Below, in pieces: positions 1 through 64,000 of a DNA stretch of 64,000 nt; positions within the stretch are counted from its first letter, which is position 1; each line of letters opens with the position of its first letter. Under the pieces are notes generated by a model. It was not told where the DNA came from, made no database searches, and saw only the letters and a program-made list of their open reading frames with translations. This stretch comes from Henricia sp. BOLD:AAB3569. Lineage: Eukaryota > Echinodermata > Asteroidea > Spinulosida > Echinasteridae. Both the position numbers and the translations under genes were made by a program. Location: assembly GCA_037783545.1 (NCBI GenBank), contig JBBELK010000826.1, positions 62,001-126,000 of the forward strand, read 5' to 3'.

Positions 1-8
1 CGAATTTC

Positions 9-615
9 ATATGTGACGGGCTCTAGGAAAATGAGTCACAAGTCGCGCTGGCTAGTATTCTTTTTGCGACCATAAAAAGAAATCCTCGGCAAATCCACGC
101 TCAATAAAATACCAAAACACAATGGAAATTTCTGGCAGTGCCCAGATACCGCCTGGAATGTCTGTGTTCCCCCTGAAATGTCTGTGTTACGCCTGGAATT
201 TCTTTTGTGTTTAGGTACTTTAATGAGCGTAGAAATGCCACAGATTTCTTTTTATGGTCGCAGGGGCGGTCGGGTTGGCGTACGGGTTCTTTCCTCGCCT
301 TTCACCTCTGGCGTCCCGGGTTCGAATCCGGGGCGTGTATGTGGATTGGGTTTGCAGTCCCTATTTGACCGCGTGGGTTTTCCCCTGGGGCATTTCTCTG
401 GGGTTTTTCCTCCCACTTCTAAAACTGCAACTCCTTCTTCGTCATCTCAAGTTGATAATATAGTATAGTTAAAGCTAAAACCGTATAGTTGATGGCATAA
501 AGGGCCTTAGTTGCCGAAGATGCCATAAAATATACAACAACAACAACATTATGGTCGCAAAAAGAATACTAGCCAGCGCGACTTGTGACTCATTTTCCTA
601 GAGCCCGTCACATAT
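9..615. mobile_element. Fold-back (long inverted repeat) element, interrupted by a SINE
   Basis: The arms 9-75 and 549-615 are near-perfect reverse complements of about 67 bases (left arm ends TTTTTGCGACCATAA, right arm begins TTATGGTCGCAAAAA). A second, weaker hairpin lies inside: 67-85 pairs exactly with 242-260. With the SINE at 263-548 removed, the element is a palindromic non-autonomous DNA element of about 310 bases. No coding capacity is seen. Confidence 0.75.
263..548 (+). mobile_element. tRNA-derived SINE with 11-base target duplication
   Basis: Pol III promoter-like boxes are visible: an A-box-like TGGCGTACGGG near 275 and a B-box GGTTCGAATCC near 320. The 3' end is a (CAA)n-like tail at about 530-548. 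The element is flanked by a direct repeat TTATGGTCGCA at 252-262 and 549-559, the expected target-site duplication. Its 3' portion (about 395-530) recurs at 27376-27530, 35215-35365 and 52190-52330, so this family is repeated in the window. Confidence 0.75.
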
Positions 616-1530
616 AGATTATCTCTGTATTAAAGGAATAAGAACCGAAATAATACGTTTTCAATGCACACGAAACGGTCACCATCTGTAAAAATCAACA
701 TATCAGAACGAATGGCACGTTTAAGACTCTGTAGCTAAAAAACCAGGACCCGGAAATTTCCGCTTGGTGTCTATATACGTCCGGCATTATGCGGAAACAT
801 TTGATGTTTGGTGTACAAGGCAAAGAAAGGTGGATTGAGTATGGCAACTGAGAAGGAAAGTTTTTATCCAACAAATGAAGCGTTTTCGAAGGTAAGTCGA
901 CAGATCTTTATACAAAATTTCCTTTCTTTATTTCTTATTCATTCTGGTTATTCCTGACCATTTCATAGGCGGATTCAGAACATTTTAGGAGGAGGGGGAG
1001 GAGCTGAGAGCGAGACATTTTTGAAAACTCTCGTCCTGATGTAAAACGTGATATTAGAGAGGTTTCGCAAGGTAACGAATACCGAATACGGTTACGAATA
1101 CGGATATGATAACGGTAACCGTTGATGATGATGCGCACACTGAACTGGGTTTCGCACCGTGTGACTACGTGCATACATTAATCTGCTAAATCTGCTCTGC
1201 GCTTGGCTTTGTTTTCAACTGATTTTCCTCGCTTTCACGTGGGCATGACTCATTAAATTCGATCGGTATTCATGGAAGACATCACATAGAAACAACATGA
1301 ATACGACTTATTAATCCATCATGCTAAAAGCGTAAAATCCGCATAACCGGTATCCGTTTTTATGCTACGCGTATGGATGACGATAACCGTTATTCACGCG
1401 TATGAAAACAGGTTACGCGTCACGAGAAGCGCATAGAGTCATGACGTATCCGTATCCGTGACGGTGCGAAACCTCCCTATTACCTAGACTGGACTACTAC
1501 CATATAGAAGGGGAGTGCCTCCCATTCCTC

Positions 1531-1556
1531 CCCCCCCCCCCCCCCCCCCCCCCCCC
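1531..1556. repeat. Poly-C homopolymer tract
   Basis: An uninterrupted run of about 26 C lies in the gene-free lead-in to gene A (616-1837). The rest of that stretch holds no exon I can support. Run length may be unreliable because of sequencing or assembly. Confidence 0.9.
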
Positions 1557-1837
1557 GACCCCCTTTCAATTTTAAGGGTGGGGTGGGTTTGGTTATAGCC
1601 ACCCACAAATATCTATTAACAATATTTTCTCTAACAATTAATATTTTTTTATCCACCCACGATAAAGGCTTTCATTTGCATGATATGCAAATGAAAATTC
1701 CTAGCCTAGACACTGATTTTCTTTCAGTGAACGTTTCAAACAAATTGTATTTTGTTTTACATGTATTATAGTCTAAAATATCGGACCTAAATTAATCAAA
1801 ATGCCAATTTGCATCTTTTTATAGGTAGACGGGAAAA

Positions 1838-4800
1838 ATGATCAAATTTTTAGACGTGCGTGGTGACGTAAAAGAAAAATTTTGGCATTGTGCTCTGGTG
1901 GTCGTGGCGATGATGTTAATACAAGTTTCCTCACAACCTCAAAATGGTTTGTATCCGCTAATATCATTGTAAACATTTTATCAACAGTGCATAGGCCCTA
2001 CATAATAATTAGCTGCGCTATAGAATTTTCAAATTTAGAAAATCATTCTGAGCACTGTTGTCTTCTATTATCCTCAACTAAAATTAACTTTATACAGGGT
2101 GGATAAAACAAAACCGAAACCGAGATATAATTGCTAATTGTAACTAAAGTAGGGCACATCCTATGAACCAAAGGGATATATCCTCCGTTAGGGCTGAATG
2201 ACACATCTTAAAATAACACCCTGATCATGTCATTATGTTTTCGGTTTTCTTTTTTTGTTTTTTTTATATATATGTTTTATATTTTTTACAGATACACATC
2301 ACAAATATTGTGATGTCCTCCTCGCCTATACAAAACATGCCTAATGGTACAAAATAATAACACACACACACAAAAGTAATAAATTGCAAATATCATTATT
2401 TTAAAGATGGGTCAGAAAGCGATTTAAGCGATTTGCTTTCTGACAAAACTTGATCGTCCAAACAGGCTAAGCCATGTTTTTGGCATGCACTTGACGCCAT
2501 TAAAGAAAGTGGCGCAAATCCCAAACTATAGCCCCTTGCTTAACATTTACTGCTCGGTCAACCGAAAACATAATGACATGATCAGGGTGTCATTTTAAAG
2601 AGGAGATTCAACCCTAACAGAGGATATCTCCCTTTGATTCATATAATGCCCTACTTTAGTTACAATAAGCAATAATCTCTCGGTTTCGTTTTTGTTGTTG
2701 TATCCACCCTGAGCGTGTTCAGAAAAATGAATTTCGTTTTAACCTAACAATTATATAAAATACCTTCCCAAAATACTATCCACGGAAAGAAAACAGGAAA
2801 ATTTACCATCTCCAATTCGTGGGAGTAAACACGATGGTGTCATCACTGCACTGCTTTATGGAACCTGATAAATTAGTTTACAAAACATCGGTGGTTTTTT
2901 GACGATATCATTAAAAATATACGGATTGTGAACGCAAAAAATTCAGAATGGTCATTAGAAAAAAAATGATAATTGATATGGTACTAAAATCTCAAAACCC
3001 ATGGGAAAGATGGTGGGTCAAAAATGTGATCTGGTCACGTTCCTCTAAGTTCTCAGTTTTATATTAAGGAGGTTTAGATGAACGTATTGCGCGAACGTGA
3101 AAGCGAAATGCTTTCAACATAACACGTATCTTAAGAAGGTCTTAGAATCCAGGTCGAATCTTTGTCACGACAAAAAGTCCTCCCGCCAAGAAAATCACAG
3201 ATGTGAGGTTTTATTATATTTAAACTGTTGTCAAAGTGAAACTCTAATTTTTCATTTACAGAACCCGGTTACTTGGGTTGTTTCGTAGACGTGCCCAGAA
3301 ACCGCGCCCTGGGACCAGGTTTACTGATAACCAGCAAACAATCGGTGGAAAGATGTTTCAAATTTTGCTTGGACGAACAGGCTGGATCGCAAAGCTACAA
3401 GTTCGCTGGACTGGAGTACTATGACGAGTGTTTCTGTGGGAATAATGACAATTACGGGAGGCACGGAAAGACGAGGGAAAGTCCATGTGAAGCTAGGTGT
3501 GAAGGAAATCGTGACCAAATTTGCGGGGATAGCAACCGAATATCGATGTACAAAGGTGAAATTTAGAAAATCTGTTAAATTACTCACAATCTGATACACG
3601 TAATTTATTCGAAGCTGTTTTTAAAAGGAGACTTTCGAAACTCTTGGTGGCAGCAAATAAACCGGTCCCTTTTTACTGCACGTCACGCTTGAGCTAAAGT
3701 GCGCATGATCAGTATGACGTATAATTGAAAAGGACGGGTTAAAGTAAAAAAAAAAAAAATAACTTTAAGCTTTGTGTAAGCTACCACGTTTTGCACTTCA
3801 GCATCGAGACGGTGTAAGCACATTTTTTTGCAAAATCTAATAAGCATGGTCGAAATAACAAATGTTTGAGTTGAAAGGTGAATTTGTATTGGTTCTATAC
3901 AATCGATCTGTTTATGCCGCAGTATCTGACGGAGTGTGCAGTAACAACATTGGTCCACCAACCAACGGATCTCACCGCATCACCAACCCACGCTCTCTGG
4001 CTTACAATCTCAACAACTTCAAGTTCTTCGGGACTCGAGTAGATTTCTACTGTCACGATGGATATACTCTCCGCGGATCCTCGTCCATCCAATGCATTGA
4101 CACGGGATACAACAATGTCACGTGGAATGACACGGTGCCAACGTGTGAAGGTATTTTGGCGACTCACCAGAGATTTGCAAAGTTATCTGATTGCAAAACC
4201 ATAACCCATTTCCAACGCCCGGACATTATAAACACCAATTCAACTAATAATGTATGGTCGTCAGCAACAAATTACACCATCGCAAAACAAGGGCTTGTTT
4301 TCGTGACTGTATCCAGAAATATGTTTCTGACGTAACGATTAATTCAACCAATGAATTACTCCGGTTGCTGACGACCAAAGCTTGCCATTGGTTGAATCCG
4401 CAGTTATGTCAGAAACCTGTGGTCGCGAAAAAAGGCCCCAGAATCCCTTGCACATTACAAAGTACATGTAAATAGATTCTAACGCACCTAACATTTATGA
4501 AAGTTTGAAACAACACATTCCACTAAATTAAAGCAATATTAATATAATTTTGTGTCTTTAACATGTACATGCAGCTATACGACCCACGACAGTTCCAAGT
4601 ACAACCTTTCCTGCTACAACTTCCAGAGAAAGTGCCACATCTGTGCCTCTTACTACTGCAACACTGCCCCCTACAGTCGATGATCCAAAACCACAAGTAG
4701 GGCTGGCAACAGGTAGGTGTTTTTGAAACGACTTCCTTAAGCTTTGGCTTTTGCGGTATACATTAAGTATAACCTGCTAATATCCACATTTCTTTAAACA

Positions 4801-5673
4801 GGTGGAATAGTTGCAATAGCGATCGGAGGAATATCACTGACCCTGGTTCTGCTTCTCATTATTCTGATACTTTTATGGAGAAAAAGGTAAGAATTTTAAA
4901 GATGTTGTCCGTGCGTTTTGGGAGTGACACCTCAAAAAAAAATTTGAAGTTATTTGCTTATAAATGAGACAACAAAACAAATTGACCAAACGTTCAGTTA
5001 TCGAACAATTTGTCACTGTCAATATTTGATGAGAACTACCGGCAATATAACTTTAATAAAATTAGCCTATACGTTGGAAAAGATGATTTAAGTCCCAGCT
5101 GTTTATTGTGTATGTATTGGTTATAGCGCTCTCTGGATATAAAGCTATAATTAGTTCGGTCCCTTGAAAAGCTCTATAATGAGAGTTTACTGTATAATAA
5201 TAATTTTCTATCAAGAATCCTCAATACATGACATGTTGGTAGTAAACAGTGTTTCTTTTCCCCCACGTAATGCTACTATATATAGGACACGTAAAAATAC
5301 CAAATCTTCGAATGGGACCACCTACCAAAACAGCGCGTATGGATTAACAGACAACATCTACCAGACGACCTCAGAACCACAACAAACTGATGACGTAGTT
5401 TACAGCAACGTGAATCCAGACAACACAACGAGTGATGACGTATACGCAGTTACTGATGACGTCACTGATACAAGCCAGGACATTACAGCTACACAGCCTA
5501 GCCATTTAGACTCGCCTCAAGACTTAGATACAACTGAATGGACTGATAATACACTCTATGGACGTGCGTTGTTTCCTACTGAGTCGGCACAATCAACAGA
5601 GAATGTTTACGAACAAACAGACCATATTGAGAAGCGAACGTCAGGATGGGAAGAGAATATAATTTATGAGTAG
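1838..5673 (+). CDS. Gene A: signal peptide-WSC-Sushi-stalk-TM receptor-like protein, tail type 1 (six exons)
   Basis: Exons I assign: 1838-1946 signal peptide (hydrophobic core CALVVVAMMLIQVSS); 3262-3555 WSC domain (GYLGCF start, ECFCGN, ICGD, eight Cys); 3923-4150 Sushi/CCP (four Cys, conserved W before TVPTC, N-glycosylation sites NGS, NVT and NDT); 4575-4712 Thr/Pro-rich stalk; 4802-4886 transmembrane helix ending WRKR; 5286-5673 cytoplasmic tail. All boundaries are GT-AG. Introns 1-4 are phase 1, the last is phase 2, and exons total 1242 bases (413 residues). The tail has eight tyrosines: YQNS, YGLT, YQTT, YSNV, YAVT, YGRA, YEQT and the terminal IIYE. WSC and CCP modules commonly bind glycans or proteins. 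Surface-receptor function is inferred. The tail acceptor (TATATAG) is weaker than in C and D, where it is ACAACAG, so the tail start could shift slightly. Confidence 0.82.
2095..2711. mobile_element. TIR element with ~150-base terminal inverted repeats (intron 1 of A)
   Basis: The left end starts CAGGGTGGATA at 2095. The right end is its reverse complement, ending at 2711. The inverted repeat continues for about 150 bases on each side with scattered mismatches, including the shared CCCTGATCATGTCATTATG block. The roughly 300-base centre has no supported ORF. This is a non-autonomous DNA transposon or fold-back element of unassigned superfamily. Confidence 0.75.
2728..3060 (+). repeat. Dispersed repeat shared with intron 3 of gene B
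   Basis: The stretch matches 13345-13575 and, at its 3' end, 14205-14265. Shared landmarks include TATAAAATACCT, CACTGCTTTATG and TGATCTGGTCA. It lies just upstream of the WSC exon of A but downstream of the CCP exon of B, so it behaves as a mobile repeat rather than as part of the gene unit. Confidence 0.55.
4262..4445. mobile_element. Degenerate hairpin MITE in intron 3 of A
   Basis: Imperfect terminal inverted repeats: GGGCTTGTTTTCGTGAC on the left and GTCGCGAAAAAAGGCCCC on the right. The centre carries CCAATGAATTACT...GGTTGCTGACG...CCATTGG, itself palindromic. The same element sits at the same intron position in D (42125-42295). Relatives lie downstream of A, C and D. Confidence 0.6.
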
Positions 5674-7715
5674 AAACTGAAAACAAAACAAAATGTATAC
5701 ATTCTCTCTTTAATAGGGCAAGTTAAGTGCGAACTATAGTCGATAATTGGTTTTATATACTGGTATATACAGTGCACGATACATTTGGTGCAATATATAT
5801 GAGACAGGGGAACAATGGAAAGGGGGAGTCACTCTATTGTGTGTAAATCATCCAAGGAATTTCTTGAGGTATAGGGGCGATAGGGCAGAGTCACTCTGTC
5901 ACATTATGTGGCAGCATATAGCACGGTGCTCATGTGCAGTTCGCCCAAACAGCTCTATTCGAACTATACATGTATAGGCCTATGTTGCAGGCACACCACT
6001 CACTTGACACCTATTTCCACATCACTGGTACTCTCCTTGTTTTCTTATGCAATACAGGCTATTGGTAACCAGCCAATAGGGGCATGATTTAGAAACCATA
6101 TAAACATGTTTCTGACGTTTACTTCGTTCGGCCAATGAACGACTTCGGTTGCTGACGGCTAAGCTGGCCATTGCGTCAGTCTCAGAAACATGTTTGTACA
6201 TGATTGTGGTCGCAAAAAACAGGCCTCCTGCTTCAAATGGTCGACTGGACTAGTCAAGCCATGCAGCATTTGAGTCGAGTGATAGGCCTTTTAGTTGAAC
6301 TATGGTTAACTATAGTTCGTGCTCGATTTCTTGCACAAAATTACACGACTGCCGTGCTACATCATATTGCATATACGCTTAATGAAATAACAACTTCTAA
6401 AAATATTATTGCAGAATTTTAGTCATATGCTGTAAATTACCGAATGTCATTCTCACGCGTGTAATAATACGTTAACAGAATATTGTAATACACAATCAAG
6501 TTGTTTATTTGGTTATCAGAGCATCCTTTCACTCCAAATTCCCTCCAAACTGCTTTCTGTGAAAGCGACGCGCATCAAATTTACACACAAAAAGGCTGTG
6601 TGCAGTGAATATCCACCCTCAGTATGATAATTGGCCGTTTGAACATGCCCGGCCCCCTGGAACGTGCCTATAAAATTGAGATGCACACTGATTTTTTTCA
6701 AGTGTTCTGTACTTCTGTATAGAAGTTTGACGCGCGTTGCTTGACGAAAATGCGGGATAGAAGAAATTTGGAATGCGGAATGGAATGAATTACAAAAGTC
6801 ATGTATAGATGAATTGGATATGCACACTGAACTTTTTTTCATGCACACTGAACTTTATATTCACGCGTTCTGCATGCAAATTTGACGCGCGCTGCTTGAA
6901 GAAAATGCGGACAGGAATTTGGAGTGAAACGACGCAAAAGAATGTCCTGTTATTCTGGGATTTTCAGTGAGTTGGATCATACAAATTATATGCATGCATG
7001 TCTCAGTTTTGTCGAGGTGACGTGACGCGTGTCAAATTTACCCGCTTTTAAAGCCCAGCCCACACTTTTGCGATTTGCCGGCCAATCGGCCTATATCGAC
7101 CTACATAACCGGAAAGGTTTGCGCTGGAACTAAATCCTTGAAGGCCCTAAAACCAAGACTAGTACGTATGTGTATAAAACTGCAGCTTTCTTTGATTGAT
7201 GGGCTACCAAATCTGCAATAACACACAGCAATGCAGCATACTTGAATTCTGACACAGTGACTTATATAAAGGGGCTTTCAGTTGACAAGTACATTGTATA
7301 CCCAGGACATACCGTATGGGGCCTAAGGACTCCCACCCCCCCAACGAAAGGAATGTTTGAGACACAATGGGGGAACAATGTAAGGCCGGGGTGTGAGATA
7401 CCTTAATTCGGCCCCATTTCGTGCTGCATGCATAGGCCTATATGTCGACAAGGAAGCTAAAACCAAAATTTGTGGTTTTTATGAAATAATCCTTGAACTT
7501 TAACACATTGTATACAATCGGTGAAAGCATACACAATGCTCACAAAACTAGATCGCTCAGTTAAAATATACCAAACTGGAAAGGTTGATATTGGTTTCCG
7601 ATCGTTCAGTTTCACGGATCGAAAGCTTCAAGTTGTGATAAGGCGCCGGATTCAGTTCTTCTGCATGTTTTAATTATTAGCTTCTGAAGTGAAGGGTTGT
7701 GAGTACGAGTCAAGC
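5674..7715. other. Intergenic stretch between A and B
   Basis: Immediately after the stop is a stretch (GTTAAGTGCGAACTATAG...) also found after C (about 32600) and D (about 43560), so it is 3' flank of type-1 genes. A hairpin MITE related to the intron-3 element lies at about 6085-6232. At about 6240-6480 is a sequence also found upstream of E (47180-47350) and at 33600-33830, probably 5' flank of type-2 genes. A MITE-like block lies at about 6525-6930. I see no other exon. Confidence 0.6.
6525..6930. repeat. Inverted-repeat block with internal direct repeats
   Basis: TTTCACTCCAAATTCC near 6528 is matched by GGAATTTGGAGTGAAA near 6913. Inside are two related segments beginning TGCACACTGA and containing TTTGACGCGCGTTGCTTGA-like sequence. 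This looks like a non-autonomous element with subterminal repeats, with no coding potential. Confidence 0.5.
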
Positions 7716-10700
7716 ATGCCTTTATCGCAATTTATCATTCCGTGTGTGATTGCAGTATTTACAATTTCCATACAGTATGGATTGACATCTTCTCACCCAA
7801 CTAATGGTATGTATTCGCTCTTCAACCAGAGCTTTTATACACTCATGGAAAAAAGAAACGCACCACTTACTACAGTTTCAATATTTTATTAATATTGACC
7901 CCATGTTCTATTTTTGGCCAACAATAACTTATGTAAAGGTGTTGTCGGTATAAATTTTTTTTTTTAAAAACCATGTTATAAATGCACTAACATTGAAACC
8001 GAACGAACAAAATAACAAGGTACCCTGAAACTTCAGTTTGCAATAGCAGTTGGCTATACGAGAATTAAAGCCACGCGCGGGCCGCCATTGTAGCCCACGA
8101 ACAATACTTGGCCTAGCTCACAGATATCTATTTACAACAAGATAGGAAACGGAGGCCGTACAAGCATAACCGCGCCTTCTCATTAGCATACCCTCATTTA
8201 CATACTTTTGGGCCATTTACATACTTTTGGGCACATTTGCATAAGTATTTCCATATTTGCGTGGTTTAAGCCACCTCATTTGCATGATTTTGGGCACCGT
8301 AATTTGCATGATTTTTGGCACTTCTACATGGGTTTTCGCGCATGCGCACAGATGAAAGCGACTCGCGTCGCGTCCTCAAGTTTGGATACGCGCGATGTAC
8401 GCAAAGCCCCATTCGCGACGTGCGCGCAGTATTGGCACGCGTACGCGTACACCAGAAGGATGAACGAACTTGGTTGCTAACTGTTTACGTATATTGGTAT
8501 TTCTGTGCACAATTTAGCGTGACTTTTTTTGCCATTTTCCTCCGGATTAAGCAGTTTGGTGATGTGTAGGGTATTTCTAAACCCGTCAATGCCAGAGATT
8601 AGGACACACGGAACCTTGTTTGCACATCGTCTTCCAGCACAAGGTAGACAATTTGAAAATCTTTCTTATCAAGTTTGTGCCATGTTTTTGGAACTCACAT
8701 ATCCCGGACTCCGTTCGCTATGTAGTATGCAGTAACGAGTCCATACCGTCGCGACGACGGTCGAAATTGTCTTAAATAAACCTTGCAATATCGTGGCAGA
8801 TTCTATTCTGTCAAGACATTGCTTCAATTAGATACAATATTCAAACTACATCACCTTTATAGCTCCATGGTTACAAGTTTAAAGTATATTTTCAGCATAA
8901 TAAGCCCGGAATTTGCGCCACACTGGTCAAAAACAAGATGGTCGTTTTAATTTTTTTTTTCCGGGTATGTTAATTTTGACGTCATGAGATCAAACATAAA
9001 TTACATAAATATTTAATGTTACGCACGCGCACACGTTCGGAACCGCCCCAAGCCGGTTACGGCGATGTGCCATTCAATAACACTGTCGTTTCCTATCTTG
9101 TTGTTAATAGATATCTGTGGCCTAGCTAGACTGCATGCTCCCCGGTCGCTTGCATGCCACTTAACACATGTAGACCATGACGTAGACTAGTGAAGACAGT
9201 ATGACCAGTCTAGGCAATGCATTGTATTAGGTGGGGTACAATGGTGGATGGTGACTTCAATTTTAGACATCGTTGCTTCATCCAGTGTATATATATCGAT
9301 GACACAACGTGATGCTTTCCGCTTTATTGGTTTCACCATCAAAACATGCCAAGAAAATTTATATAAGCTTATAATTAATATAAAATGTTAAGTGGACACA
9401 GACCGCAAGGATATTATAGATGGAATAAAAAACGCCTCGACAAATGTATTGATAAAAACCTGATGGTAGTTGACACCGGCGATAAAATAGGAAGAAGAAA
9501 ACAATTACTAAAGTCGATTAAACGCTATGCGAATGAATTTAAAAATATTATAAGTAAAACGAAGCAACATCTACTATAGCTCATCGACAAAGAAAGGTGA
9601 AGCTACAGGTAAAAAGGGTAAGTATACACAAAGAAAGATTATTTAGAGTCGATCAGAATTGTTGGGAACCAATCTACCGTGAAACTATAAATCCCGTCGA
9701 TTTTGATGGAGCAGTGCCGCGCAGATTTACCAACGTGATTCAAAATTACGAAATCAAAATAGACCGAGAGAATGTAGATTAGGCCTACGTCAACTTTTTC
9801 AAAGACAATAAAATTAGAAATAAAATGGCTGAAACGATATAGAACAAACCTAATTACAATTTTCAGTTGGGTTTACGGGTAACTCTAAAACGAATCACCA
9901 CACAATTAAGGCGAAATTGAGGAAAAAGAAATTACCTTCCTTTTTAAATAATAGCGACATCAGCTCGGCGTTGAATAATACTACAGAGAATTTAAAGGTA
10001 AAACTACAAGAATTTCAGACGGAAAAGAGTGGGTGGACAGTGAGTAAGTTAAACATGCTGTATATCTATGAAACGTTCCGTTCTTGACGACATTTATGAA
10101 TCCATTGCTTGATAGAAATTTTTATTGGATTCATACATAGACGACAATCATGACGCCTTTGTTCATGTTTGCAAATCTGTGATCCATGACATTCTATACA
10201 TTGGTATCCTATTCTACCGTGTTTGCAGATTCCCACGCCATGACAATCAACACACCTGTATTTCCGTTTTTCATGATTGCATTACATTTTTATTTTCTTT
10301 CATTGCACTTGATGCATGCCGAGCATCGCAAACCATTAAATTTTATCTTAAATTCATCCACAGTTTTATAAACGCGACATGCCATATACATAAAAAAATT
10401 CGTTTGCACTTTCCATTTTATATAATTTATAAGCTTAAATATAGATTTCATTTTTTAAAATCTCATTTTTCTTGGCATGTTTTGATGGTGAAACCAATGA
10501 AACGTGAAGCATCACGCCATATTTTTCGTGCAGTCGATGACCTTAGATTTGTTTACGAGTTAAAAATCACTCAGGCGTATCCTTAAAATAGTAGGCCTAT
10601 TTGACAAAAGAAACTATTTATTCAGGTTATGAAACAAAGTTAAACATACAGATTGAACATCAAATTTTGACACAGAAAGTCCGAGGAACTAAAGCGAGTT

Positions 10701-13700
10701 CCACCATGAACAGTCTACCGGACATGTGACACTTAGCCCCACGGCACACACACACGTTGGGACTGGTACAGTGCCGTGGTTTGTGCAGCCATACTGCCGG
10801 ATGTGTCTCGTCATCAGGTGTTTAAGTCTGTACACCTACTCTGGCTCCACGCGGAACTACAGTTGAATGTTCGTGAAGACAAACTATAAATGCCAGCTTC
10901 TCCACAGAAAACGGAAAACCCATTTGGGCTGTCCAGTGAAATCTTCAGCAGAAAATGAGAGATATTTAAAGAAAAAGCTGCCACATGAAGAGCGAATCGT
11001 TTGCGACGAAATCGTGAGTCTCGGTCGCGCGATAGTAAACGGCTGGTAAAGCGTATAGGCTAACTCGACTATTGACCATTGTTGTTAATTTTAAGCTTTT
11101 GTAGTTAATTACGGGACATTTTGAAGAACATTTTTCACAAGGACCATCAAAAAATGTATTGTCAATGAAGCTACATCACTAAATTACCGGTATATAAACA
11201 AAATATCAAAATAAAAAGCTTGATCAAAATTAGCTTCTTTGCTCTTTCTAGCTCCAGGTTATTTAGGATGCTTCGTCATGATGAGGGATAACAATATAGC
11301 TATCCGGAAAGACAGCGGAAATCAGTCCATTGAGTGGTGCTTCAGATACTGCTTAGAGACGGTGACCAAACCATACAAATATGCTAAAGTTGAAAACGCC
11401 AAAGAATGCTTCTGTGGAAATGATGAAGATCATGACCAATACGAAGAGAAGGAAGATTCGGAATGCCAGGACAAGTGTACGGGCAACAGCAACCAGATAT
11501 GCGGAGATTCGGAGAGAATATCCATCTACATAAGTAAGATAGGGCCTATACATACATGTATCTATGGTTTATACATCTTTGCCTTAAAAATTAACTTATC
11601 GTCGATTTGGGGCTGGGTCATTCCATGTCAATTCAACAAGCTTTTGGACCTGACCCTCACAGATTGAAATGAAATTTGGTGTGCTGATTGCACTCCTTGA
11701 GAAACCCCGAGAACTAAAATTTTATATCATTTGGTCAATTAATTGTTGAGATACGGGTCAACGAACTTTGACTAATTAGCATGATTAGCTATGTTTGGAC
11801 AGTTATATCTCTAAAAGTAATGGACCTAGAGAGATAAACTTTACATAATTTTAAAGCTCTTGAAATGGGCTTCATTTTAAAAAATAACTTAAATTGTATC
11901 TCGTACCACAAAAATGCGTATTTGTCAAAATGCGTAATTTTGTTTTATTTGTTAACTTAAGATGTAAGGAACATTTCCACAAAGATTTGGGATGGGCACT
12001 CTTACAGTTTTTGAGTTATGATAATTTTAACATTGGCTAACATGCAAGTAACATGTAAAAACCATGTACATAGTATTTACATGGTATTTACATATTTACC
12101 AAATTTCATTTCAATCTGTGAGGGTCATGTCCAAAAGCTCGTTGAATTGACATGGAATGACCCGGCTTTAAAAAGAAGTAAAAAATTGCAACAATGACAT
12201 TTCTTTTCGACAATTTAAATCAGGGGAAAAACATGTTTAAAATTCTAAATGTGTCGTTTTATTTTAATAAACTAACCCAAATTTGGGTACAAACTACATG
12301 TACCGGTACCCGAAATTGGGTCCATACACCAAACAAACAGATATAAACGGCCCAAAATGTTTGTAGTTGCAGTTTTCACCCTATCCGTGAGTAGGCCTAT
12401 ATGTAACCTTGGCAACTTTTCAGTGACGTCTTTAAAATCAATTTATCATCGATTTGGCGCTGTAAAAATAAAATTGTGACAATGACACCCCTTTTCGATA
12501 ATTCCAATCAGAGAATTAAAATACTTTTAAAAATTATATTAAAATGTGTTTTTTTCCTTTCAGTATCTCGGGGAGTGTGCAGTAACGACATTGGTCCCCC
12601 AACCAACGGATCTCACCGCATCACCAACCCACACTCTCTGTCTTACAATCTCAACAACTTCAAGTTCTTCGGGACTCGAGTAGATTTCTACTGTCACGAT
12701 GGATATACTCTCCGCGGAGCCTCGTCCATCCAATGCATCGACACGGAATACAACAATGTCATGTGGAATGACACTGTGCCAACGTGTGAAGGTTAGCAAT
12801 TTCAATACTTGCCCAAATAACCCCGCCCCTTGGATATTGTTGCTATGCCTCACACGCTATCGTCAAAATGCCTACACACACTGCACAAACCAATGGGACT
12901 TTCAACGGAAAGCACAGATTAATTGGAGAAAACTCAAAGGTATTCATGTTTCAGGGTCGACAGTTATCTTAGAACACACTGAGTAAAGGGCTAGTAATAC
13001 AGGGATGTCATATCATGAAATACGTGCTTTCCTCCCTTTGAAGACCAAATCGCCCGGCATTAAAATCAAAAATTCACACGGATCACCGCATACAACACTG
13101 TACAAACTGTATGGGCAGAAATCGCGTGATGTCGTTTGTGACCTACCGTATGTGGGCGCTGCCTGCTAGCTCTGCCGGGTTCGGCTTGATTGACAGGTCG
13201 GAACTATGTATTACAAGGCCCTTCATAAAACATTAACCATGATCTAAAAATTAAAAATACTACACGGTCAAAATGAATAGTTAGAGCCATCCCGTGGCAT
13301 TCTTGCTGGCAGAGACTTTCACAAGCGTCACCGATTTTTCAACAACAAAAATGGATTTCGTTCCAACCTAAAACCAATCATATAAAATACCTCCTAATTC
13401 ATGGGAAGAAAACACGAAAACTGCAATCCCCAATTTGGATGCGTGGAAGCAAAAAGATTGGTGTATCACATTGCACTGCTTTATGTAACCGGATAAATTA
13501 GTTTACCAAACTTAGGTGGATTTTTGATGATATCCCTGGAAATATACGCGAAATTTGAGAATGTAATGAGAAAAATATGACGTATGATATAATAGACCGT
13601 GTAAGTCTCGCGGCGGGTCACACTTCCGGAAACTAGTCAGGGAATGGCAATGGGATTTTAACATTGTGACGATCTTCTTTGACTTATCACTTTACTGTAC

Positions 13701-15981
13701 CTCATTTGTAAGCGCCCAAACACCAATAAATGGAAAAGGCAACTTAAAATCTATCGATTCAGTAAATGATGGGAAATGTTGTCCGAGTTTGTCACAAACA
13801 AATAAAAATGTTGACCTTTTGTTTCCCTTTTGCAAGTACCTTTACGAATGGCAGGCTCACTGGCTTGGTGCATTTCAGAAATATTAGCGTTGCTAAATCA
13901 AATATCTGGTGTGAACGTCAACTTGAACGTTCACGTCCATTGAGAGTAGATAAAACCACCAAAAATCACAAACAAATAGTATACATGGACAGAAATCAAA
14001 CAAGACGGAAATTGCAAAGACCACCTGAAGCCGAATCAAGAACTTTTGAAAACGGCTATAATGCAACGTATTCGCGCCAAATACACGGTACCAAAATATT
14101 CGCGCCGTGTCTTAAAACTTATACATGTATACGAGGTCTCCAGTCTCGCGGAGTCCCGCACGCTCTCGCGGTCAACTTTAAATACACGGTCTACATGTAT
14201 ATATCAAAATCTCAACACCCAAGGGAAAACATGAGTGCGTCAAAATGTGATCTGGTCATGCTCCTTTAATTAGCCTTTTTGAAGTATGGCGGACACAATA
14301 GGAGGGCGCACTTTGCAGTGGGTATAAAATCGACTAAAATGCAAAATAACTCAGTTTTTCACTTTACACTTATTCATTTTATTTATAATTCTGTCTATGT
14401 ATTATAATTACAACATGTAAATCAAGTTTTTGGAAAGAAATACAATTGATAAAAAAATTCATACCCAAATGAAATTGCGCCCTCTCCTTGTGTTCCGCCA
14501 TACTTCTAAAAGGCTAATGGGTTACATCCTTTTCATTCATTTCAGAAAATGTATCTGTGACGGCTGTTGAGGACACAACGATATCTCGTATGACCACTGA
14601 TACGAGTCAAGAAACCACGTCTGGTAATGGAGTCACTGAAGGGCAGATCCAAACAGAAAATGTGTTCAATATTACAAATATACTCACAATTAAGGCCCTT
14701 CAGCAAAACCAATATATCTTTTTCATTCATTTCAGAAAATGTATCTGTGACACTGACGGCTGTTGAGGACACAACGAAAACTCGTTTGACCACTGATGAT
14801 TTAGAAACCACAGGTGTACCACAACAATCAAAATGTACTTTTTCCTTATATACATTGTACATTGAACACAAATTTGAATGAAATTTGAATGGAATCAACA
14901 GACCATCCAAGATAAACTTCCTACATGTACTTGCACTTCTGTCAGAAACGTTGCATTTCTGAGGTAAATAAATTATATAATTACTGCATAAAGTAATGCA
15001 CAAAAGTACGGCGCGAGCGGTCTGTGCGTAAGCGCGACAACAGAGGGTGCTGCGCGCGCGTCAATGGTTATCTTGTGCACTGAATGCAAATTTTTTAAGG
15101 AGAAAATGCGATTTTTCTACAGAAAGCAACATTTGCAACAAAAGTGCAAGTGGGAAGTATATTTTAAAATTAGATTATCTGTTGATTCCAGGAGGTAACT
15201 AATTTTCTTCAAATCCTTGTTCAACGTATACCAAAAAGATAAATAATCTGCCCCCAAATTTATACAAACGTAACACAATCTAATAAAAATCCATTCCTGT
15301 TTTTCAATGCAGGTCTAATCACTGGCATTGCCGTTGGAATGGCAGTAGGAATAATTGTCTTCGCAACAAGCGTTATTTTCGTGTGGAAAAAGAGGTGAGA
15401 TTGTCAGTTTCATTTTCTAAATATATCTCTTCAGTTCTTTTAAAAGATTAATTAACCAAATATGGAATGAGGAAAAACCAAATCAATTGGAACACATCAT
15501 CGGGAATCGAACCTAAAACACCTGACACACAGAACAGGTACAGGTACTTTACCAGCTAAGCCATACATTGTTAGGTTTCTCTTAGTGTTGCGTTAAAGCA
15601 CACTGGTACCTAATCGCCACATATTAAATGAAAAAAAAGTCATCATCGGGATTCGAACCCGAGACCTGCAGATTTAACAATATCACTTCTCGATTCAAAC
15701 CATTTTATCCGAATCCAAGCAACTTTTGACTCGGCTCAAGACCAACTTTCACTTTCCGTTTCAGACAAAAGCAGCGTGTAGACATATCGTTACCCACAGA
15801 CGGGCCATCGTTATTGAAAGCGGTTTTTAAAAAACCAGTTCAACCACAACAAGGCACCGTGCCGGAATACAAGCCGAACCACCCTACAACCAGTGACGAG
15901 TACACGACACATAATGAGCATGAGGTCATCATACTCCCCAATAACGACACCCCTGTGACATATTGCCAACTGATTGGTTGA
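7716..15981 (+). CDS. Gene B: WSC-Sushi receptor-like protein with shortened type-2 tail
   Basis: Exons: 7716-7806 signal peptide (MPLSQFIIPCVIAVF start); 11252-11533 WSC (eight Cys, short N-terminal loop); 12564-12791 CCP; stalk 14736-14813, with a sister stalk exon at 14546-14623 also usable; 15313-15394 transmembrane (GLITGIAVGMAVG, then WKKR); 15765-15981 tail. Frames close exactly: 325 residues with one stalk exon, 351 with both. The stalk differs from A, C and D and resembles E. The tail is homologous to the first half of E's but reads VTYCQLIG-stop. It therefore keeps an ITIM-like VxYxxL but lacks the distal half and the ENIIYE end. A remnant of that distal half lies at 26501-26722, beyond a 10.5 kb gap. 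Whether B is functional with a short tail or a degenerating copy cannot be decided from sequence. Confidence 0.78.
8119..9119. mobile_element. hAT-like non-autonomous element with 8-base target duplication (intron 1 of B)
   Basis: The termini are inverted repeats of about 32 bases starting CACAGATATCTATT. The element is flanked by the direct repeat GCCTAGCT at 8111-8118 and 9120-9127. An 8-base duplication with a CAxAG-type end is typical of hAT transposons. The 1001-base interior has no transposase ORF. Near the left end (about 8180-8330) are iterated units around CATTTACATACTTTTGGGC and ATTTGCATGATTTTGGGC. Confidence 0.8.
9308..10518 (+). mobile_element. TIR element carrying decayed DNA-polymerase-like coding fragments (intron 1 of B)
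   Basis: Inverted ends of about 50 bases: 9308-9358 against 10465-10518, sharing TTGGTTTCACCATCAAAA. Inside are short broken + frames at 9385-9579, 9597-9782 and about 9930-10090, interrupted by in-frame stops. The fragments around FQLGLRVTLKR and FQTEKSGWT resemble, from memory, the region upstream of the polymerase core in Polinton/adintovirus-like family-B DNA polymerase ORFs. That assignment is tentative. No core polymerase motif is present, so this is a relic. Confidence 0.4.
11615..12163. mobile_element. Long-TIR element in intron 2 of B, with empty site in D and F
   Basis: It starts GGGTCATTCCATG and ends with the reverse complement. The inverted repeats extend about 80 bases through the AGATTGAAATGAAATTTGG block. 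The equivalent intron in D and F reads TTTGGGGCTGTAAAAAG. In B this is split by the insertion and GGCT is duplicated on both sides. Length about 549 bases, non-coding. Confidence 0.78.
12820..13205 (+). repeat. Dispersed ~400-base repeat, inverted copy at 33172-33595
   Basis: This stretch of intron 3 of B matches the reverse complement of 33172-33595 over most of its length. Shared landmarks are CTTTCAACGGAAAGCACAG, TATTCATGTTTCAGGGTC, CTTAGAACACACTGAGTAAAG and TCATATCATGAAATA. No conserved reading frame is evident. I treat it as a mobile repeat of unknown class. Confidence 0.6.
14269..14518. mobile_element. Hairpin MITE in intron 3 of B
   Basis: The left end ATTAGCCTTTTTGAAGTATGG is mirrored on the right by CCATACTTCTAAAAGGCTAAT. 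The inverted repeat continues through the GGAGGGCGCA / TGCGCCCTCT block. About 250 bases, AT-rich and non-coding. It lies directly before the first stalk exon of B. Confidence 0.7.
15640..15672 (-). repeat. tRNA-derived SINE fragment (B-box) in intron 5 of B
   Basis: The reverse strand carries a B-box-like GGGTTCGAATCCCGATG near 15650. Related minus-oriented tRNA-like remnants occur in the same intron at about 15490-15560, in intron 5 of E (51180-51390, GGGATTTGAACC...CTCTACCAGTTGACC), and at about 44940. They fit old SINE insertions inherited by duplication. Confidence 0.5.
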
Positions 15982-16374
15982 ATGGCTTATTCATTTCTTC
16001 GGCCACGGCCACCCACAAAGGTGATATGAGAGCCAATAAATTACAGGCAGAAAAACAAAAATAAATTAAATCGTGATACAGATACCGAGGTGCAAGTTAG
16101 TAAACAACTCTTCAAAATCTTTTAACCTTAACATAGCTAGTCTCAATGTTTGTGGTTTACGTAGCAAGTCAAAATACGGTATTTTAGAAAGCTTAAAGAA
16201 TTTGATTTAATTTGTCTTACTGTGCAACTATATATTAGCACTAAGGATCACTTTCATATATACACTCGACCCAAAAAGTTCGGTCACCAGTAAGACTTTT
16301 ATAGATATTTATCATTAAATTGGATTTAATGTAGGAAAATAATATATCAAATTTTAGCTGAACATATCCCTCAA

Positions 16375-16715
16375 AGGAATAGAGATCATGATGGCAAGTT
16401 TCACTGAACAGGAATGCAACAAAGGAGTGTGCATGGGCTCAGAATGAAAAACACCAAAGAACAATGCAACTTGTGATTTGGGCAATTTGTGTGTAGACAA
16501 TTAGGAAATTCTTAAGCGAGTTTGGATTTATCATCTTCCTCCATGGATTTATCAATGCCTTGTCAAAAACATAAAAATGGTTAAATTGTTCAACCTGAAT
16601 CCTGCCATTGCATTAGGTATGTTTTTCATTCTGACCCCACACTCCTTTGTTGCATTCCTGTTCCGTGAAGCTTGCCATCATGGACTCTGTTGAGCTCTAT
16701 TCCTTTGTAGCGGTA
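16375..16715. mobile_element. Inverted-repeat element (hairpin arms ~75 bases)
   Basis: The left arm 16378-16455 and right arm about 16600-16690 are reverse complements with a few mismatches. The shared core is GGAATGCAACAAAGGAGTGTG, seen on the right as CACACTCCTTTGTTGCATTCC. No ORF is supported. Confidence 0.65.
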
Positions 16716-17575
16716 GCATGCAGCAGCGGTCGAGGTGCGCACGCCCCCCGTGCATGCAGAGCCCTGAACATGTGCACAAAATCGCCATTTGAGGGCGCTG
16801 TTCAAAAAACATTATGCAACTGTCATGGACGTTATTTTTATCGACACGGATTTGGGTCGCCGATGGGATAGATATGCATGGTAAGTGAACGATAATCATG
16901 ATAATGACACCAGTGGCTAGTGAATCACGTTTAGAGAATTTGAACCTAACTTTGAAATGACATGGCTGTACTTTCATAGTGTTTAAGAGGGGAAAATTTT
17001 TTTTTTTCTGTCCGGGCGGCTGAGTTTTTTGTCCGGGCGCTTACGGTACCTGTGATGATTTTGTCTGGGCAGTGGAGAACACTGATGATTGGTAAACTGT
17101 TACAAATAGTTTTATCCCCCTGTGTGATTAAAGATATGCATGATTAAAACCAACCTGAGCAAAAACCAGCTCCGTACTTCGTCTAACTTTTAAGAAAACA
17201 GTCAAAAAAGAGTTTGCAGTCATTTCGCCCTGAACCACGGCCTGTGCACGAAGTGGTTTGGGGGCGAATTTAATTTTCATCTCATGAGACGAAAACTAAT
17301 TGTTTTACTCATTTCTCAAAGACTAAAGCACTTCAGACAAAACCATTTCAGGGGAAGTTTTCTACGGTCATCATGTTTAGATTGTGTAAGTTAGGCGTAA
17401 ATCTGTAAACATTTCTGATTTTTCGAGATTACCAATGATGTATACTGCCTTTAAGATTATCAACGGTAGATTTGGTTTACAAAGAAGTTTTTGAAAAAAA
17501 TATATATTAAGAGTTAATTATCGTACAGCTATAATTGTATTGCTTATGGTGAATTGGGTAGATTAGAACTTAAAT

Positions 17576-18471
17576 GGGTGATTATTTTAATTTGGGTACC
17601 AGTGGGTAAAATGTACTTTCATGGTGAATTGTCAAGCTATTTTAGTCAACATGCTATTTTGTGTTTTATTTTTGTCACCAGCATCAATTTGTACTAAATA
17701 AAACTTTCAAAATGGGTAACATGAATATTCGTTGTTGTAATTTTGATCAAAAATAGGTAAAAATTATCACTTTTTATGCAAAAATTTGTGACATTTAAAC
17801 AGAGCATTATCAAATTCAGATTTTTCTTCTTTTTGGGGGTTTAGCTTGGTTCTTGGTAAACTGAAATGATTGAAACGCATTGCTTTTGACAATAAAACTC
17901 GCATTTCATGATCAATTTGAAAGGGTTTGGCAAAAAAGTATTTCACGTGTAACATTTTGGTTTCCTTGTTACACATGAAACCTTTGTGCTATACTATTGA
18001 GTATTTTGGCCATACCAACTGCCACAACTTCTTAATTTTCATGTATAATATAAGCCTGTGCCTAGTTTTAAATCACTTGAATGTTTAAACATAAAAATTT
18101 AAGCAAACAATCAAAATCTGGTCATTTTTAATTTGGACGGACCACTCTGGGTTTCTAGCTTCAAAATGACCAAGTCATGTAAAGTAAACACATCAACATA
18201 TGAAACGGATTTTAGTGTGGTCTTAATGTCAATAAAAGCATTTTGGTTTCCTGTTACACGTGAATTCAAACCCACAATTTTACGATGAATGGAGATAGTT
18301 AGAGAGTGTACATGAATCTTGAACCCCTGAAAAGAACTTACACACCATCACTTTCAAGAAACTTATTATGGAAATGGGTTTACAAAATAAAGGATGAATG
18401 GTGATGATTTATAGATTTGGGGCCTAAAATGTGCATGTCACACTTTGGTACCCGATTATAAATAATCACCC
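17576..18471. mobile_element. TIR element, ~27-base termini
   Basis: The left end GGGTGATTATTTTAATTTGG is matched by the reverse complement of the right end CCGATTATAAATAATCACCC. The 896-base interior is AT-rich and carries CATTTTGGTTTCCTTGTTACAC and a near-direct copy at about 18240. No transposase is recognised. Confidence 0.55.
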
Positions 18472-20817
18472 AAATACACTGTACAACGAATGTTTAACTT
18501 TTGGCTTCATGCATATTGTTACAAATCCAAATCCATGTCATGTACTATCACACGTAGGTACTATCACACACTTGTCCGAGCCAGCGTGATATTTTCAATG
18601 AAATATACCAACGATGCATGCGCTAATTACGTGCGCCCGTGGAGATTTAGAATACAGTTGTATACCAGTCTATATTACAACATAAACCATTTAGTGGATT
18701 TGATTTAACATAATGGTTGGGGTCGGGCCCGTCCGGCCTATGGTTTGAGGTTGAATGGACCACACTCCCTCAGTTTGGATTCGGACCCGCTGATGTGGAA
18801 GAGGTCGTCGGGAGAGTCAATCAACTTTTTCTTCTAACGACCATTTTTATTGACCAAACAGTTATGCGGCCATCAATGGTCCACATGCACTTTCTTTATT
18901 TGGGGATCACGTTTAAGTACTCCGATAATTCAAGTCCGAATCCTAGTTCAACTTAGTCGAACTACATGTAGGCCAGGGGGCACCGGTAAGAAATTTTGCA
19001 GACATCAACTACGGGGGGTAGGTCCTGTCGTCTTTACACTTATTTCAAATCCGAGATCGCATATACTTCACCAATTATGGGAATACCCTATGCATACATG
19101 TAGCCACACGTTGGCATTTTACCGCTGCTTCTATTTTATCGCTGCTTCACTAGCTTTCACTGGACACCAGGTGACACAGCAAATTTTTAAAACTAACATC
19201 GCTTTGTGGGGGGTAAAAATTATAACCATAGTTGGTTAAAATACAGCCCTCTGATCTTATTCATAAATACCTCAGACAGTTTACGCATCCCTATTGGCCG
19301 AGAGCACGTCACGTGGGCAAACAGATGATATAGGCCTAGTCAGTCTTAAACACTTTTGAGCCTATATGGCTCAATCGCGGCTACACCCGCGGTCTGCAGT
19401 CAGCGCGTATGAAACACGCGTGATCGAACAAAAACAACTCACGCACAGCTAACAGTTTGTTACAAAACATATTCTGTTTCTTAGATTATTTATACTGAAG
19501 CCTGCTTACCTGTCCATAGTTGACTGAACAATTGCATTCCTTTCGCGAGAATGGAATCACCCAAACAAACACCCCCTCTAGCCCATGTGGTCTAGCCCTA
19601 TGACCCCAGGTCATGCCATGTGGCCCAACAATCATCCTCACTTTACGTTTGGCCCGACAACAAAGACGTACACATCTTGCTGTGGGGCGGGTACGGCGTG
19701 GGAGTCAACTATGGACAGGTAAGCAGGCTTCAGTATAAATAATCTAAGAAACAGAATATGTTTCGTAACAGATTATTACACTGAACTGCTTACCTTGTTC
19801 CATAGTTGACTGAACAATTGCATTCAACTTCCAGACTAGCACACTTAGTAGGAGGTCGGAGCAAGATGTCAACAATCAAGGGCTCCGGGCATGTCAGGGC
19901 TAGGACATGGCAATGCGCAGACAGGTCAGACTCAAAAGCCCTTGTAGAGTACGAGCTAAGGGGAGACTCCGCCCAGAGGAGGAGTACCTCCCGGAGGACT
20001 CTAGGGATACTATGATTCTGACTGACTGGATTCTGTTTAGCAGCATGGAAATGGAAAACTCCTTCCGGGCAGGCATAATGCCCGAGAAACCTGAAGAGAA
20101 GGAGTTAGAGCCTTCCACAGCACCGCCAGAGAATCCGGTGCATATCCATAGATCTGGTCGGCAACCACTAGGCGCCAGACGATGGGGGAATGCGTGAACC
20201 AAACAGAAGGTTGGTCGGGTCCCGGACAGCAGCGGACTGACCGGGACTCTGACCGGGCACCAAGGCGATCCCCCGTTCCAGAGGAATAGTTAATTCCAAG
20301 GAGGATAGCCGAGTGCGGGAAGGATACAGACCTGTTCCAGACAACAGCGTCTTGAACAGAGAACAGGGAGGCCTAGCCTTCAGAAAGTCTAGGCAACACC
20401 AACAGGATGTGGCCCTCGTGAGAACGTTTCCCGGAACGAGAGTACAGGCTTAGCGGCCTCAAACAGACATTCCTTCCAAGAGGCAGAAGCGAGAAACATC
20501 GCCGTAGATGTTCGAGCCTACCTCAGAACCCTCTATGAACCGCCAGAATAAAGGGCCGAAAGAGCCATGTAGATGACTTAAGGCCCGAGACAAGGTGTTC
20601 AGAGAGGGATCCCGCAACTAGAGCTACAGCGTTCTAGTGGGGGAGCAACCTCTTCCGTCACACCACCGATAGAAGGGACCTAGGCGTCAGAGTAATCGGC
20701 GAGGGTAGACACTTCCCCCCAGGGAGGCCCTTCTCCCGGCAACGTCGCCGGGAAGTGGCCGTACAGTCAGGATCATACTCTCTACAGGCAGGATTGGAAG
20801 CAGTCCTCCTAAGCGCT

Positions 20818-22322
20818 TCAGAGAAATGAGCAGATCGGGACCATAGGGGAGGGACTCCCAAAAGGGGGAGTCGTCCTTCGGTCCGAGAGAGTGTTGACTG
20901 TATATTCTCCTGGGTCGGGGACCCTGGAGCAATGCCCTGGGGGCTGGCGACTGATCGCGGAGGCAAGGAGATCGATCCCCGTGTGGAAGTCCGTGGAGAT
21001 CTCCCGGGCTATATCCAGGTTCATGGTCCATTCTGCGCAAGACGCCCTGCCTCAAGAGAGGCCGTCGGCGGGCAGATAAACCGTTCCCGGTATATGGACT
21101 GCGGACAGAGAGGTGATCCGGTCTCTGCACCTGCTTGGAAGGTGTTGAGACACAGGGACGAGAAAGTAAATCCCACCCTGCCAACTGTAACATCACCACT
21201 GGGAATGTCCGATTGAACAAGGATGTTGCCTCCAGCCACCGTCGCTTCGAACTTCAGGAGCGGGGGCTGTCCGACCGCCCGTAGTTCGAGGAGGTTGGAG
21301 TATGAGCAAGCTTAATCCTGGGAGCAGGTCCCGGATACTCGTGCGCCTAACAGTCAGCCTGACCAGACGCGTCCGATTGAATGGATGCGTGCGGGGGAGA
21401 CAGTCCCCGCGTCAGGTTGGATGGGGGTTCCACGAGGCGAGCTCGTCCCTATCAGGACCGACGTTGGGACTGATTGGGAGTCTGGGAGCCTGCTGTAACG
21501 CTTCAACAGGAGTCATCCCTGTACAAGCGGACATAAGGCGAGAAACGTATGCATGTACTCGCCATAAGATCCAGCAGGCAGAGCCAGGGGCAGACAGGGC
21601 CGTCTAGCTCCGCCAAAAGCGGTGAGCGAGGGCCCTAAGGGATCCATTTCCGTTCCGCCGATGGGTCCCCCGACTAACTCAGATGTGGTCGGGCACCCAG
21701 GCATACCAGGACCTGGCAGGGAGCCATGAGGAATTATTGAGATAGACCAGAGATCCCAACCTTAACTGGTTCCCGCGGCCTAAGTATGCTCCGTCCACCC
21801 TGGTGATCACCGTGAAAACCGGGTGATACGGAAAGGCCAAAGGGGAGGCACGTCAGACGAACGACTGACCCAGGTGTCAAGCCTGAGTCACCGCTGGTCG
21901 TAGGCCATAATAGGGACGTGCTAGTAGGCATCCCTGGGGACAAGGATGCCTACGTGCCCTAGAGCGGGCACCGAAGAGCGCTGGTCAATGTCCCCATTCT
22001 GAACCCCCGTCCCGGGGAACGTATTCAGTGGTAGACATTCGGAGTGGGTCGCTCTTCTGTTCCCCTCTGGAGGGAGCGGTGATGACTTTAGGGACAAAGT
22101 CACTGAGGGGGAAGAAGTCGCCAAACACAAGGCGATACCCCCGGTTGCTGACCACCATAACCCATGGGCCCAGGAGAATGGGGGCCCCTCCCGGGCGCGG
22201 AGACCTCGGCGACCGTCCCAAAGGAGTGTACAAACGGCGGTCCGAGGACCAACCGTCACAGCCCTGCTTCGTCTTCTGCGGTCTCTTGACTTTGGAAGGC
22301 GGAGTCGGACGGACCTGTCCAT
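20818..22322 (-). pseudogene. Reverse transcriptase-RNase H remnant of the DIRS-like element
   Basis: Read on the minus strand from 22.3 to 20.8 kb, several frames carry successive pieces of one polyprotein. These are the RT entry region (GYRLVF), the catalytic-region neighbourhood (DAY, stop, HVPI), the CLPFGLS block, the RNase H tail (HIPG, then AD.LS) and the downstream EW...IDL.AS segment characteristic of DIRS and Ngaro polyproteins. At least two stop codons lie within 25 codons of the DAY motif. No single frame spans it, so it is a pseudogene. Confidence 0.68.
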
Positions 22323-23689
22323 AGCAGTGTCTTAGCTATAGGATAGCGTGTGATCGGATTGGGGTGGAGGCAGCACCGCTCTACCTACGCCGCTTGGACG
22401 GACTTGAAGCATCCACCGAACGGTGGTGCACGCTCTAATGTCCTAGTCCACTGGGCGGGTAGCTAATAAAGCAACTGACTATCCTGGCCTAATCTCGCTT
22501 TCGGCCTCATCCGCCAGTCCAAGAACCGTGACGCAAACAAGTCCTCGAAGAGAACGGTTCGTGTCAGGGGTTGACCCCAGTTACGAGGTCAGAACTAGGA
22601 ACTGAATGGAGGGGCACGCCGGCGTTATTCCGTCTGACCTGGAATGCGCCTGAGAAAGGTCTCGAATGCCCCCGACTGGCAGGCCCGGGGAGGCCGCCAG
22701 GAGTGTGGGCCCGTCCGAACATCTGACGAGGCCACGATACTCAAGGATTGTCTGTGATCGTGGGCGACCAGCATCTGGTGGTCGCTTAGCGATATCGACA
22801 TCCATGGGAGGCTTCCGTAGGAAAGGGACAAAGTCCTCCTGAGGAGGTCTTCGTAGGAAAGGAGGCAGCATTTCGTGGGCATAAGGGATGCCCCACAACA
22901 GCCTAGCACCGCGGCTGGAATGCTCTCCATTTCCTCAGCCGTACGGGCGGTCGGGCCAGATTGACTAAGGGACAACAGGTCCTGAACTCTGGGAAACAGG
23001 TTCCCTTGACCACGTAGCAGCGAACAAGGGAGCCTGAAAAACCCGCCGCCCTGGCTGAACCCGTGTAGCAACCTGGGATGGTACATGGGTTCCTGAGGTG
23101 GTGGAACCCCGGGCGAGGTTCGAGCGGGCCCCTCCGATAGAAGGGGCATTACCTCGCGAGGGAACACGGCATAGTGCTTATCGAGTGTGCAGGGGAGGTC
23201 TCGGCGGGCGGACATCCGCTCGCGAGGAGAGACCCGCGTGCGGACCAAAGCTGGAATGCCCACCTGAGGCGCCTGCGGGGTCCACACTAGGGTTTGTCCA
23301 GGGGCTGCGTGCGGCCGATCAGACCGATATAAGCCCTGAAGTGGACAGCCCTCCGCCTCCCCCTGCGCTCCAGGACTCCTCCTGGACGACAAGATCAGAG
23401 GCCCAGTGCACAGGCACCGGACTTGTTAGCTGTGTTGCAGTTACGGCAACTGCCGCGGCGAACGCCAGGGCAGTGCCGCCTGGTCCACCAGGTCTGGTCA
23501 TGGGTGGTAACGGATGCCGCACTGGGCATCCCCGCCTACCCTGAATGGTGCGTGGGGTGGCGCCCCCGACAGCCGTACCACCGGCTAAAGGGGGGGGGCG
23601 GACCACTATAGAAACTTTACCGTCGGTGCAGGCACCGCGGAAGTCTGCACCACAAACCAGCCGGCTCCCGCACGGGTCGTGCGTAGGGA

Positions 23690-25130
23690 GGCCGGATTTT
23701 CCGGCGTGCTGTGGGAAGGCAAGCCCAAGGGGAACGGCCTGAGCCACTGGCCCCGCCCACCACGCCAGCTCCGTTGGAGCTAGCAGGTGGGACGCACGTC
23801 GCAGGGCGTAACCGCAGTGTCCATAGAGGCGCCAACTAGCACCGGGGACACAACTTTACCCGGCGTGCTGAGAAAAGGCAAGCTTTTCTGGGAATAGCCC
23901 ACGAGGGACTGTCCCCGCCTGGCACGCTAGCTCCGATGTGGAGCTAGCAGGCGGCTGCACGTCGGAGTAGCGGTCACGCTCTCAGAGTTGTCCTGCGTGC
24001 TGTAGAAAGGTAAACCTCCTTGGGGGTTGTCCCGAAGGACTGGCCCCGCCCGCCATGCCAGCTCTGGTGGAGCTAGCATGTGGGCCGCACGTTAACATTC
24101 CGGGTGTGCTTAGGAAAAGCAAGCTTTCCCGGGGGTTGCCCACGAGGGGCTGGCCCCGCACGCCACGCCAGCTCCGTCATGGAGCTAGCAGGCGTGCCGC
24201 ACGTCGGACCGGAGCGGACACGCTCTGTTCCTTCCCCGGTGTGCTGAGGAAAGGCAAGCTTCCCTAGGAATTGCCCGTGAGGGCTGACCCCGCCCGCCAC
24301 GTCAGTTCCGTTGGAGCTGACAGGCGGGCTGCACATCGGAGGCGCGTAACCGCAGGGGAGGTCCGAGCCTAGCCCGGAACCCGAGCGGCCACGCTCTGGG
24401 GGGTGGAGGGGCCAATATACATTGGCATCTCTACCTCCCATGCGCGGTGCGTGGGGTCCCACGGCCGAGTACTCGGCTGCAAGGGGAACCACCGGGACTT
24501 TACTGTCGGTGAGACCACCGAGGAAGTCTGCACCGCGAGCCAGCCGTTTGCGCGGTGCGTGGGAGGTCCCACAGCCGAATACTCGGCTGCAAGGAAAACC
24601 ACCGGGACCTTTATTGTCGGTGAGTCCACCGAGGAAGTCTGCACCGCGAGCCAGCTGCCCGGCGTGCTGTGGAAAGGCAAGCTTCCCTGGGTTTGTCTCG
24701 GAAGACGGACCCCGCCCGCCACGCTAGCTCCAACATGGAGCTAGAAGGCGGGCCGCACGCCGGGGTGCGTAACCGCGTAGAGGATCCGAGCCTAGCCCAG
24801 AACCCGGAGCGGTCACGTCTTGCTGGCCCAGAAAACTCTGCGTCGGTGAAACCCCTAGGGAAGCACCGAGCTGAGCTCCCTCGACCAGCTGCCCGCCGTG
24901 CTGTGGAAAGGCAAGCTTCCCTGGGGTTTGTCTCGGAAGACGGACCCCGCCCGCCACGCTAGCTCCAACATGGAGCTAGAAGGCGGGCCGCACGACGGGG
25001 TGCGTAACCGTGTAGGGGATCCGAGCCTAGCCCGGAACCCGGAGCGGTCACGTCTTGCCGGCCCAGGAAAACTCTGCGTCGGTGAAACCCCTAGGGAAAC
25101 ACCGAGCTGAGCTCCCTCGACCAGCGACAG
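23690..25130. repeat. Degenerate tandem array inside the DIRS-like element
   Basis: About seven units begin near CGGCGTGCTGTGGAAAGG or a variant, at roughly 23700, 23860, 23990, 24100, 24235, 24660 and 24893. The last two units (24660-24893 and 24894-25127) are almost identical 234-base tandem copies. Each unit has an internal palindrome, GCTAGCTCC-spacer-GGAGCTAG, inside CCCGCC...GGCGGG. Two 108-110-base copies (GCGCGGTGCGTGGG start) lie at about 24440-24660. The open frames here are by-products of GC-rich repeats. Confidence 0.7.
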
Positions 25131-26500
25131 CGGTCCCCTGGGGGTCGCTTTGCTGGTCGACGGCCGGAGGTGTAGCGTGAGCAGAAGAGGACAGATCACC
25201 TCCGTCCTCCTCGCAGGTTGTACACCGCGAGTCCCCTGCTTGAATCGGCCTGACCAATCCCGCTGGGGTCTCACCTTTCGTGCCCGTAGCGGTACCAGCA
25301 AGTACCGCGGGCACGAGGACCGGAGCCCTGTTAGGGTTAGAGACGGTTCTGGAGCCCCTTGGGCAGCGTCCCCATCAGAAACCCCCAAACTTCCCTTGTC
25401 CCTCACCTAGCGCGCTCGCGACGGAGGCTCTATCACCACGAGCAGTTAACAATGGAAAATGGGCACACACCACCGTTAACAACGGTGGTCTGCGCCCAAT
25501 CTCCACCGTGAGTCGCTCATAGTGTATGCGGCTTACGCTAGACCACAGAGAAAAACGTTCGATGGTGGAACTGCGCGACGGTAAGCCCAGAGCAGCACAG
25601 GAGCACTGGGCTAACGGAACACGGCCCGGGAGTGCGAAGACAGGGTAAGGGACCGGGGAAAAAGGCGCGAGCAGTAGTGAATTGCAAACGCGCCGAGGCG
25701 GGGGCGGTACCAGGTGGATATGCACGCCGCTGAAGCTGCAAAAAAAAAATCTTAACCGAGTGTCGAACTGTTCGATACTGTCCGCTCCCGAGAACTAACA
25801 AGAGCAAGGGGTTAAGGAAATGCAGTGGCGTAAGCACATCGACAAAAACATTACTGTATTCTTACACCCAAGTACACAGAGGCCGGTTCCCAATGCTATT
25901 TAACAAAAATGGCGTCGGGTCAGGCCGCTACTACGTGCGAGTCTAAAACTGAAATTCGCACGAGCACTAAAAGGATATAGAGGTGAAATTCGTCCCAGAG
26001 TCGCTTCGTTTTCCAGGAGAACTGGTAGGAGAAGGAACGTGGGTAGAATCTGGGGGAGACTCTCTTCGGAAGACTATCAGAAAACCGATCTCGAAATTGG
26101 CTGAACACCGGAGCACTACAGAAGTACGTCTGGCCAGGGTGAAGCCAAACGAAAAGTGAGGATGATTGTTGGGCCACATGGCATGACCTGGGGTCATAGG
26201 GCTAGACCACATGGGCTAGAGGGGGTGTTTTTGTGTTTGTTTGGGTGATTCCATTCTCGCGAAAGGAATGCAATTGTTCAGTCAACTATGGAACAAGGTA
26301 AGCAGTTCAGTGTAATAATCCGTACGAACGCGGTGTAGGGAAAGTGGATGCAAAACATGGCAAAACGACAAGCTAATTTTGGTGACTTTTACCAATTTAC
26401 ACAAAAAATGTATTTATGAATGGGATTAAAAGTGGGTTTGGCAGGTCTTAAACAATCCGTTTTAAACCGGATGTGGCCTGGACGCTGATAATGGCCCGCG

Positions 26501-26722
26501 CCTGATGACATCATCATACTCCCCAATAACGACACCTGTGTGAAATATTACCAACTCGAGTGAGAAAGTCACATGTACGAGACCAGCGTGAATACAGCAC
26601 TAAACGGACGGGAATCTGGAGCAAGGGACGTCGGTGGAATTAACGAGCAAACGGACATTGCACCTCCACTAATTGTAATGAAAGGAAAGCCGGGATGGGT
26701 GGAAAATATCATCTATGAGTGA
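26501..26722 (+). pseudogene. Type-2 cytoplasmic tail remnant
   Basis: It matches codons of the E tail from PDDIIILPDSDT to the terminal GWVENIIYE-stop, including KYYQLE. An in-frame TGA replaces a Gly codon just after KYYQLE. No splice acceptor, TM or upstream exon lies next to it. The region ends like the other genes of the family, so it is a detached or duplicated end of a type-2 gene, probably B, separated by the segment that carries the DIRS-like element. Confidence 0.75.
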
Positions 26723-26803
26723 ATCCATAATTATCAATCCTATCATATACCTTCAATATATAATAATGACCTCCGTAGTAAATGAGTTGGCTCGCCGCTC
26801 GCC

Positions 26804-26836
<33 letters not shown>

Positions 26837-26837
26837 T

Positions 26838-26868
<31 letters not shown>

Positions 26869-26915
26869 TCCCCCACCCCCTCCCTCCCCCAGCCCCGCCC
26901 CCCCACCCCCATGGA
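26804..26915. repeat. C-rich low-complexity tract
   Basis: Long C runs with occasional T, more than 100 bases. Open frames predicted across it (poly-Pro on +, poly-Gly on -) are artefacts of composition. Confidence 0.9.
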
Positions 26916-27034
26916 GGTAAAACCTCTCTTCACGGTAGGCCATCAGTGTAGCCAATTGGTTGGCATGGATTTGCCCCACTGCATTGTTGGAAAAAGAGTG
27001 GCAAATATGAGATTGTTGTGGTTCTCCGGCGGGA

Positions 27035-27115
27035 TGCCCAGATACATGTAGCTCAGTTGGTAGAGCAATTGGCCATGTAAGCCAAGGACCTGGGTTCGAA
27101 TCCCAGTCGGGGCAC
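27035..27115 (+). repeat. tRNA-like SINE head (tRNA-Thr(UGU)-like, not a functional tRNA)
   Basis: A-box TAGCTCAGTTGG (27049-27060) and B-box GGTTCGAATCC (27093-27103). The D stem GCTC/GAGC, anticodon stem TTGGC/GCCAA with loop CATGTAA, and T stem CTGGG/CCCAG all fold. The 3' acceptor strand TCGGGGC has no pairing partner at the 5' side, so it is a tRNA-derived repeat rather than a working tRNA gene. Confidence 0.65.
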
Positions 27116-28165
27116 TGCAATTTTCTCGTGTTTCTAAATTAATCTTTCAATTATCAATCCTGTCATACCTTCAAAATCACAATTTATTAATATTTTCTTA
27201 TATTAACCAGGGTACATTTCCAACGTGTAGTCTCTCACAAGGCACTGGGATATAAAATCACTAAGAAATGTATAAAAAATAAATGTAATCGTACATTTCA
27301 CCTGAATATAGACTATATTAACATAATAAAACAGTGGCACAAGTGTAAAAAACAAATTTGCCCCAGAAGAAGCGTCCAGGAGATTTCCCTGGGGGTTTTC
27401 CTCCCACTTCTAAAACTGCATCTCCATCTTCGTCATTTTGAGTGGATAATAAAGTAAGGTTAAAGCTAATAATACATGGCAAAAATGGCCTTATAGTTGC
27501 AGAAGATGTAGGCTATTAAATAAATAACAATGACATCATGAGTCTTGGAATGAACACGGCTCCAACCAGTCCGTCAGATGCATTTGGCAAAATGGAGACG
27601 GTATTAAAAGTAAGAATCTATTATTCTTTAAAATGATGCACGATGCTTCGGTACAACTAGCATTCACAATACAGTCAAAAATATTTGGTGAATAATATTT
27701 TGGTGTTTTCACTTCTTGGTAGGGTAGATGCAGTATTATTACCATGACAAAAACGATTAACCGTTGCGGTCCAGTAATTAGACTGAATGCCAGCACTGCA
27801 GCATGACCTGAACAGGAAATATCCATTAAAAAAATAATGTTTGAAACCATTTTCTGTTAGGCATATTGGCAATTTTTGTGACCACGTTTCCCCCCACACA
27901 TTCTGATCTTCATGTCCAGTTGTGTTCTTGACAAGAACGATTAACCCGTGTGTACCTTGTGGAGTCTATATATAGAAGAACATCACAGATGCAGATTTGT
28001 TTATGATGGCTCTGCATTTTAAATTTACAAAAAATGAAGTGATACCCTGGTCATGGTTTACAAGGAAATAACCTGTGCATAACACCACTTGACGAATCGT
28101 AGGTTGCTGGAATCAGAGTGACTATAGTTTCTAAGTTTTTTAATTTTTCATTTGGCAATATAAGC

Positions 28166-31100
28166 ATGCATTTGTTGCGAGCGACTGTGGTTCCATACGC
28201 GATCTTCGCATTAACGATTGCTACACATATTGGATTGATGTCTTCACAGCCACATAACGGTAAGACATTTATTATATTAATTTATATTTTAGGCAATTTA
28301 ATGTGCATTATATGAGGACTGATGTTGTAGTTGTTAATTTGGGGGAGGGGGAGGGGAGGAGGGGGAGGGGAGAGGGGAGGGGAGAGGGGAGAGGGGAGGG
28401 GGGAGGGGGGAGGGGGGAGGGGGGAGGGGGGAGGGGGGAGGGGGGAGGGGAGAGGGGAGAGGGGAGAGGGGGAGGGGGAGGGGGGGAGGGGGAGGAGGGG
28501 GAGGGGGGAGGAGGGGGGAGGGGGAGGGGGGAGGAGGGGGGGGGAGGGGGGCGGAGGGGGGGGGGGGGGGGGGGGGGGGGCGGGGTAGACGGGATACAAC
28601 TCCGAGTCGTGCTCTAAAACAACTTGCTATGTTGGTAGTTACGTGTAATATAGTTTCAAAAGTTCTAAGACTGCTAAAAAGGCTCATTTTGTTCACAGGG
28701 TAATTTGATTGATTTTAGGTCCAGGGTACTTGGGATGCTTCAGAGATTGTAAGAAAAACAGCTGCAGTGGCCACGCCCTCTCAGTTGGACCGATAGACAG
28801 CAATGATCAGTCGGTTGAATGGTGTTTCAGATACTGCTGGGACACGCTATCATCCAACTACACATACGCTGGAGTTAAAAAAAAGGATGAATGCTTCTGC
28901 GGGAATAACGAAGATTATGACCGATACAGGAAAAGGCCAGAATCGGATTGTCAGGACGAGTGTCGGGGCAACAGAAACCAGATATGTGGAGATCGTAACA
29001 GAATATCCATCTACAGAAGTAAGTTACATGTATCACTGATTAACATATACATCTTTGCCTTTAAACTTCGGATTAGGGCTGTAAAAAGAAAAACAATTTT
29101 TGTGACAATGACGTACGTCTCTTTTCGACAATTGAAGCAGGGAAAGTAATTGTTGAAAATCAAATTGCGTTATGTTGTTTCATTCAGTATCTGACGGAGT
29201 GTGCAGTAACGATATTGGTCCACCAACCAACGGATCTCACAACATTACCAACCCACACTCTCTGGATTACAATCTCAACAAGTTCAAGTTTTTCGGGACT
29301 CGAATAGATTTCTACTGTCACGATGGATATACTCTCCGTGGAGCCTCGTCCATCCAATGCATTAATGACACGGAATACAACAATGCTACATGGAATGACA
29401 CGGTGCCAACATGTGAAGGTATTTTGGCGCACTCGCCAAAACTTGCAAAGTTATCTAACTGTAAAACCTTAACCCATTTCCAACGCCCGGATATAAGCCG
29501 TATAAACACCAATTCAACTAATAATGTACATGATGGTCGTCAGCAACAAATGCAAACGTTAAGGCTCTCTCACACACGCAAAAATCTTGGGCGCCGCGCG
29601 AGTGGAAGGAGTTTGTGAATTTGGGAAACTCTGGAAAACTTGTGGGACAACTCACGTCATGGTTTGTGTAACTCGGGCACAACTCGCAAAAGCTCGTATC
29701 AACTCGTAACAGGCACAACTCGTAGCGAAAATTTGAGAATAGAGTTTGATACGAGATGTACGAGTTGGTCTACGAGGTATAAGACTTCAAGCACAAGTTG
29801 CAAGAGTCAAGAGTCCTCGTGATTTGACGCAAAACAATCCACTAAAATGGAGCAATACTATTAAATCATTTTCGTGTTTTTAACATGTACAGCTATACGA
29901 CCCACGACAGTTCCAAGTACGACAGGTCCAAGTACGACAGTTCCTAGTACGACAGTTCCTAGTACAACTTCAAGAAAAAGTTCCAAATCTGTGCCTCTTG
30001 CAACTGCAACGGCACCACCCCCTACAGTCGATGATCCAAAATTACAAGCAGGGCTGGCAACAGGTAGGCCCTAGGCATTGTTGAAGCAACTACCTTCAGT
30101 TTTGACTTTTGCATAATGGAAAGCCAACGTTTGGCACCGGTTTACGCATTTCAGGTGTAAAACTTGATTAAAAGCCAGCGCAAGAAAAGGCACATTTTAA
30201 AGTCGAAGTCAATCCAAAACACAATTTTATGTTCTTGACTTGATACATGTGCAATGCGTATGTACATGCATGTAATACTTAAAGGAATACACTGGCTTTG
30301 TTGGGCTATTTTAGGCTCGAAATAGACCCATACATTATTCTGAATCGCTTTCCAGAGAAAATTAGATATATCCTGAAAAAACGCCATCAAATTTTGCTGT
30401 TTAAATTTTGAGCATTTTTCAAAAACTCAAGGTCATGTGACTTTTCGGAACCAGATTCTGGTTCCGAAAAGTCACGTGGTCTTGTGAGTTAGTTGTATTT
30501 CCAGCCGTAGAAACCAGCACAAAGTGCGAGTTGCTTTTCTCATTCGCGGTTGGTTTCTCTTCTTGTTCATGTTGTTGGAAAATATTGTCCTACGAACACT
30601 ATTTACATACAGTGTACTGTATTTTCCAATGTGTAGACAAATCTGCCAATAGGTTTCATTAGAAGGGTTTCTGAGTGTTGAATATGGACGAGAGAATCTC
30701 TCAGATTTTCGCGGATTTGCGGCGATACAAATAATATCCGAAGAAAAAAGCACCATGTATTGCGGACGTGCAAGAAACCACTGCGTTCGAGTACCTTCCA
30801 CGAGTCAGCGCTGACCTTGGAGGATCAAGCAAGGTATGATTAGTCAGGGATAACGAGGTTTAAACACGTGTCGGCCCGTCCGTACCGAACACCACCTTTA
30901 TTTACAAACACAGCGATGGCCGGCTAATACGGGCCTCTTTTGTTATTTTAAAACATTTTTACTTACTTATGTGACATTTTGATTATTTTTTTCACAACCA
31001 CTCTCAAAAAATTATTGTCAAGGATGCTAGATTGCTACATTATGTAAAAAGTAAGCCAGTGTGTCCCTTTAATCAACCTCTATAAAGGCCTATTCACACT

Positions 31101-32569
31101 GAAGAGCGGTAACGGGATTCCGCGCGGTAAAAAATATAGACTACGCGGTTTTCTATTGGACCATTCACATTGAGAGTGGGAACACTGCGGGGTTGGACGG
31201 TAAACCGCGGCGTTTAGAAACAAATATGCTGTTAAAAAAACAAGACATCTGGGAGGTTGTTGGTGTGAGAGTGGACATGTCAGGTAAAAAATAAAAAGGA
31301 TTTGGGATCATTTGCAGTACCACATCATGCCTCGCTTTGTACGTGTAGTAACCATGGTAACGTTGCACGTGCACAGTCGTACCGTACTACATGTACATAG
31401 GCCTATGCCCTTTTCTGAAGGATTTCATGAACACAAATTCTTCGCCTTTTCTTTTCTTTGGCACGTAACTTTCTCGCCAATATCAGAAGTAACAGAGCTT
31501 CGTCAACGCACCGGCGATTTTTCACGTGGGACGCCATTGTTTTATGGGAGTAATTTGCATATACCGCTTGGGTTCCGTGCTCTGTATGAACGGGTTAAAC
31601 CGCGCGGCAAACCGCTTTCCGTTGCCGCTTTCCATTACCGCTCTTCAGTGTGAATAGGCCTTTAAATTGTGCCTTTAAATAGGCCTTTAAATAGGCCTTT
31701 GTGAATTGGCCTCTTTAAAAAGAGGCCATCTGTTTATAGTGTCCAGATTTTTACGGTAGGCCCTACATCCCGAGGGTGACCTGACAACTATACAAGTTTA
31801 AATCACTGCGAGTGCGGTATATATCCTGCTAATAACCACATTTCTTTAAACAGGTGAAATAGTTGGAATAGCGGTCGGAGGTATATCACTGACCCTGGTT
31901 CTGCTTCTCGTTATTCTGATACTTTTATGGAGAAAAAGGTAAGAATACTATACTGTACGACCATTGCAAAGTACTAGATAATTGGAATTTTTTCCAGGAA
32001 GTTTTCACAAAGTTTTAAAAAGAATGGACCGCAATTCAAAATAATGTCTGCCTTTAGAGGGCATTCACTTGCAAATTGTATTGCTATAAAAATCATCTCA
32101 ATTTTCCATCAAGCAATCATCAATAACATATTTGTTTTTAATCCGGGTTTCTTAATTTTTCTTCTACAACAGGCGTAATACCAGGAAACGTGAAAATACC
32201 ACATCTTCGAAGGGGGTCATCTACCAAAACAACGCGTATGGATTAACAGACATCAACCAGACGACCATAGAACCACCACAAACTGATGACGTGGTTTACA
32301 GCAACGTGAATCCAGACAACACAACGAGTGATGACGTGTACTCAGTTCCTGATGACGTCACTGATACAAGCCGGGACATTACAGCTACACAGCCCAGTCA
32401 TTCAGACTCGCCTCAAGACTTAGATACAACTGAGTGGACTGATAATACACTCTATGGACGTGCGTTGTTTCCTACTGAGTCGGCACAATCAACAGAGAAT
32501 GTGTACAAACAAACAGACCATATGGAGAAGCGAACGTCAGGATGGGAAGAGAATACCATTTATGAGTAG
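28166..32569 (+). CDS. Gene C: WSC-Sushi receptor-like protein, tail type 1
   Basis: Exons: 28166-28259 signal peptide (MHLLRATVVPYAIFALTIAT); 28719-29018 WSC with an extra Cys pair (FRDC...SCSG); 29188-29418 CCP, one codon longer than its sisters (INDTEYNN); 29893-30063 stalk, expanded by repeats of VPSTT/GPSTT; 31854-31938 TM; 32173-32569 tail. The total is 1278 bases, 425 residues. The tail has seven tyrosines: the YQTT site of A and D is lost (INQTT), and the terminus reads ENTIYE rather than ENIIYE. Intron 1 contains a purine-rich G tract. Intron 4 contains two TIR insertions absent from D. An upstream in-frame GTG exists, but the ATG at 28166 gives a conventional signal peptide matching D and F. 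Confidence 0.84.
28338..28583 (+). repeat. G-rich purine tract (GGGGAGG)n in intron 1 of C
   Basis: About 245 bases of GGGGAGG/GGGGGAGG units ending in a run of about 20 G. The flanking words (TTGTAATTGTCAATTTGGGG and GATACAACTCCGAGTCGTG in D) are contiguous in D and F. The tract is thus an expansion at a short G run in the ancestral intron. It has strong G-quadruplex potential on the coding strand. Confidence 0.88.
29560..29825. repeat. AACTCGT/ACGAGTT-rich palindromic block in intron 3 of C
   Basis: Many copies of ACTCGTA/ACGAGTT in both orientations (for example CAACTCGTAACAGG, GATGTACGAGTTGG). The same block is in intron 3 of D (about 40690-40840 and 41640-41885), where it is broken up by five TTAA-flanked hairpin elements. 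Confidence 0.6.
30283..31068. mobile_element. TTAA-flanked (piggyBac-like) non-autonomous element, intron 4 of C
   Basis: TTAA at 30279-30282 and 31069-31072 flanks inverted ends AGGAATACACTGGCTT / AAGCCAGTGTGTCCC. The paralogous intron of D reads ATGCTTAAGTAACCTC, a clean empty site with a single TTAA. An internal perfect hairpin (CTTTTCGGAACCAGA / TCTGGTTCCGAAAAG) lies at about 30436-30472. TTAA duplication is diagnostic of piggyBac-type insertion. No transposase is seen. Confidence 0.8.
31084..31663. mobile_element. TIR element next to the TTAA insertion, intron 4 of C
   Basis: Ends AAAGGCCTATTCACACTG and its exact complement at the right, with inverted repeats of about 35 bases including GAAGAGCGGTAA. 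The element is absent from the same intron of D. Short TTTAAATAGGCC direct repeats follow at 31660-31700. Non-coding. Confidence 0.75.
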
Positions 32570-34264
32570 AAACTGAAAGCAAAACAAAATTGACCTTCTC
32601 TCTTTAATAGGGCAAGTTAAGTGCGAACTATAGTCGATAATTGGTTTTATATATACAGTGCACGATACATTTGGTGCAATATATGAGACAGAGTGATTCC
32701 CCCCCTTCCATTGTTCCCCTATTGTGTGTAAAACATCCAAGGAATTTCCTTGAGGTATAGGGGCGATAGGGCAGAGTCACTCTGTCTCATTATGTGGCAG
32801 CATATACATGTAGCACGGTGCTCATGTGCAGTTCGCCCGAACAGCTCTATTCGAACTATAGGCCTATGTTGCAGGCACACCACTCACTTGACACAATTTT
32901 CCACACCGCTGGTACTCTCCTTGTTTTCTTATGCAATACAGGCTATTGGTAACCAGCCAATAGGGACGTGATTTAGAAACCATATGAACATGTTTCTGGC
33001 ATGTTACTTCGTTCAGCCAATGAACGACTTCGGTTGCTGACGGCCAAAGCTGGCCATGCATTGCGTCAGTCTCAGAAACATGTTTCTACATGATTGTGGT
33101 CGCAAAAACAGGCCTCCTGCTTCAAGTGGTTGACTGGATTAGTCGAACCATGCAGCGTAAATGCATGATTCCGACCTGTCAATCAACCGAACCCGCCGAC
33201 CAATCACAACAGAGCTAGCAGATATCACTCACAGAGGTCAAAGTGCACGGTCTCACAACAACATCACGCGATGTTCTGCCCCATACAATTTGTACAGTGT
33301 TTTATGCGATGATCCGGGTGAATTTTTGGTTTCAAGGCCGGTCGTTTCGTTGTTCAAAGGTACGAAAGCACATATTTCATGATATGTCATCCCTGTATTA
33401 CTGGCCCTTTACTCAGTGTGTTCTAAGATACATGTACCGGTAACTGTTGACCCTGAAACATGAATACCTTCGAGTTTTCTCCAATGAACCTGTGCTTTCC
33501 GTTGAAAGTCCCTTTACGTTGTGCGTTGTGTGTCGCCATTTTGATGATAGCATGTGAGCCATAGCAACAATATCCAAGGGGGGCGGGGTTAACCGGGCAA
33601 AATCGAAACTATGCATTGGAGTCGAGTCATAGGCCTTTTAGTTGAACTATAATTAACTATAATCTGCGCTCGATTTCTTGCAAAAAATTACACGACTGCC
33701 GTGCTATATTATATTGTACCCGTAATAACATAACATCTAAACAACTATTATTGCAGAATTTAAGTCGTAATACTGTCAATTACTGAATGTCATTCTCGCG
33801 CGTGTAATAATTATATTATGAATACAAAATTCAAACAAAATGTTGTGCATAATTTGTACATTATTTCATAAGGGCCTTGGATACAGTATTAATGACAGCA
33901 TGTTGCATGAATTTGTGACGATTTCTATTTCCTTGTTTCATTCAGGAAACCACGTAACCAGAAAAACCACTTAATTAAAACAACAAAACTTGAGAAGTGA
34001 AGTGGTTTGGCCGTTACCTTTTGCCTATAATGTTCCTCATATATTCGGCCAGTATTTCCTGCCAAACAGAAAGTATACTGCACGACATTTAGGCACAAAG
34101 CAACACGAGGAATGTCACTTTTAAGTCAATTCATTGTGAAATGGTTGCATTTACAAGTGTATGACGTGCGTGGAATCAAACAAAAAGTGTTTATAACGGA
34201 GGCCCACGGAATGTCGACGAGCAAGTTAAGGGTAAGTTTTTTAGGCCGTTTCCTACTAGACAAA

Positions 34265-34530
34265 TCTCGGGGGTGGCCCCGTGGGGCGACGCCGGGGTAA
34301 AAATAAGCCCAGATTCCCACTTGCAAGTCTCACCCCCGAGCCCAGGGGCGAGTTCAACCCTGCTCGGGACTAGGGTTGAAAATATTGGCCCCGGGGCGAG
34401 ACACTTTCCCGGGGGCGAGTTCTCATTTGTTTAAGTGAGGGACAAGATGCCGCCGCTCCGGGGTGAGTTTGCCCCGGGGCGAGTTTCAGAACGACAAGTG
34501 TGGGGTTGTTCTCGGGGGTGAGTCACCCCA
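34265..34530. repeat. GGGGCGAGT-rich repeat block
   Basis: Irregular copies of CCCCGGGGCGAGTTT-like sequence in both orientations over about 265 bases, far richer in G+C than its neighbours. It sits at the junction where a type-2 gene appears to have been deleted. Confidence 0.55.
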
Positions 34531-34679
34531 GGGCGTTTTCTCCCGATTTTTCACTAACCAATTGAGGCCAATGAGGGCACGTTTGCCGATTAACAATATC
34601 CCTGATTCAAACCATTTTGTCCCAATATACACACAACTTTTGACTCTGCTCAAGACCAACTTTCACTTTTCTGTTTCAG

Positions 34680-34741
34680 ACAAAAGAAGCAACATGCAGA
34701 CACATCGTTAGCCACAGCCGGGCCATCTAATGCTACGTCAC
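34680..34741 (+). pseudogene. Type-2 tail exon fragment (first ~20 codons)
   Basis: A TTTCAG acceptor at 34674-34679 precedes codons equivalent to QKKQHADTSLATAGPS, homologous to the start of the E tail exon (51566). Similarity stops at about 34741. The preceding intron sequence from 34530 also matches intron 5 of E. Everything upstream (signal, WSC, CCP, stalk, TM) is missing, so this is a deletion relic. Confidence 0.72.
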
Positions 34742-35928
34742 CAACCGTGCATTTTTGTTTCCGTACGATTTTATGCGAGGGATGTCAGGGACTAGGGTCT
34801 AAAGTACTTTTTTATATTCTCAGGCTGTCAGATGTTCTCCAATTAAATGACAATGATCTCTTTGGGCGTTATATAAAACAAATATTGAATGTTTTTCATT
34901 CGTTTAATGGAACAAATATTTTCGTTCGTTGAAAGATGGAATTATTCCATTCAACTCGGCTCCGCCTTTCAACTCATGAAAATATTCGTACCATTAAACT
35001 CATAAACATTCATTTTTTGTATAATACATGTATTTAACCAGGGTAGTTCATTTGCAACGTGTAGTCTTTCACAAGGCACTGGGATATAAAATCACTAAGA
35101 CATGTATAGACAAAATAAATGCAATCGTGCATTTCACATGAACATCGACTATAATAACATAACAATAAAGCGGTGGCGCAAGTGTAATAAGAATATTTTT
35201 CCCCCAGGAAAAACCTCCAGGAGATTTCCCTGGGGTCCTTCCTCCCACTTCTAAAACTGCATCTCTGTCTTCGCCATTTTTAGTTGATAATATAAGTAAG
35301 GTTAAAGCTAATATTATATGGCAAAAAGGGCCTTAGTGGCAGAAGATGTAGGCTATGAAATAAATAACAACAACATCATGAGTCCGCCAGATGCGCACTC
35401 ATTGGAAAAAACACACAATAATTATTATTGGTCGACAATCCACCCAAAATTGATTTTAAAAATATATTATTCTTTAAAATGACGCACGATGCTTACGACT
35501 AGCATATACAGTCAAAACGATTTATAGTGATAATATTTTGCTGTTTGGTGTTTGAACTTCCTGCAGAAGGAAGGATTAACCGGTTGCGGTAGAAGGAATG
35601 CCAGCACAGCATGACCTAAACAGGAATACCTCTAAACAAAATAATGTTTGAAACCTTTTTCTGTTAGGCCTTTTGGCCATTTTTGTGACCACGTTTTTCC
35701 CACACATTTTGATTTTCTGGTTTGACGTCCATTGATTAACCCGTGTGTACTTCGTGGGGTTTAGGAAGAACATCGTAGATGCAGCTATTATTTTTTCAAT
35801 AATGGTTCTACATTTTAAATATATGAAACATTAAGGATACCGTGGTCATGGTTTTCAAGGAAATAACCCGTGCATAACACCACTTGACGAATCGTAGGTT
35901 GCTGGAATCGGAGTGACTGGTTTCATAT

Positions 35929-38900
35929 ATGAGCATGCATTTGTTGCGAGCGACTGTGGTTCCATACGCGCTCTTCGCATTAACGATTGCTACACAGATT
36001 GGATTGATGTCTTCACAGCCACAAAACGGTAAGACTTTTATTATATTAATTTATATTTTAGGCAATTCAATGTGCAGAAAGGTTTCATTCTGTTACCCAA
36101 CACAGATGTATTATTATTTTTTTATATTATTATTATTGGTTTATTTACTTTTTAAAACAAAAAAGAAGTTATTAAAATATACAGTATGGCAACCGGTAGG
36201 TTGAATTGCACTATACATCCTTACATAAAATAGTAGTTTTACAAAGAGGAACAAGTATTTTAAATATAAAATCACAAAATACATGTACAATGTAAGATAT
36301 ACGATATTAAAAAATTAAAAAGGCTCTAATAACACGACTAGGTAACACATTATACAAAGGGCCCCAACAGTCAACGATGCTTATTCAGTAACCGAGTTAA
36401 GCTTGGGATACAACTATTCTTGTACCTATTTGTTCTGCATCTCACAGTAGTTGGCTGATTTGTGTTTCTCAAACTATTGTTCCTAGTGGGTGGAAGCCAG
36501 TCTCGGAACCTATTTGAACTAAGAAGTGACCTTCCGAAATTGAGGGTCAATTTCTCAAGTCTCTGAGATACAGGAGGAATATTCAGTTCGCTACAAAGTG
36601 TCTGATATGACTGTTTATTGCAATAATCATAAGTAAGAATGGTGCGGAAAGCCTTCTTTTGAAGTTTTTCGAGACACTCAAGTTGCTTTTTAGATAATCC
36701 CGAGAACCACGCAGGGGAGGCATATTCAATAACAGGTCTAATATACTGGATATACACAATTCTTAGGTCACTAACTGGTATATTACATCGCTTGAGCTGT
36801 CGTAATAAATACAGTTTACGATTGAAAGATTTGCATATACATGTAGCATCTATTTGAGTATCCCATTTAAGGTTCTCCTGTATATAAATACCAAGGAGTT
36901 TCATGCAGACAGTTTGGTTAAGTGGTATGTCGTCTATGTGAAAATGTGGTCTGACCACTGTTTAAGATTGTCAAGTTCATTTTGCATGGCAATTGTTTGA
37001 TCCATTTTGTCAAAGGAAAAAAACAATGTCATGTCATCAACATATTTGTACTGAGATATTTCGCCAGAGTTTGGCTTTGAATCATCAACCATAGCTAAAA
37101 AGGCAATTGGGCCAATCTTAGTCCCTTGTGGGACACCACCATTTGTAGTTTGCCAATCTGACAGAGTACCAGCGAAGCGGACACACTGTAAACGGTCACA
37201 TAAAAAATTACAAATCCAAGGTATGATGGAGAGTCGTACGCCTAGACCAATGAATTTTTGAACAACAATCCGGTGGCTGACCCTATCAAATGCCTTTGAG
37301 AAATCAGTAGCTACTAATACACCAGATCGATTAGACTTGTCAGTTTCTCTACAAACATCTTCAAGTACTTCGACAAGACAATGTGTAGTTGAGGATCCCC
37401 TTAGAGACCCAAATTGATTTTTATCCAATGAATGACCAATATCAGAAATTATCCACTTAACAACAAAGTCCTCAAACACTTTAGCAAAAAAACAGGTAAG
37501 AGAAATTGGCCGTAACTTATCAATGCTAGGAGTGCGAGTCTTTGGCACTGGGACCACAATGGCCTTTTTCCATATGTCCGGTACAATTCCTGTATTAAGA
37601 GAACAATTAAAAATCTCAGCAAGTGGAAAGCAGAGTTCGTATGCAAATTCCTTTATCAAGCGTGGGGGAAACCTATCTGGACCCCCACTTTTGTTCAGGT
37701 TCAGTTTCAACAGGCCTTTATACACCTCTTCTGGAGAAACAGAGGGGGCAGGTCCGCTTGCTGGTAAGTAGGCAGGTAGATGGCTTAAATCAAGCTTTGG
37801 GATGTCTTCGGCTTCAGAAATGAAGCGGCGATTAATCTCATTCGCAGCTTCGAGTGCTGTCAGATCAGGTATGGACCACTGATTACGAGAATTATGCCCG
37901 GTTAACTTTTTAATTTGCTGATGCCACTGTCTAGGGTTAGATTTCTTTAGTCTACTGACGTTCAACCTGTAGAAGCATTCCTTGGCCTGCTTAATCAGTC
38001 TGATGACTTTGTTGCGTAAAAATCTCCACAACGAGAATTTGCCAGTGTGGAATGCTAATTGGCGTTTATTGATGAGCGCTTTAAGATCGGGAGAAAGCCA
38101 GGGCTTGTCATCACTATGTGCTGATATTGTCCTGGTCGGAAAATACTTGTCCATAGCATCCGTAATTGTAGTGTAGAAGGTTGTTGCCTTACTATTAGGT
38201 GAAGTAGCTCCCTTCACGTCCGACCAGTCGTAGTTACAAATCCATTGTCCGAAGGCTCTTTTATCGGAGTCCTTGATTGGCCGCACTACCCTTTTATGGA
38301 TGTGGTTCTTCTTGTTTCCAGGGACGAAAGGTCTCCAAATCACAGCTTTATGGTCACTCAGACCCAGTGGTGATGAAGACTGTGGTACTTGGTAATACTG
38401 CTGAATATTTGTGAGTATTTTATCAAGAATGGCCTGGCACCTGGTTGGGGTGTTTACGACTTGCACTAAGCCAGAAAGACGACAGATTATGTCGGTGTCC
38501 AGTCTATTAAAATCACCCAAAACTACAGTACCTGCACCAGGATACTTCGTTTGTAGAAGGTCGAGTGCAGTCGATATATGTTCTATCAAAAGTAAGTCAT
38601 GAGACGACGCAGGAGGGTGGTATACAACACACAGTAACAGCCCTGTCAAAGGACGTGGGAGACGCGGGGGTCGAGCCCAAGCCCATAACACCTCAAGTTC
38701 ATCAGGAACTGACACGTCGGCAAGAGTTCTGATCTGTACCTCTTTTCTCGTATACAGTGCTATGCCACCACCCCTTTTGCCCACTCGAGGTCTACTCTGA
38801 AGACTGAAGTCAGGAATAGCGAAGTAGTTGCTGTCAATATTCTCAGGGAACCAGGTTTCAGTAACCGCGGCTATATCTATGTCTTCGACTTGGAGCATCA

Positions 38901-41900
38901 AATCCAGTTCGTCAACACGTTGGACTAATGAGCGGGCATTTATCAAGATCAAGGAGGGGGTGGTGGTAGAGTTTCGAGGAACATGATCCGGGCCTGTAAA
39001 AGTGGTAGTTGAAGGCCTTACCAGGATTAAGTTCTTAGGGTCCACTCCAGTTCCGAGGCGGCCGTGTTGGTTCTTAATACAAGATCGCTGACTTACAACA
39101 GTACGAATACGTCTTAAATGGCGTTTTCCCGCTCTACATCCTCGTTTGGTTTTCTTGATTTTGCACATATAGAGCGGTTTTAATGTCAGCCATTCATTCC
39201 TAGAAAGTCTTAGTTTATTGTCACCTATGTTTAGGGCAAGGAGTTCATGTTTACTATAGCGTAGACGATCCACACACTTGGGGCGTTGTCCGCCATGTTC
39301 AGTTGGTTCCGAAACGTGGTCTGTGCACAAAAATTCATCAACATCACATAGCGGGGTACCAGTTGTAACGATGTCGTTGACCACTCCCGCCGTCAATAAA
39401 ATAGCATAGAGTACGTGTGAATAGGTGTACACAAACATGGCGACGATAAGGCACTTCTTGACTTGACAAATTCGCAACGGAAGTTCTCACCATTTACCCA
39501 AAATCTCTCGCCCAAAACACTGCTTTTATGGGGGCTTCCTTACAATGAACAAACATTTTACAACAGAAAAACAACAGCAAACTCCAGTAAAACAGTAAGT
39601 AATACAGAGACGAGGTCGCAGCGATGTTACCCACGCGCGGACCGTTTAGTACATGAATATGAGGACCAATGTTGTAATTGTCAATTTGGGGTAAAAAAGG
39701 ATACAACTCCGAGTCGTGCTCTAAAACAACTCGCGATGTTCGTAATGCCTGTAAGTTACGTGTAATATATTCTCAAAAGTTCTAAGACTGTTAAAGAGGC
39801 TCATTTGTTCACTAATTTTAAATTACGTGTACTGGGTAATTTGATTCATTTTAGGTCCAGGGTACTTGGGATGCTTCAAGGATTGTCCAGGCCGGCCGAA
39901 ATGTAGAGGCCGCGCTCTCCCCATCAGACCGATAAACAGCAATGATCAGTCAATTGAGCGGTGCTTCAAGACTTGCTGGGACAGACTGTCGGCCAGGTAC
40001 ACATACGCTGGCCTCGAGTATGAGTATCAATGCTTCTGTGGGAATAAGGAAGATTATGGCCGACATGGAAAGAAGGACGACACGGAATGTCAGGACGTGT
40101 GTAAGGGCAACAGCAACCAGATATGTGGAGATTCGGACAGAATATCAATTTACAGAAGTAAGATGTCAATGATTTATACATCTTTGCCTTTAAAATTAAT
40201 TTATCGTCGATTTGGGGCTGTAAAAAGAAAACAATTTTTGTGACAATGACATCTCTTTTCGACAATTGAAATCGGGGGAAATAATTGTTGAAGATCTAAT
40301 TGCGTTATGTTGTTTCATTCAGTATCTGACGGAGTGTGCAGTAACGACATTGGTCCCCCAACCAACGGATCTCACAACATCACCAACCCACACTCTCTGG
40401 ATTACAATCTTAACAACTTCAAGTTCTTCGGGACTCGAGTAGATTTCTACTGTCACGATGAATATACTCTCCGTGGAGCCTCGTCCATCCAATGCATTGA
40501 CACGGGATACAACAATGTCACGTGGAATGACACAGTGCCAACGTGTGAAGGTATTTTGGCACACTCACTAAAACTTGCATAGTTATCTATAACTGTAAAA
40601 CCTTAACTCATTCCCAAAGCCCGGATATAAGCCATATAAACACCAATTCAACTAATAATGTACATGATGGTCGTCAGCAACAAATGCTAATGTTAAGGCT
40701 CTCCTCAGGAGAGGAAGGAGCTTCACGGGTTTGTGAATTCTGGAAACTCTAGGAAAACTCGTGGGACAGGTCAAAATTTTGTGCAACTCGGACACAACTC
40801 GCAACAACTCGTAGAAGCTCGTATATCAACTCCTAAAGCGGGCCTCCCACTGTGCGATATTTGCCAAGGCATGAATTTCCTACGATTGGGTACGATTGTG
40901 TACGCTTAAAGCAGGCCTCCCACTGTGCGATTTTTGCTACGAATTAGGTACGATTAGCTACGATTTGGTACGATTGTGTGTAGAGTCTATAGACAGTCTC
41001 TGGAAATCGTACCAAATCGTAGCTAATCGTAGGAAATTCGTGGCAAAAATCGCACAGTAGGAGGCCCGCTTAAAAATCGCACAGTGGGAGGCCCAAGCGG
41101 GCCTCCTACTGTGCGATTTTTGCCACAAATTTCCTACGAATTGGTACGATTATCGGAGACTGCCTATAGACTCTACACACAATCGTACTAAATCGTAGCT
41201 ACATGTAATCGTACCCAATTCGTAGCAAAAATCGCACAGTGGAAGGCTCGCTTAACAGCGCGCAACTCGTGTTTAAAATTTCGGCCACGAGTTGCCAACT
41301 CGTGAACAACTTGCACAAAACTCTTGCAACTCGTGTGTAAAGCAGGCCTCCCACTGTGCGATTTTGGCAACGAATTTCCTACGAATTGGTACGATATGGT
41401 ACGATTACCAGAGATCTTCTATAGACTCTACACACAATCGTACTTAATCGTAGCTAACCACAGACAATTCGTGGCAAAAATCGCACAGTGGGAGGCCTGC
41501 TTAATACGGGCCTCCTGCACTGTGCGATTTTTGCCACGAATTAGCTACGATTGGGTACGATTGTGTGTAGAGTCTATAGGCAGTCTGCTATAATCGTACT
41601 AATTCGTAGGACATTCGTGGCCAAAATCGCACAGTGGTAGGCCCGCTTAACTCGTAGGCCACTATTACAACTCGTAGCAAACTCGTACAGCACTGTATCA
41701 TGGGAGATTGAGTAGAGTTTGATACGAGATGTACGAGTTGGTCTACGAGGTATAAGACTTCAAGCACAAGTTGCAAGAGCCAAGAGTCCTCGTGGTTTGG
41801 CGCCAAATCCCACGTAAAATGCCGAAGTCGGGTAACTCGTACCAAACTTGTGCCACACTCGTGTCACTGGCAGTGAGCTCGGAAAGCTCGTAGTTAACTC

Positions 41901-43534
41901 GTGACTTAAGCGGGCCTCCCACTGTGCGATTTTTGCCACGAATTTGCTGCGAATAGCTATGATTTGGTACGATTGTGTATAGATTCTATACAAAATCATA
42001 CGAAATCGTAGCTAATCGTACCTAATTCGTGGCACAAATCGCACAGTGGGAGGCCCGCCTCACTTGGGGAAACTCCTGCGTAATTCGTAAAAACTCGTAG
42101 TTAACTCGTAAAACCCGTAGTACACTCGACTCGAGCTTTTACACCATCGCAAAACAAGGGCTTGTTTTCGCGACTGTAACCAGAAATGTTTCTGAGGTTA
42201 CGATTTAATAATTCAACCAATGAATTACACTGTACTTCGGTTGCTGACGACCAAAGCTTGTGGTTGCGAAAAAAAAGGCACAAAATCCCTTGTACATTAC
42301 AAAGTAAATAGATTTTAACGCAAAACAATCCACTAAAATGGAGTAATAATATTAAACCAATTTCGTGTTTTTAACATGTACAGCTATACGACCCACGACA
42401 GTTCCAAGTACAACTTTTCCTGCTACAACTTCCAGAGAAAGTTCCACATCTGTGCCTCTTACTACTGCAACAGCGCCCCCTACAGTCGATGATCCAAAAT
42501 CACAAGCAGGGCTGGCAACAGGTAGGCGTTTTTGAAGCAACTACCTTCAGTTTTGGCTTTTGCATAATGGAAAGCCAACGTTTGGCACCGGTTTACGCAT
42601 TTCTGGTGTAAAACTTCATTAAAAGCCAGCTTAAGAAAAGGTACATTTTCCAAAACACATTTTCACATGTTCTTGACTAATTGATACACGTACAATGTGT
42701 ATAATGCTTAAGTAACCTCTATCAAGAGGCCACATGTATAGTGGCCAGATTGTTATGGTAGGCCCTACATTTTCACCGCAAGTGTGGTACAGTATATCCT
42801 GCTAATTAATAACCACATTTCTTTAAACAGGTGGAATAGTTGGAATAGCGGTTGGAGGAATATCACTGACCCTGGTTCTCATTATTCTGATACTTTTATG
42901 GAGAAAAAGGTAGGAATAATATACGACCATTGCAAAGTACTCTAGGACGTTTTCACAAAGTTGTAAAAAGAATGGACCGCAATTCAAAATAATGTCTGCC
43001 TTTAGAGAGCATTCACTCGCAAATTGTATTGCTATAAAAAAAATCTCGATTGGGATATGACTATTATAATAATTTTCCACCAAGCAATCATCAATAACAT
43101 TTGTTTTAAGCATTCTTCATTTTTGTTTCCACAACAGGCGTAATAGTAGGACACGTGAAAATACAAAATCTTCGAAGGGTGTCATCTACCAAAACGACGC
43201 GTATGGATTAACAAACATCTACCAGACGACCATAGAACCACCACAAACTGAAGACGTAGTTTACAGCAACGTGAATCCAGACAACACAACAAGTGATGAC
43301 GTGTGCGCAGCTCCTGATGACATCACCGATACAAGCCGGGACATTACAGCCACACAGCCCAGTCATTTAGACTCGCCTCAAGACTTAGATACAACTGAGT
43401 GGACTGACAACACACTCTATGGACATGCGTTGTTTCCTACCGAGTCGGCACAATCAACAGAGAATGTGTACGAACAAACAGACCATATGGAGAAGCGAAC
43501 GTCAGGATGGGAAGAGAATATCATTTATGAGTAG
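35929..43534 (+). CDS. Gene D: WSC-Sushi receptor-like protein, tail type 1, LINE in intron 1
   Basis: Exons: 35929-36028 signal peptide (a second ATG at 35935 aligns with C); 39855-40157 WSC (ten Cys); 40323-40550 CCP; 42384-42521 stalk; 42831-42909 TM, two residues shorter than in A; 43138-43534 tail. The total is 1245 bases, 414 residues. Intron 1 is expanded by a 3.5 kb antisense LINE. Intron 3 is expanded by a cluster of hairpin elements. In the tail, the YAVT/YSVP site of A and C is changed to CAAP (Tyr to Cys), leaving seven tyrosines. The other motifs (YQND, YGLT, YQTT, YSNV, YGHA, YEQT, ENIIYE) remain. All splice sites stay GT-AG, so the gene looks intact despite the insertions. Confidence 0.84.
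36371..36958 (-). pseudogene. C-terminal part of the LINE ORF2, out of frame
   Basis: 195 codons carrying the post-catalytic RT region: KLLGIYIQENLKWDTQI, YIRPVIEYASPAW, KLQKKAFRTIL. It overlaps the end of the main ORF in a different frame. The linking block normally between WS.N and K..M is missing, consistent with a deletion causing the frameshift. Confidence 0.82.
36934..39477 (-). CDS. LINE ORF2: AP endonuclease-reverse transcriptase, frame broken at 3' end
   Basis: 847 residues on the minus strand. After an unrecognised N-terminal part, the endonuclease shows INARSL, ETWF, RGGGIALY, YHPP, LGDFN and SDHKAV in order. The reverse transcriptase shows RPISLTC, NQFGSLRGSSTTHCLVE, ATDFSKAFDRVSH, GGVPQGTKIGP and the catalytic YVDD (QYKYVDDMTL). 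The reading frame stops after QWSDHIFT. The expected next block continues in another frame at 36371-36958. Comparison with the family suggests a small deletion at the junction. Order and motifs fit the CR1/L2 group. The copy is probably dead but recently inserted, as most of the frame is intact. Confidence 0.88.
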   Translation of the reverse strand: MRICQVKKCLIVAMFVYTYSHVLYAILLTAGVVNDIVTTGTPLCDVDEFLCTDHVSEPTEHGGQRPKCVDRLRYSKHELLALNIGDNKLRLSRNEWLTLKPLYMCKIKKTKRGCRAGKRHLRRIRTVVSQRSCIKNQHGRLGTGVDPKNLILVRPSTTTFTGPDHVPRNSTTTPSLILINARSLVQRVDELDLMLQVEDIDIAAVTETWFPENIDSNYFAIPDFSLQSRPRVGKRGGGIALYTRKEVQIRTLADVSVPDELEVLWAWARPPRLPRPLTGLLLCVVYHPPASSHDLLLIEHISTALDLLQTKYPGAGTVVLGDFNRLDTDIICRLSGLVQVVNTPTRCQAILDKILTNIQQYYQVPQSSSPLGLSDHKAVIWRPFVPGNKKNHIHKRVVRPIKDSDKRAFGQWICNYDWSDVKGATSPNSKATTFYTTITDAMDKYFPTRTISAHSDDKPWLSPDLKALINKRQLAFHTGKFSLWRFLRNKVIRLIKQAKECFYRLNVSRLKKSNPRQWHQQIKKLTGHNSRNQWSIPDLTALEAANEINRRFISEAEDIPKLDLSHLPAYLPASGPAPSVSPEEVYKGLLKLNLNKSGGPDRFPPRLIKEFAYELCFPLAEIFNCSLNTGIVPDIWKKAIVVPVPKTRTPSIDKLRPISLTCFFAKVFEDFVVKWIISDIGHSLDKNQFGSLRGSSTTHCLVEVLEDVCRETDKSNRSGVLVATDFSKAFDRVSHRIVVQKFIGLGVRLSIIPWICNFLCDRLQCVRFAGTLSDWQTTNGGVPQGTKIGPIAFLAMVDDSKPNSGEISQYKYVDDMTLFFSFDKMDQTIAMQNELDNLKQWSDHIFT
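40837..42060. mobile_element. Cluster of five TTAA-flanked hairpin MITEs plus a half copy (intron 3 of D)
   Basis: Units at about 40910-41069, 41095-41251, 41341-41500, 41505-41646 and 41910-42060, plus a half unit at 40837-40905. Each is about 140-160 bases, starts AGCGGGCCTCCCACTGTGCG and ends with the complement. Each folds over its length through TTTTTGCCACGAATT and ACGATTGTGTGTAGAG. TTAA borders at least one side of most units. Gene C lacks them at this position. Confidence 0.82.
42125..42295. mobile_element. Degenerate hairpin MITE in intron 3 of D (paralogue of the one in A)
   Basis: It aligns with 4262-4445 base for base over most of its length, but a block around the right-hand CCATTGG is deleted. 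Shared position in A and D shows insertion before those genes separated. Confidence 0.6.
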
Positions 43535-43702
43535 AAACTGAAAGCAAAACAAAATTAGGGCAAGTTAAGTGCGAACTATAGTCGATAATTGGTTTTATAT
43601 ACCTCATGCGTAGATTCCTGTCATCTGATTGGTTAAAAGTGGGGGCATTGAATCGGCTAGACCCGGCGCGTATGCCAACTGGTCAATAGTCTTTGCCATG
43701 CC

Positions 43703-43866
43703 CCGGGCATAGTCATTTAGCGGGTTCCAGACGCGCGCATTACATGTGTTAGCATATAGCTAGTTGTGCACCAACTATACAGCTGGGCATAGTCATTTAG
43801 CGGGTTCCGGACGCGCGCATTACATGTGTTAGCATACATGTAGCTGTGCACCAACTATGCAGCTGG
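43703..43866 (+). repeat. Two-copy tandem repeat, ~83 bases each
   Basis: Both copies start GGGCATAGTCATTTAGCGGG and contain GACGCGCGCATTACATG and TGTGCACCAACTAT. They differ at a handful of positions. Confidence 0.85.
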
Positions 43867-44170
43867 GTGCTTCACGTAAACATTCATCAGGGAGGAATCT
43901 CCGTCGACGAAGTCGTTTTGTCGTCTGTCGTAGATGATGAAGTCCTTAAGAAAGTAAGAGAAGTGGCCTACATTGAAAACTGTGCCAGGTGAAATGTGCT
44001 ACTAAAGTACCAGGTGATTATGCTACAATTGTTTGCTGTAAATATACAACTTTTCCGCCGCAAACCAGCTTTCGAAACTCGAAGGACCACTGTCATGACT
44101 GTATAGTGTATGATGTATCGTTTCTTCCTCCATGTTTTAACCAACCAGATAACAAAAATCTACACATTCG

Positions 44171-44357
44171 GTATATAAAACAAATATTGACTGTTGTTTA
44201 TTCGGGGCATGGTTAAGATTATAGGCCCTCGGTGATCTCGAAGCCATGACTATGCCCCTCGGCTTCCGCCTCGGGTCATAGTCATGGCTTCGAGATCACC
44301 TTGGGCCTATAATCTTAACCATGCCCCTCATTGCAGTCAATATTTGTATAGTATATA
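44171..44357. mobile_element. Near-perfect hairpin element
   Basis: The inner arms 44204-44262 and 44269-44327 pair almost completely: GGGGCATGGTTAAGATTATA against its complement, then GGTGATCTCGAAGCCATGAC against its complement. The outer arms AACAAATATTGACTG / CAGTCAATATTTGT extend it. A diverged relative is at about 34865-35030. Confidence 0.8.
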
Positions 44358-45366
44358 TACATGTCTAGTTCCTTATCAGTGCAAGGTGCATAATGCTCGC
44401 CCGAAGGACTCTAGTTGAACTAGGCCAGAGGGCACCGGTAAGAAATTTGCAGGCATCCACTACAAGGGGTACGTAGGTCCTGTTGTTTGTAGACTTATTT
44501 CATGTCAGAGATCGCGTATACTTCACCGATTATGGGAAGTACCCTCTGCATAACTGGTACGTTATACACGAAGTCAGACTTGAAATAAGTCTAAAAACTC
44601 CCCGTAGTTCATGTCTGCAAATTTTCTTACGGGTACTCCCCTGACTTGGCCTATATGTTGCACACAATTCCACTAACTCGAGTCGACACCATTTTCCACA
44701 TCACTGGTACTCTCATTGTTTTCTTGTGCAATACAGGCTACCGGTAACCAGCCGTTAGCCCGGGTCGCGTGGTTTTCATTTTTTTTACACTGCAGCGAGG
44801 GGTACACCCCAATTTTGCAACCCGAATAGAGTCTAAGTTTCCTCTGACTGATACTTCTCAAATGACAATCTTCGAAATAGTCAGAACTCTTTCTCTCACT
44901 ATTAGAGAAACAGAGAAACTTCAAAAATTCCCAAACAACACTGAGATTCGAACAAGGGACCTTATGATTGCAAGTCAAGCTCTAACCGGGCATGATTTCG
45001 AAACCATATAAACAAGTTTCTGACGTAGTTATAATGGTTTAACCAATGGGCGGTTTCAGTTGCCAAAGGTGGCCATTGGTTGAATCCGCAGCTAGTTACA
45101 CTAGTAACATTTTTATGCTTGTGATAACAATTTAAAAAAACAGGCCTCATGTTCCAAATGGTCCACTAGACTATAGTCGAACCATGTGTGACCAGTCTAC
45201 CTTTGGGTTACCTGATCCCTGACCTTGCAAACTTTTTCTCCTCCCCTGACCTCCACACAAACTTTTCCTTCCAGCTTTGCAGTTGCCTTTTCTTTCTATT
45301 CACAATTCCTACCCAGGGCTATTTTTAATTGCAGCTTACCGGTATCTCCAGAGAATGAACGCACTA

Positions 45367-46410
45367 CAGTGTTCTCCAACATGTAGAACAAGCTTGGTGC
45401 CCCGCCATCCTTTCCGCGGCGCCCGCCATGCTTTAGAAGTCGCCGCCAAGCTTTAAAACCATGCCGCCAAGCTTTAAAAGTGTTGACTTTACAAGACTTT
45501 ACCCAGAGCAGACATTATATAACTCAGAAACAATGAGTGCTTGATTTTTAAAGCTCATTATAAAATTAACCTTTTGCCTACCTTACCTACGCGGTACGCG
45601 TAACGTATGTAAGGCTGGCGCAGCAGCGCTAGCCATCTAGCTACATAAAGCTAGCAGAATCTAGAATGGAAGGGCGCCCTCTTTAGGCCGAGGTTCAACA
45701 ATTTAGTTTTTAACCGGGGTTTTTACGAAATAGAAAGCTGAATAAGTAAAATCCACCGCACTGCTATTTTTATTCAAATGTATAGGTAACATAAAAATAT
45801 AAAAAAATAACTTATAAAAATGTTGAATAAAACTAAAAGAACCGCGCATTTAAAATAACCAGTCGCGAAGCGCAGCATGGACTCGTGCAAGTCTAGTCAC
45901 CCAGCCATGTGACATGCAGCCATGCACAATCTAGCTTACCGTGTCTTGTGCGTGACGGTCCAGCGATCGCAAAGCTCCGTTGATCGGCCGGCCGATGTCG
46001 TGAAGCCGTGGAAAACATTTGTTGGCTCGTCTTCGTTTCCGATGATCATGTTTTAATATTCTTTTAATTATCCACGTTTATAAAAAGGTACATACAGTGT
46101 AGGCCTACATGTACTTACCAGGTATTAAAAACTAAACTGTACATGTATTTTAGTCAAAACTAAATTTGACCGCCGGCAGTTTGCCAAGATGAAAAAAAAG
46201 TTTTTCCTACCCCATTTTTGGGATACTTTTCCCTTCCACATGCACGTGCATACACGTTTTCATGTATATGTTCATGTATGTTTACATGTATGAACATGTA
46301 TACATGTATTTTCATATATATTTACATGTGTATATATACATGTGCATACATGTACAATCATGTTCGGTACCCTGCCGCCATGCTTTAAATTTTAGAGTTG
46401 GAGAACACTG
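45367..46410. mobile_element. hAT-like TIR element with internal ACATGT microsatellite
   Basis: Ends CAGTGTTCTCCAAC and GTTGGAGAACACTG, with repeated GCCGCCAAGCTTTAAA / GCCGCCATGCTTTAAA motifs near both ends. An ACATGTATA-rich tract lies at about 46258-46360. CACTA occurs next to both ends, but I cannot fix a clean 8-base duplication. Similar ends occur at 61553-62234. Confidence 0.65.
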
Positions 46411-48390
46411 CACTATACCCAGTCAATACATTCATCCAGGTCAAAATTTCATTGTATTGTCCCTTTTACTAACTTGTACTGCATTCCAGCCTTTTGTTGA
46501 AGTAGAACTTCCTAGGCTCTCATCATGACCCCACTTTTAGGGTGCAATAACTTTTTTATCAATAGGAACCCAATTGGGCATGAAACTTTTTTATTCACAT
46601 GACCCCCACCTTTTTTGGTGTGGATTGGATTTGAAAAACAAGATCCTATTCAGTCTGCTTAGAGCCACTCATGACAGAACGTCTCTGTGACACATTGGTT
46701 ACAATATTTTGTATGTGTTTCTACATATTCCTACTCAAACATTGGCAAGTTGTGGGACAACTGCATGGTAAGTAATGAATTTTATTACTTTACTTTTATA
46801 GTAGTTCTGCATTTTATAGGAAACTTGGGAGTGCTACTTGCTGGTCTAGTGAGTTCTTTCTGTCCCGACTGTCCGTGACACTGCCTTTCGGGCTGTGCTT
46901 GAGCCGTAGTGCTGCCAAGTTTCTGCTAGTTGACTGTCATTTAACACTTATAAGTTACGGTATTGTTTGATAGTACCGTTTTACAATCCTTTTTAACTTT
47001 CTGCATTAGTGAAAGTACCTGCCTCGGCACATTGAGCTAAACAATTTGATAATAAAATTAAGCTTGAAGTGTCTATGTAAATATATTTATTAAATAAATC
47101 AAATGTATACTTGTTGGTTTGAATGCCCTCTGTTGTCCTGAAATGTTATTGTACACCGACTCGGTTACCGACATGCAAGTTTGACTCGAGAGATATTAGT
47201 AGAACTATGGTTAACTATAGTTTGCGCTCTTGCCTGGACAAAATTACACGACTACCATGCTATATTAGTGTACCCGTAATGAAATAATAACAATAAAAAT
47301 ATTATTGCAGAATTACCGAATGTCATTCTCGCAAGTGTAATAGTTACATTATGAATAAACATTCAAACAAAATCCTCTGCATTTGTACATCATTTTATCA
47401 GGACCTTGGATACAGTTTAGTGTTGGCTAATACGTATTAATGACAGAAGTTGCATGAATTTGTGACTATTTATATTTCCTTGTTTAATTCAGGAAATCAC
47501 AACCAGAAAAACAACAAGACTTGATAAGTGAAATGGTTTAGTCGTCACCTTTTCCTTATATATATGTTCCTCATATATTCGGCCAGTATTTCCTGCCAAA
47601 CAGAAAGTTTTTGCATGACATTTACACAAAGTTTAAATGCAAGGAATATCACCTAAAGTCTCCATTATGAAATGGTTGCATTTACAAGTAACATCGGCAT
47701 GCTTAACTGAGGCGTACAGATCATAGCAAGTCATACGGGTAAGATTCTGACGATGTGATGGTCCTGACGGAAAACGGACCATGCACTAAGGGTGTTAGTT
47801 TTCGGCACTAGCATGCAAATTCTACCTTTTCTTACAGCTTACGTATTTGTACCGTTATACTCGGATTTAGGCAGTAGGTAGTATTTTACATGTTTTGTGA
47901 GTTTACCATATGTCGTTCTGTTGATCAGTTTTTATTCAACTGATAGCAATGCACTGGCTACGCGACTGAGTAAAACAACCACTCGACATCTTGGTCCAGT
48001 TAAAGCAGAATTCGCAGAAAGGTGAGCTCAACTTGTTTGAATGCTCGCCGCCAAATGTTTGACGTCAGAATTATGTCGTGCAGATTGGCGAATATCTTCG
48101 GGTTTATTTATTGATTTCATCATGACGTTAATGCAAGAACACTTTTTAATTTGGGACTTTGCAAATTACTTTGTTATATCAGTAACAAACAAAAACTTGG
48201 AACCCAAATGTTGTCGTTATAAGCATAACACCGTATTAAGTGTGCTCTTACGATCGGTGTACAACTGTACTTAGGAATTCTACTGTACTTAATAAAGTAT
48301 ATTTACAGATCAAAGGTAATGACAATATTAGGGTGTTTTTGTTATTTAATTCTTGCGTTTTTAGTTGCTTTTTAAGTGCTGGAACTGAGC

Positions 48391-51300
48391 ATGGCTTTTA
48401 TGTCAAACATATGCGGATTCCCATGTGTGATTGCTGTAATTCTGGTTATCGTGCAACTTGGATTAACCACGTCACAGCCACAGAACGGTACGTTCTTAAT
48501 TTGGGTTTTTGTAGTACAATCAAAATGATTACATTAGACACCATAATATATTGATTATTGTTGGTTTTGTATTTTAATATCACTACGACCGCGGATGTGT
48601 TCCTATAATTTTCAGTAAAATTTGATTCTTGTTATAGGTCCAGGGTACTTAGGGTGCTTCGAAGATTGTCCGAGATGGTTGATATGTAATGACCGCGCCC
48701 TACAACCAATCGGACCGATAGACAGCGATGATCAGTCGGTTGAGTGGTGCTTCAGACACTGCTTAGAGTCCAAATCATCCAACTACAAATATGCTGGGCT
48801 CGAATACGAAAAAGAATGCTTCTGTGGGAATAACGACAATTATGACCGACACGGGAAGAAGGAAGACTCAGAATGCCAGGATGTGTGTACGGGCAACATC
48901 AATCAGACATGTGGAGATGATGAAAGGGTGTCCGTTTATCGAAGTAAGACATTCCGTTATAAATCATGCCATGAATAAATGTAAAATCATATAAATCATG
49001 CCATAAATAATTATGTAGAGGTTGGTGTGGTTTGTTGCATTGGACACAAGCCTCGAATTCAAACTTTAATATAGATTAAAAGCACAATGGAAATTCAGAG
49101 GGCGTATATGAAATGCCAAATTCGTGCCACGAATTATGCAGCTCCATGCCTTTGCTCTCGAGTATTTTATTTTTAAAAGTATTATATAAAAGTGTTATAC
49201 ACTGTACCAACTTTCACCATTTGGAGATGCAGCACTTGGGTAGAACTTCCACGTTTGAAACTGTATACCTATAAGAACGACGTCCTTGTGTCATTTTAAG
49301 AACGGGATTTTGAATACGCCCGAAAACTCATGTGCCCTCCCCCAAGTTGGCTGAAAATGTTATGTACATTCAGACAGAGTTATTTCCCTGGGTTATTTCC
49401 ATTTTTTGTGATGTGCTTGTGTTTGTCCCAACAAACCTGGCACTTCCCAGTATCTGACGGAGTGTGCAGTAACGACATTCGTCCATCAACCAACGGATCT
49501 CACCGTATCATCAACCCACACTCTCTGGATTACAATCTCAACAACTTCAAGTTCTTCGGGACTCGAGTAGATTTCTACTGTCATGATGGATATACTCTCC
49601 ACGGAGCCTCGTCCATCCAATGCATTGACACGGGATACAACAATGTCACGTGGAATGACACGGTGCCAACGTGTGAAGGTTAGCAATAGACCAGTTGCGT
49701 GATAGATTTGCATAAGTCCTGGAGTTGTGCCTTATATTTACATAAATGGGTCTTTCTATAAATTAGGGGTCCAATGTTGGTGTCCCCCGTTACATTTTAC
49801 ATCTTGTTTTTGTAAATTCAGGACACATTCTTTAAATACTTTCCATCTCAAAGAGTGAGTACATAAAGTACAATTCATACAAAATGGTTTAAAAGCCATT
49901 TTAATGATTTTTGTACGAAAAATAACACATATCAGGTGTAACGGGGGGACACCAAATGTCACACTTTTGGACCCCTAATTTATAGAAAGACCCAAATGCT
50001 AGAGTCCCGCCTTCGCGCTATATGGCGCTCGTGTACGAGTGACTCAAGCACCATACTATATCTGGCAAGTCGGCCCCGTTTCGGGGGATGCACGCTGGCA
50101 CATGGAAACTGTACGGTACCTTGAATAGCTCGCACATTTTCTATATATGTACTTCTAAGCTTGACCATGTTGATTGAACATGTTGATCAGCAAATTTAAA
50201 CCAGTCACATAACCCAATATCGTTTCTCTACTTTCTTGAATGCATCATTGCAGTTTAAAAACGTTCATCGATTTCAAGTAAAAAAACATGTTATATTTTG
50301 TTATTTTGACGACATGTTTCAACATGTTCATTTCAACATGTAATTTCGGATGGTCCAGCTTAAAAATGCATAGAGTAATGTGCGAGGTATTCCAGGTACC
50401 GCACAGACTTTCGTGCCGGTTAATATGGACCAGCTTGCACCCCTCTGGAAACGGCCTCATTTGCCAGGTAGTCTGGTGCTTGACTCATTCGCATGCGAGC
50501 GCCATAGCGTGAAGGCGAGAGTCTAGGATTTATGCAAATCTGTCATGCAACTGGTCTATTTCAATAATTATACAGATACCTACAAGGCCCTTCAGAAAAC
50601 CAATATATCTTTTTCATTCATTTCAGAAATTGTATCTGTGACGCCGACGGCTGTTGAGGACACAACGATATCTCGTATGAGCACTGATACGAGTCAAGAA
50701 ACCACGTCTGGTAATGGAGTCACTGAAAAGCAGATCCAAACTGGTACATGTACATGTATACCACAACCATCGAAAACACAACCTGGGCTGCTTTCGAGCA
50801 GGGCACCAGGGATCCCTGGTGCTCCCCCGAAAGCGTGTGTACGGTACGCATGTGTGTGACGTAACGTTCCCAACACCTAGGAGCACCAGGGACGAGCGCT
50901 CAAAAGCAGCCCTGGACGTCGGGTTTCTATATTCAATGATAATAGGCCATACAATGAATAAAATATAACTTTCCTCTTTTTGTTTTAGGTCTGATCATTG
51001 GTATTGCGGTTGGAATAACAATGGGAATAATTGTCTTCACAACAATTGTTATTTTAGTGTGTACAAAGAGGTGAGATTGTCAGTTTCATTTTCTAAATAT
51101 ATCTCTTCAGTTCTTTTCAAAGATTAATTAACCAGATATATGGAATTAGGAAAAACCAAATCAATTGGAACACATCATCGGCAATCGAACCTAATTACCC
51201 GACACACAAAACATATACCCTACCAGCTGAGCTGCGGTTTCAATAGATTGTTGCGTTAAAGAACACCTATAAACAAATTAGTGAGGTGCATAATCAGCAG

Positions 51301-51962
51301 GAATGAATAAAAAAATCTCATCGGGATTTGAACCAGAGAAGATCTGACACACAGAACAGATGCTCTACCAGTTGACCTACAAGACAACACGATATCATTA
51401 ACATAATTTTTTGTTAAGAACCCAACTTTTTTCTCTCGATTTTGCACTATCCAATTGAGGGCATCGTTTGCATGATTTAACAATACCACTGCTCGATTCA
51501 AACCATTTTATCCGAATATACACAACTTTTTGACTCTGCTCAGCAACTTTCACTTTCTGCTTCAGACAAAAGAAGCAACGTGCAGACACGTCGTTAGCCA
51601 AAGCCGGGCCATCAGTTTCGAATGCATCTGATGGCGATAATGCGGCTGTTGAAATTCCAGTTCAACCACTACAAGCCGCCGTGACGAAATACAGTCAAGT
51701 TAACAAGCCGAACACTACAACCAGTAACGAGTACATGTATGCCACACCTGATGATATCATCATACTCCCCGATAGCGACACCTGTGTGAAATATTACCAA
51801 CTCGAGGGAGACAGTCACGAGACAACCAGCGTGAATACAGCACTGAATGGACGGGAATCTGAAGCAAGGGACGTCGGTGGAATTAACGAGCAAACGGACA
51901 TTGCACCTCCACTTGTCATGAAGGGAAAGCCGGGATGGGTGGAAAATATCATCTATGAGTGA
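48391..51962 (+). CDS. Gene E: WSC-Sushi receptor-like protein, full type-2 tail
   Basis: Exons: 48391-48487 signal peptide (PCVIAVILVIVQLGL core, like B); 48638-48943 WSC (ten Cys); 49451-49678 CCP; 50627-50743 stalk; 50989-51070 TM; 51566-51962 tail. The total is 1227 bases, 408 residues. An earlier phase-compatible stalk donor (TCTG|GTAATG, 50710) would remove 11 residues. Tail tyrosine motifs: YSQV, EYMYATP, the ITIM-like VKYYQL and terminal ENIIYE. Serine/threonine and acidic stretches separate them. This is the only intact type-2 tail in the window and serves as reference for the remnants at 15.8, 26.5 and 34.7 kb. Intron 3 carries nested TIR elements. Confidence 0.84.
49685..50560. mobile_element. 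TIR element in intron 3 of E, with a second element nested inside
   Basis: The outer ends AATAGACCAGTTGC and their complement lie at 49685 and 50560, with inverted repeats of about 35 bases running into AGATTTGCATAA. Nested at 49747-49994 is a second element with ends TGGGTCTTTCTATAAATTAG and their complement, about 248 bases. Both are non-coding. Confidence 0.75.
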
Positions 51963-53395
51963 ATCCATAACATGTATCATATTCAACAAAATTACAATTT
52001 ATTATTTTTTAACCAGGGTAGTTCATTTGCAACGTGTAGTCTTTCACAAGGCACTGGGATATAAAATCACTAAGAAATGTATAGAAAAAAAATAAATGCA
52101 ATCGTACATTTCACATGAACATAGACTATAATAACAACAATAAAGCGGTGGCGCAAGTGTAATAAGAATATTTTGCCCCCAGGAGAAACCTCCAGGGGTC
52201 TTTCTCCCACTTTTAAAACTGCATCTCCGTCTTCGTCATTTTGACTTGATAATAAGGTAAAGTTGAAGCTCATATTATATGGCAAAAAGGGACTTAATTG
52301 CCGAAGATGCTATAAAATAAATAACATCAATGGAATAAACACTAATGTATACGGGCTCCAACTAGTCTGTCAGATGCGCACCCTTTGGAAAAACACACGG
52401 ATTGAGAGAAATGTCAAATTGTCACCGAAAACGAGGTTCTCGGTGCTTTATTTTGTGATAAAATTTGCAAATAAAATGACGTAATACAATGGCTCAGCAT
52501 CTGAAACGAGGCTGGAGGTGCTAATTTGACATTTTTCCATTAAATTTGGCAAAAGGGGACAGTATTTGGAGAGAAAACAAGTAAGGTACTTGTAATTATA
52601 GTTGGTATTAATCTTGAAAATGACGCACGATGCTTATACGGTATATACGACTAGCATTCACTTACAGTCAAAATTATAATAATATTTTACTGTTCTGTGT
52701 TTTCACTTCCTAGTACAGTGGAACTTGTCTATAGTGGCCACCCTTGGGACTGTAAAACTGGCCACTATAAAGAGGTGGCCTCTTATAAAGAGGTGGCCTC
52801 TTTATAGAGGTTTCTTAAGCATTATACACATGGCATTTGGGACCAAAGGTGGGTGGCCACTATATGTAGGTGGCCTGTTTATCAAGGTGTCCTTAATAGC
52901 AGGTTTCACTGTACTGACTTTAACAGCACTGCATGAGAATTGTCTCCTTTGGAGGCAGGCCGAGGGCGTGTGTAACTTCCATGTTCCTGTATACAAACCC
53001 ACATTTTATGGCACTTGAACTTTAACACATGTGAGTTATTACCAGGCCAAAAAGGATCAGCCGCTCAGTGTAGCTCAGTAATTAGACGGAATGCCAGCAC
53101 AGCAGGAAATATCCATATAAAATCATGATTGTGACCACGTTTTTCTCACACATTTTAATTTCCTGGTTTCATGTCCAGATGTATTCTTGACAAGAATGAT
53201 TATCCCGTGTGCCTCTTGAAGTTCAGAAAGAACATCGCAGATTGTTTTTGACAAACTTGCTCTGCATTTTAAATCCACGAAAAATAAAGGGCAACCTTGG
53301 TAACGGTTCGAGGAAATACCTTACCACCATACCAAAAGAATCGTGCTGGAATCGGAGTGACTGCATGGTTTAGTTTTTGAAGTTCATTTGCCAAT
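51963..53395. other. Spacer between E and F
   Basis: Begins with the 3' flank that also follows the type-2 remnant near 27190 and 34990: ACCAGGGTAGTTCATTTGC and the SINE tail at 52190-52330. A pogo/mariner-like MITE lies at 52716-52911. The rest matches the upstream flank of C and D (CATCGCAGAT..., GGAATCGGAGTGACTG before the ATG). No exon is seen. Confidence 0.6.
52716..52911. mobile_element. Tc1/mariner-pogo-like MITE with TA duplication
   Basis: Ends CAGTGGAACTTGTCTATA and TAGCAGGTTTCACTG, bordered by TA on both sides (52714-52715 and 52912-52913). Internal GTGGCCTCTTTATAGAGG and GTGGCCACTATA words repeat in both orientations. The TA target and CAGTG ends fit the pogo/Tigger group. Confidence 0.78.
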
Positions 53396-56300
53396 ATGAC
53401 CAAGCATTTGATGCGAGCGACTGTGCTTCCGTACGCGATCTTCGCATTAACGATTGCTACACAAATTGGATTGATGTCTTCACAGCCACAAAACAGTAAG
53501 ACCTTTTTGAGATTAATTTATATTTTAGGCAATTTAATGTGCAAAAAGATTTATTTCTGTTACTTAACACATTACATGAGGACCAATGTTGTAATTGTCA
53601 ACTTCGGGTTTTAAAAAAAGGATACAACTCCGAGTCGTGCTCTAAAACAACTCGTAGTGCCCGTAAGTTCTGGTAATATATTCTCAAAAGTTCTAAGACT
53701 GTTAAAGAGGCTCATTTGTTCACTAATTTTAAATTATGTGTAATTTGATTCATTTTAGGTCCAGGGTACTTGGGATGCTTCAAGGATTGTCCATCAGGCT
53801 GGCGGAAATGTAGTGGCCGCGCTCTCTCAATCGGACCGATAAACAGCGATGATCAGGCGATTGAGCGGTGCTTCAAGACTTGCTGGGACAGACTGTCGGC
53901 CAGGTACACATACGCTGGCCTCGAGTATGAGTATCAATGCTTCTGTGGGAATAAGGAAGATTATGGCCGACACGGGAAGAAGGCAGACTCGGAATGCCAG
54001 GACATGTGTAGTGGCAACAACAACCAGATATGCGGAGATTCGGACAGAATATCAATTTACAGAAGTAAGATGTCAATGATTTATACATTTTTGCCTTTAA
54101 AATTAATTTATCGTCGATTTGGGGCTGTAAAAAGAAAACAATTTTTGCGACAATGACCCTGTTCTCACTAGAGAAATCTCTTCGTTCGACGAAGATTAAT
54201 TAATTATCGTTAGTTAATGAAGCGTGCGTTCACATATCACTTAATGAAGCTGTAGAAGGTCGTACATGCGCGTGGCGCGTCAAAAACAACGCTTGCTGGG
54301 CGCTTGACACACAACGCGCTTGTGCAACCAGGCCAGTCAAATTGATTTATTGAACGAAGGGAGCGTTCTCATTACAAATTTGCTTCGTCGAATGAAGCGA
54401 TTTCTTCGTCGAACGAAGCGATTCTAATCATTGTCGAATGAAGAGGCGTGCGTTCACATCAGGAAAACTCCTTGTCGTATCAAGCGATTTCTGTAGTGAG
54501 AACGGGGTCAATGACATCTCTTTTCGACAATTGAAATCAGGGAAAATAATTTTTGAAGATCTAATTGCGTTATGTTGTTCCATTCAGTATCTGACGGAAT
54601 GTGCAGTAACGACATTGGTCCCCCAACCAACGGATCTCACCACATCACCAACCCACACTCTCTGGATTACAATCTCAACAACTTCAAGTTCTTCGGGACT
54701 CGAATAGATTTCTACTGTCATGATGGATATACTCTCCGTGGAGCCTCGTCCATCGAATGCATTGACACGGGATACAACAATGCCATGTGGAATGATACGA
54801 TTCCAACGTGTGAAGGTTAAAAAAAACACGTTTGTAATTTACCCATACTGAAACGGCCTCGTTTAAAGTTTTAATTACACATTCCACAAACTGTTGCAAA
54901 CTATAAAAAAAACTGTGCTTGAAACTAATTACATTCCTAATACAATGTTGAGAACTCAAAAAATAAAGCACATATTTAAGGAAAAACATCTGTATTTTAT
55001 TCATTTTTGATTTTCCAAGACAAAACCAATGCCCCTTTTAATTATTTACTTTTCGGCCGTTTGTCAAAACAGAGGAATTCAGAAACACTTTTTCATTCGA
55101 TTTTTTGTCAATAGACCGATCCAGTAAGCTCCGCCCATTTTGGAATTGACCAATCACAGCCTCAGGTTGAGGTAACCAAAAAGTAGATCCCCCTTTGGTT
55201 ACCCGAGTCCTCAATTTTGTGCACAAAGCTACGGCGAAATGCAGCACGAGTGACGCAAAAACACCATAAACATCATTTTTATCAGCGCAGAGGACCCGGC
55301 CTAGCCGGTTTAAAACGGATTGTATAAGATATCCAAACCTACTTTTAAATCCTTCATAAATGTGTTTTTGTGTAAACGGGAAAAACTCGCCAAAATTAGC
55401 TTGTCGTTATGCTATGTTGTGCATTCACTGCATTCTAGATGTGTGTCGAGATGTTTTTGTCGATCGCGCGCGTTACGCGTATTGCAGGCGTGTTGTCACG
55501 ACCAGATACTTAAGTGCACATTTTGCTTTCGAGCGTGCAGTGTGCGTGTGCGTGTTTCAATACGCGCTGACCAGATGCGGGCGCGGACGCACGGCGCGGC
55601 CAGGCGACTCTACTGCATGCGTGCCTCATATGTATGGCATGTTGCTACATGCTAGGCAATTTCTAAATGGGCGGAGCTTACTGGATTGGTCTTTTAAATT
55701 TCGTTTAAAATCAGTTGAAGAGTGGACAACCATTTCTATGACAACAACCATGACAACTTATCCAACTACATGGCCGGAAATAGCCACAACAGAATCTTAC
55801 ACCAGAGGAGACGGGACAGAACCACTGAGTTACGGCACCGAGTCCACTTGGGGAAGAAACATGACATGGGAATCTGAAGCCGGCACAAGTCAAAGACTAA
55901 CGGAGGAGACTTCTTTGATAACACATAGGCCTACTAAGAATCCGACAAGTGGCAAATTAGCGACAGGTGCACTGTTCGTTGTTTTCAATTTATTAAAAAT
56001 ATACTAGATTTTGGTGGTTTTCACAGACAATAATGGGACTATTAAGATGATATTGCAAGTAAATAAGTTATGTAACGGGATGTTCAATTGACTTCAGAAT
56101 ATTACTATAGGTTTCCTTGCATTTTACTCTTAAGATGGCATGTGCAATATGATTCCCAAATTTCTAGGGAATAATTTATAATACCGTGGTGCCTTTAACT
56201 AATTCATTGATGCACAATTCACGTGAAGAGGATTCATGCTCACGATGCTCGTTTTTTCAGGTTTCCAGTCCTTAAAAATATCCCTTATAGTCGCAAGCTA

Positions 56301-57652
56301 TAATAAAAACCGAGAAAGGTAAGAAACGTACGTTTGCAAAATTAATGACAAACTTCCATTTTTCAATAGGTACAATAGTCGGAATAGCGGTTGGAATTGC
56401 TGCAGTGGTCGGAATACTTCTGCTGTTGGCGTTGATACTCTTATACCGAAAAAGGTGGGTATTTTTGTTGGGACAGAGATAAGTCTGGAGGGTCTATATT
56501 TACATTCATTCTTTATTACTGTAAAGTGGTCTCAAATTCCGATGCAGGCAGTCTTTTTCAGAGGCAAAATACATAATTAGTCATTCAGTTAGTATCATGA
56601 GTTGTACTTATGATTATTCACACCATGTTTATACATATTCAAAGATCAAATTTAAATGCCAGTACACATACATGTAAGGTATTTGGGTCTGTCCACAGTA
56701 ATGGGGTACATTTCTGTAACATTCAAGATCTTAGGTCCGTGTTCACTTCAAATGTCTTAATTTTATCTTTAAATTATCAAGCTAAACTGAGGAAATAACT
56801 TTTTCACCAAGGAGTAAGAAAAATAGTCCTACAACATACATTTCTGAAAACCCCGTGCACAAATTTTCCTATTACGCGTGTAACAAAGACGGAAAAAAAT
56901 GTCACAAAATGGTCTGTCCACGTTACCTACGTAATAGGAAAATTTGTACACAAGCTTTTCAAAAATGTATGTTGTGGCAGAAATTTTTTACCTTTTTGGG
57001 CAAAAGTTATCTCCTGAGAACAAAACAAGGACATTTCTTTATTTCTGAGATAAACTAAAGACATCTGAAAGGAATTATTGACTTACTTTTCAAATGTACC
57101 CCATTACTGTGGACAGACCCATATAAATTTCACGGTATGCTCTTTTGGCTGTGCAAGCCCTCTGGTTCACGGGACATTACCACAGAAATGCGCACACGTA
57201 AGCAAAGATGAAGTGATTGACCAAGTGATTTTGACCAATCACGCAGGAGACTCAAGAAAAACGAGTCTTCAGATGTTCCAATGGCTACCATGGGCAGGAA
57301 TTACCACCCAAACGAATTCACTGATCAGCTGAGCAGCGACGTCATCTCTCAACCACCGCTCTACAGCCAAGTTAGTAACAAGCCCAAGAAACTTCCAAGA
57401 GGTTATGTCAACCATAATGTTGACGTCACGGACGCAGTATCCAATGGCGAGATCGCAACTGGAAATGAACAACTGAGCAATGGCGTAATTGGTTCGTCGC
57501 CGAACGGTGACGAAACCCTCTGGGCTGAAAACGAACTGTACGGAAAGCAGTTATACCCGAGAGAATTGGACCACGAGGAAAAAACTGACGGAACAACGGA
57601 ATCAACAATGAAAGAACAACATGGTTGGGTTGAAAATATCATCTATGAATAA
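53396..57652 (+). CDS. Gene F: WSC-Sushi receptor-like protein with divergent stalk and tail (type 3)
   Basis: Exons: 53396-53495 signal peptide (like C and D); 53759-54064 WSC, close to D; 54588-54815 CCP; 55715-55966 long stalk rich in Thr, Ser and Trp/Tyr; 56370-56454 TM (IVGIAVGIAAVVGILLL, then YRKR); 57247-57652 tail. The total is 1377 bases, 458 residues. The tail acceptor CACGCAG at 57246 is the only one nearby that keeps frame. Tail tyrosines: YHPN, YSQV, YVNH (a YxN type), the paired YGKQLYPREL and terminal GWVENIIYE. The ELYGKQLYP segment aligns with TLYGRALFP of type 1, and LYSQV with YSQV of type 2. Type 3 therefore shares pieces of both classes. An AATAAA lies near 58115 in the 3' flank. 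Confidence 0.82.
54157..54508. mobile_element. Palindromic MITE in intron 2 of F, 6-base target duplication, empty site in D
   Basis: CAATGA occurs at 54151-54156 and 54509-54514. D has one copy in TGTGACAATGACATCTC. Ends are CCCTGTTCTCACTAGAG / TGTAGTGAGAACGGGG. The body is full of CTTCGTCGAACGAAG-type inverted words. A sister copy lies at 62669-63030. Confidence 0.85.
55109..55695. mobile_element. TIR element in intron 3 of F
   Basis: Ends AGACCGATCCAGTAAGCTCC and, on the right, GGAGCTTACTGGATTGGTCT, with inverted repeats of about 30 bases including CGCCCATTT. The interior includes CpG-rich sequence and no recognised protein. The open frame that runs from it into the stalk exon is fortuitous upstream of 55715. 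Confidence 0.72.
56684..57121. mobile_element. TIR element in intron 5 of F
   Basis: Left end TGGGTCTGTCCACAGTAATG, right end its complement. An inner inverted pair is CAAATTTTCCTATTACG / CGTAATAGGAAAATTTG. Length about 438 bases, non-coding. Confidence 0.78.
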
Positions 57653-58731
57653 TATTTACGCATGTACACATGTACTTAGCCCATCGTTTGGAGCTGAATG
57701 TGTGAACCATTGTTACTCGTTTCGCATTTCAATAACTCAAAAATGCCTGTCTCATATTTTTTATATAAAAAATATACAATCATGTACTGAGTCGATGCAT
57801 GAAAGACCAAGCCGTTTCCTTGATTTATGTGTGATTTGCATAATGTACATGTAAACATAGTTAAAGCTGGTCTTTACAATTACCAAAGATATAGCCTAGG
57901 GAAAGGGCATTATAAAATAGCTTTCCTTAGAGGTTAAACACTGTTAAAACAATGTTTAATTTCCGTAAATGTGCTTTCTTTTCTACAAGGAAATTGCTTG
58001 TTTTTTAAAGAGTTAGTTGAGTATATACCTATATAAAAGTTTCATATCATTGACCTTTGCCTATTGCTCACACGCCTTCTGAACCAAGAGGGACATTTTA
58101 TTACTCTTCAATCAGAATAAATATAGACTATAACACGAATAGTCAATACCGGTACTTGTAGTAATTTTTATTGCCTATTGTGATTTGATTTTGTTAAAAC
58201 ATGTTTTCTAGTTTGCCGTACACTACAGTGTATTAAATTTTTAGGTTTACATTTTCACGACATTCATAATGTCTCTACATTCATTGCTTTAATGTAAAAT
58301 GACTAAATTTAAACTTTGAAAATTCTGTTTTAAATCGCACTGAGCACATAAAGTCACCATTTCTGTTTTACAAAACTAAATATATGCTTGCTTTTTAAAA
58401 GTGTTTTGTTAAACAAATTGTCGGCATGATATGAAATGTAAATAGTTATGGAGACAAAACGAAACCGATTTTTGTTTTGGCAATTTAAATTACTGTGATT
58501 TTAAAAATGTGGAATGCTTGATATTATTGTGCTGTCAAATTTTATTAAGAAAATTAAACTACATGTACTTCTTGTTTTTTTCAACAATAAAAGTGGTCAG
58601 GTTTTTAAAATTGCACACATGACACCCATGCTTTTATGAAGTGACTGTTTAAAAAGTAACATCTATTATCACAAGTAATTACTATTTGCGAAAATTTCGA
58701 ATAAAACTAGTGTCACTATTTAATCAATAGT
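57653..58731. other. Convergent 3' intergenic region between F and CIMIP2C
   Basis: AT-rich sequence without an exon. It should contain the 3' UTRs of both genes. A + strand AATAAA occurs near 58115. TTTATT on + near 58542 gives a minus-strand AATAAA about 190 bases after the CIMIP2C stop. Confidence 0.5.
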
Positions 58732-61700
58732 TTATCTAGATTCAAAAACAATATCTCTCATGGCACGATCCCGCACAGTACACGCTTGGCTACTTGCTGA
58801 GGTCGTCTTTGGTTTTCTCAATACGGGCTGATTTAATTTCCTCGTCAGTTTAGCTTGCGAGTCAATGTCTACATCTTCCTCAGTCCTATAAAAACAGGAA
58901 AAAGATATTAATTTAACAGATTAAATCCGCTTTTCTGTCCCCAAAAATGTCAGATCAGGTGGCCACCCTTCCTGTACTATGCTAAAGGAAAAAGTTGAAG
59001 TTCCATCTTCTTATTTTTCACCTACAGATAAACAAAAAATGGTTCCCAAAAATTCCCCAACATCTGTAACATTGGTAAAAATTAAAGAATTAGTTAAAAA
59101 ATATCCCAAGGCAGACCTTGGCATTAACAAAAACAATGGCCTTGATTTTGTCCGAATTTCAAAGGCCACCATGGCCAACTTGGTTCCAAATGTGTACTGG
59201 TTATTAGTGTGTACACAAGCCTCATGAAATTTAAGAGGATAAGGCATGCTGGCTAAGTTGGCCTCAGAAAGTGCATATCTTGAAGGGGCATCAAGGCCAA
59301 CTCAGCAGGGCATGAGGCCATTGGCATTGGTTAATGTCAAGGCCTGGAATAGGGCATGCTGGCCAAGTTGGCCTCGGAAAGTATCTTGAAGGGGTATCGG
59401 GACCACCTCAGCAGGAGGCAACTGGCCTCGGTGGCTTTGGTTAATGTCAAGGCGTGCCAAAGGATTGTATATCAAGATTCCCAGTACCACAAAGAGTAGG
59501 CCTATACTGAACAGAGAACAAAACAAGGCCAGTTGTTAACGAAGAAACAAACAAAAAGACAAACAGAAAGCCTTTTATTAAGGATATTTTATTCAATCCC
59601 ACTTTGTATTCATTGGTCAATCCCTCCTATCTTTTCTACCTAAACCAAAATTAGCATGCAAAAACAAACAAACATCAACAACCCAAACAAATGAACAAAC
59701 AAGAATGAAATGTTCATTCATTTGTGCCAGAAACAATCATACATAAAGAAAGAAGAGTACTTACTTTTTAGGTTAAGAAGGGAATAGATGTTAATAACAA
59801 CCAAGCCAATTTGGTGCTGGAACTGCAAACTTAAAATACGTGTTGTACCTCAGGAAGTGAAATTCAGTCACGGATGAGTTATTAAGAGTGTTGTTAGATC
59901 AGTTTTGAAAGTCAGGGAAAATAAATAAAAATGTGCTATAAAAGATGATATTTGCGCCATTACATTTATTTATCTCACTGTAATAAACTTTAAATGTCTG
60001 AAAATATATTATCTAATTTCTAAATGATTTTATGAGCTGTACGGTGTACATCATTGACACAATGATGTATCATCTCAAATGAGTTGTTTAGATTAAACAT
60101 TTACAAGCGATACAAAGATTAACATAATTAGCGTCTCATCTATGTTTTTATGACCACACAATATACTTTACATTTTTTCTTTTACACTGAATATCTTGGC
60201 ACTTTGAAAAATGCACTGTTGCCAATGCATTTATGAGATGCTTATTATACCATCACAAGAGGGCGCTATTTAATATTACTGTAATGTGATGGCATGCTTG
60301 GACATCAATCATTATAGTAGAAAATATGACAAATTGTCATGTTTCTAATTCATCATGGGTTGCCTCACGCTTGTGAGCGACAGTGAAATGGGCACTTTTG
60401 AGGAATCCTTGGTTTCAGTACCAGAAAGAATTAATAATAATAAAAATATTGACAAATTGTCATACTGACATTTTGACACACTGACAAATTTACAAATTGA
60501 CAAACAAACATTGGCAAATTGTCATATTGACATATTTTGACAAATTGACAAATTGCCATATGGACAAGTTGTCCATATGGCAAATTTACAAATTGACAAA
60601 CATGTATTGGTAAATTGCCACATTGCCACACTGTCATATTGACATATTTTGCCATACTGACTAATTGCCATATACGACAACTTGTCCATATGACAAATAT
60701 GCAAACCGACAAACATGTATTGGCAAATTGCCATATGACAAATTGCCATTACTTTGTAAAAATTAGGTAGAGTTTTACGTCTAGTATCACTTGTGCATAT
60801 TAGTATAATTAATAAATTCATTAAGTCACAACTGTGTAGAAAATAGAAATGTTGCTAAACTTTTAAAAAAATTATAAAAACACAACCCGTTGCCCAAAAT
60901 ATGATGCATGTTGCAATTTCATAAGCAAAACTGCACCAGTGGCTGACCATTTCAGGCTAAAAGATGCATATTAGCCAATCACAGATTACATCTCATGTCG
61001 ACATAGCCAATCACACGCTTTGTTCCAAAGATTGTCCGTTGCACTGAAGTCACTTGAAAGTCACATGCCGAATCCACACACACATATATATTTTCCAATG
61101 GACGGAGAGATAGTATTCCAGCAATGTTATCGCATTTTCACAGTCAAATGTTGACCACATAACATCAAGAACAGCGCATAACCACTAATCGTGGATTATA
61201 TACACAAAGCCTTGTCAAAAGGCTAAAATTCACAAAATCCGAGTCAGAATCCACAAAATCCAAAAGATGCGCAACCAATCCGGGTCGACTTTGAAACAGT
61301 CGACGAGTAACACAGGTTAACACAAGTTAACACAGTACTTACGATTTCACATCTTGTCTGTACATTTCCTCAGCACTCTTCGGAATCAGAAACTCATTGA
61401 CGCGTTGCACTGTGGCAGTTCGATCCTTATAGTATTGACGGTGCTCTTGGGCAAGCTAAATTGGAATAAAAGTAAAAAATGTCTTAGAAAACATATTTTT
61501 ATTATCATGGTATGTATTGTTTTGTTTTTTTAGGGGAGGGTGGGAGAGGGTGCAGGGTTCTCCACAAGAGGATTTGCTAGGGCGGGCCGCCCTACCTAAT
61601 TTTTGTGCTGCCCGCGCAAACTCTCGACCGCTTGAGCTGAGCAAAATCACAACCGCCTAAGCACAAATTTTCACGATACCTTTCATGTATACATGTACAT

Positions 61701-63844
61701 GTACCACTCACGGACCGCTCCCAAGGAAAACGAACTGATGTCGCCCTCTGTTGACTAAATCCGTCTAACATAGTCGGGTACTTTGTTTATGTGCAGTTAA
61801 TACGGCTTTTCACGTAGGAAGTACAGGTGCCCTACTCGGTACCGATCAAAACAAAAAGACATAAAAGAAGGTGAATGCCCATCGCGCGTCACTTGCGTTT
61901 GCGGTTTTTAAAATCCTTTTTTGTTCAACCGGCCGGAAGAGACATCGTCATGAATTTAAAAATGAAATTTTGGAGGTGGAAGTTAAAGTGTAAGTGGTGG
62001 GAAAAAAAAAAAAACCTTGAAAAAAAAAACGAATAGTGGCACAGTTTGTGATCTACATGTAAATTCGGATCTGTGACGACAGAAACACATCCTTTATTAT
62101 CCCTTCTTGATGTGCATCCCGCGTTCAATAGAATAATGTAAGGATAAAACTAATTCCAGGTAACAGAAAAATGGGGGCGGGGCTTCGCAGGGGGGGTGCC
62201 GCCCTAGCAAATGAAAAACCTGTGGAGAACACTGGGGTGGAGTGGGAGGAACTGAATGGCTTTTGAGTTGTTTGGTAATTCAGAGGCCGATTTTACAAAG
62301 AAATATTTCTTGCAATGTGTCACAACTTTTGAACCCGCAGTAAAGGTTTTCAGTGCGCCACTGCGGTTCTGCCCATAACTTGAAACTTGTACCTGTCACA
62401 AGTGTTTTGTAAAATGCAAAATTTTATAAAACCATAAAGTTACAAAGGGTTTAGTAGTTGTGATAGATTTGAGCACTTGCGTCGGTCATTGGGCTCATAA
62501 TAGCATTCCTCATTTTACCTTATCAGCTCCCTGGCGAGTATACAACACAGGTTCTACTCCTGTGTGGACTCGGAGAGAAGTAATTTATGGCAAACTGCCT
62601 TGCCCAAGGACACATGCAACATGAACATGGCCTGGATTTAAACCCACACCTAGCAAAATTGACCGAGACCCCATTCTCACTAGAGAAATCGCTTCATTCG
62701 AGTAAGGATCAATGATGATTCGACAAAGAGATTTCCTGGTGTGAACGCTTCATTCGATGAAGCAAATAGCTTCATTTGACGAAAATATCACTTTATTCGA
62801 TGAAGCAAATTGGTAATGTGAATGCTCCCTTCGTTCGACGAAGCGATTTGGCACGTAACGAGATTGGGGCGTCGCACAGATCGTTCGATCTTCATTAGTG
62901 GTTGTCTAATGTGAACAGTACCGCTCTTCGTTCGATCATTGTTAAGTAAGATGTGAACGCACGCTTTATTAATTAACGATGATTAACTAATTTTCGTCGA
63001 ACGAAGCGAATTCTTTAGTGAGAACAGGGTCCTAGTTTGAGACACGACATCACTTGGCCAAACTTTATAAAGTATTGCAGACAATTTTAAAAAAAATTAA
63101 AGGCACAGGCTCGTCCGCAATGCGCGCGAGCCAAATTCGTGCCACGAAATACGCAGCTCCATAGCAAAGGCACAGCTGCGTATTTCGTGGCACGAATTTG
63201 GCGCCCGCGCATTGCAGACGAGCCTGTGCCTTTAAGCTGCATTTTCTTTTGTATAACTGTACAAGGGTAGCCCCATTTCAATGACCTACTTTGTCAAATT
63301 TGTCGATTTCTTTTTTGCGATCATGATTGACATTCGTCAGTCCGTATTTGGGTGCCGTCCTCCACTGTTCCCTGGTTCGATCTCTGGCATGAATGACAAG
63401 GTCCGGATTGTGGGTGTAAACAGTTGGAAACTGACCCCCTTTCGCGTAATGGCTCTTGCTTTCGTTCAGTGTTTGCGAGCGATAGTCTTGAAAGTACTTT
63501 GCCGTGGCATTTCCATACGTTTCTCCGTAGTCAAACTTTGCAGTTGGACAATGCCCTTTATATCTGCAAAAGACAAATTTAAATTGATTTTTTATTAGAC
63601 AATACAAAATAAGTTTCAATTTTAACTTTTTTTTTTAAATGGAAAGAAGATACGAATTGAAAAGATGAGCAAACCTACTATTTTTACTAAGCATTAAGTT
63701 ATCACACATCAGTTTAAATATTTGACAGAAAAAAAAGCCAAATTTATTCTGTCGGTCGACATCCTGGCACTTTTGTGACCCGGTGTCATATGCCTTTGTA
63801 TACGGGCATAGCACTGTGACTGGAGTGAAAGCAAATTCATTCAT
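58732..63844 (-). CDS. CIMIP2C: Ciliary microtubule inner protein 2C homologue (FAM166C/C2orf70), four exons
   Basis: Minus-strand exons in transcript order: 63804-63844 (start MNEFAFTPVTVLCP), 63290-63563, 61343-61455 and 58732-58885 with stop TAA. They total 582 bases, 193 residues, close to the roughly 200 of vertebrate CIMIP2C. Recognised family features are YKGHCPTAKF, GETYGNATAKYFQDYR, GGQFPTVY.HNP, TREQWR.AP.Y, then HRQYYKDRTATVQRV and a C-terminal RDRAMRDIVFESR. All junctions are GT-AG and in frame (phases 2, 0, 2). CIMIP2 proteins bind inside axonemal doublet microtubules of cilia and sperm flagella. The gene is unrelated to the receptor array and converges on gene F. The short first exon is supported by frame and the CP-YKGH junction, but is the least certain part. 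Confidence 0.87.
59240..59480. repeat. Two-copy tandem repeat in intron 3 of CIMIP2C
   Basis: About 110-base units containing GGCATGCTGGC.AAGTTGGCC, CTTGAAGGGG.ATC and TTGGTTAATGTCAAGGC. They are diverged from each other by small indels. Confidence 0.75.
60440..60745. repeat. ACAAATTG/CATATTGACA minisatellite
   Basis: Irregular iterations of ACAAATTGACAAATTG, CATATTGACATATTTTG and GCCATATGGACAAGTTGTCC over about 300 bases in intron 3 of CIMIP2C. Minus-strand open frames across it (ICQFVNLPI-like periodic peptides) are artefacts. Confidence 0.85.
61553..62234. mobile_element. hAT-like element in intron 2 of CIMIP2C
   Basis: Ends CAGGGTTCTCCACAAG and CCTGTGGAGAACACTG, with subterminal GGGCGGGCCGCCCTA / GCCGCCCTAGC words. 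They are similar to the ends at 45367-46410. Non-coding. I could not identify an exact 8-base duplication. Confidence 0.65.
62669..63030. mobile_element. Second copy of the CTTCGTCGAACGAAG-type palindromic MITE
   Basis: Ends CCCCATTCTCACTAGAG / TAGTGAGAACAGGGT, with the same internal repeated words as 54157-54508. It lies in intron 2 of CIMIP2C. Without an empty site I cannot define its target duplication. Confidence 0.8.
63101..63231. mobile_element. TTAA-flanked perfect-hairpin MITE
   Basis: TTAA at 63097-63100 and 63232-63235. The arms AGGCACAGGCTCGTC...ACGAAATACGCAGCT pair with their complement across a short loop. A partial relative (CAAATTCGTGCCACGAAT..GCAGCTCCAT) is in intron 2 of E at about 49115-49150. 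Confidence 0.82.
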
Positions 63845-64000
63845 GCTTAGATACGTGTACGTGTTGCGTAAACAACAGCTTTGTTCCTTCGCTTGTCACT
63901 ATGGGCACACCGTTGTTTTCACTCCAGCCGATCGATACAGGATGTGACGTGGCACCAACCGACAGAAATAGGCCTAGGCATGGAAAAAAGTTAAATATTT

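Follow-up and report, generated by a model that had tools for sequence, protein, structure and literature searches.

A sea-star array of kinase-less WSC-CCP receptor-like genes and its probable pairing with receptor tyrosine kinases

A 64,000-nucleotide stretch of contig JBBELK010000826.1 from the sea star Henricia sp. (the window) raises the question of what is encoded by six tandem genes whose predicted products combine a WSC domain, a CCP (Sushi) domain, a transmembrane segment (TM), and a tyrosine-rich tail, and whether they act alone or as part of a larger receptor system. An earlier note on the sequence described six head-to-tail genes with one architecture, GT-AG junctions, and exact frame closure, and all of this is confirmed. 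The array spans 1838-57652 on the + strand, beginning exactly at the first ATG and ending exactly at the last stop, and all six genes are organized in six exons for signal peptide (SP), WSC, CCP/Sushi, stalk, TM, and tail. The six models are complete with one stop each, 30/30 introns are GT-AG, and intron phases are 1,1,1,1,2 in every gene. Profile matches, which the earlier note proposed as a check, were found in 6/6 genes for WSC (PF01822; best E 7.8e-17) and in 6/6 for CCP/Sushi (PF00084; best E 2.9e-7); the curated Pfam cut-offs are shown and passed for g1 and eight WSC or CCP exon frames. The exon joins are predicted splicing events, judged from frame closure, conservation from copy to copy, and homology to annotated proteins. 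The genes are as follows.

1838-5673, + strand: g1 (413 aa); SP 1838-1946, WSC 3262-3555, CCP 3923-4150, stalk 4575-4712, TM 4802-4886, tail 5286-5673 (class A); from splice sites, frame, and Pfam
7716-15981, + strand: g2 (325 aa); exon 1 7716-7806, WSC 11252-11533, CCP 12564-12791, stalk 14736-14813, TM 15313-15394, tail 15765-15981 (class B, truncated); from splice sites and frame
28166-32569, + strand: g3 (425 aa); exon 1 28166-28259, WSC 28719-29018, CCP 29188-29418, stalk 29893-30063, TM 31854-31938, tail 32173-32569 (class A); from splice sites, frame, and Pfam
35929-43534, + strand: g4 (414 aa); exon 1 35929-36028, WSC 39855-40157, CCP 40323-40550, stalk 42384-42521, TM 42831-42909, tail 43138-43534 (class A); from splice sites, frame, and Pfam; SP-WSC-CCP part matches RTK2 and RTK3
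48391-51962, + strand: g5 (408 aa); exon 1 48391-48487, WSC 48638-48943, CCP 49451-49678, stalk 50627-50743, TM 50989-51070, tail 51566-51962 (class B); from splice sites, frame, and Pfam; WSC-CCP part matches RTK1
53396-57652, + strand: g6 (458 aa); exon 1 53396-53495, WSC 53759-54064, CCP 54588-54815, stalk 55715-55966, TM 56370-56454, tail 57247-57652 (class C); from splice sites, frame, and Pfam; WSC close to g4

The g2 stalk has two candidate exons, and an in-phase donor was found, by eye, only for the second (14736-14813). The window also contains tail remnants and a mobile element.

26501-26730, + strand: class-B tail exon remnant, 92% to g5, frame interrupted
34536-34727, + strand: class-B tail exon remnant between g3 and g4, 82% to g5, with flanks like the sequence upstream and downstream of g5
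36371-39486, - strand: LINE-type retrotransposon, antisense in intron 1 of g4; endonuclease and reverse transcriptase match in frame 36934-39486, and no Pfam match in frame 36371-36961

The piece at 26501 was considered as a continuation of the g2 tail and dropped; its similarity to g5 and its interrupted frame mark it as a remnant of another copy. Ribosomal RNA genes in the GC-rich stretch at 20-26 kb were likewise dropped, Rfam giving only a nearby tRNA.

Each gene thus has a variable WSC and a CCP that hardly varies, followed by a stalk and a single TM; in five of the six, the tail has ~130 residues, 6-8 tyrosines, and a conserved end. The earlier note gave 3-8 tyrosines per tail, and the counts for g1 to g6 (8, 3, 7, 7, 6, 6) agree, with the correction that the g2 tail is truncated to 74 residues and is without the C-terminal motif; compared with g5 its dN/dS is 1.38 over 71 codons. 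That motif, WxENxIYE, is present in 5/6 window genes (not g2), 4/7 Patiria and 3/4 Acanthaster kinase-less proteins, the remaining models ending earlier, and in the one Asterias rubens member looked at (1/1), whose sequence ends PGWVENIIYE. Inner motifs were scored in the order YxN, YSxV, VYATPDD, and [DE]NxxY, and all four occur only in g1 and g3, where the third has the variant form VYAVTDD or VYSVPDD. The third has C for Y in g4, g5 is without YxN and the fourth, g2 is without nearly all, and VYATPDD is missing from g6 and three relatives. The ITIM consensus is (I/V/L/S)xYxx(L/V/I) and the ITSM form is TxYxxV; at the YSxV site, VVYSNV fits the ITIM form in g1, g3, and g4, g5 fits TxYxxV only, and g2 and g6 fit neither, and in relatives the site is often preceded by P. 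A search with the tail alone returned six hits and found it only on WSC-CCP proteins, so that sharing of the tail with other ectodomains is unsupported. An identity as SIT transmembrane adaptors (PF15330) was dropped because the match, in 3/6 genes, is weak (best E 0.0018; g1 scores 14.4 bits against a gathering cut-off of 27.6).

Related genomes, which the earlier note suggested searching for WSC-CCP proteins, contain 20 such sea-star proteins, nine of them with a kinase domain, and the catalytic motifs are present in 10/10 sea-star kinase proteins checked. Among the 60 solved chains listed as matches to the kinase of P0012, one such sea-star partner, the first is labelled EGFR and all the others are FGFR1-3. 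No kinase domain was matched in the window or in C826:1-156000, and the array genes are kinase-less relatives of these proteins. All six have the family order of one WSC, then one CCP, stalk, and one TM, and they are members of an unnamed family of sea-star WSC-Sushi proteins at NCBI (for example LOC119728864 in Patiria, LOC110978761 in Acanthaster, and LOC117304667 in Asterias) with the same domains and tail end. Automated annotation has labelled them, for example, cell wall integrity component-like or SLG1-like, and no description of them as a receptor family was found in the literature searched. An identity as WSC-type cell-wall sensors, for which automatic names were the sole source, was dropped. 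Patiria P0002 (no kinase) and P0015 (kinase) have 86% of the WSC in common, and Acanthaster P0016 and P0017, annotated as isoforms X1 and X2, have 489 identical residues after the CCP and share only 45% of the WSC.

The Henricia genome itself codes for both forms. There are 23 strong CCP copies, of which 15 are kinase-less in two collinear arrays and eight lie outside; FGFR-like kinase exons are nearby on the same strand in 8/8 copies outside the arrays and in 0/15 within them. The collinear arrays are probably haplotypes and have eight versus seven genes in the stretches read, and most kinase and kinase-less genes are on different contigs. Six kinase loci were read as DNA, and in five of them the sequence 5' of the end of the CCP resembles that of a window gene (g1, g4, or g5). 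RTK2 (C192:1372-1386 kb) is 91.3% identical to g4 over 907 bp with 87% of WSC residues shared, and RTK1 shares 79% of WSC residues with g5 in a match that excludes the signal peptide, which is part of the shared 5' region at two loci (RTK2 and RTK3 versus g4). The WSC exon of RTK4 is missing 58 bp relative to g1, and this copy may therefore be broken. Closely similar ectodomains on different chassis in one genome, as in paired receptors, are thus found for RTK2/g4 and RTK1/g5 and not for RTK6, whose strong similarity to the array is confined to the CCP exon.

The homology between kinase loci and their matched array genes ends ≤3 bp from the 3' edge of the CCP exon, as follows.

3923-4150, + strand: g1 CCP exon; RTK4 alignment ends at 4153
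40323-40550, + strand: g4 CCP exon; RTK2 and RTK3 alignments end at 40553
49451-49678, + strand: g5 CCP exon; RTK1 alignment ends at 49680

A break at this edge is seen in the six kinase loci read. Measured in 100-bp blocks at the four loci tested (4/4), identity is 0.82-0.98 over the last three blocks leading up to the CCP end, falls to 0.50-0.54 in the first block beyond, and is 0.54-0.60 further on, compared with 0.54-0.57 for shuffled sequence; at RTK1, identity is 0.61 in the fourth 100-bp block back from the CCP end. Dispersed repeats lie to either side of the seam, and a 160-bp repeat from the next intron of g4 recurs in RTK2 and RTK3.

Divergence within the array is similarly discordant. 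Across all pairs the CCP exon differs little at synonymous sites, whereas divergence is far greater in the 5' modules and between the tail classes; the CCP synonymous difference proportion is 0.04-0.20 in 15/15 pairs and is below that of the 5' part at p≤0.05 in 13/15. No pair with gene B1 of C3 enters these synonymous counts, since the 5' end of its CCP reads in a disturbed way. For g1 and g4 the proportion drops from 0.88 in the 5' part to 0.11 in the 3' part, and for g4 and g6, which have a WSC dS of 0.116, it rises from 0.10 to 0.67 (0/1000 permutations for each). In the WSC tree a single clade of window genes is not rejected (p-AU 0.489), and neither this tree nor a tail tree built without g2 and P0011, on account of their short tails, demonstrates that the paralogues of the window are older than the split between species. 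The seam and the discordant synonymous divergence suggest that recombination between members keeps their ectodomains alike.

Because the same ectodomain is found on RTKs of other sea stars and of Henricia itself, the array is better regarded as the kinase-less half of a paired family than as a family standing alone. The earlier note's claim of an undescribed receptor family is supported insofar as the proteins are receptor-like with tyrosine tails and none is described in the literature searched; stand-alone status is less likely. On balance we lean toward the view that these are kinase-less members of an undescribed paired-receptor family, which also has WSC-CCP receptor tyrosine kinases, with ectodomains exchanged by recombination at the CCP exon and a function presumed from sequence. 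The 5' modules (WSC and CCP, with the signal peptide in two kinase loci) would pass from kinase to kinase-less 3' chassis or the reverse, and also from one array gene to another. The events, either gene conversion or unequal crossing-over, would resolve in or at the CCP exon and homogenize it as a by-product. The WSC presumably binds ligand, the shared CCP may help like receptors come together, and the docking tail could be phosphorylated by the kinase partner or by a cytoplasmic kinase and then recruit SH2/PTB proteins. Since kinase and kinase-less receptors have matched WSC domains, we propose that the same ligand may be read into two outputs, as in vertebrate paired receptors.

A rather unlikely alternative is that these are stand-alone innate pattern receptors that signal via Src/Syk-type cytoplasmic kinases, with the kinase receptors related in sequence and not in function. 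The single-TM architecture, the multi-tyrosine tails, the difference in copy number between the collinear arrays (in the stretches read), and the fit of g5 to the ITSM form and of g1, g3, and g4 to the ITIM form are all consistent with this, but it leaves the matched 5' modules of kinase and kinase-less genes as an unexplained coincidence. Moreover, WSC dN/dS is 0.23-0.54 in the 10/15 window pairs with unsaturated dS and thus shows no sign of pervasive diversifying selection; the innate recognition role put forward in the earlier note has so far found no support here, and an immune role for the array genes is unproven.

Kinase-lacking FGFR-like proteins may dampen kinase receptors, and the ectodomains held in common with an FGFR-like kinase family raise the prospect, which we consider improbable, of decoy or dominant-negative receptors that share the ligand of the kinase forms and have a dampening effect on them, their tails setting trafficking only. 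The truncated g2 tail, with its dN/dS relative to g5, and inner motifs that differ from gene to gene would suit such a role, but a pure decoy has no need of WxENxIYE, which is kept in Patiria, Acanthaster, Asterias, and 5/6 window genes. Slightly less probable again is that the genes are old duplicates whose CCP pattern comes from strong constraint, at the protein level and at synonymous sites alike, instead of homogenization. The CCP protein is indeed conserved across species, with 24/73 invariant columns versus 19/110 in the WSC among 26 sequences, but residues shared by the window genes and absent from 20 other sequences occur at 5/73 CCP and 0/110 WSC columns, the similarity of the flanking introns changes from alignable to random level at the exon boundary, and the CCP tree places the window genes (100/99) on one side of a branch and does the same for the Patiria genes (94/90), although not for the Acanthaster genes.

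Parts of the design proposed here, kinase-less partners of RTKs with swapped ectodomains, have known counterparts. FGFRL1 is a kinase-lacking member of the FGFR family, so that there is precedent for kinase receptors with kinase-less relatives, and the P0012 kinase is FGFR-like; FGFRs, however, have Ig domains, whereas the sea-star receptors have WSC and CCP, and their kinase-less forms make up a multigene array and carry long tyrosine tails. Fungal WSC cell-wall stress sensors, the source of the misleading automatic names, similarly have a WSC, a Ser/Thr-rich stalk, and one TM, but are not known to have a CCP or a tyrosine docking tail, and the genes of the window are of animal origin and related to kinase receptors. 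Kremen is an animal TM protein with a WSC domain, and among solved structures its entry 5fww is the closest in sequence to the WSC part (E 1.5e-16); its make-up is given as Kringle-WSC-CUB and a TM, with no CCP or tyrosine tail (PMC3927609), and kringle and CUB are absent from the 13 families matched in the Pfam scan. Paired receptors are well known from the immunity of vertebrates, and Siglec-11/16 (PMC5701461) and CEACAM (PMC8860441), including the CEACAM1/CEACAM3 pair (PMC5112662), have similar ectodomains on two signaling chassis, kept alike by gene conversion that swaps ectodomain exons while the cytoplasmic parts stay different. The sea-star system differs in its WSC and CCP domains, in having an RTK as one chassis, in being from an echinoderm, and in that its most homogenized exon is the CCP and not the variable WSC domain. 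An RTK paired with a kinase-less tyrosine-tail receptor through recombination-swapped ectodomains was not found in the literature searched.

More tentatively, the whole may be a modular system: recombination at a dedicated CCP seam would distribute a single set of WSC ectodomains over kinase and docking-tail chassis, haplotypes would differ in copy number and WSC-tail pairing, and kinase genes may choose cassettes by splicing (as Acanthaster P0016/P0017 might reflect), the result being an invertebrate counterpart, built on RTKs, of paired, fast-changing immune or self-recognition loci. Sea-star genes named after yeast cell-wall sensors are misnamed relatives of kinase receptors, and the locus offers exact testable units in the matched pairs RTK2/g4 and RTK1/g5, the defined seam, and the conserved tail end. 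A pairing of an RTK with a kinase-less tyrosine-tail receptor, if real, would show how recognition can be diversified with constant signaling in an animal that has no adaptive immunity.

All six genes of the array (g1 to g6, head to tail on the forward strand, 1838-57652) were reassembled from the window sequence, and they have an identical exon order of signal peptide, WSC, CCP (Sushi), Thr/Ser stalk, transmembrane segment (TM), and tail; GT...AG bounds 30 of 30 introns, all six genes share the phases 1,1,1,1,2, and every model ends in a single stop, bearing out the array and common architecture described in the earlier note. The domain identities proposed there are confirmed by Pfam, with WSC and Sushi matched in 6/6 proteins and the curated cut-offs passed by 8/8 WSC or CCP exon frames tested; the remaining 2 of 10 exon frames scanned are tails and have no Pfam match. 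The nearest solved structures by sequence are Kremen for the WSC part and complement receptors for the CCP part. Exons 1 to 5 are linked by phase-1 introns, and entire modules are therefore swappable with the frame kept.

Cross-species alignment of the kinase-less tails gives a motif order of YxN, YSxV, VYATPDD, [DE]NxxY, and a C-terminal WxENxIYE, the last being present in 5/6 window genes, 4/7 Patiria models, and 3/4 Acanthaster models, with the others terminating earlier. The inner motifs vary more: the third has Cys for Tyr in g4 and is missing in g6 and three relatives, and the first and fourth are missing in g5. The note's description of the tails needs correcting for g2, which codes for 325 aa with a premature tail end, lacks nearly all motifs, and has a drifted tail (dN/dS of 1.38 versus g5 over 71 codons). 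YxN motifs are Grb2-like, YxxP motifs Crk-like, and NxxY motifs PTB-like, and by these rules the tail motifs are candidate SH2 or PTB docking sites. A GxxxG pattern is present in 23/27 TM stretches listed, for which the g3 stretch scored was the wrong one.

The genome of this Henricia (740.7 Mb, 2,104 contigs; the window is C826:62001-126000) has 24 matches to a CCP query, 23 of them strong, with the weak one (E value 3.6e-5) excluded from counts. The strong copies are on contigs C826 (8), C3 at 2.36-2.41 Mb (7), C192 (4), C141 (2), C388 (1), and C3 at 0.69 Mb (1). All eight outside the two arrays (C826 and C3) have kinase exons in the same orientation within ∼14 kb, and none of the 15 within arrays does, with C826:1-156000 and the C3 array searched directly; the genome-wide kinase-exon list is a lower bound (126/473 candidates scored). 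Contig C3 carries both kinds, an array and a kinase locus, 1.67 Mb apart. The C388 and C192 kinase loci have similar scores, and some kinase loci may be haplotype copies of one another. Collinearity between the C826 array and C3:2.34-2.42 Mb extends over the left flank (block identity of 82-98%) and the right flank (91-97%), with unequal gene numbers in the middle (8 versus 7 in the stretches read). From these alignments the C826 and C3 (2342001-2422000) arrays most likely represent one locus in two haplotypes; recent segmental duplication is a less likely explanation. The first gene of both arrays, g0, encodes WSC and CCP, and the queries used recognized no tail in it; in the C826 cluster, a 647-residue reading frame containing tetratricopeptide repeats (C826:36500-38440) lies between g0 and the gene that follows. 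WSC-coding exon groups are also on contigs C419, C1358, and C164, but are probably different WSC families because the CCP query matched nothing there.

Six kinase loci with FGFR-like receptor tyrosine kinase exons (RTK1 to RTK6) were read as DNA. RTK2 (C192:1370001) and RTK3 (C192:1285001) match g4 at 91.3% over 907 bp (39657-40553) and 91.2% over 906 bp, respectively, share 94% of g4 signal peptide residues, and are preceded by sequence resembling that upstream of g3, g4, and g6; the RTK3 kinase exons are known from the genome search and lie outside the DNA stretch read. RTK4 (C192:1214001) aligns with g1 from intron 1 through CCP at 84-96%. RTK1 (C192:1240001) resembles g5 in CCP (90.5%) and, at 79%, in WSC together with part of the intron that follows, with no match in the signal peptide. 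RTK5 has the same g5 alignment as RTK1 (79.0% over 504 columns), and in RTK6 only the CCP exon is strongly shared with the array. A possibly non-functional copy is the RTK4 locus (C192:1214001-1224000), whose WSC exon lacks 58 bp compared with that of g1.

Homology breaks sharply at the 3' edge of the CCP exon, the seam. Alignments with the matched gene end 2-3 bp past it in RTK1 to RTK4, and those of RTK5 and RTK6 end within 3 bp; against non-matched array genes they extend up to 17 bp beyond. At the four loci tested, identity per 100-bp block is 0.82-0.98 over the last three blocks ahead of the seam and drops to 0.50-0.54 right after it, the level of shuffled sequence (0.54-0.57), and downstream no kinase locus matches an array gene, dispersed repeats apart. 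Past the seam, it is the kinase loci that are similar to one another (96% over 3,445 bp for RTK2 versus RTK4).

Synonymous divergence points the same way and suggests that modules have been exchanged. Among the 15 window pairs, 4-20% of synonymous sites differ in the CCP exon; for the 5' part the range is 32-94% in 14 pairs (10% in g4-g6), and for the 3' part it is 67-78% in the 11 pairs between tail classes and 10-20% in the four pairs within them. CCP is lower than the 5' part at P ≤ 0.05 in 13/15 pairs, the exceptions being g4-g6 and g3-g6. The swaps are clearest in g1-g4 (0.88 in the 5' part, 0.11 in the 3' part) and g4-g6 (0.10 and 0.67), each with 0/1,000 permutations, and both CCP-flanking introns are non-alignable over their first 100 bp in 7/15 pairs. 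With the C3 array added, kinase-less pairs have median values of 0.10 for CCP versus 0.82 for WSC (CCP lower in 87/91), and with two kinase genes also added, kinase versus kinase-less pairs have 0.14 and 0.53 (CCP lower in 26/28), pairs with C3 gene B1 being left out of these counts. At the same array position, g6 and C3 gene C1 are 98.8% identical in TM and 93.4% in the tail, but the g6 WSC is closer to that of gene A3 (88.6%) than to that of C1 (77.8%).

By tail class, we read the window order as g1 (A), g2 (B), a B remnant, g3 (A), a B remnant, g4 (A), g5 (B), and g6 (C). The two remnants adjoin intergenic sequence resembling that around g5:

26501-26730, tail remnant
34536-34727, tail remnant

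The g2 tail is followed by a 10.5-kb stretch (15971-26501) containing a GC-rich element (19484-26320) with inverted near-end repeats of ∼170 bp and tandem repeats of 107 and 235 bp, for which no Rfam family matched. A LINE lies within g4 intron 1, and the g4 intron between CCP and stalk (40901-42064) has several copies of a 160-bp repeat in both orientations, and further copies occur at RTK2 and RTK3. The spacer upstream of g3 contains a tRNA-like sequence (27049-27106) that may belong to a repeat, as pieces of it and its surroundings recur at these two loci.

Related species also have WSC-CCP proteins, with matches in Patiria miniata and Acanthaster planci (Valvatida) and Asterias rubens (Forcipulatida); the search depends on shared short words, and lack of a match in other echinoderms does not equate to absence of the family. 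A profile search gave 21 matches (14 in Patiria, 6 in Acanthaster, and one fungal WSC protein), and a tyrosine kinase domain is present as well in 9 of the 20 sea-star matches. When the ectodomain of a kinase-bearing member served as query, there were 24 matches, adding one Patiria kinase and the A. rubens protein, which has a C-terminal PGWVENIIYE, together with distant matches to an amphioxus Sushi protein, a crinoid WSC protein with eight Sushi stretches, two fungal WSC proteins, one unnamed WSC protein, and one bird protein. The crinoid protein (P0028, Antedon mediterranea) combines both domains, and the pairing thus exists beyond sea stars, differently arranged. Catalytic motifs are present in 10/10 sea-star kinase proteins checked, and among the best 60 of 214 solved chains matching the Patiria P0012 kinase, the top one is labeled EGFR and the other 59 are FGFR1-3. 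Patiria proteins repeat the discordance of modules: for P0012 and P0015, both kinases, the similarity is 98% in the kinase domain and 62% in WSC, and kinase-less P0002 shares 86% of its WSC with P0015. For all six Acanthaster proteins matched, the source contig has one and the same length, 2.88 Mb. In this species, P0016 and P0017 are annotated isoforms (X1 and X2) with different WSC domains and 489 identical residues after CCP, and the P0017 start resembles the stalk that follows the ectodomain cassette; these are possibly alternative ectodomain cassettes.

The earlier note knew of no named family with this architecture, and none was found described in openly licensed literature, among entries listed for WSC with receptor tyrosine kinase and echinoderm, WSC with Sushi and sea star, metazoan WSC, and receptor kinases of Acanthaster or deuterostome comparisons; a term search of PMC10320347 gave no match, and the literature also covers portions of PMC13409769, PMC3927609, PMC8662651, and PMC9505182. 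Vertebrate precedents for gene conversion among paired receptors, from the portions consulted, are Siglec-11/16 (PMC5701461) and CEACAM (PMC8860441).

We infer that WSC is the recognition module and that the near-constant CCP couples like receptors, with docking tails that would be phosphorylated either by a kinase-bearing receptor of the family or by a kinase of the cytoplasm. Events of gene conversion or unequal crossing-over, if resolved at the CCP exon, would move recognition modules from one 3' signaling chassis to another, and the same recombination would keep the CCPs alike.
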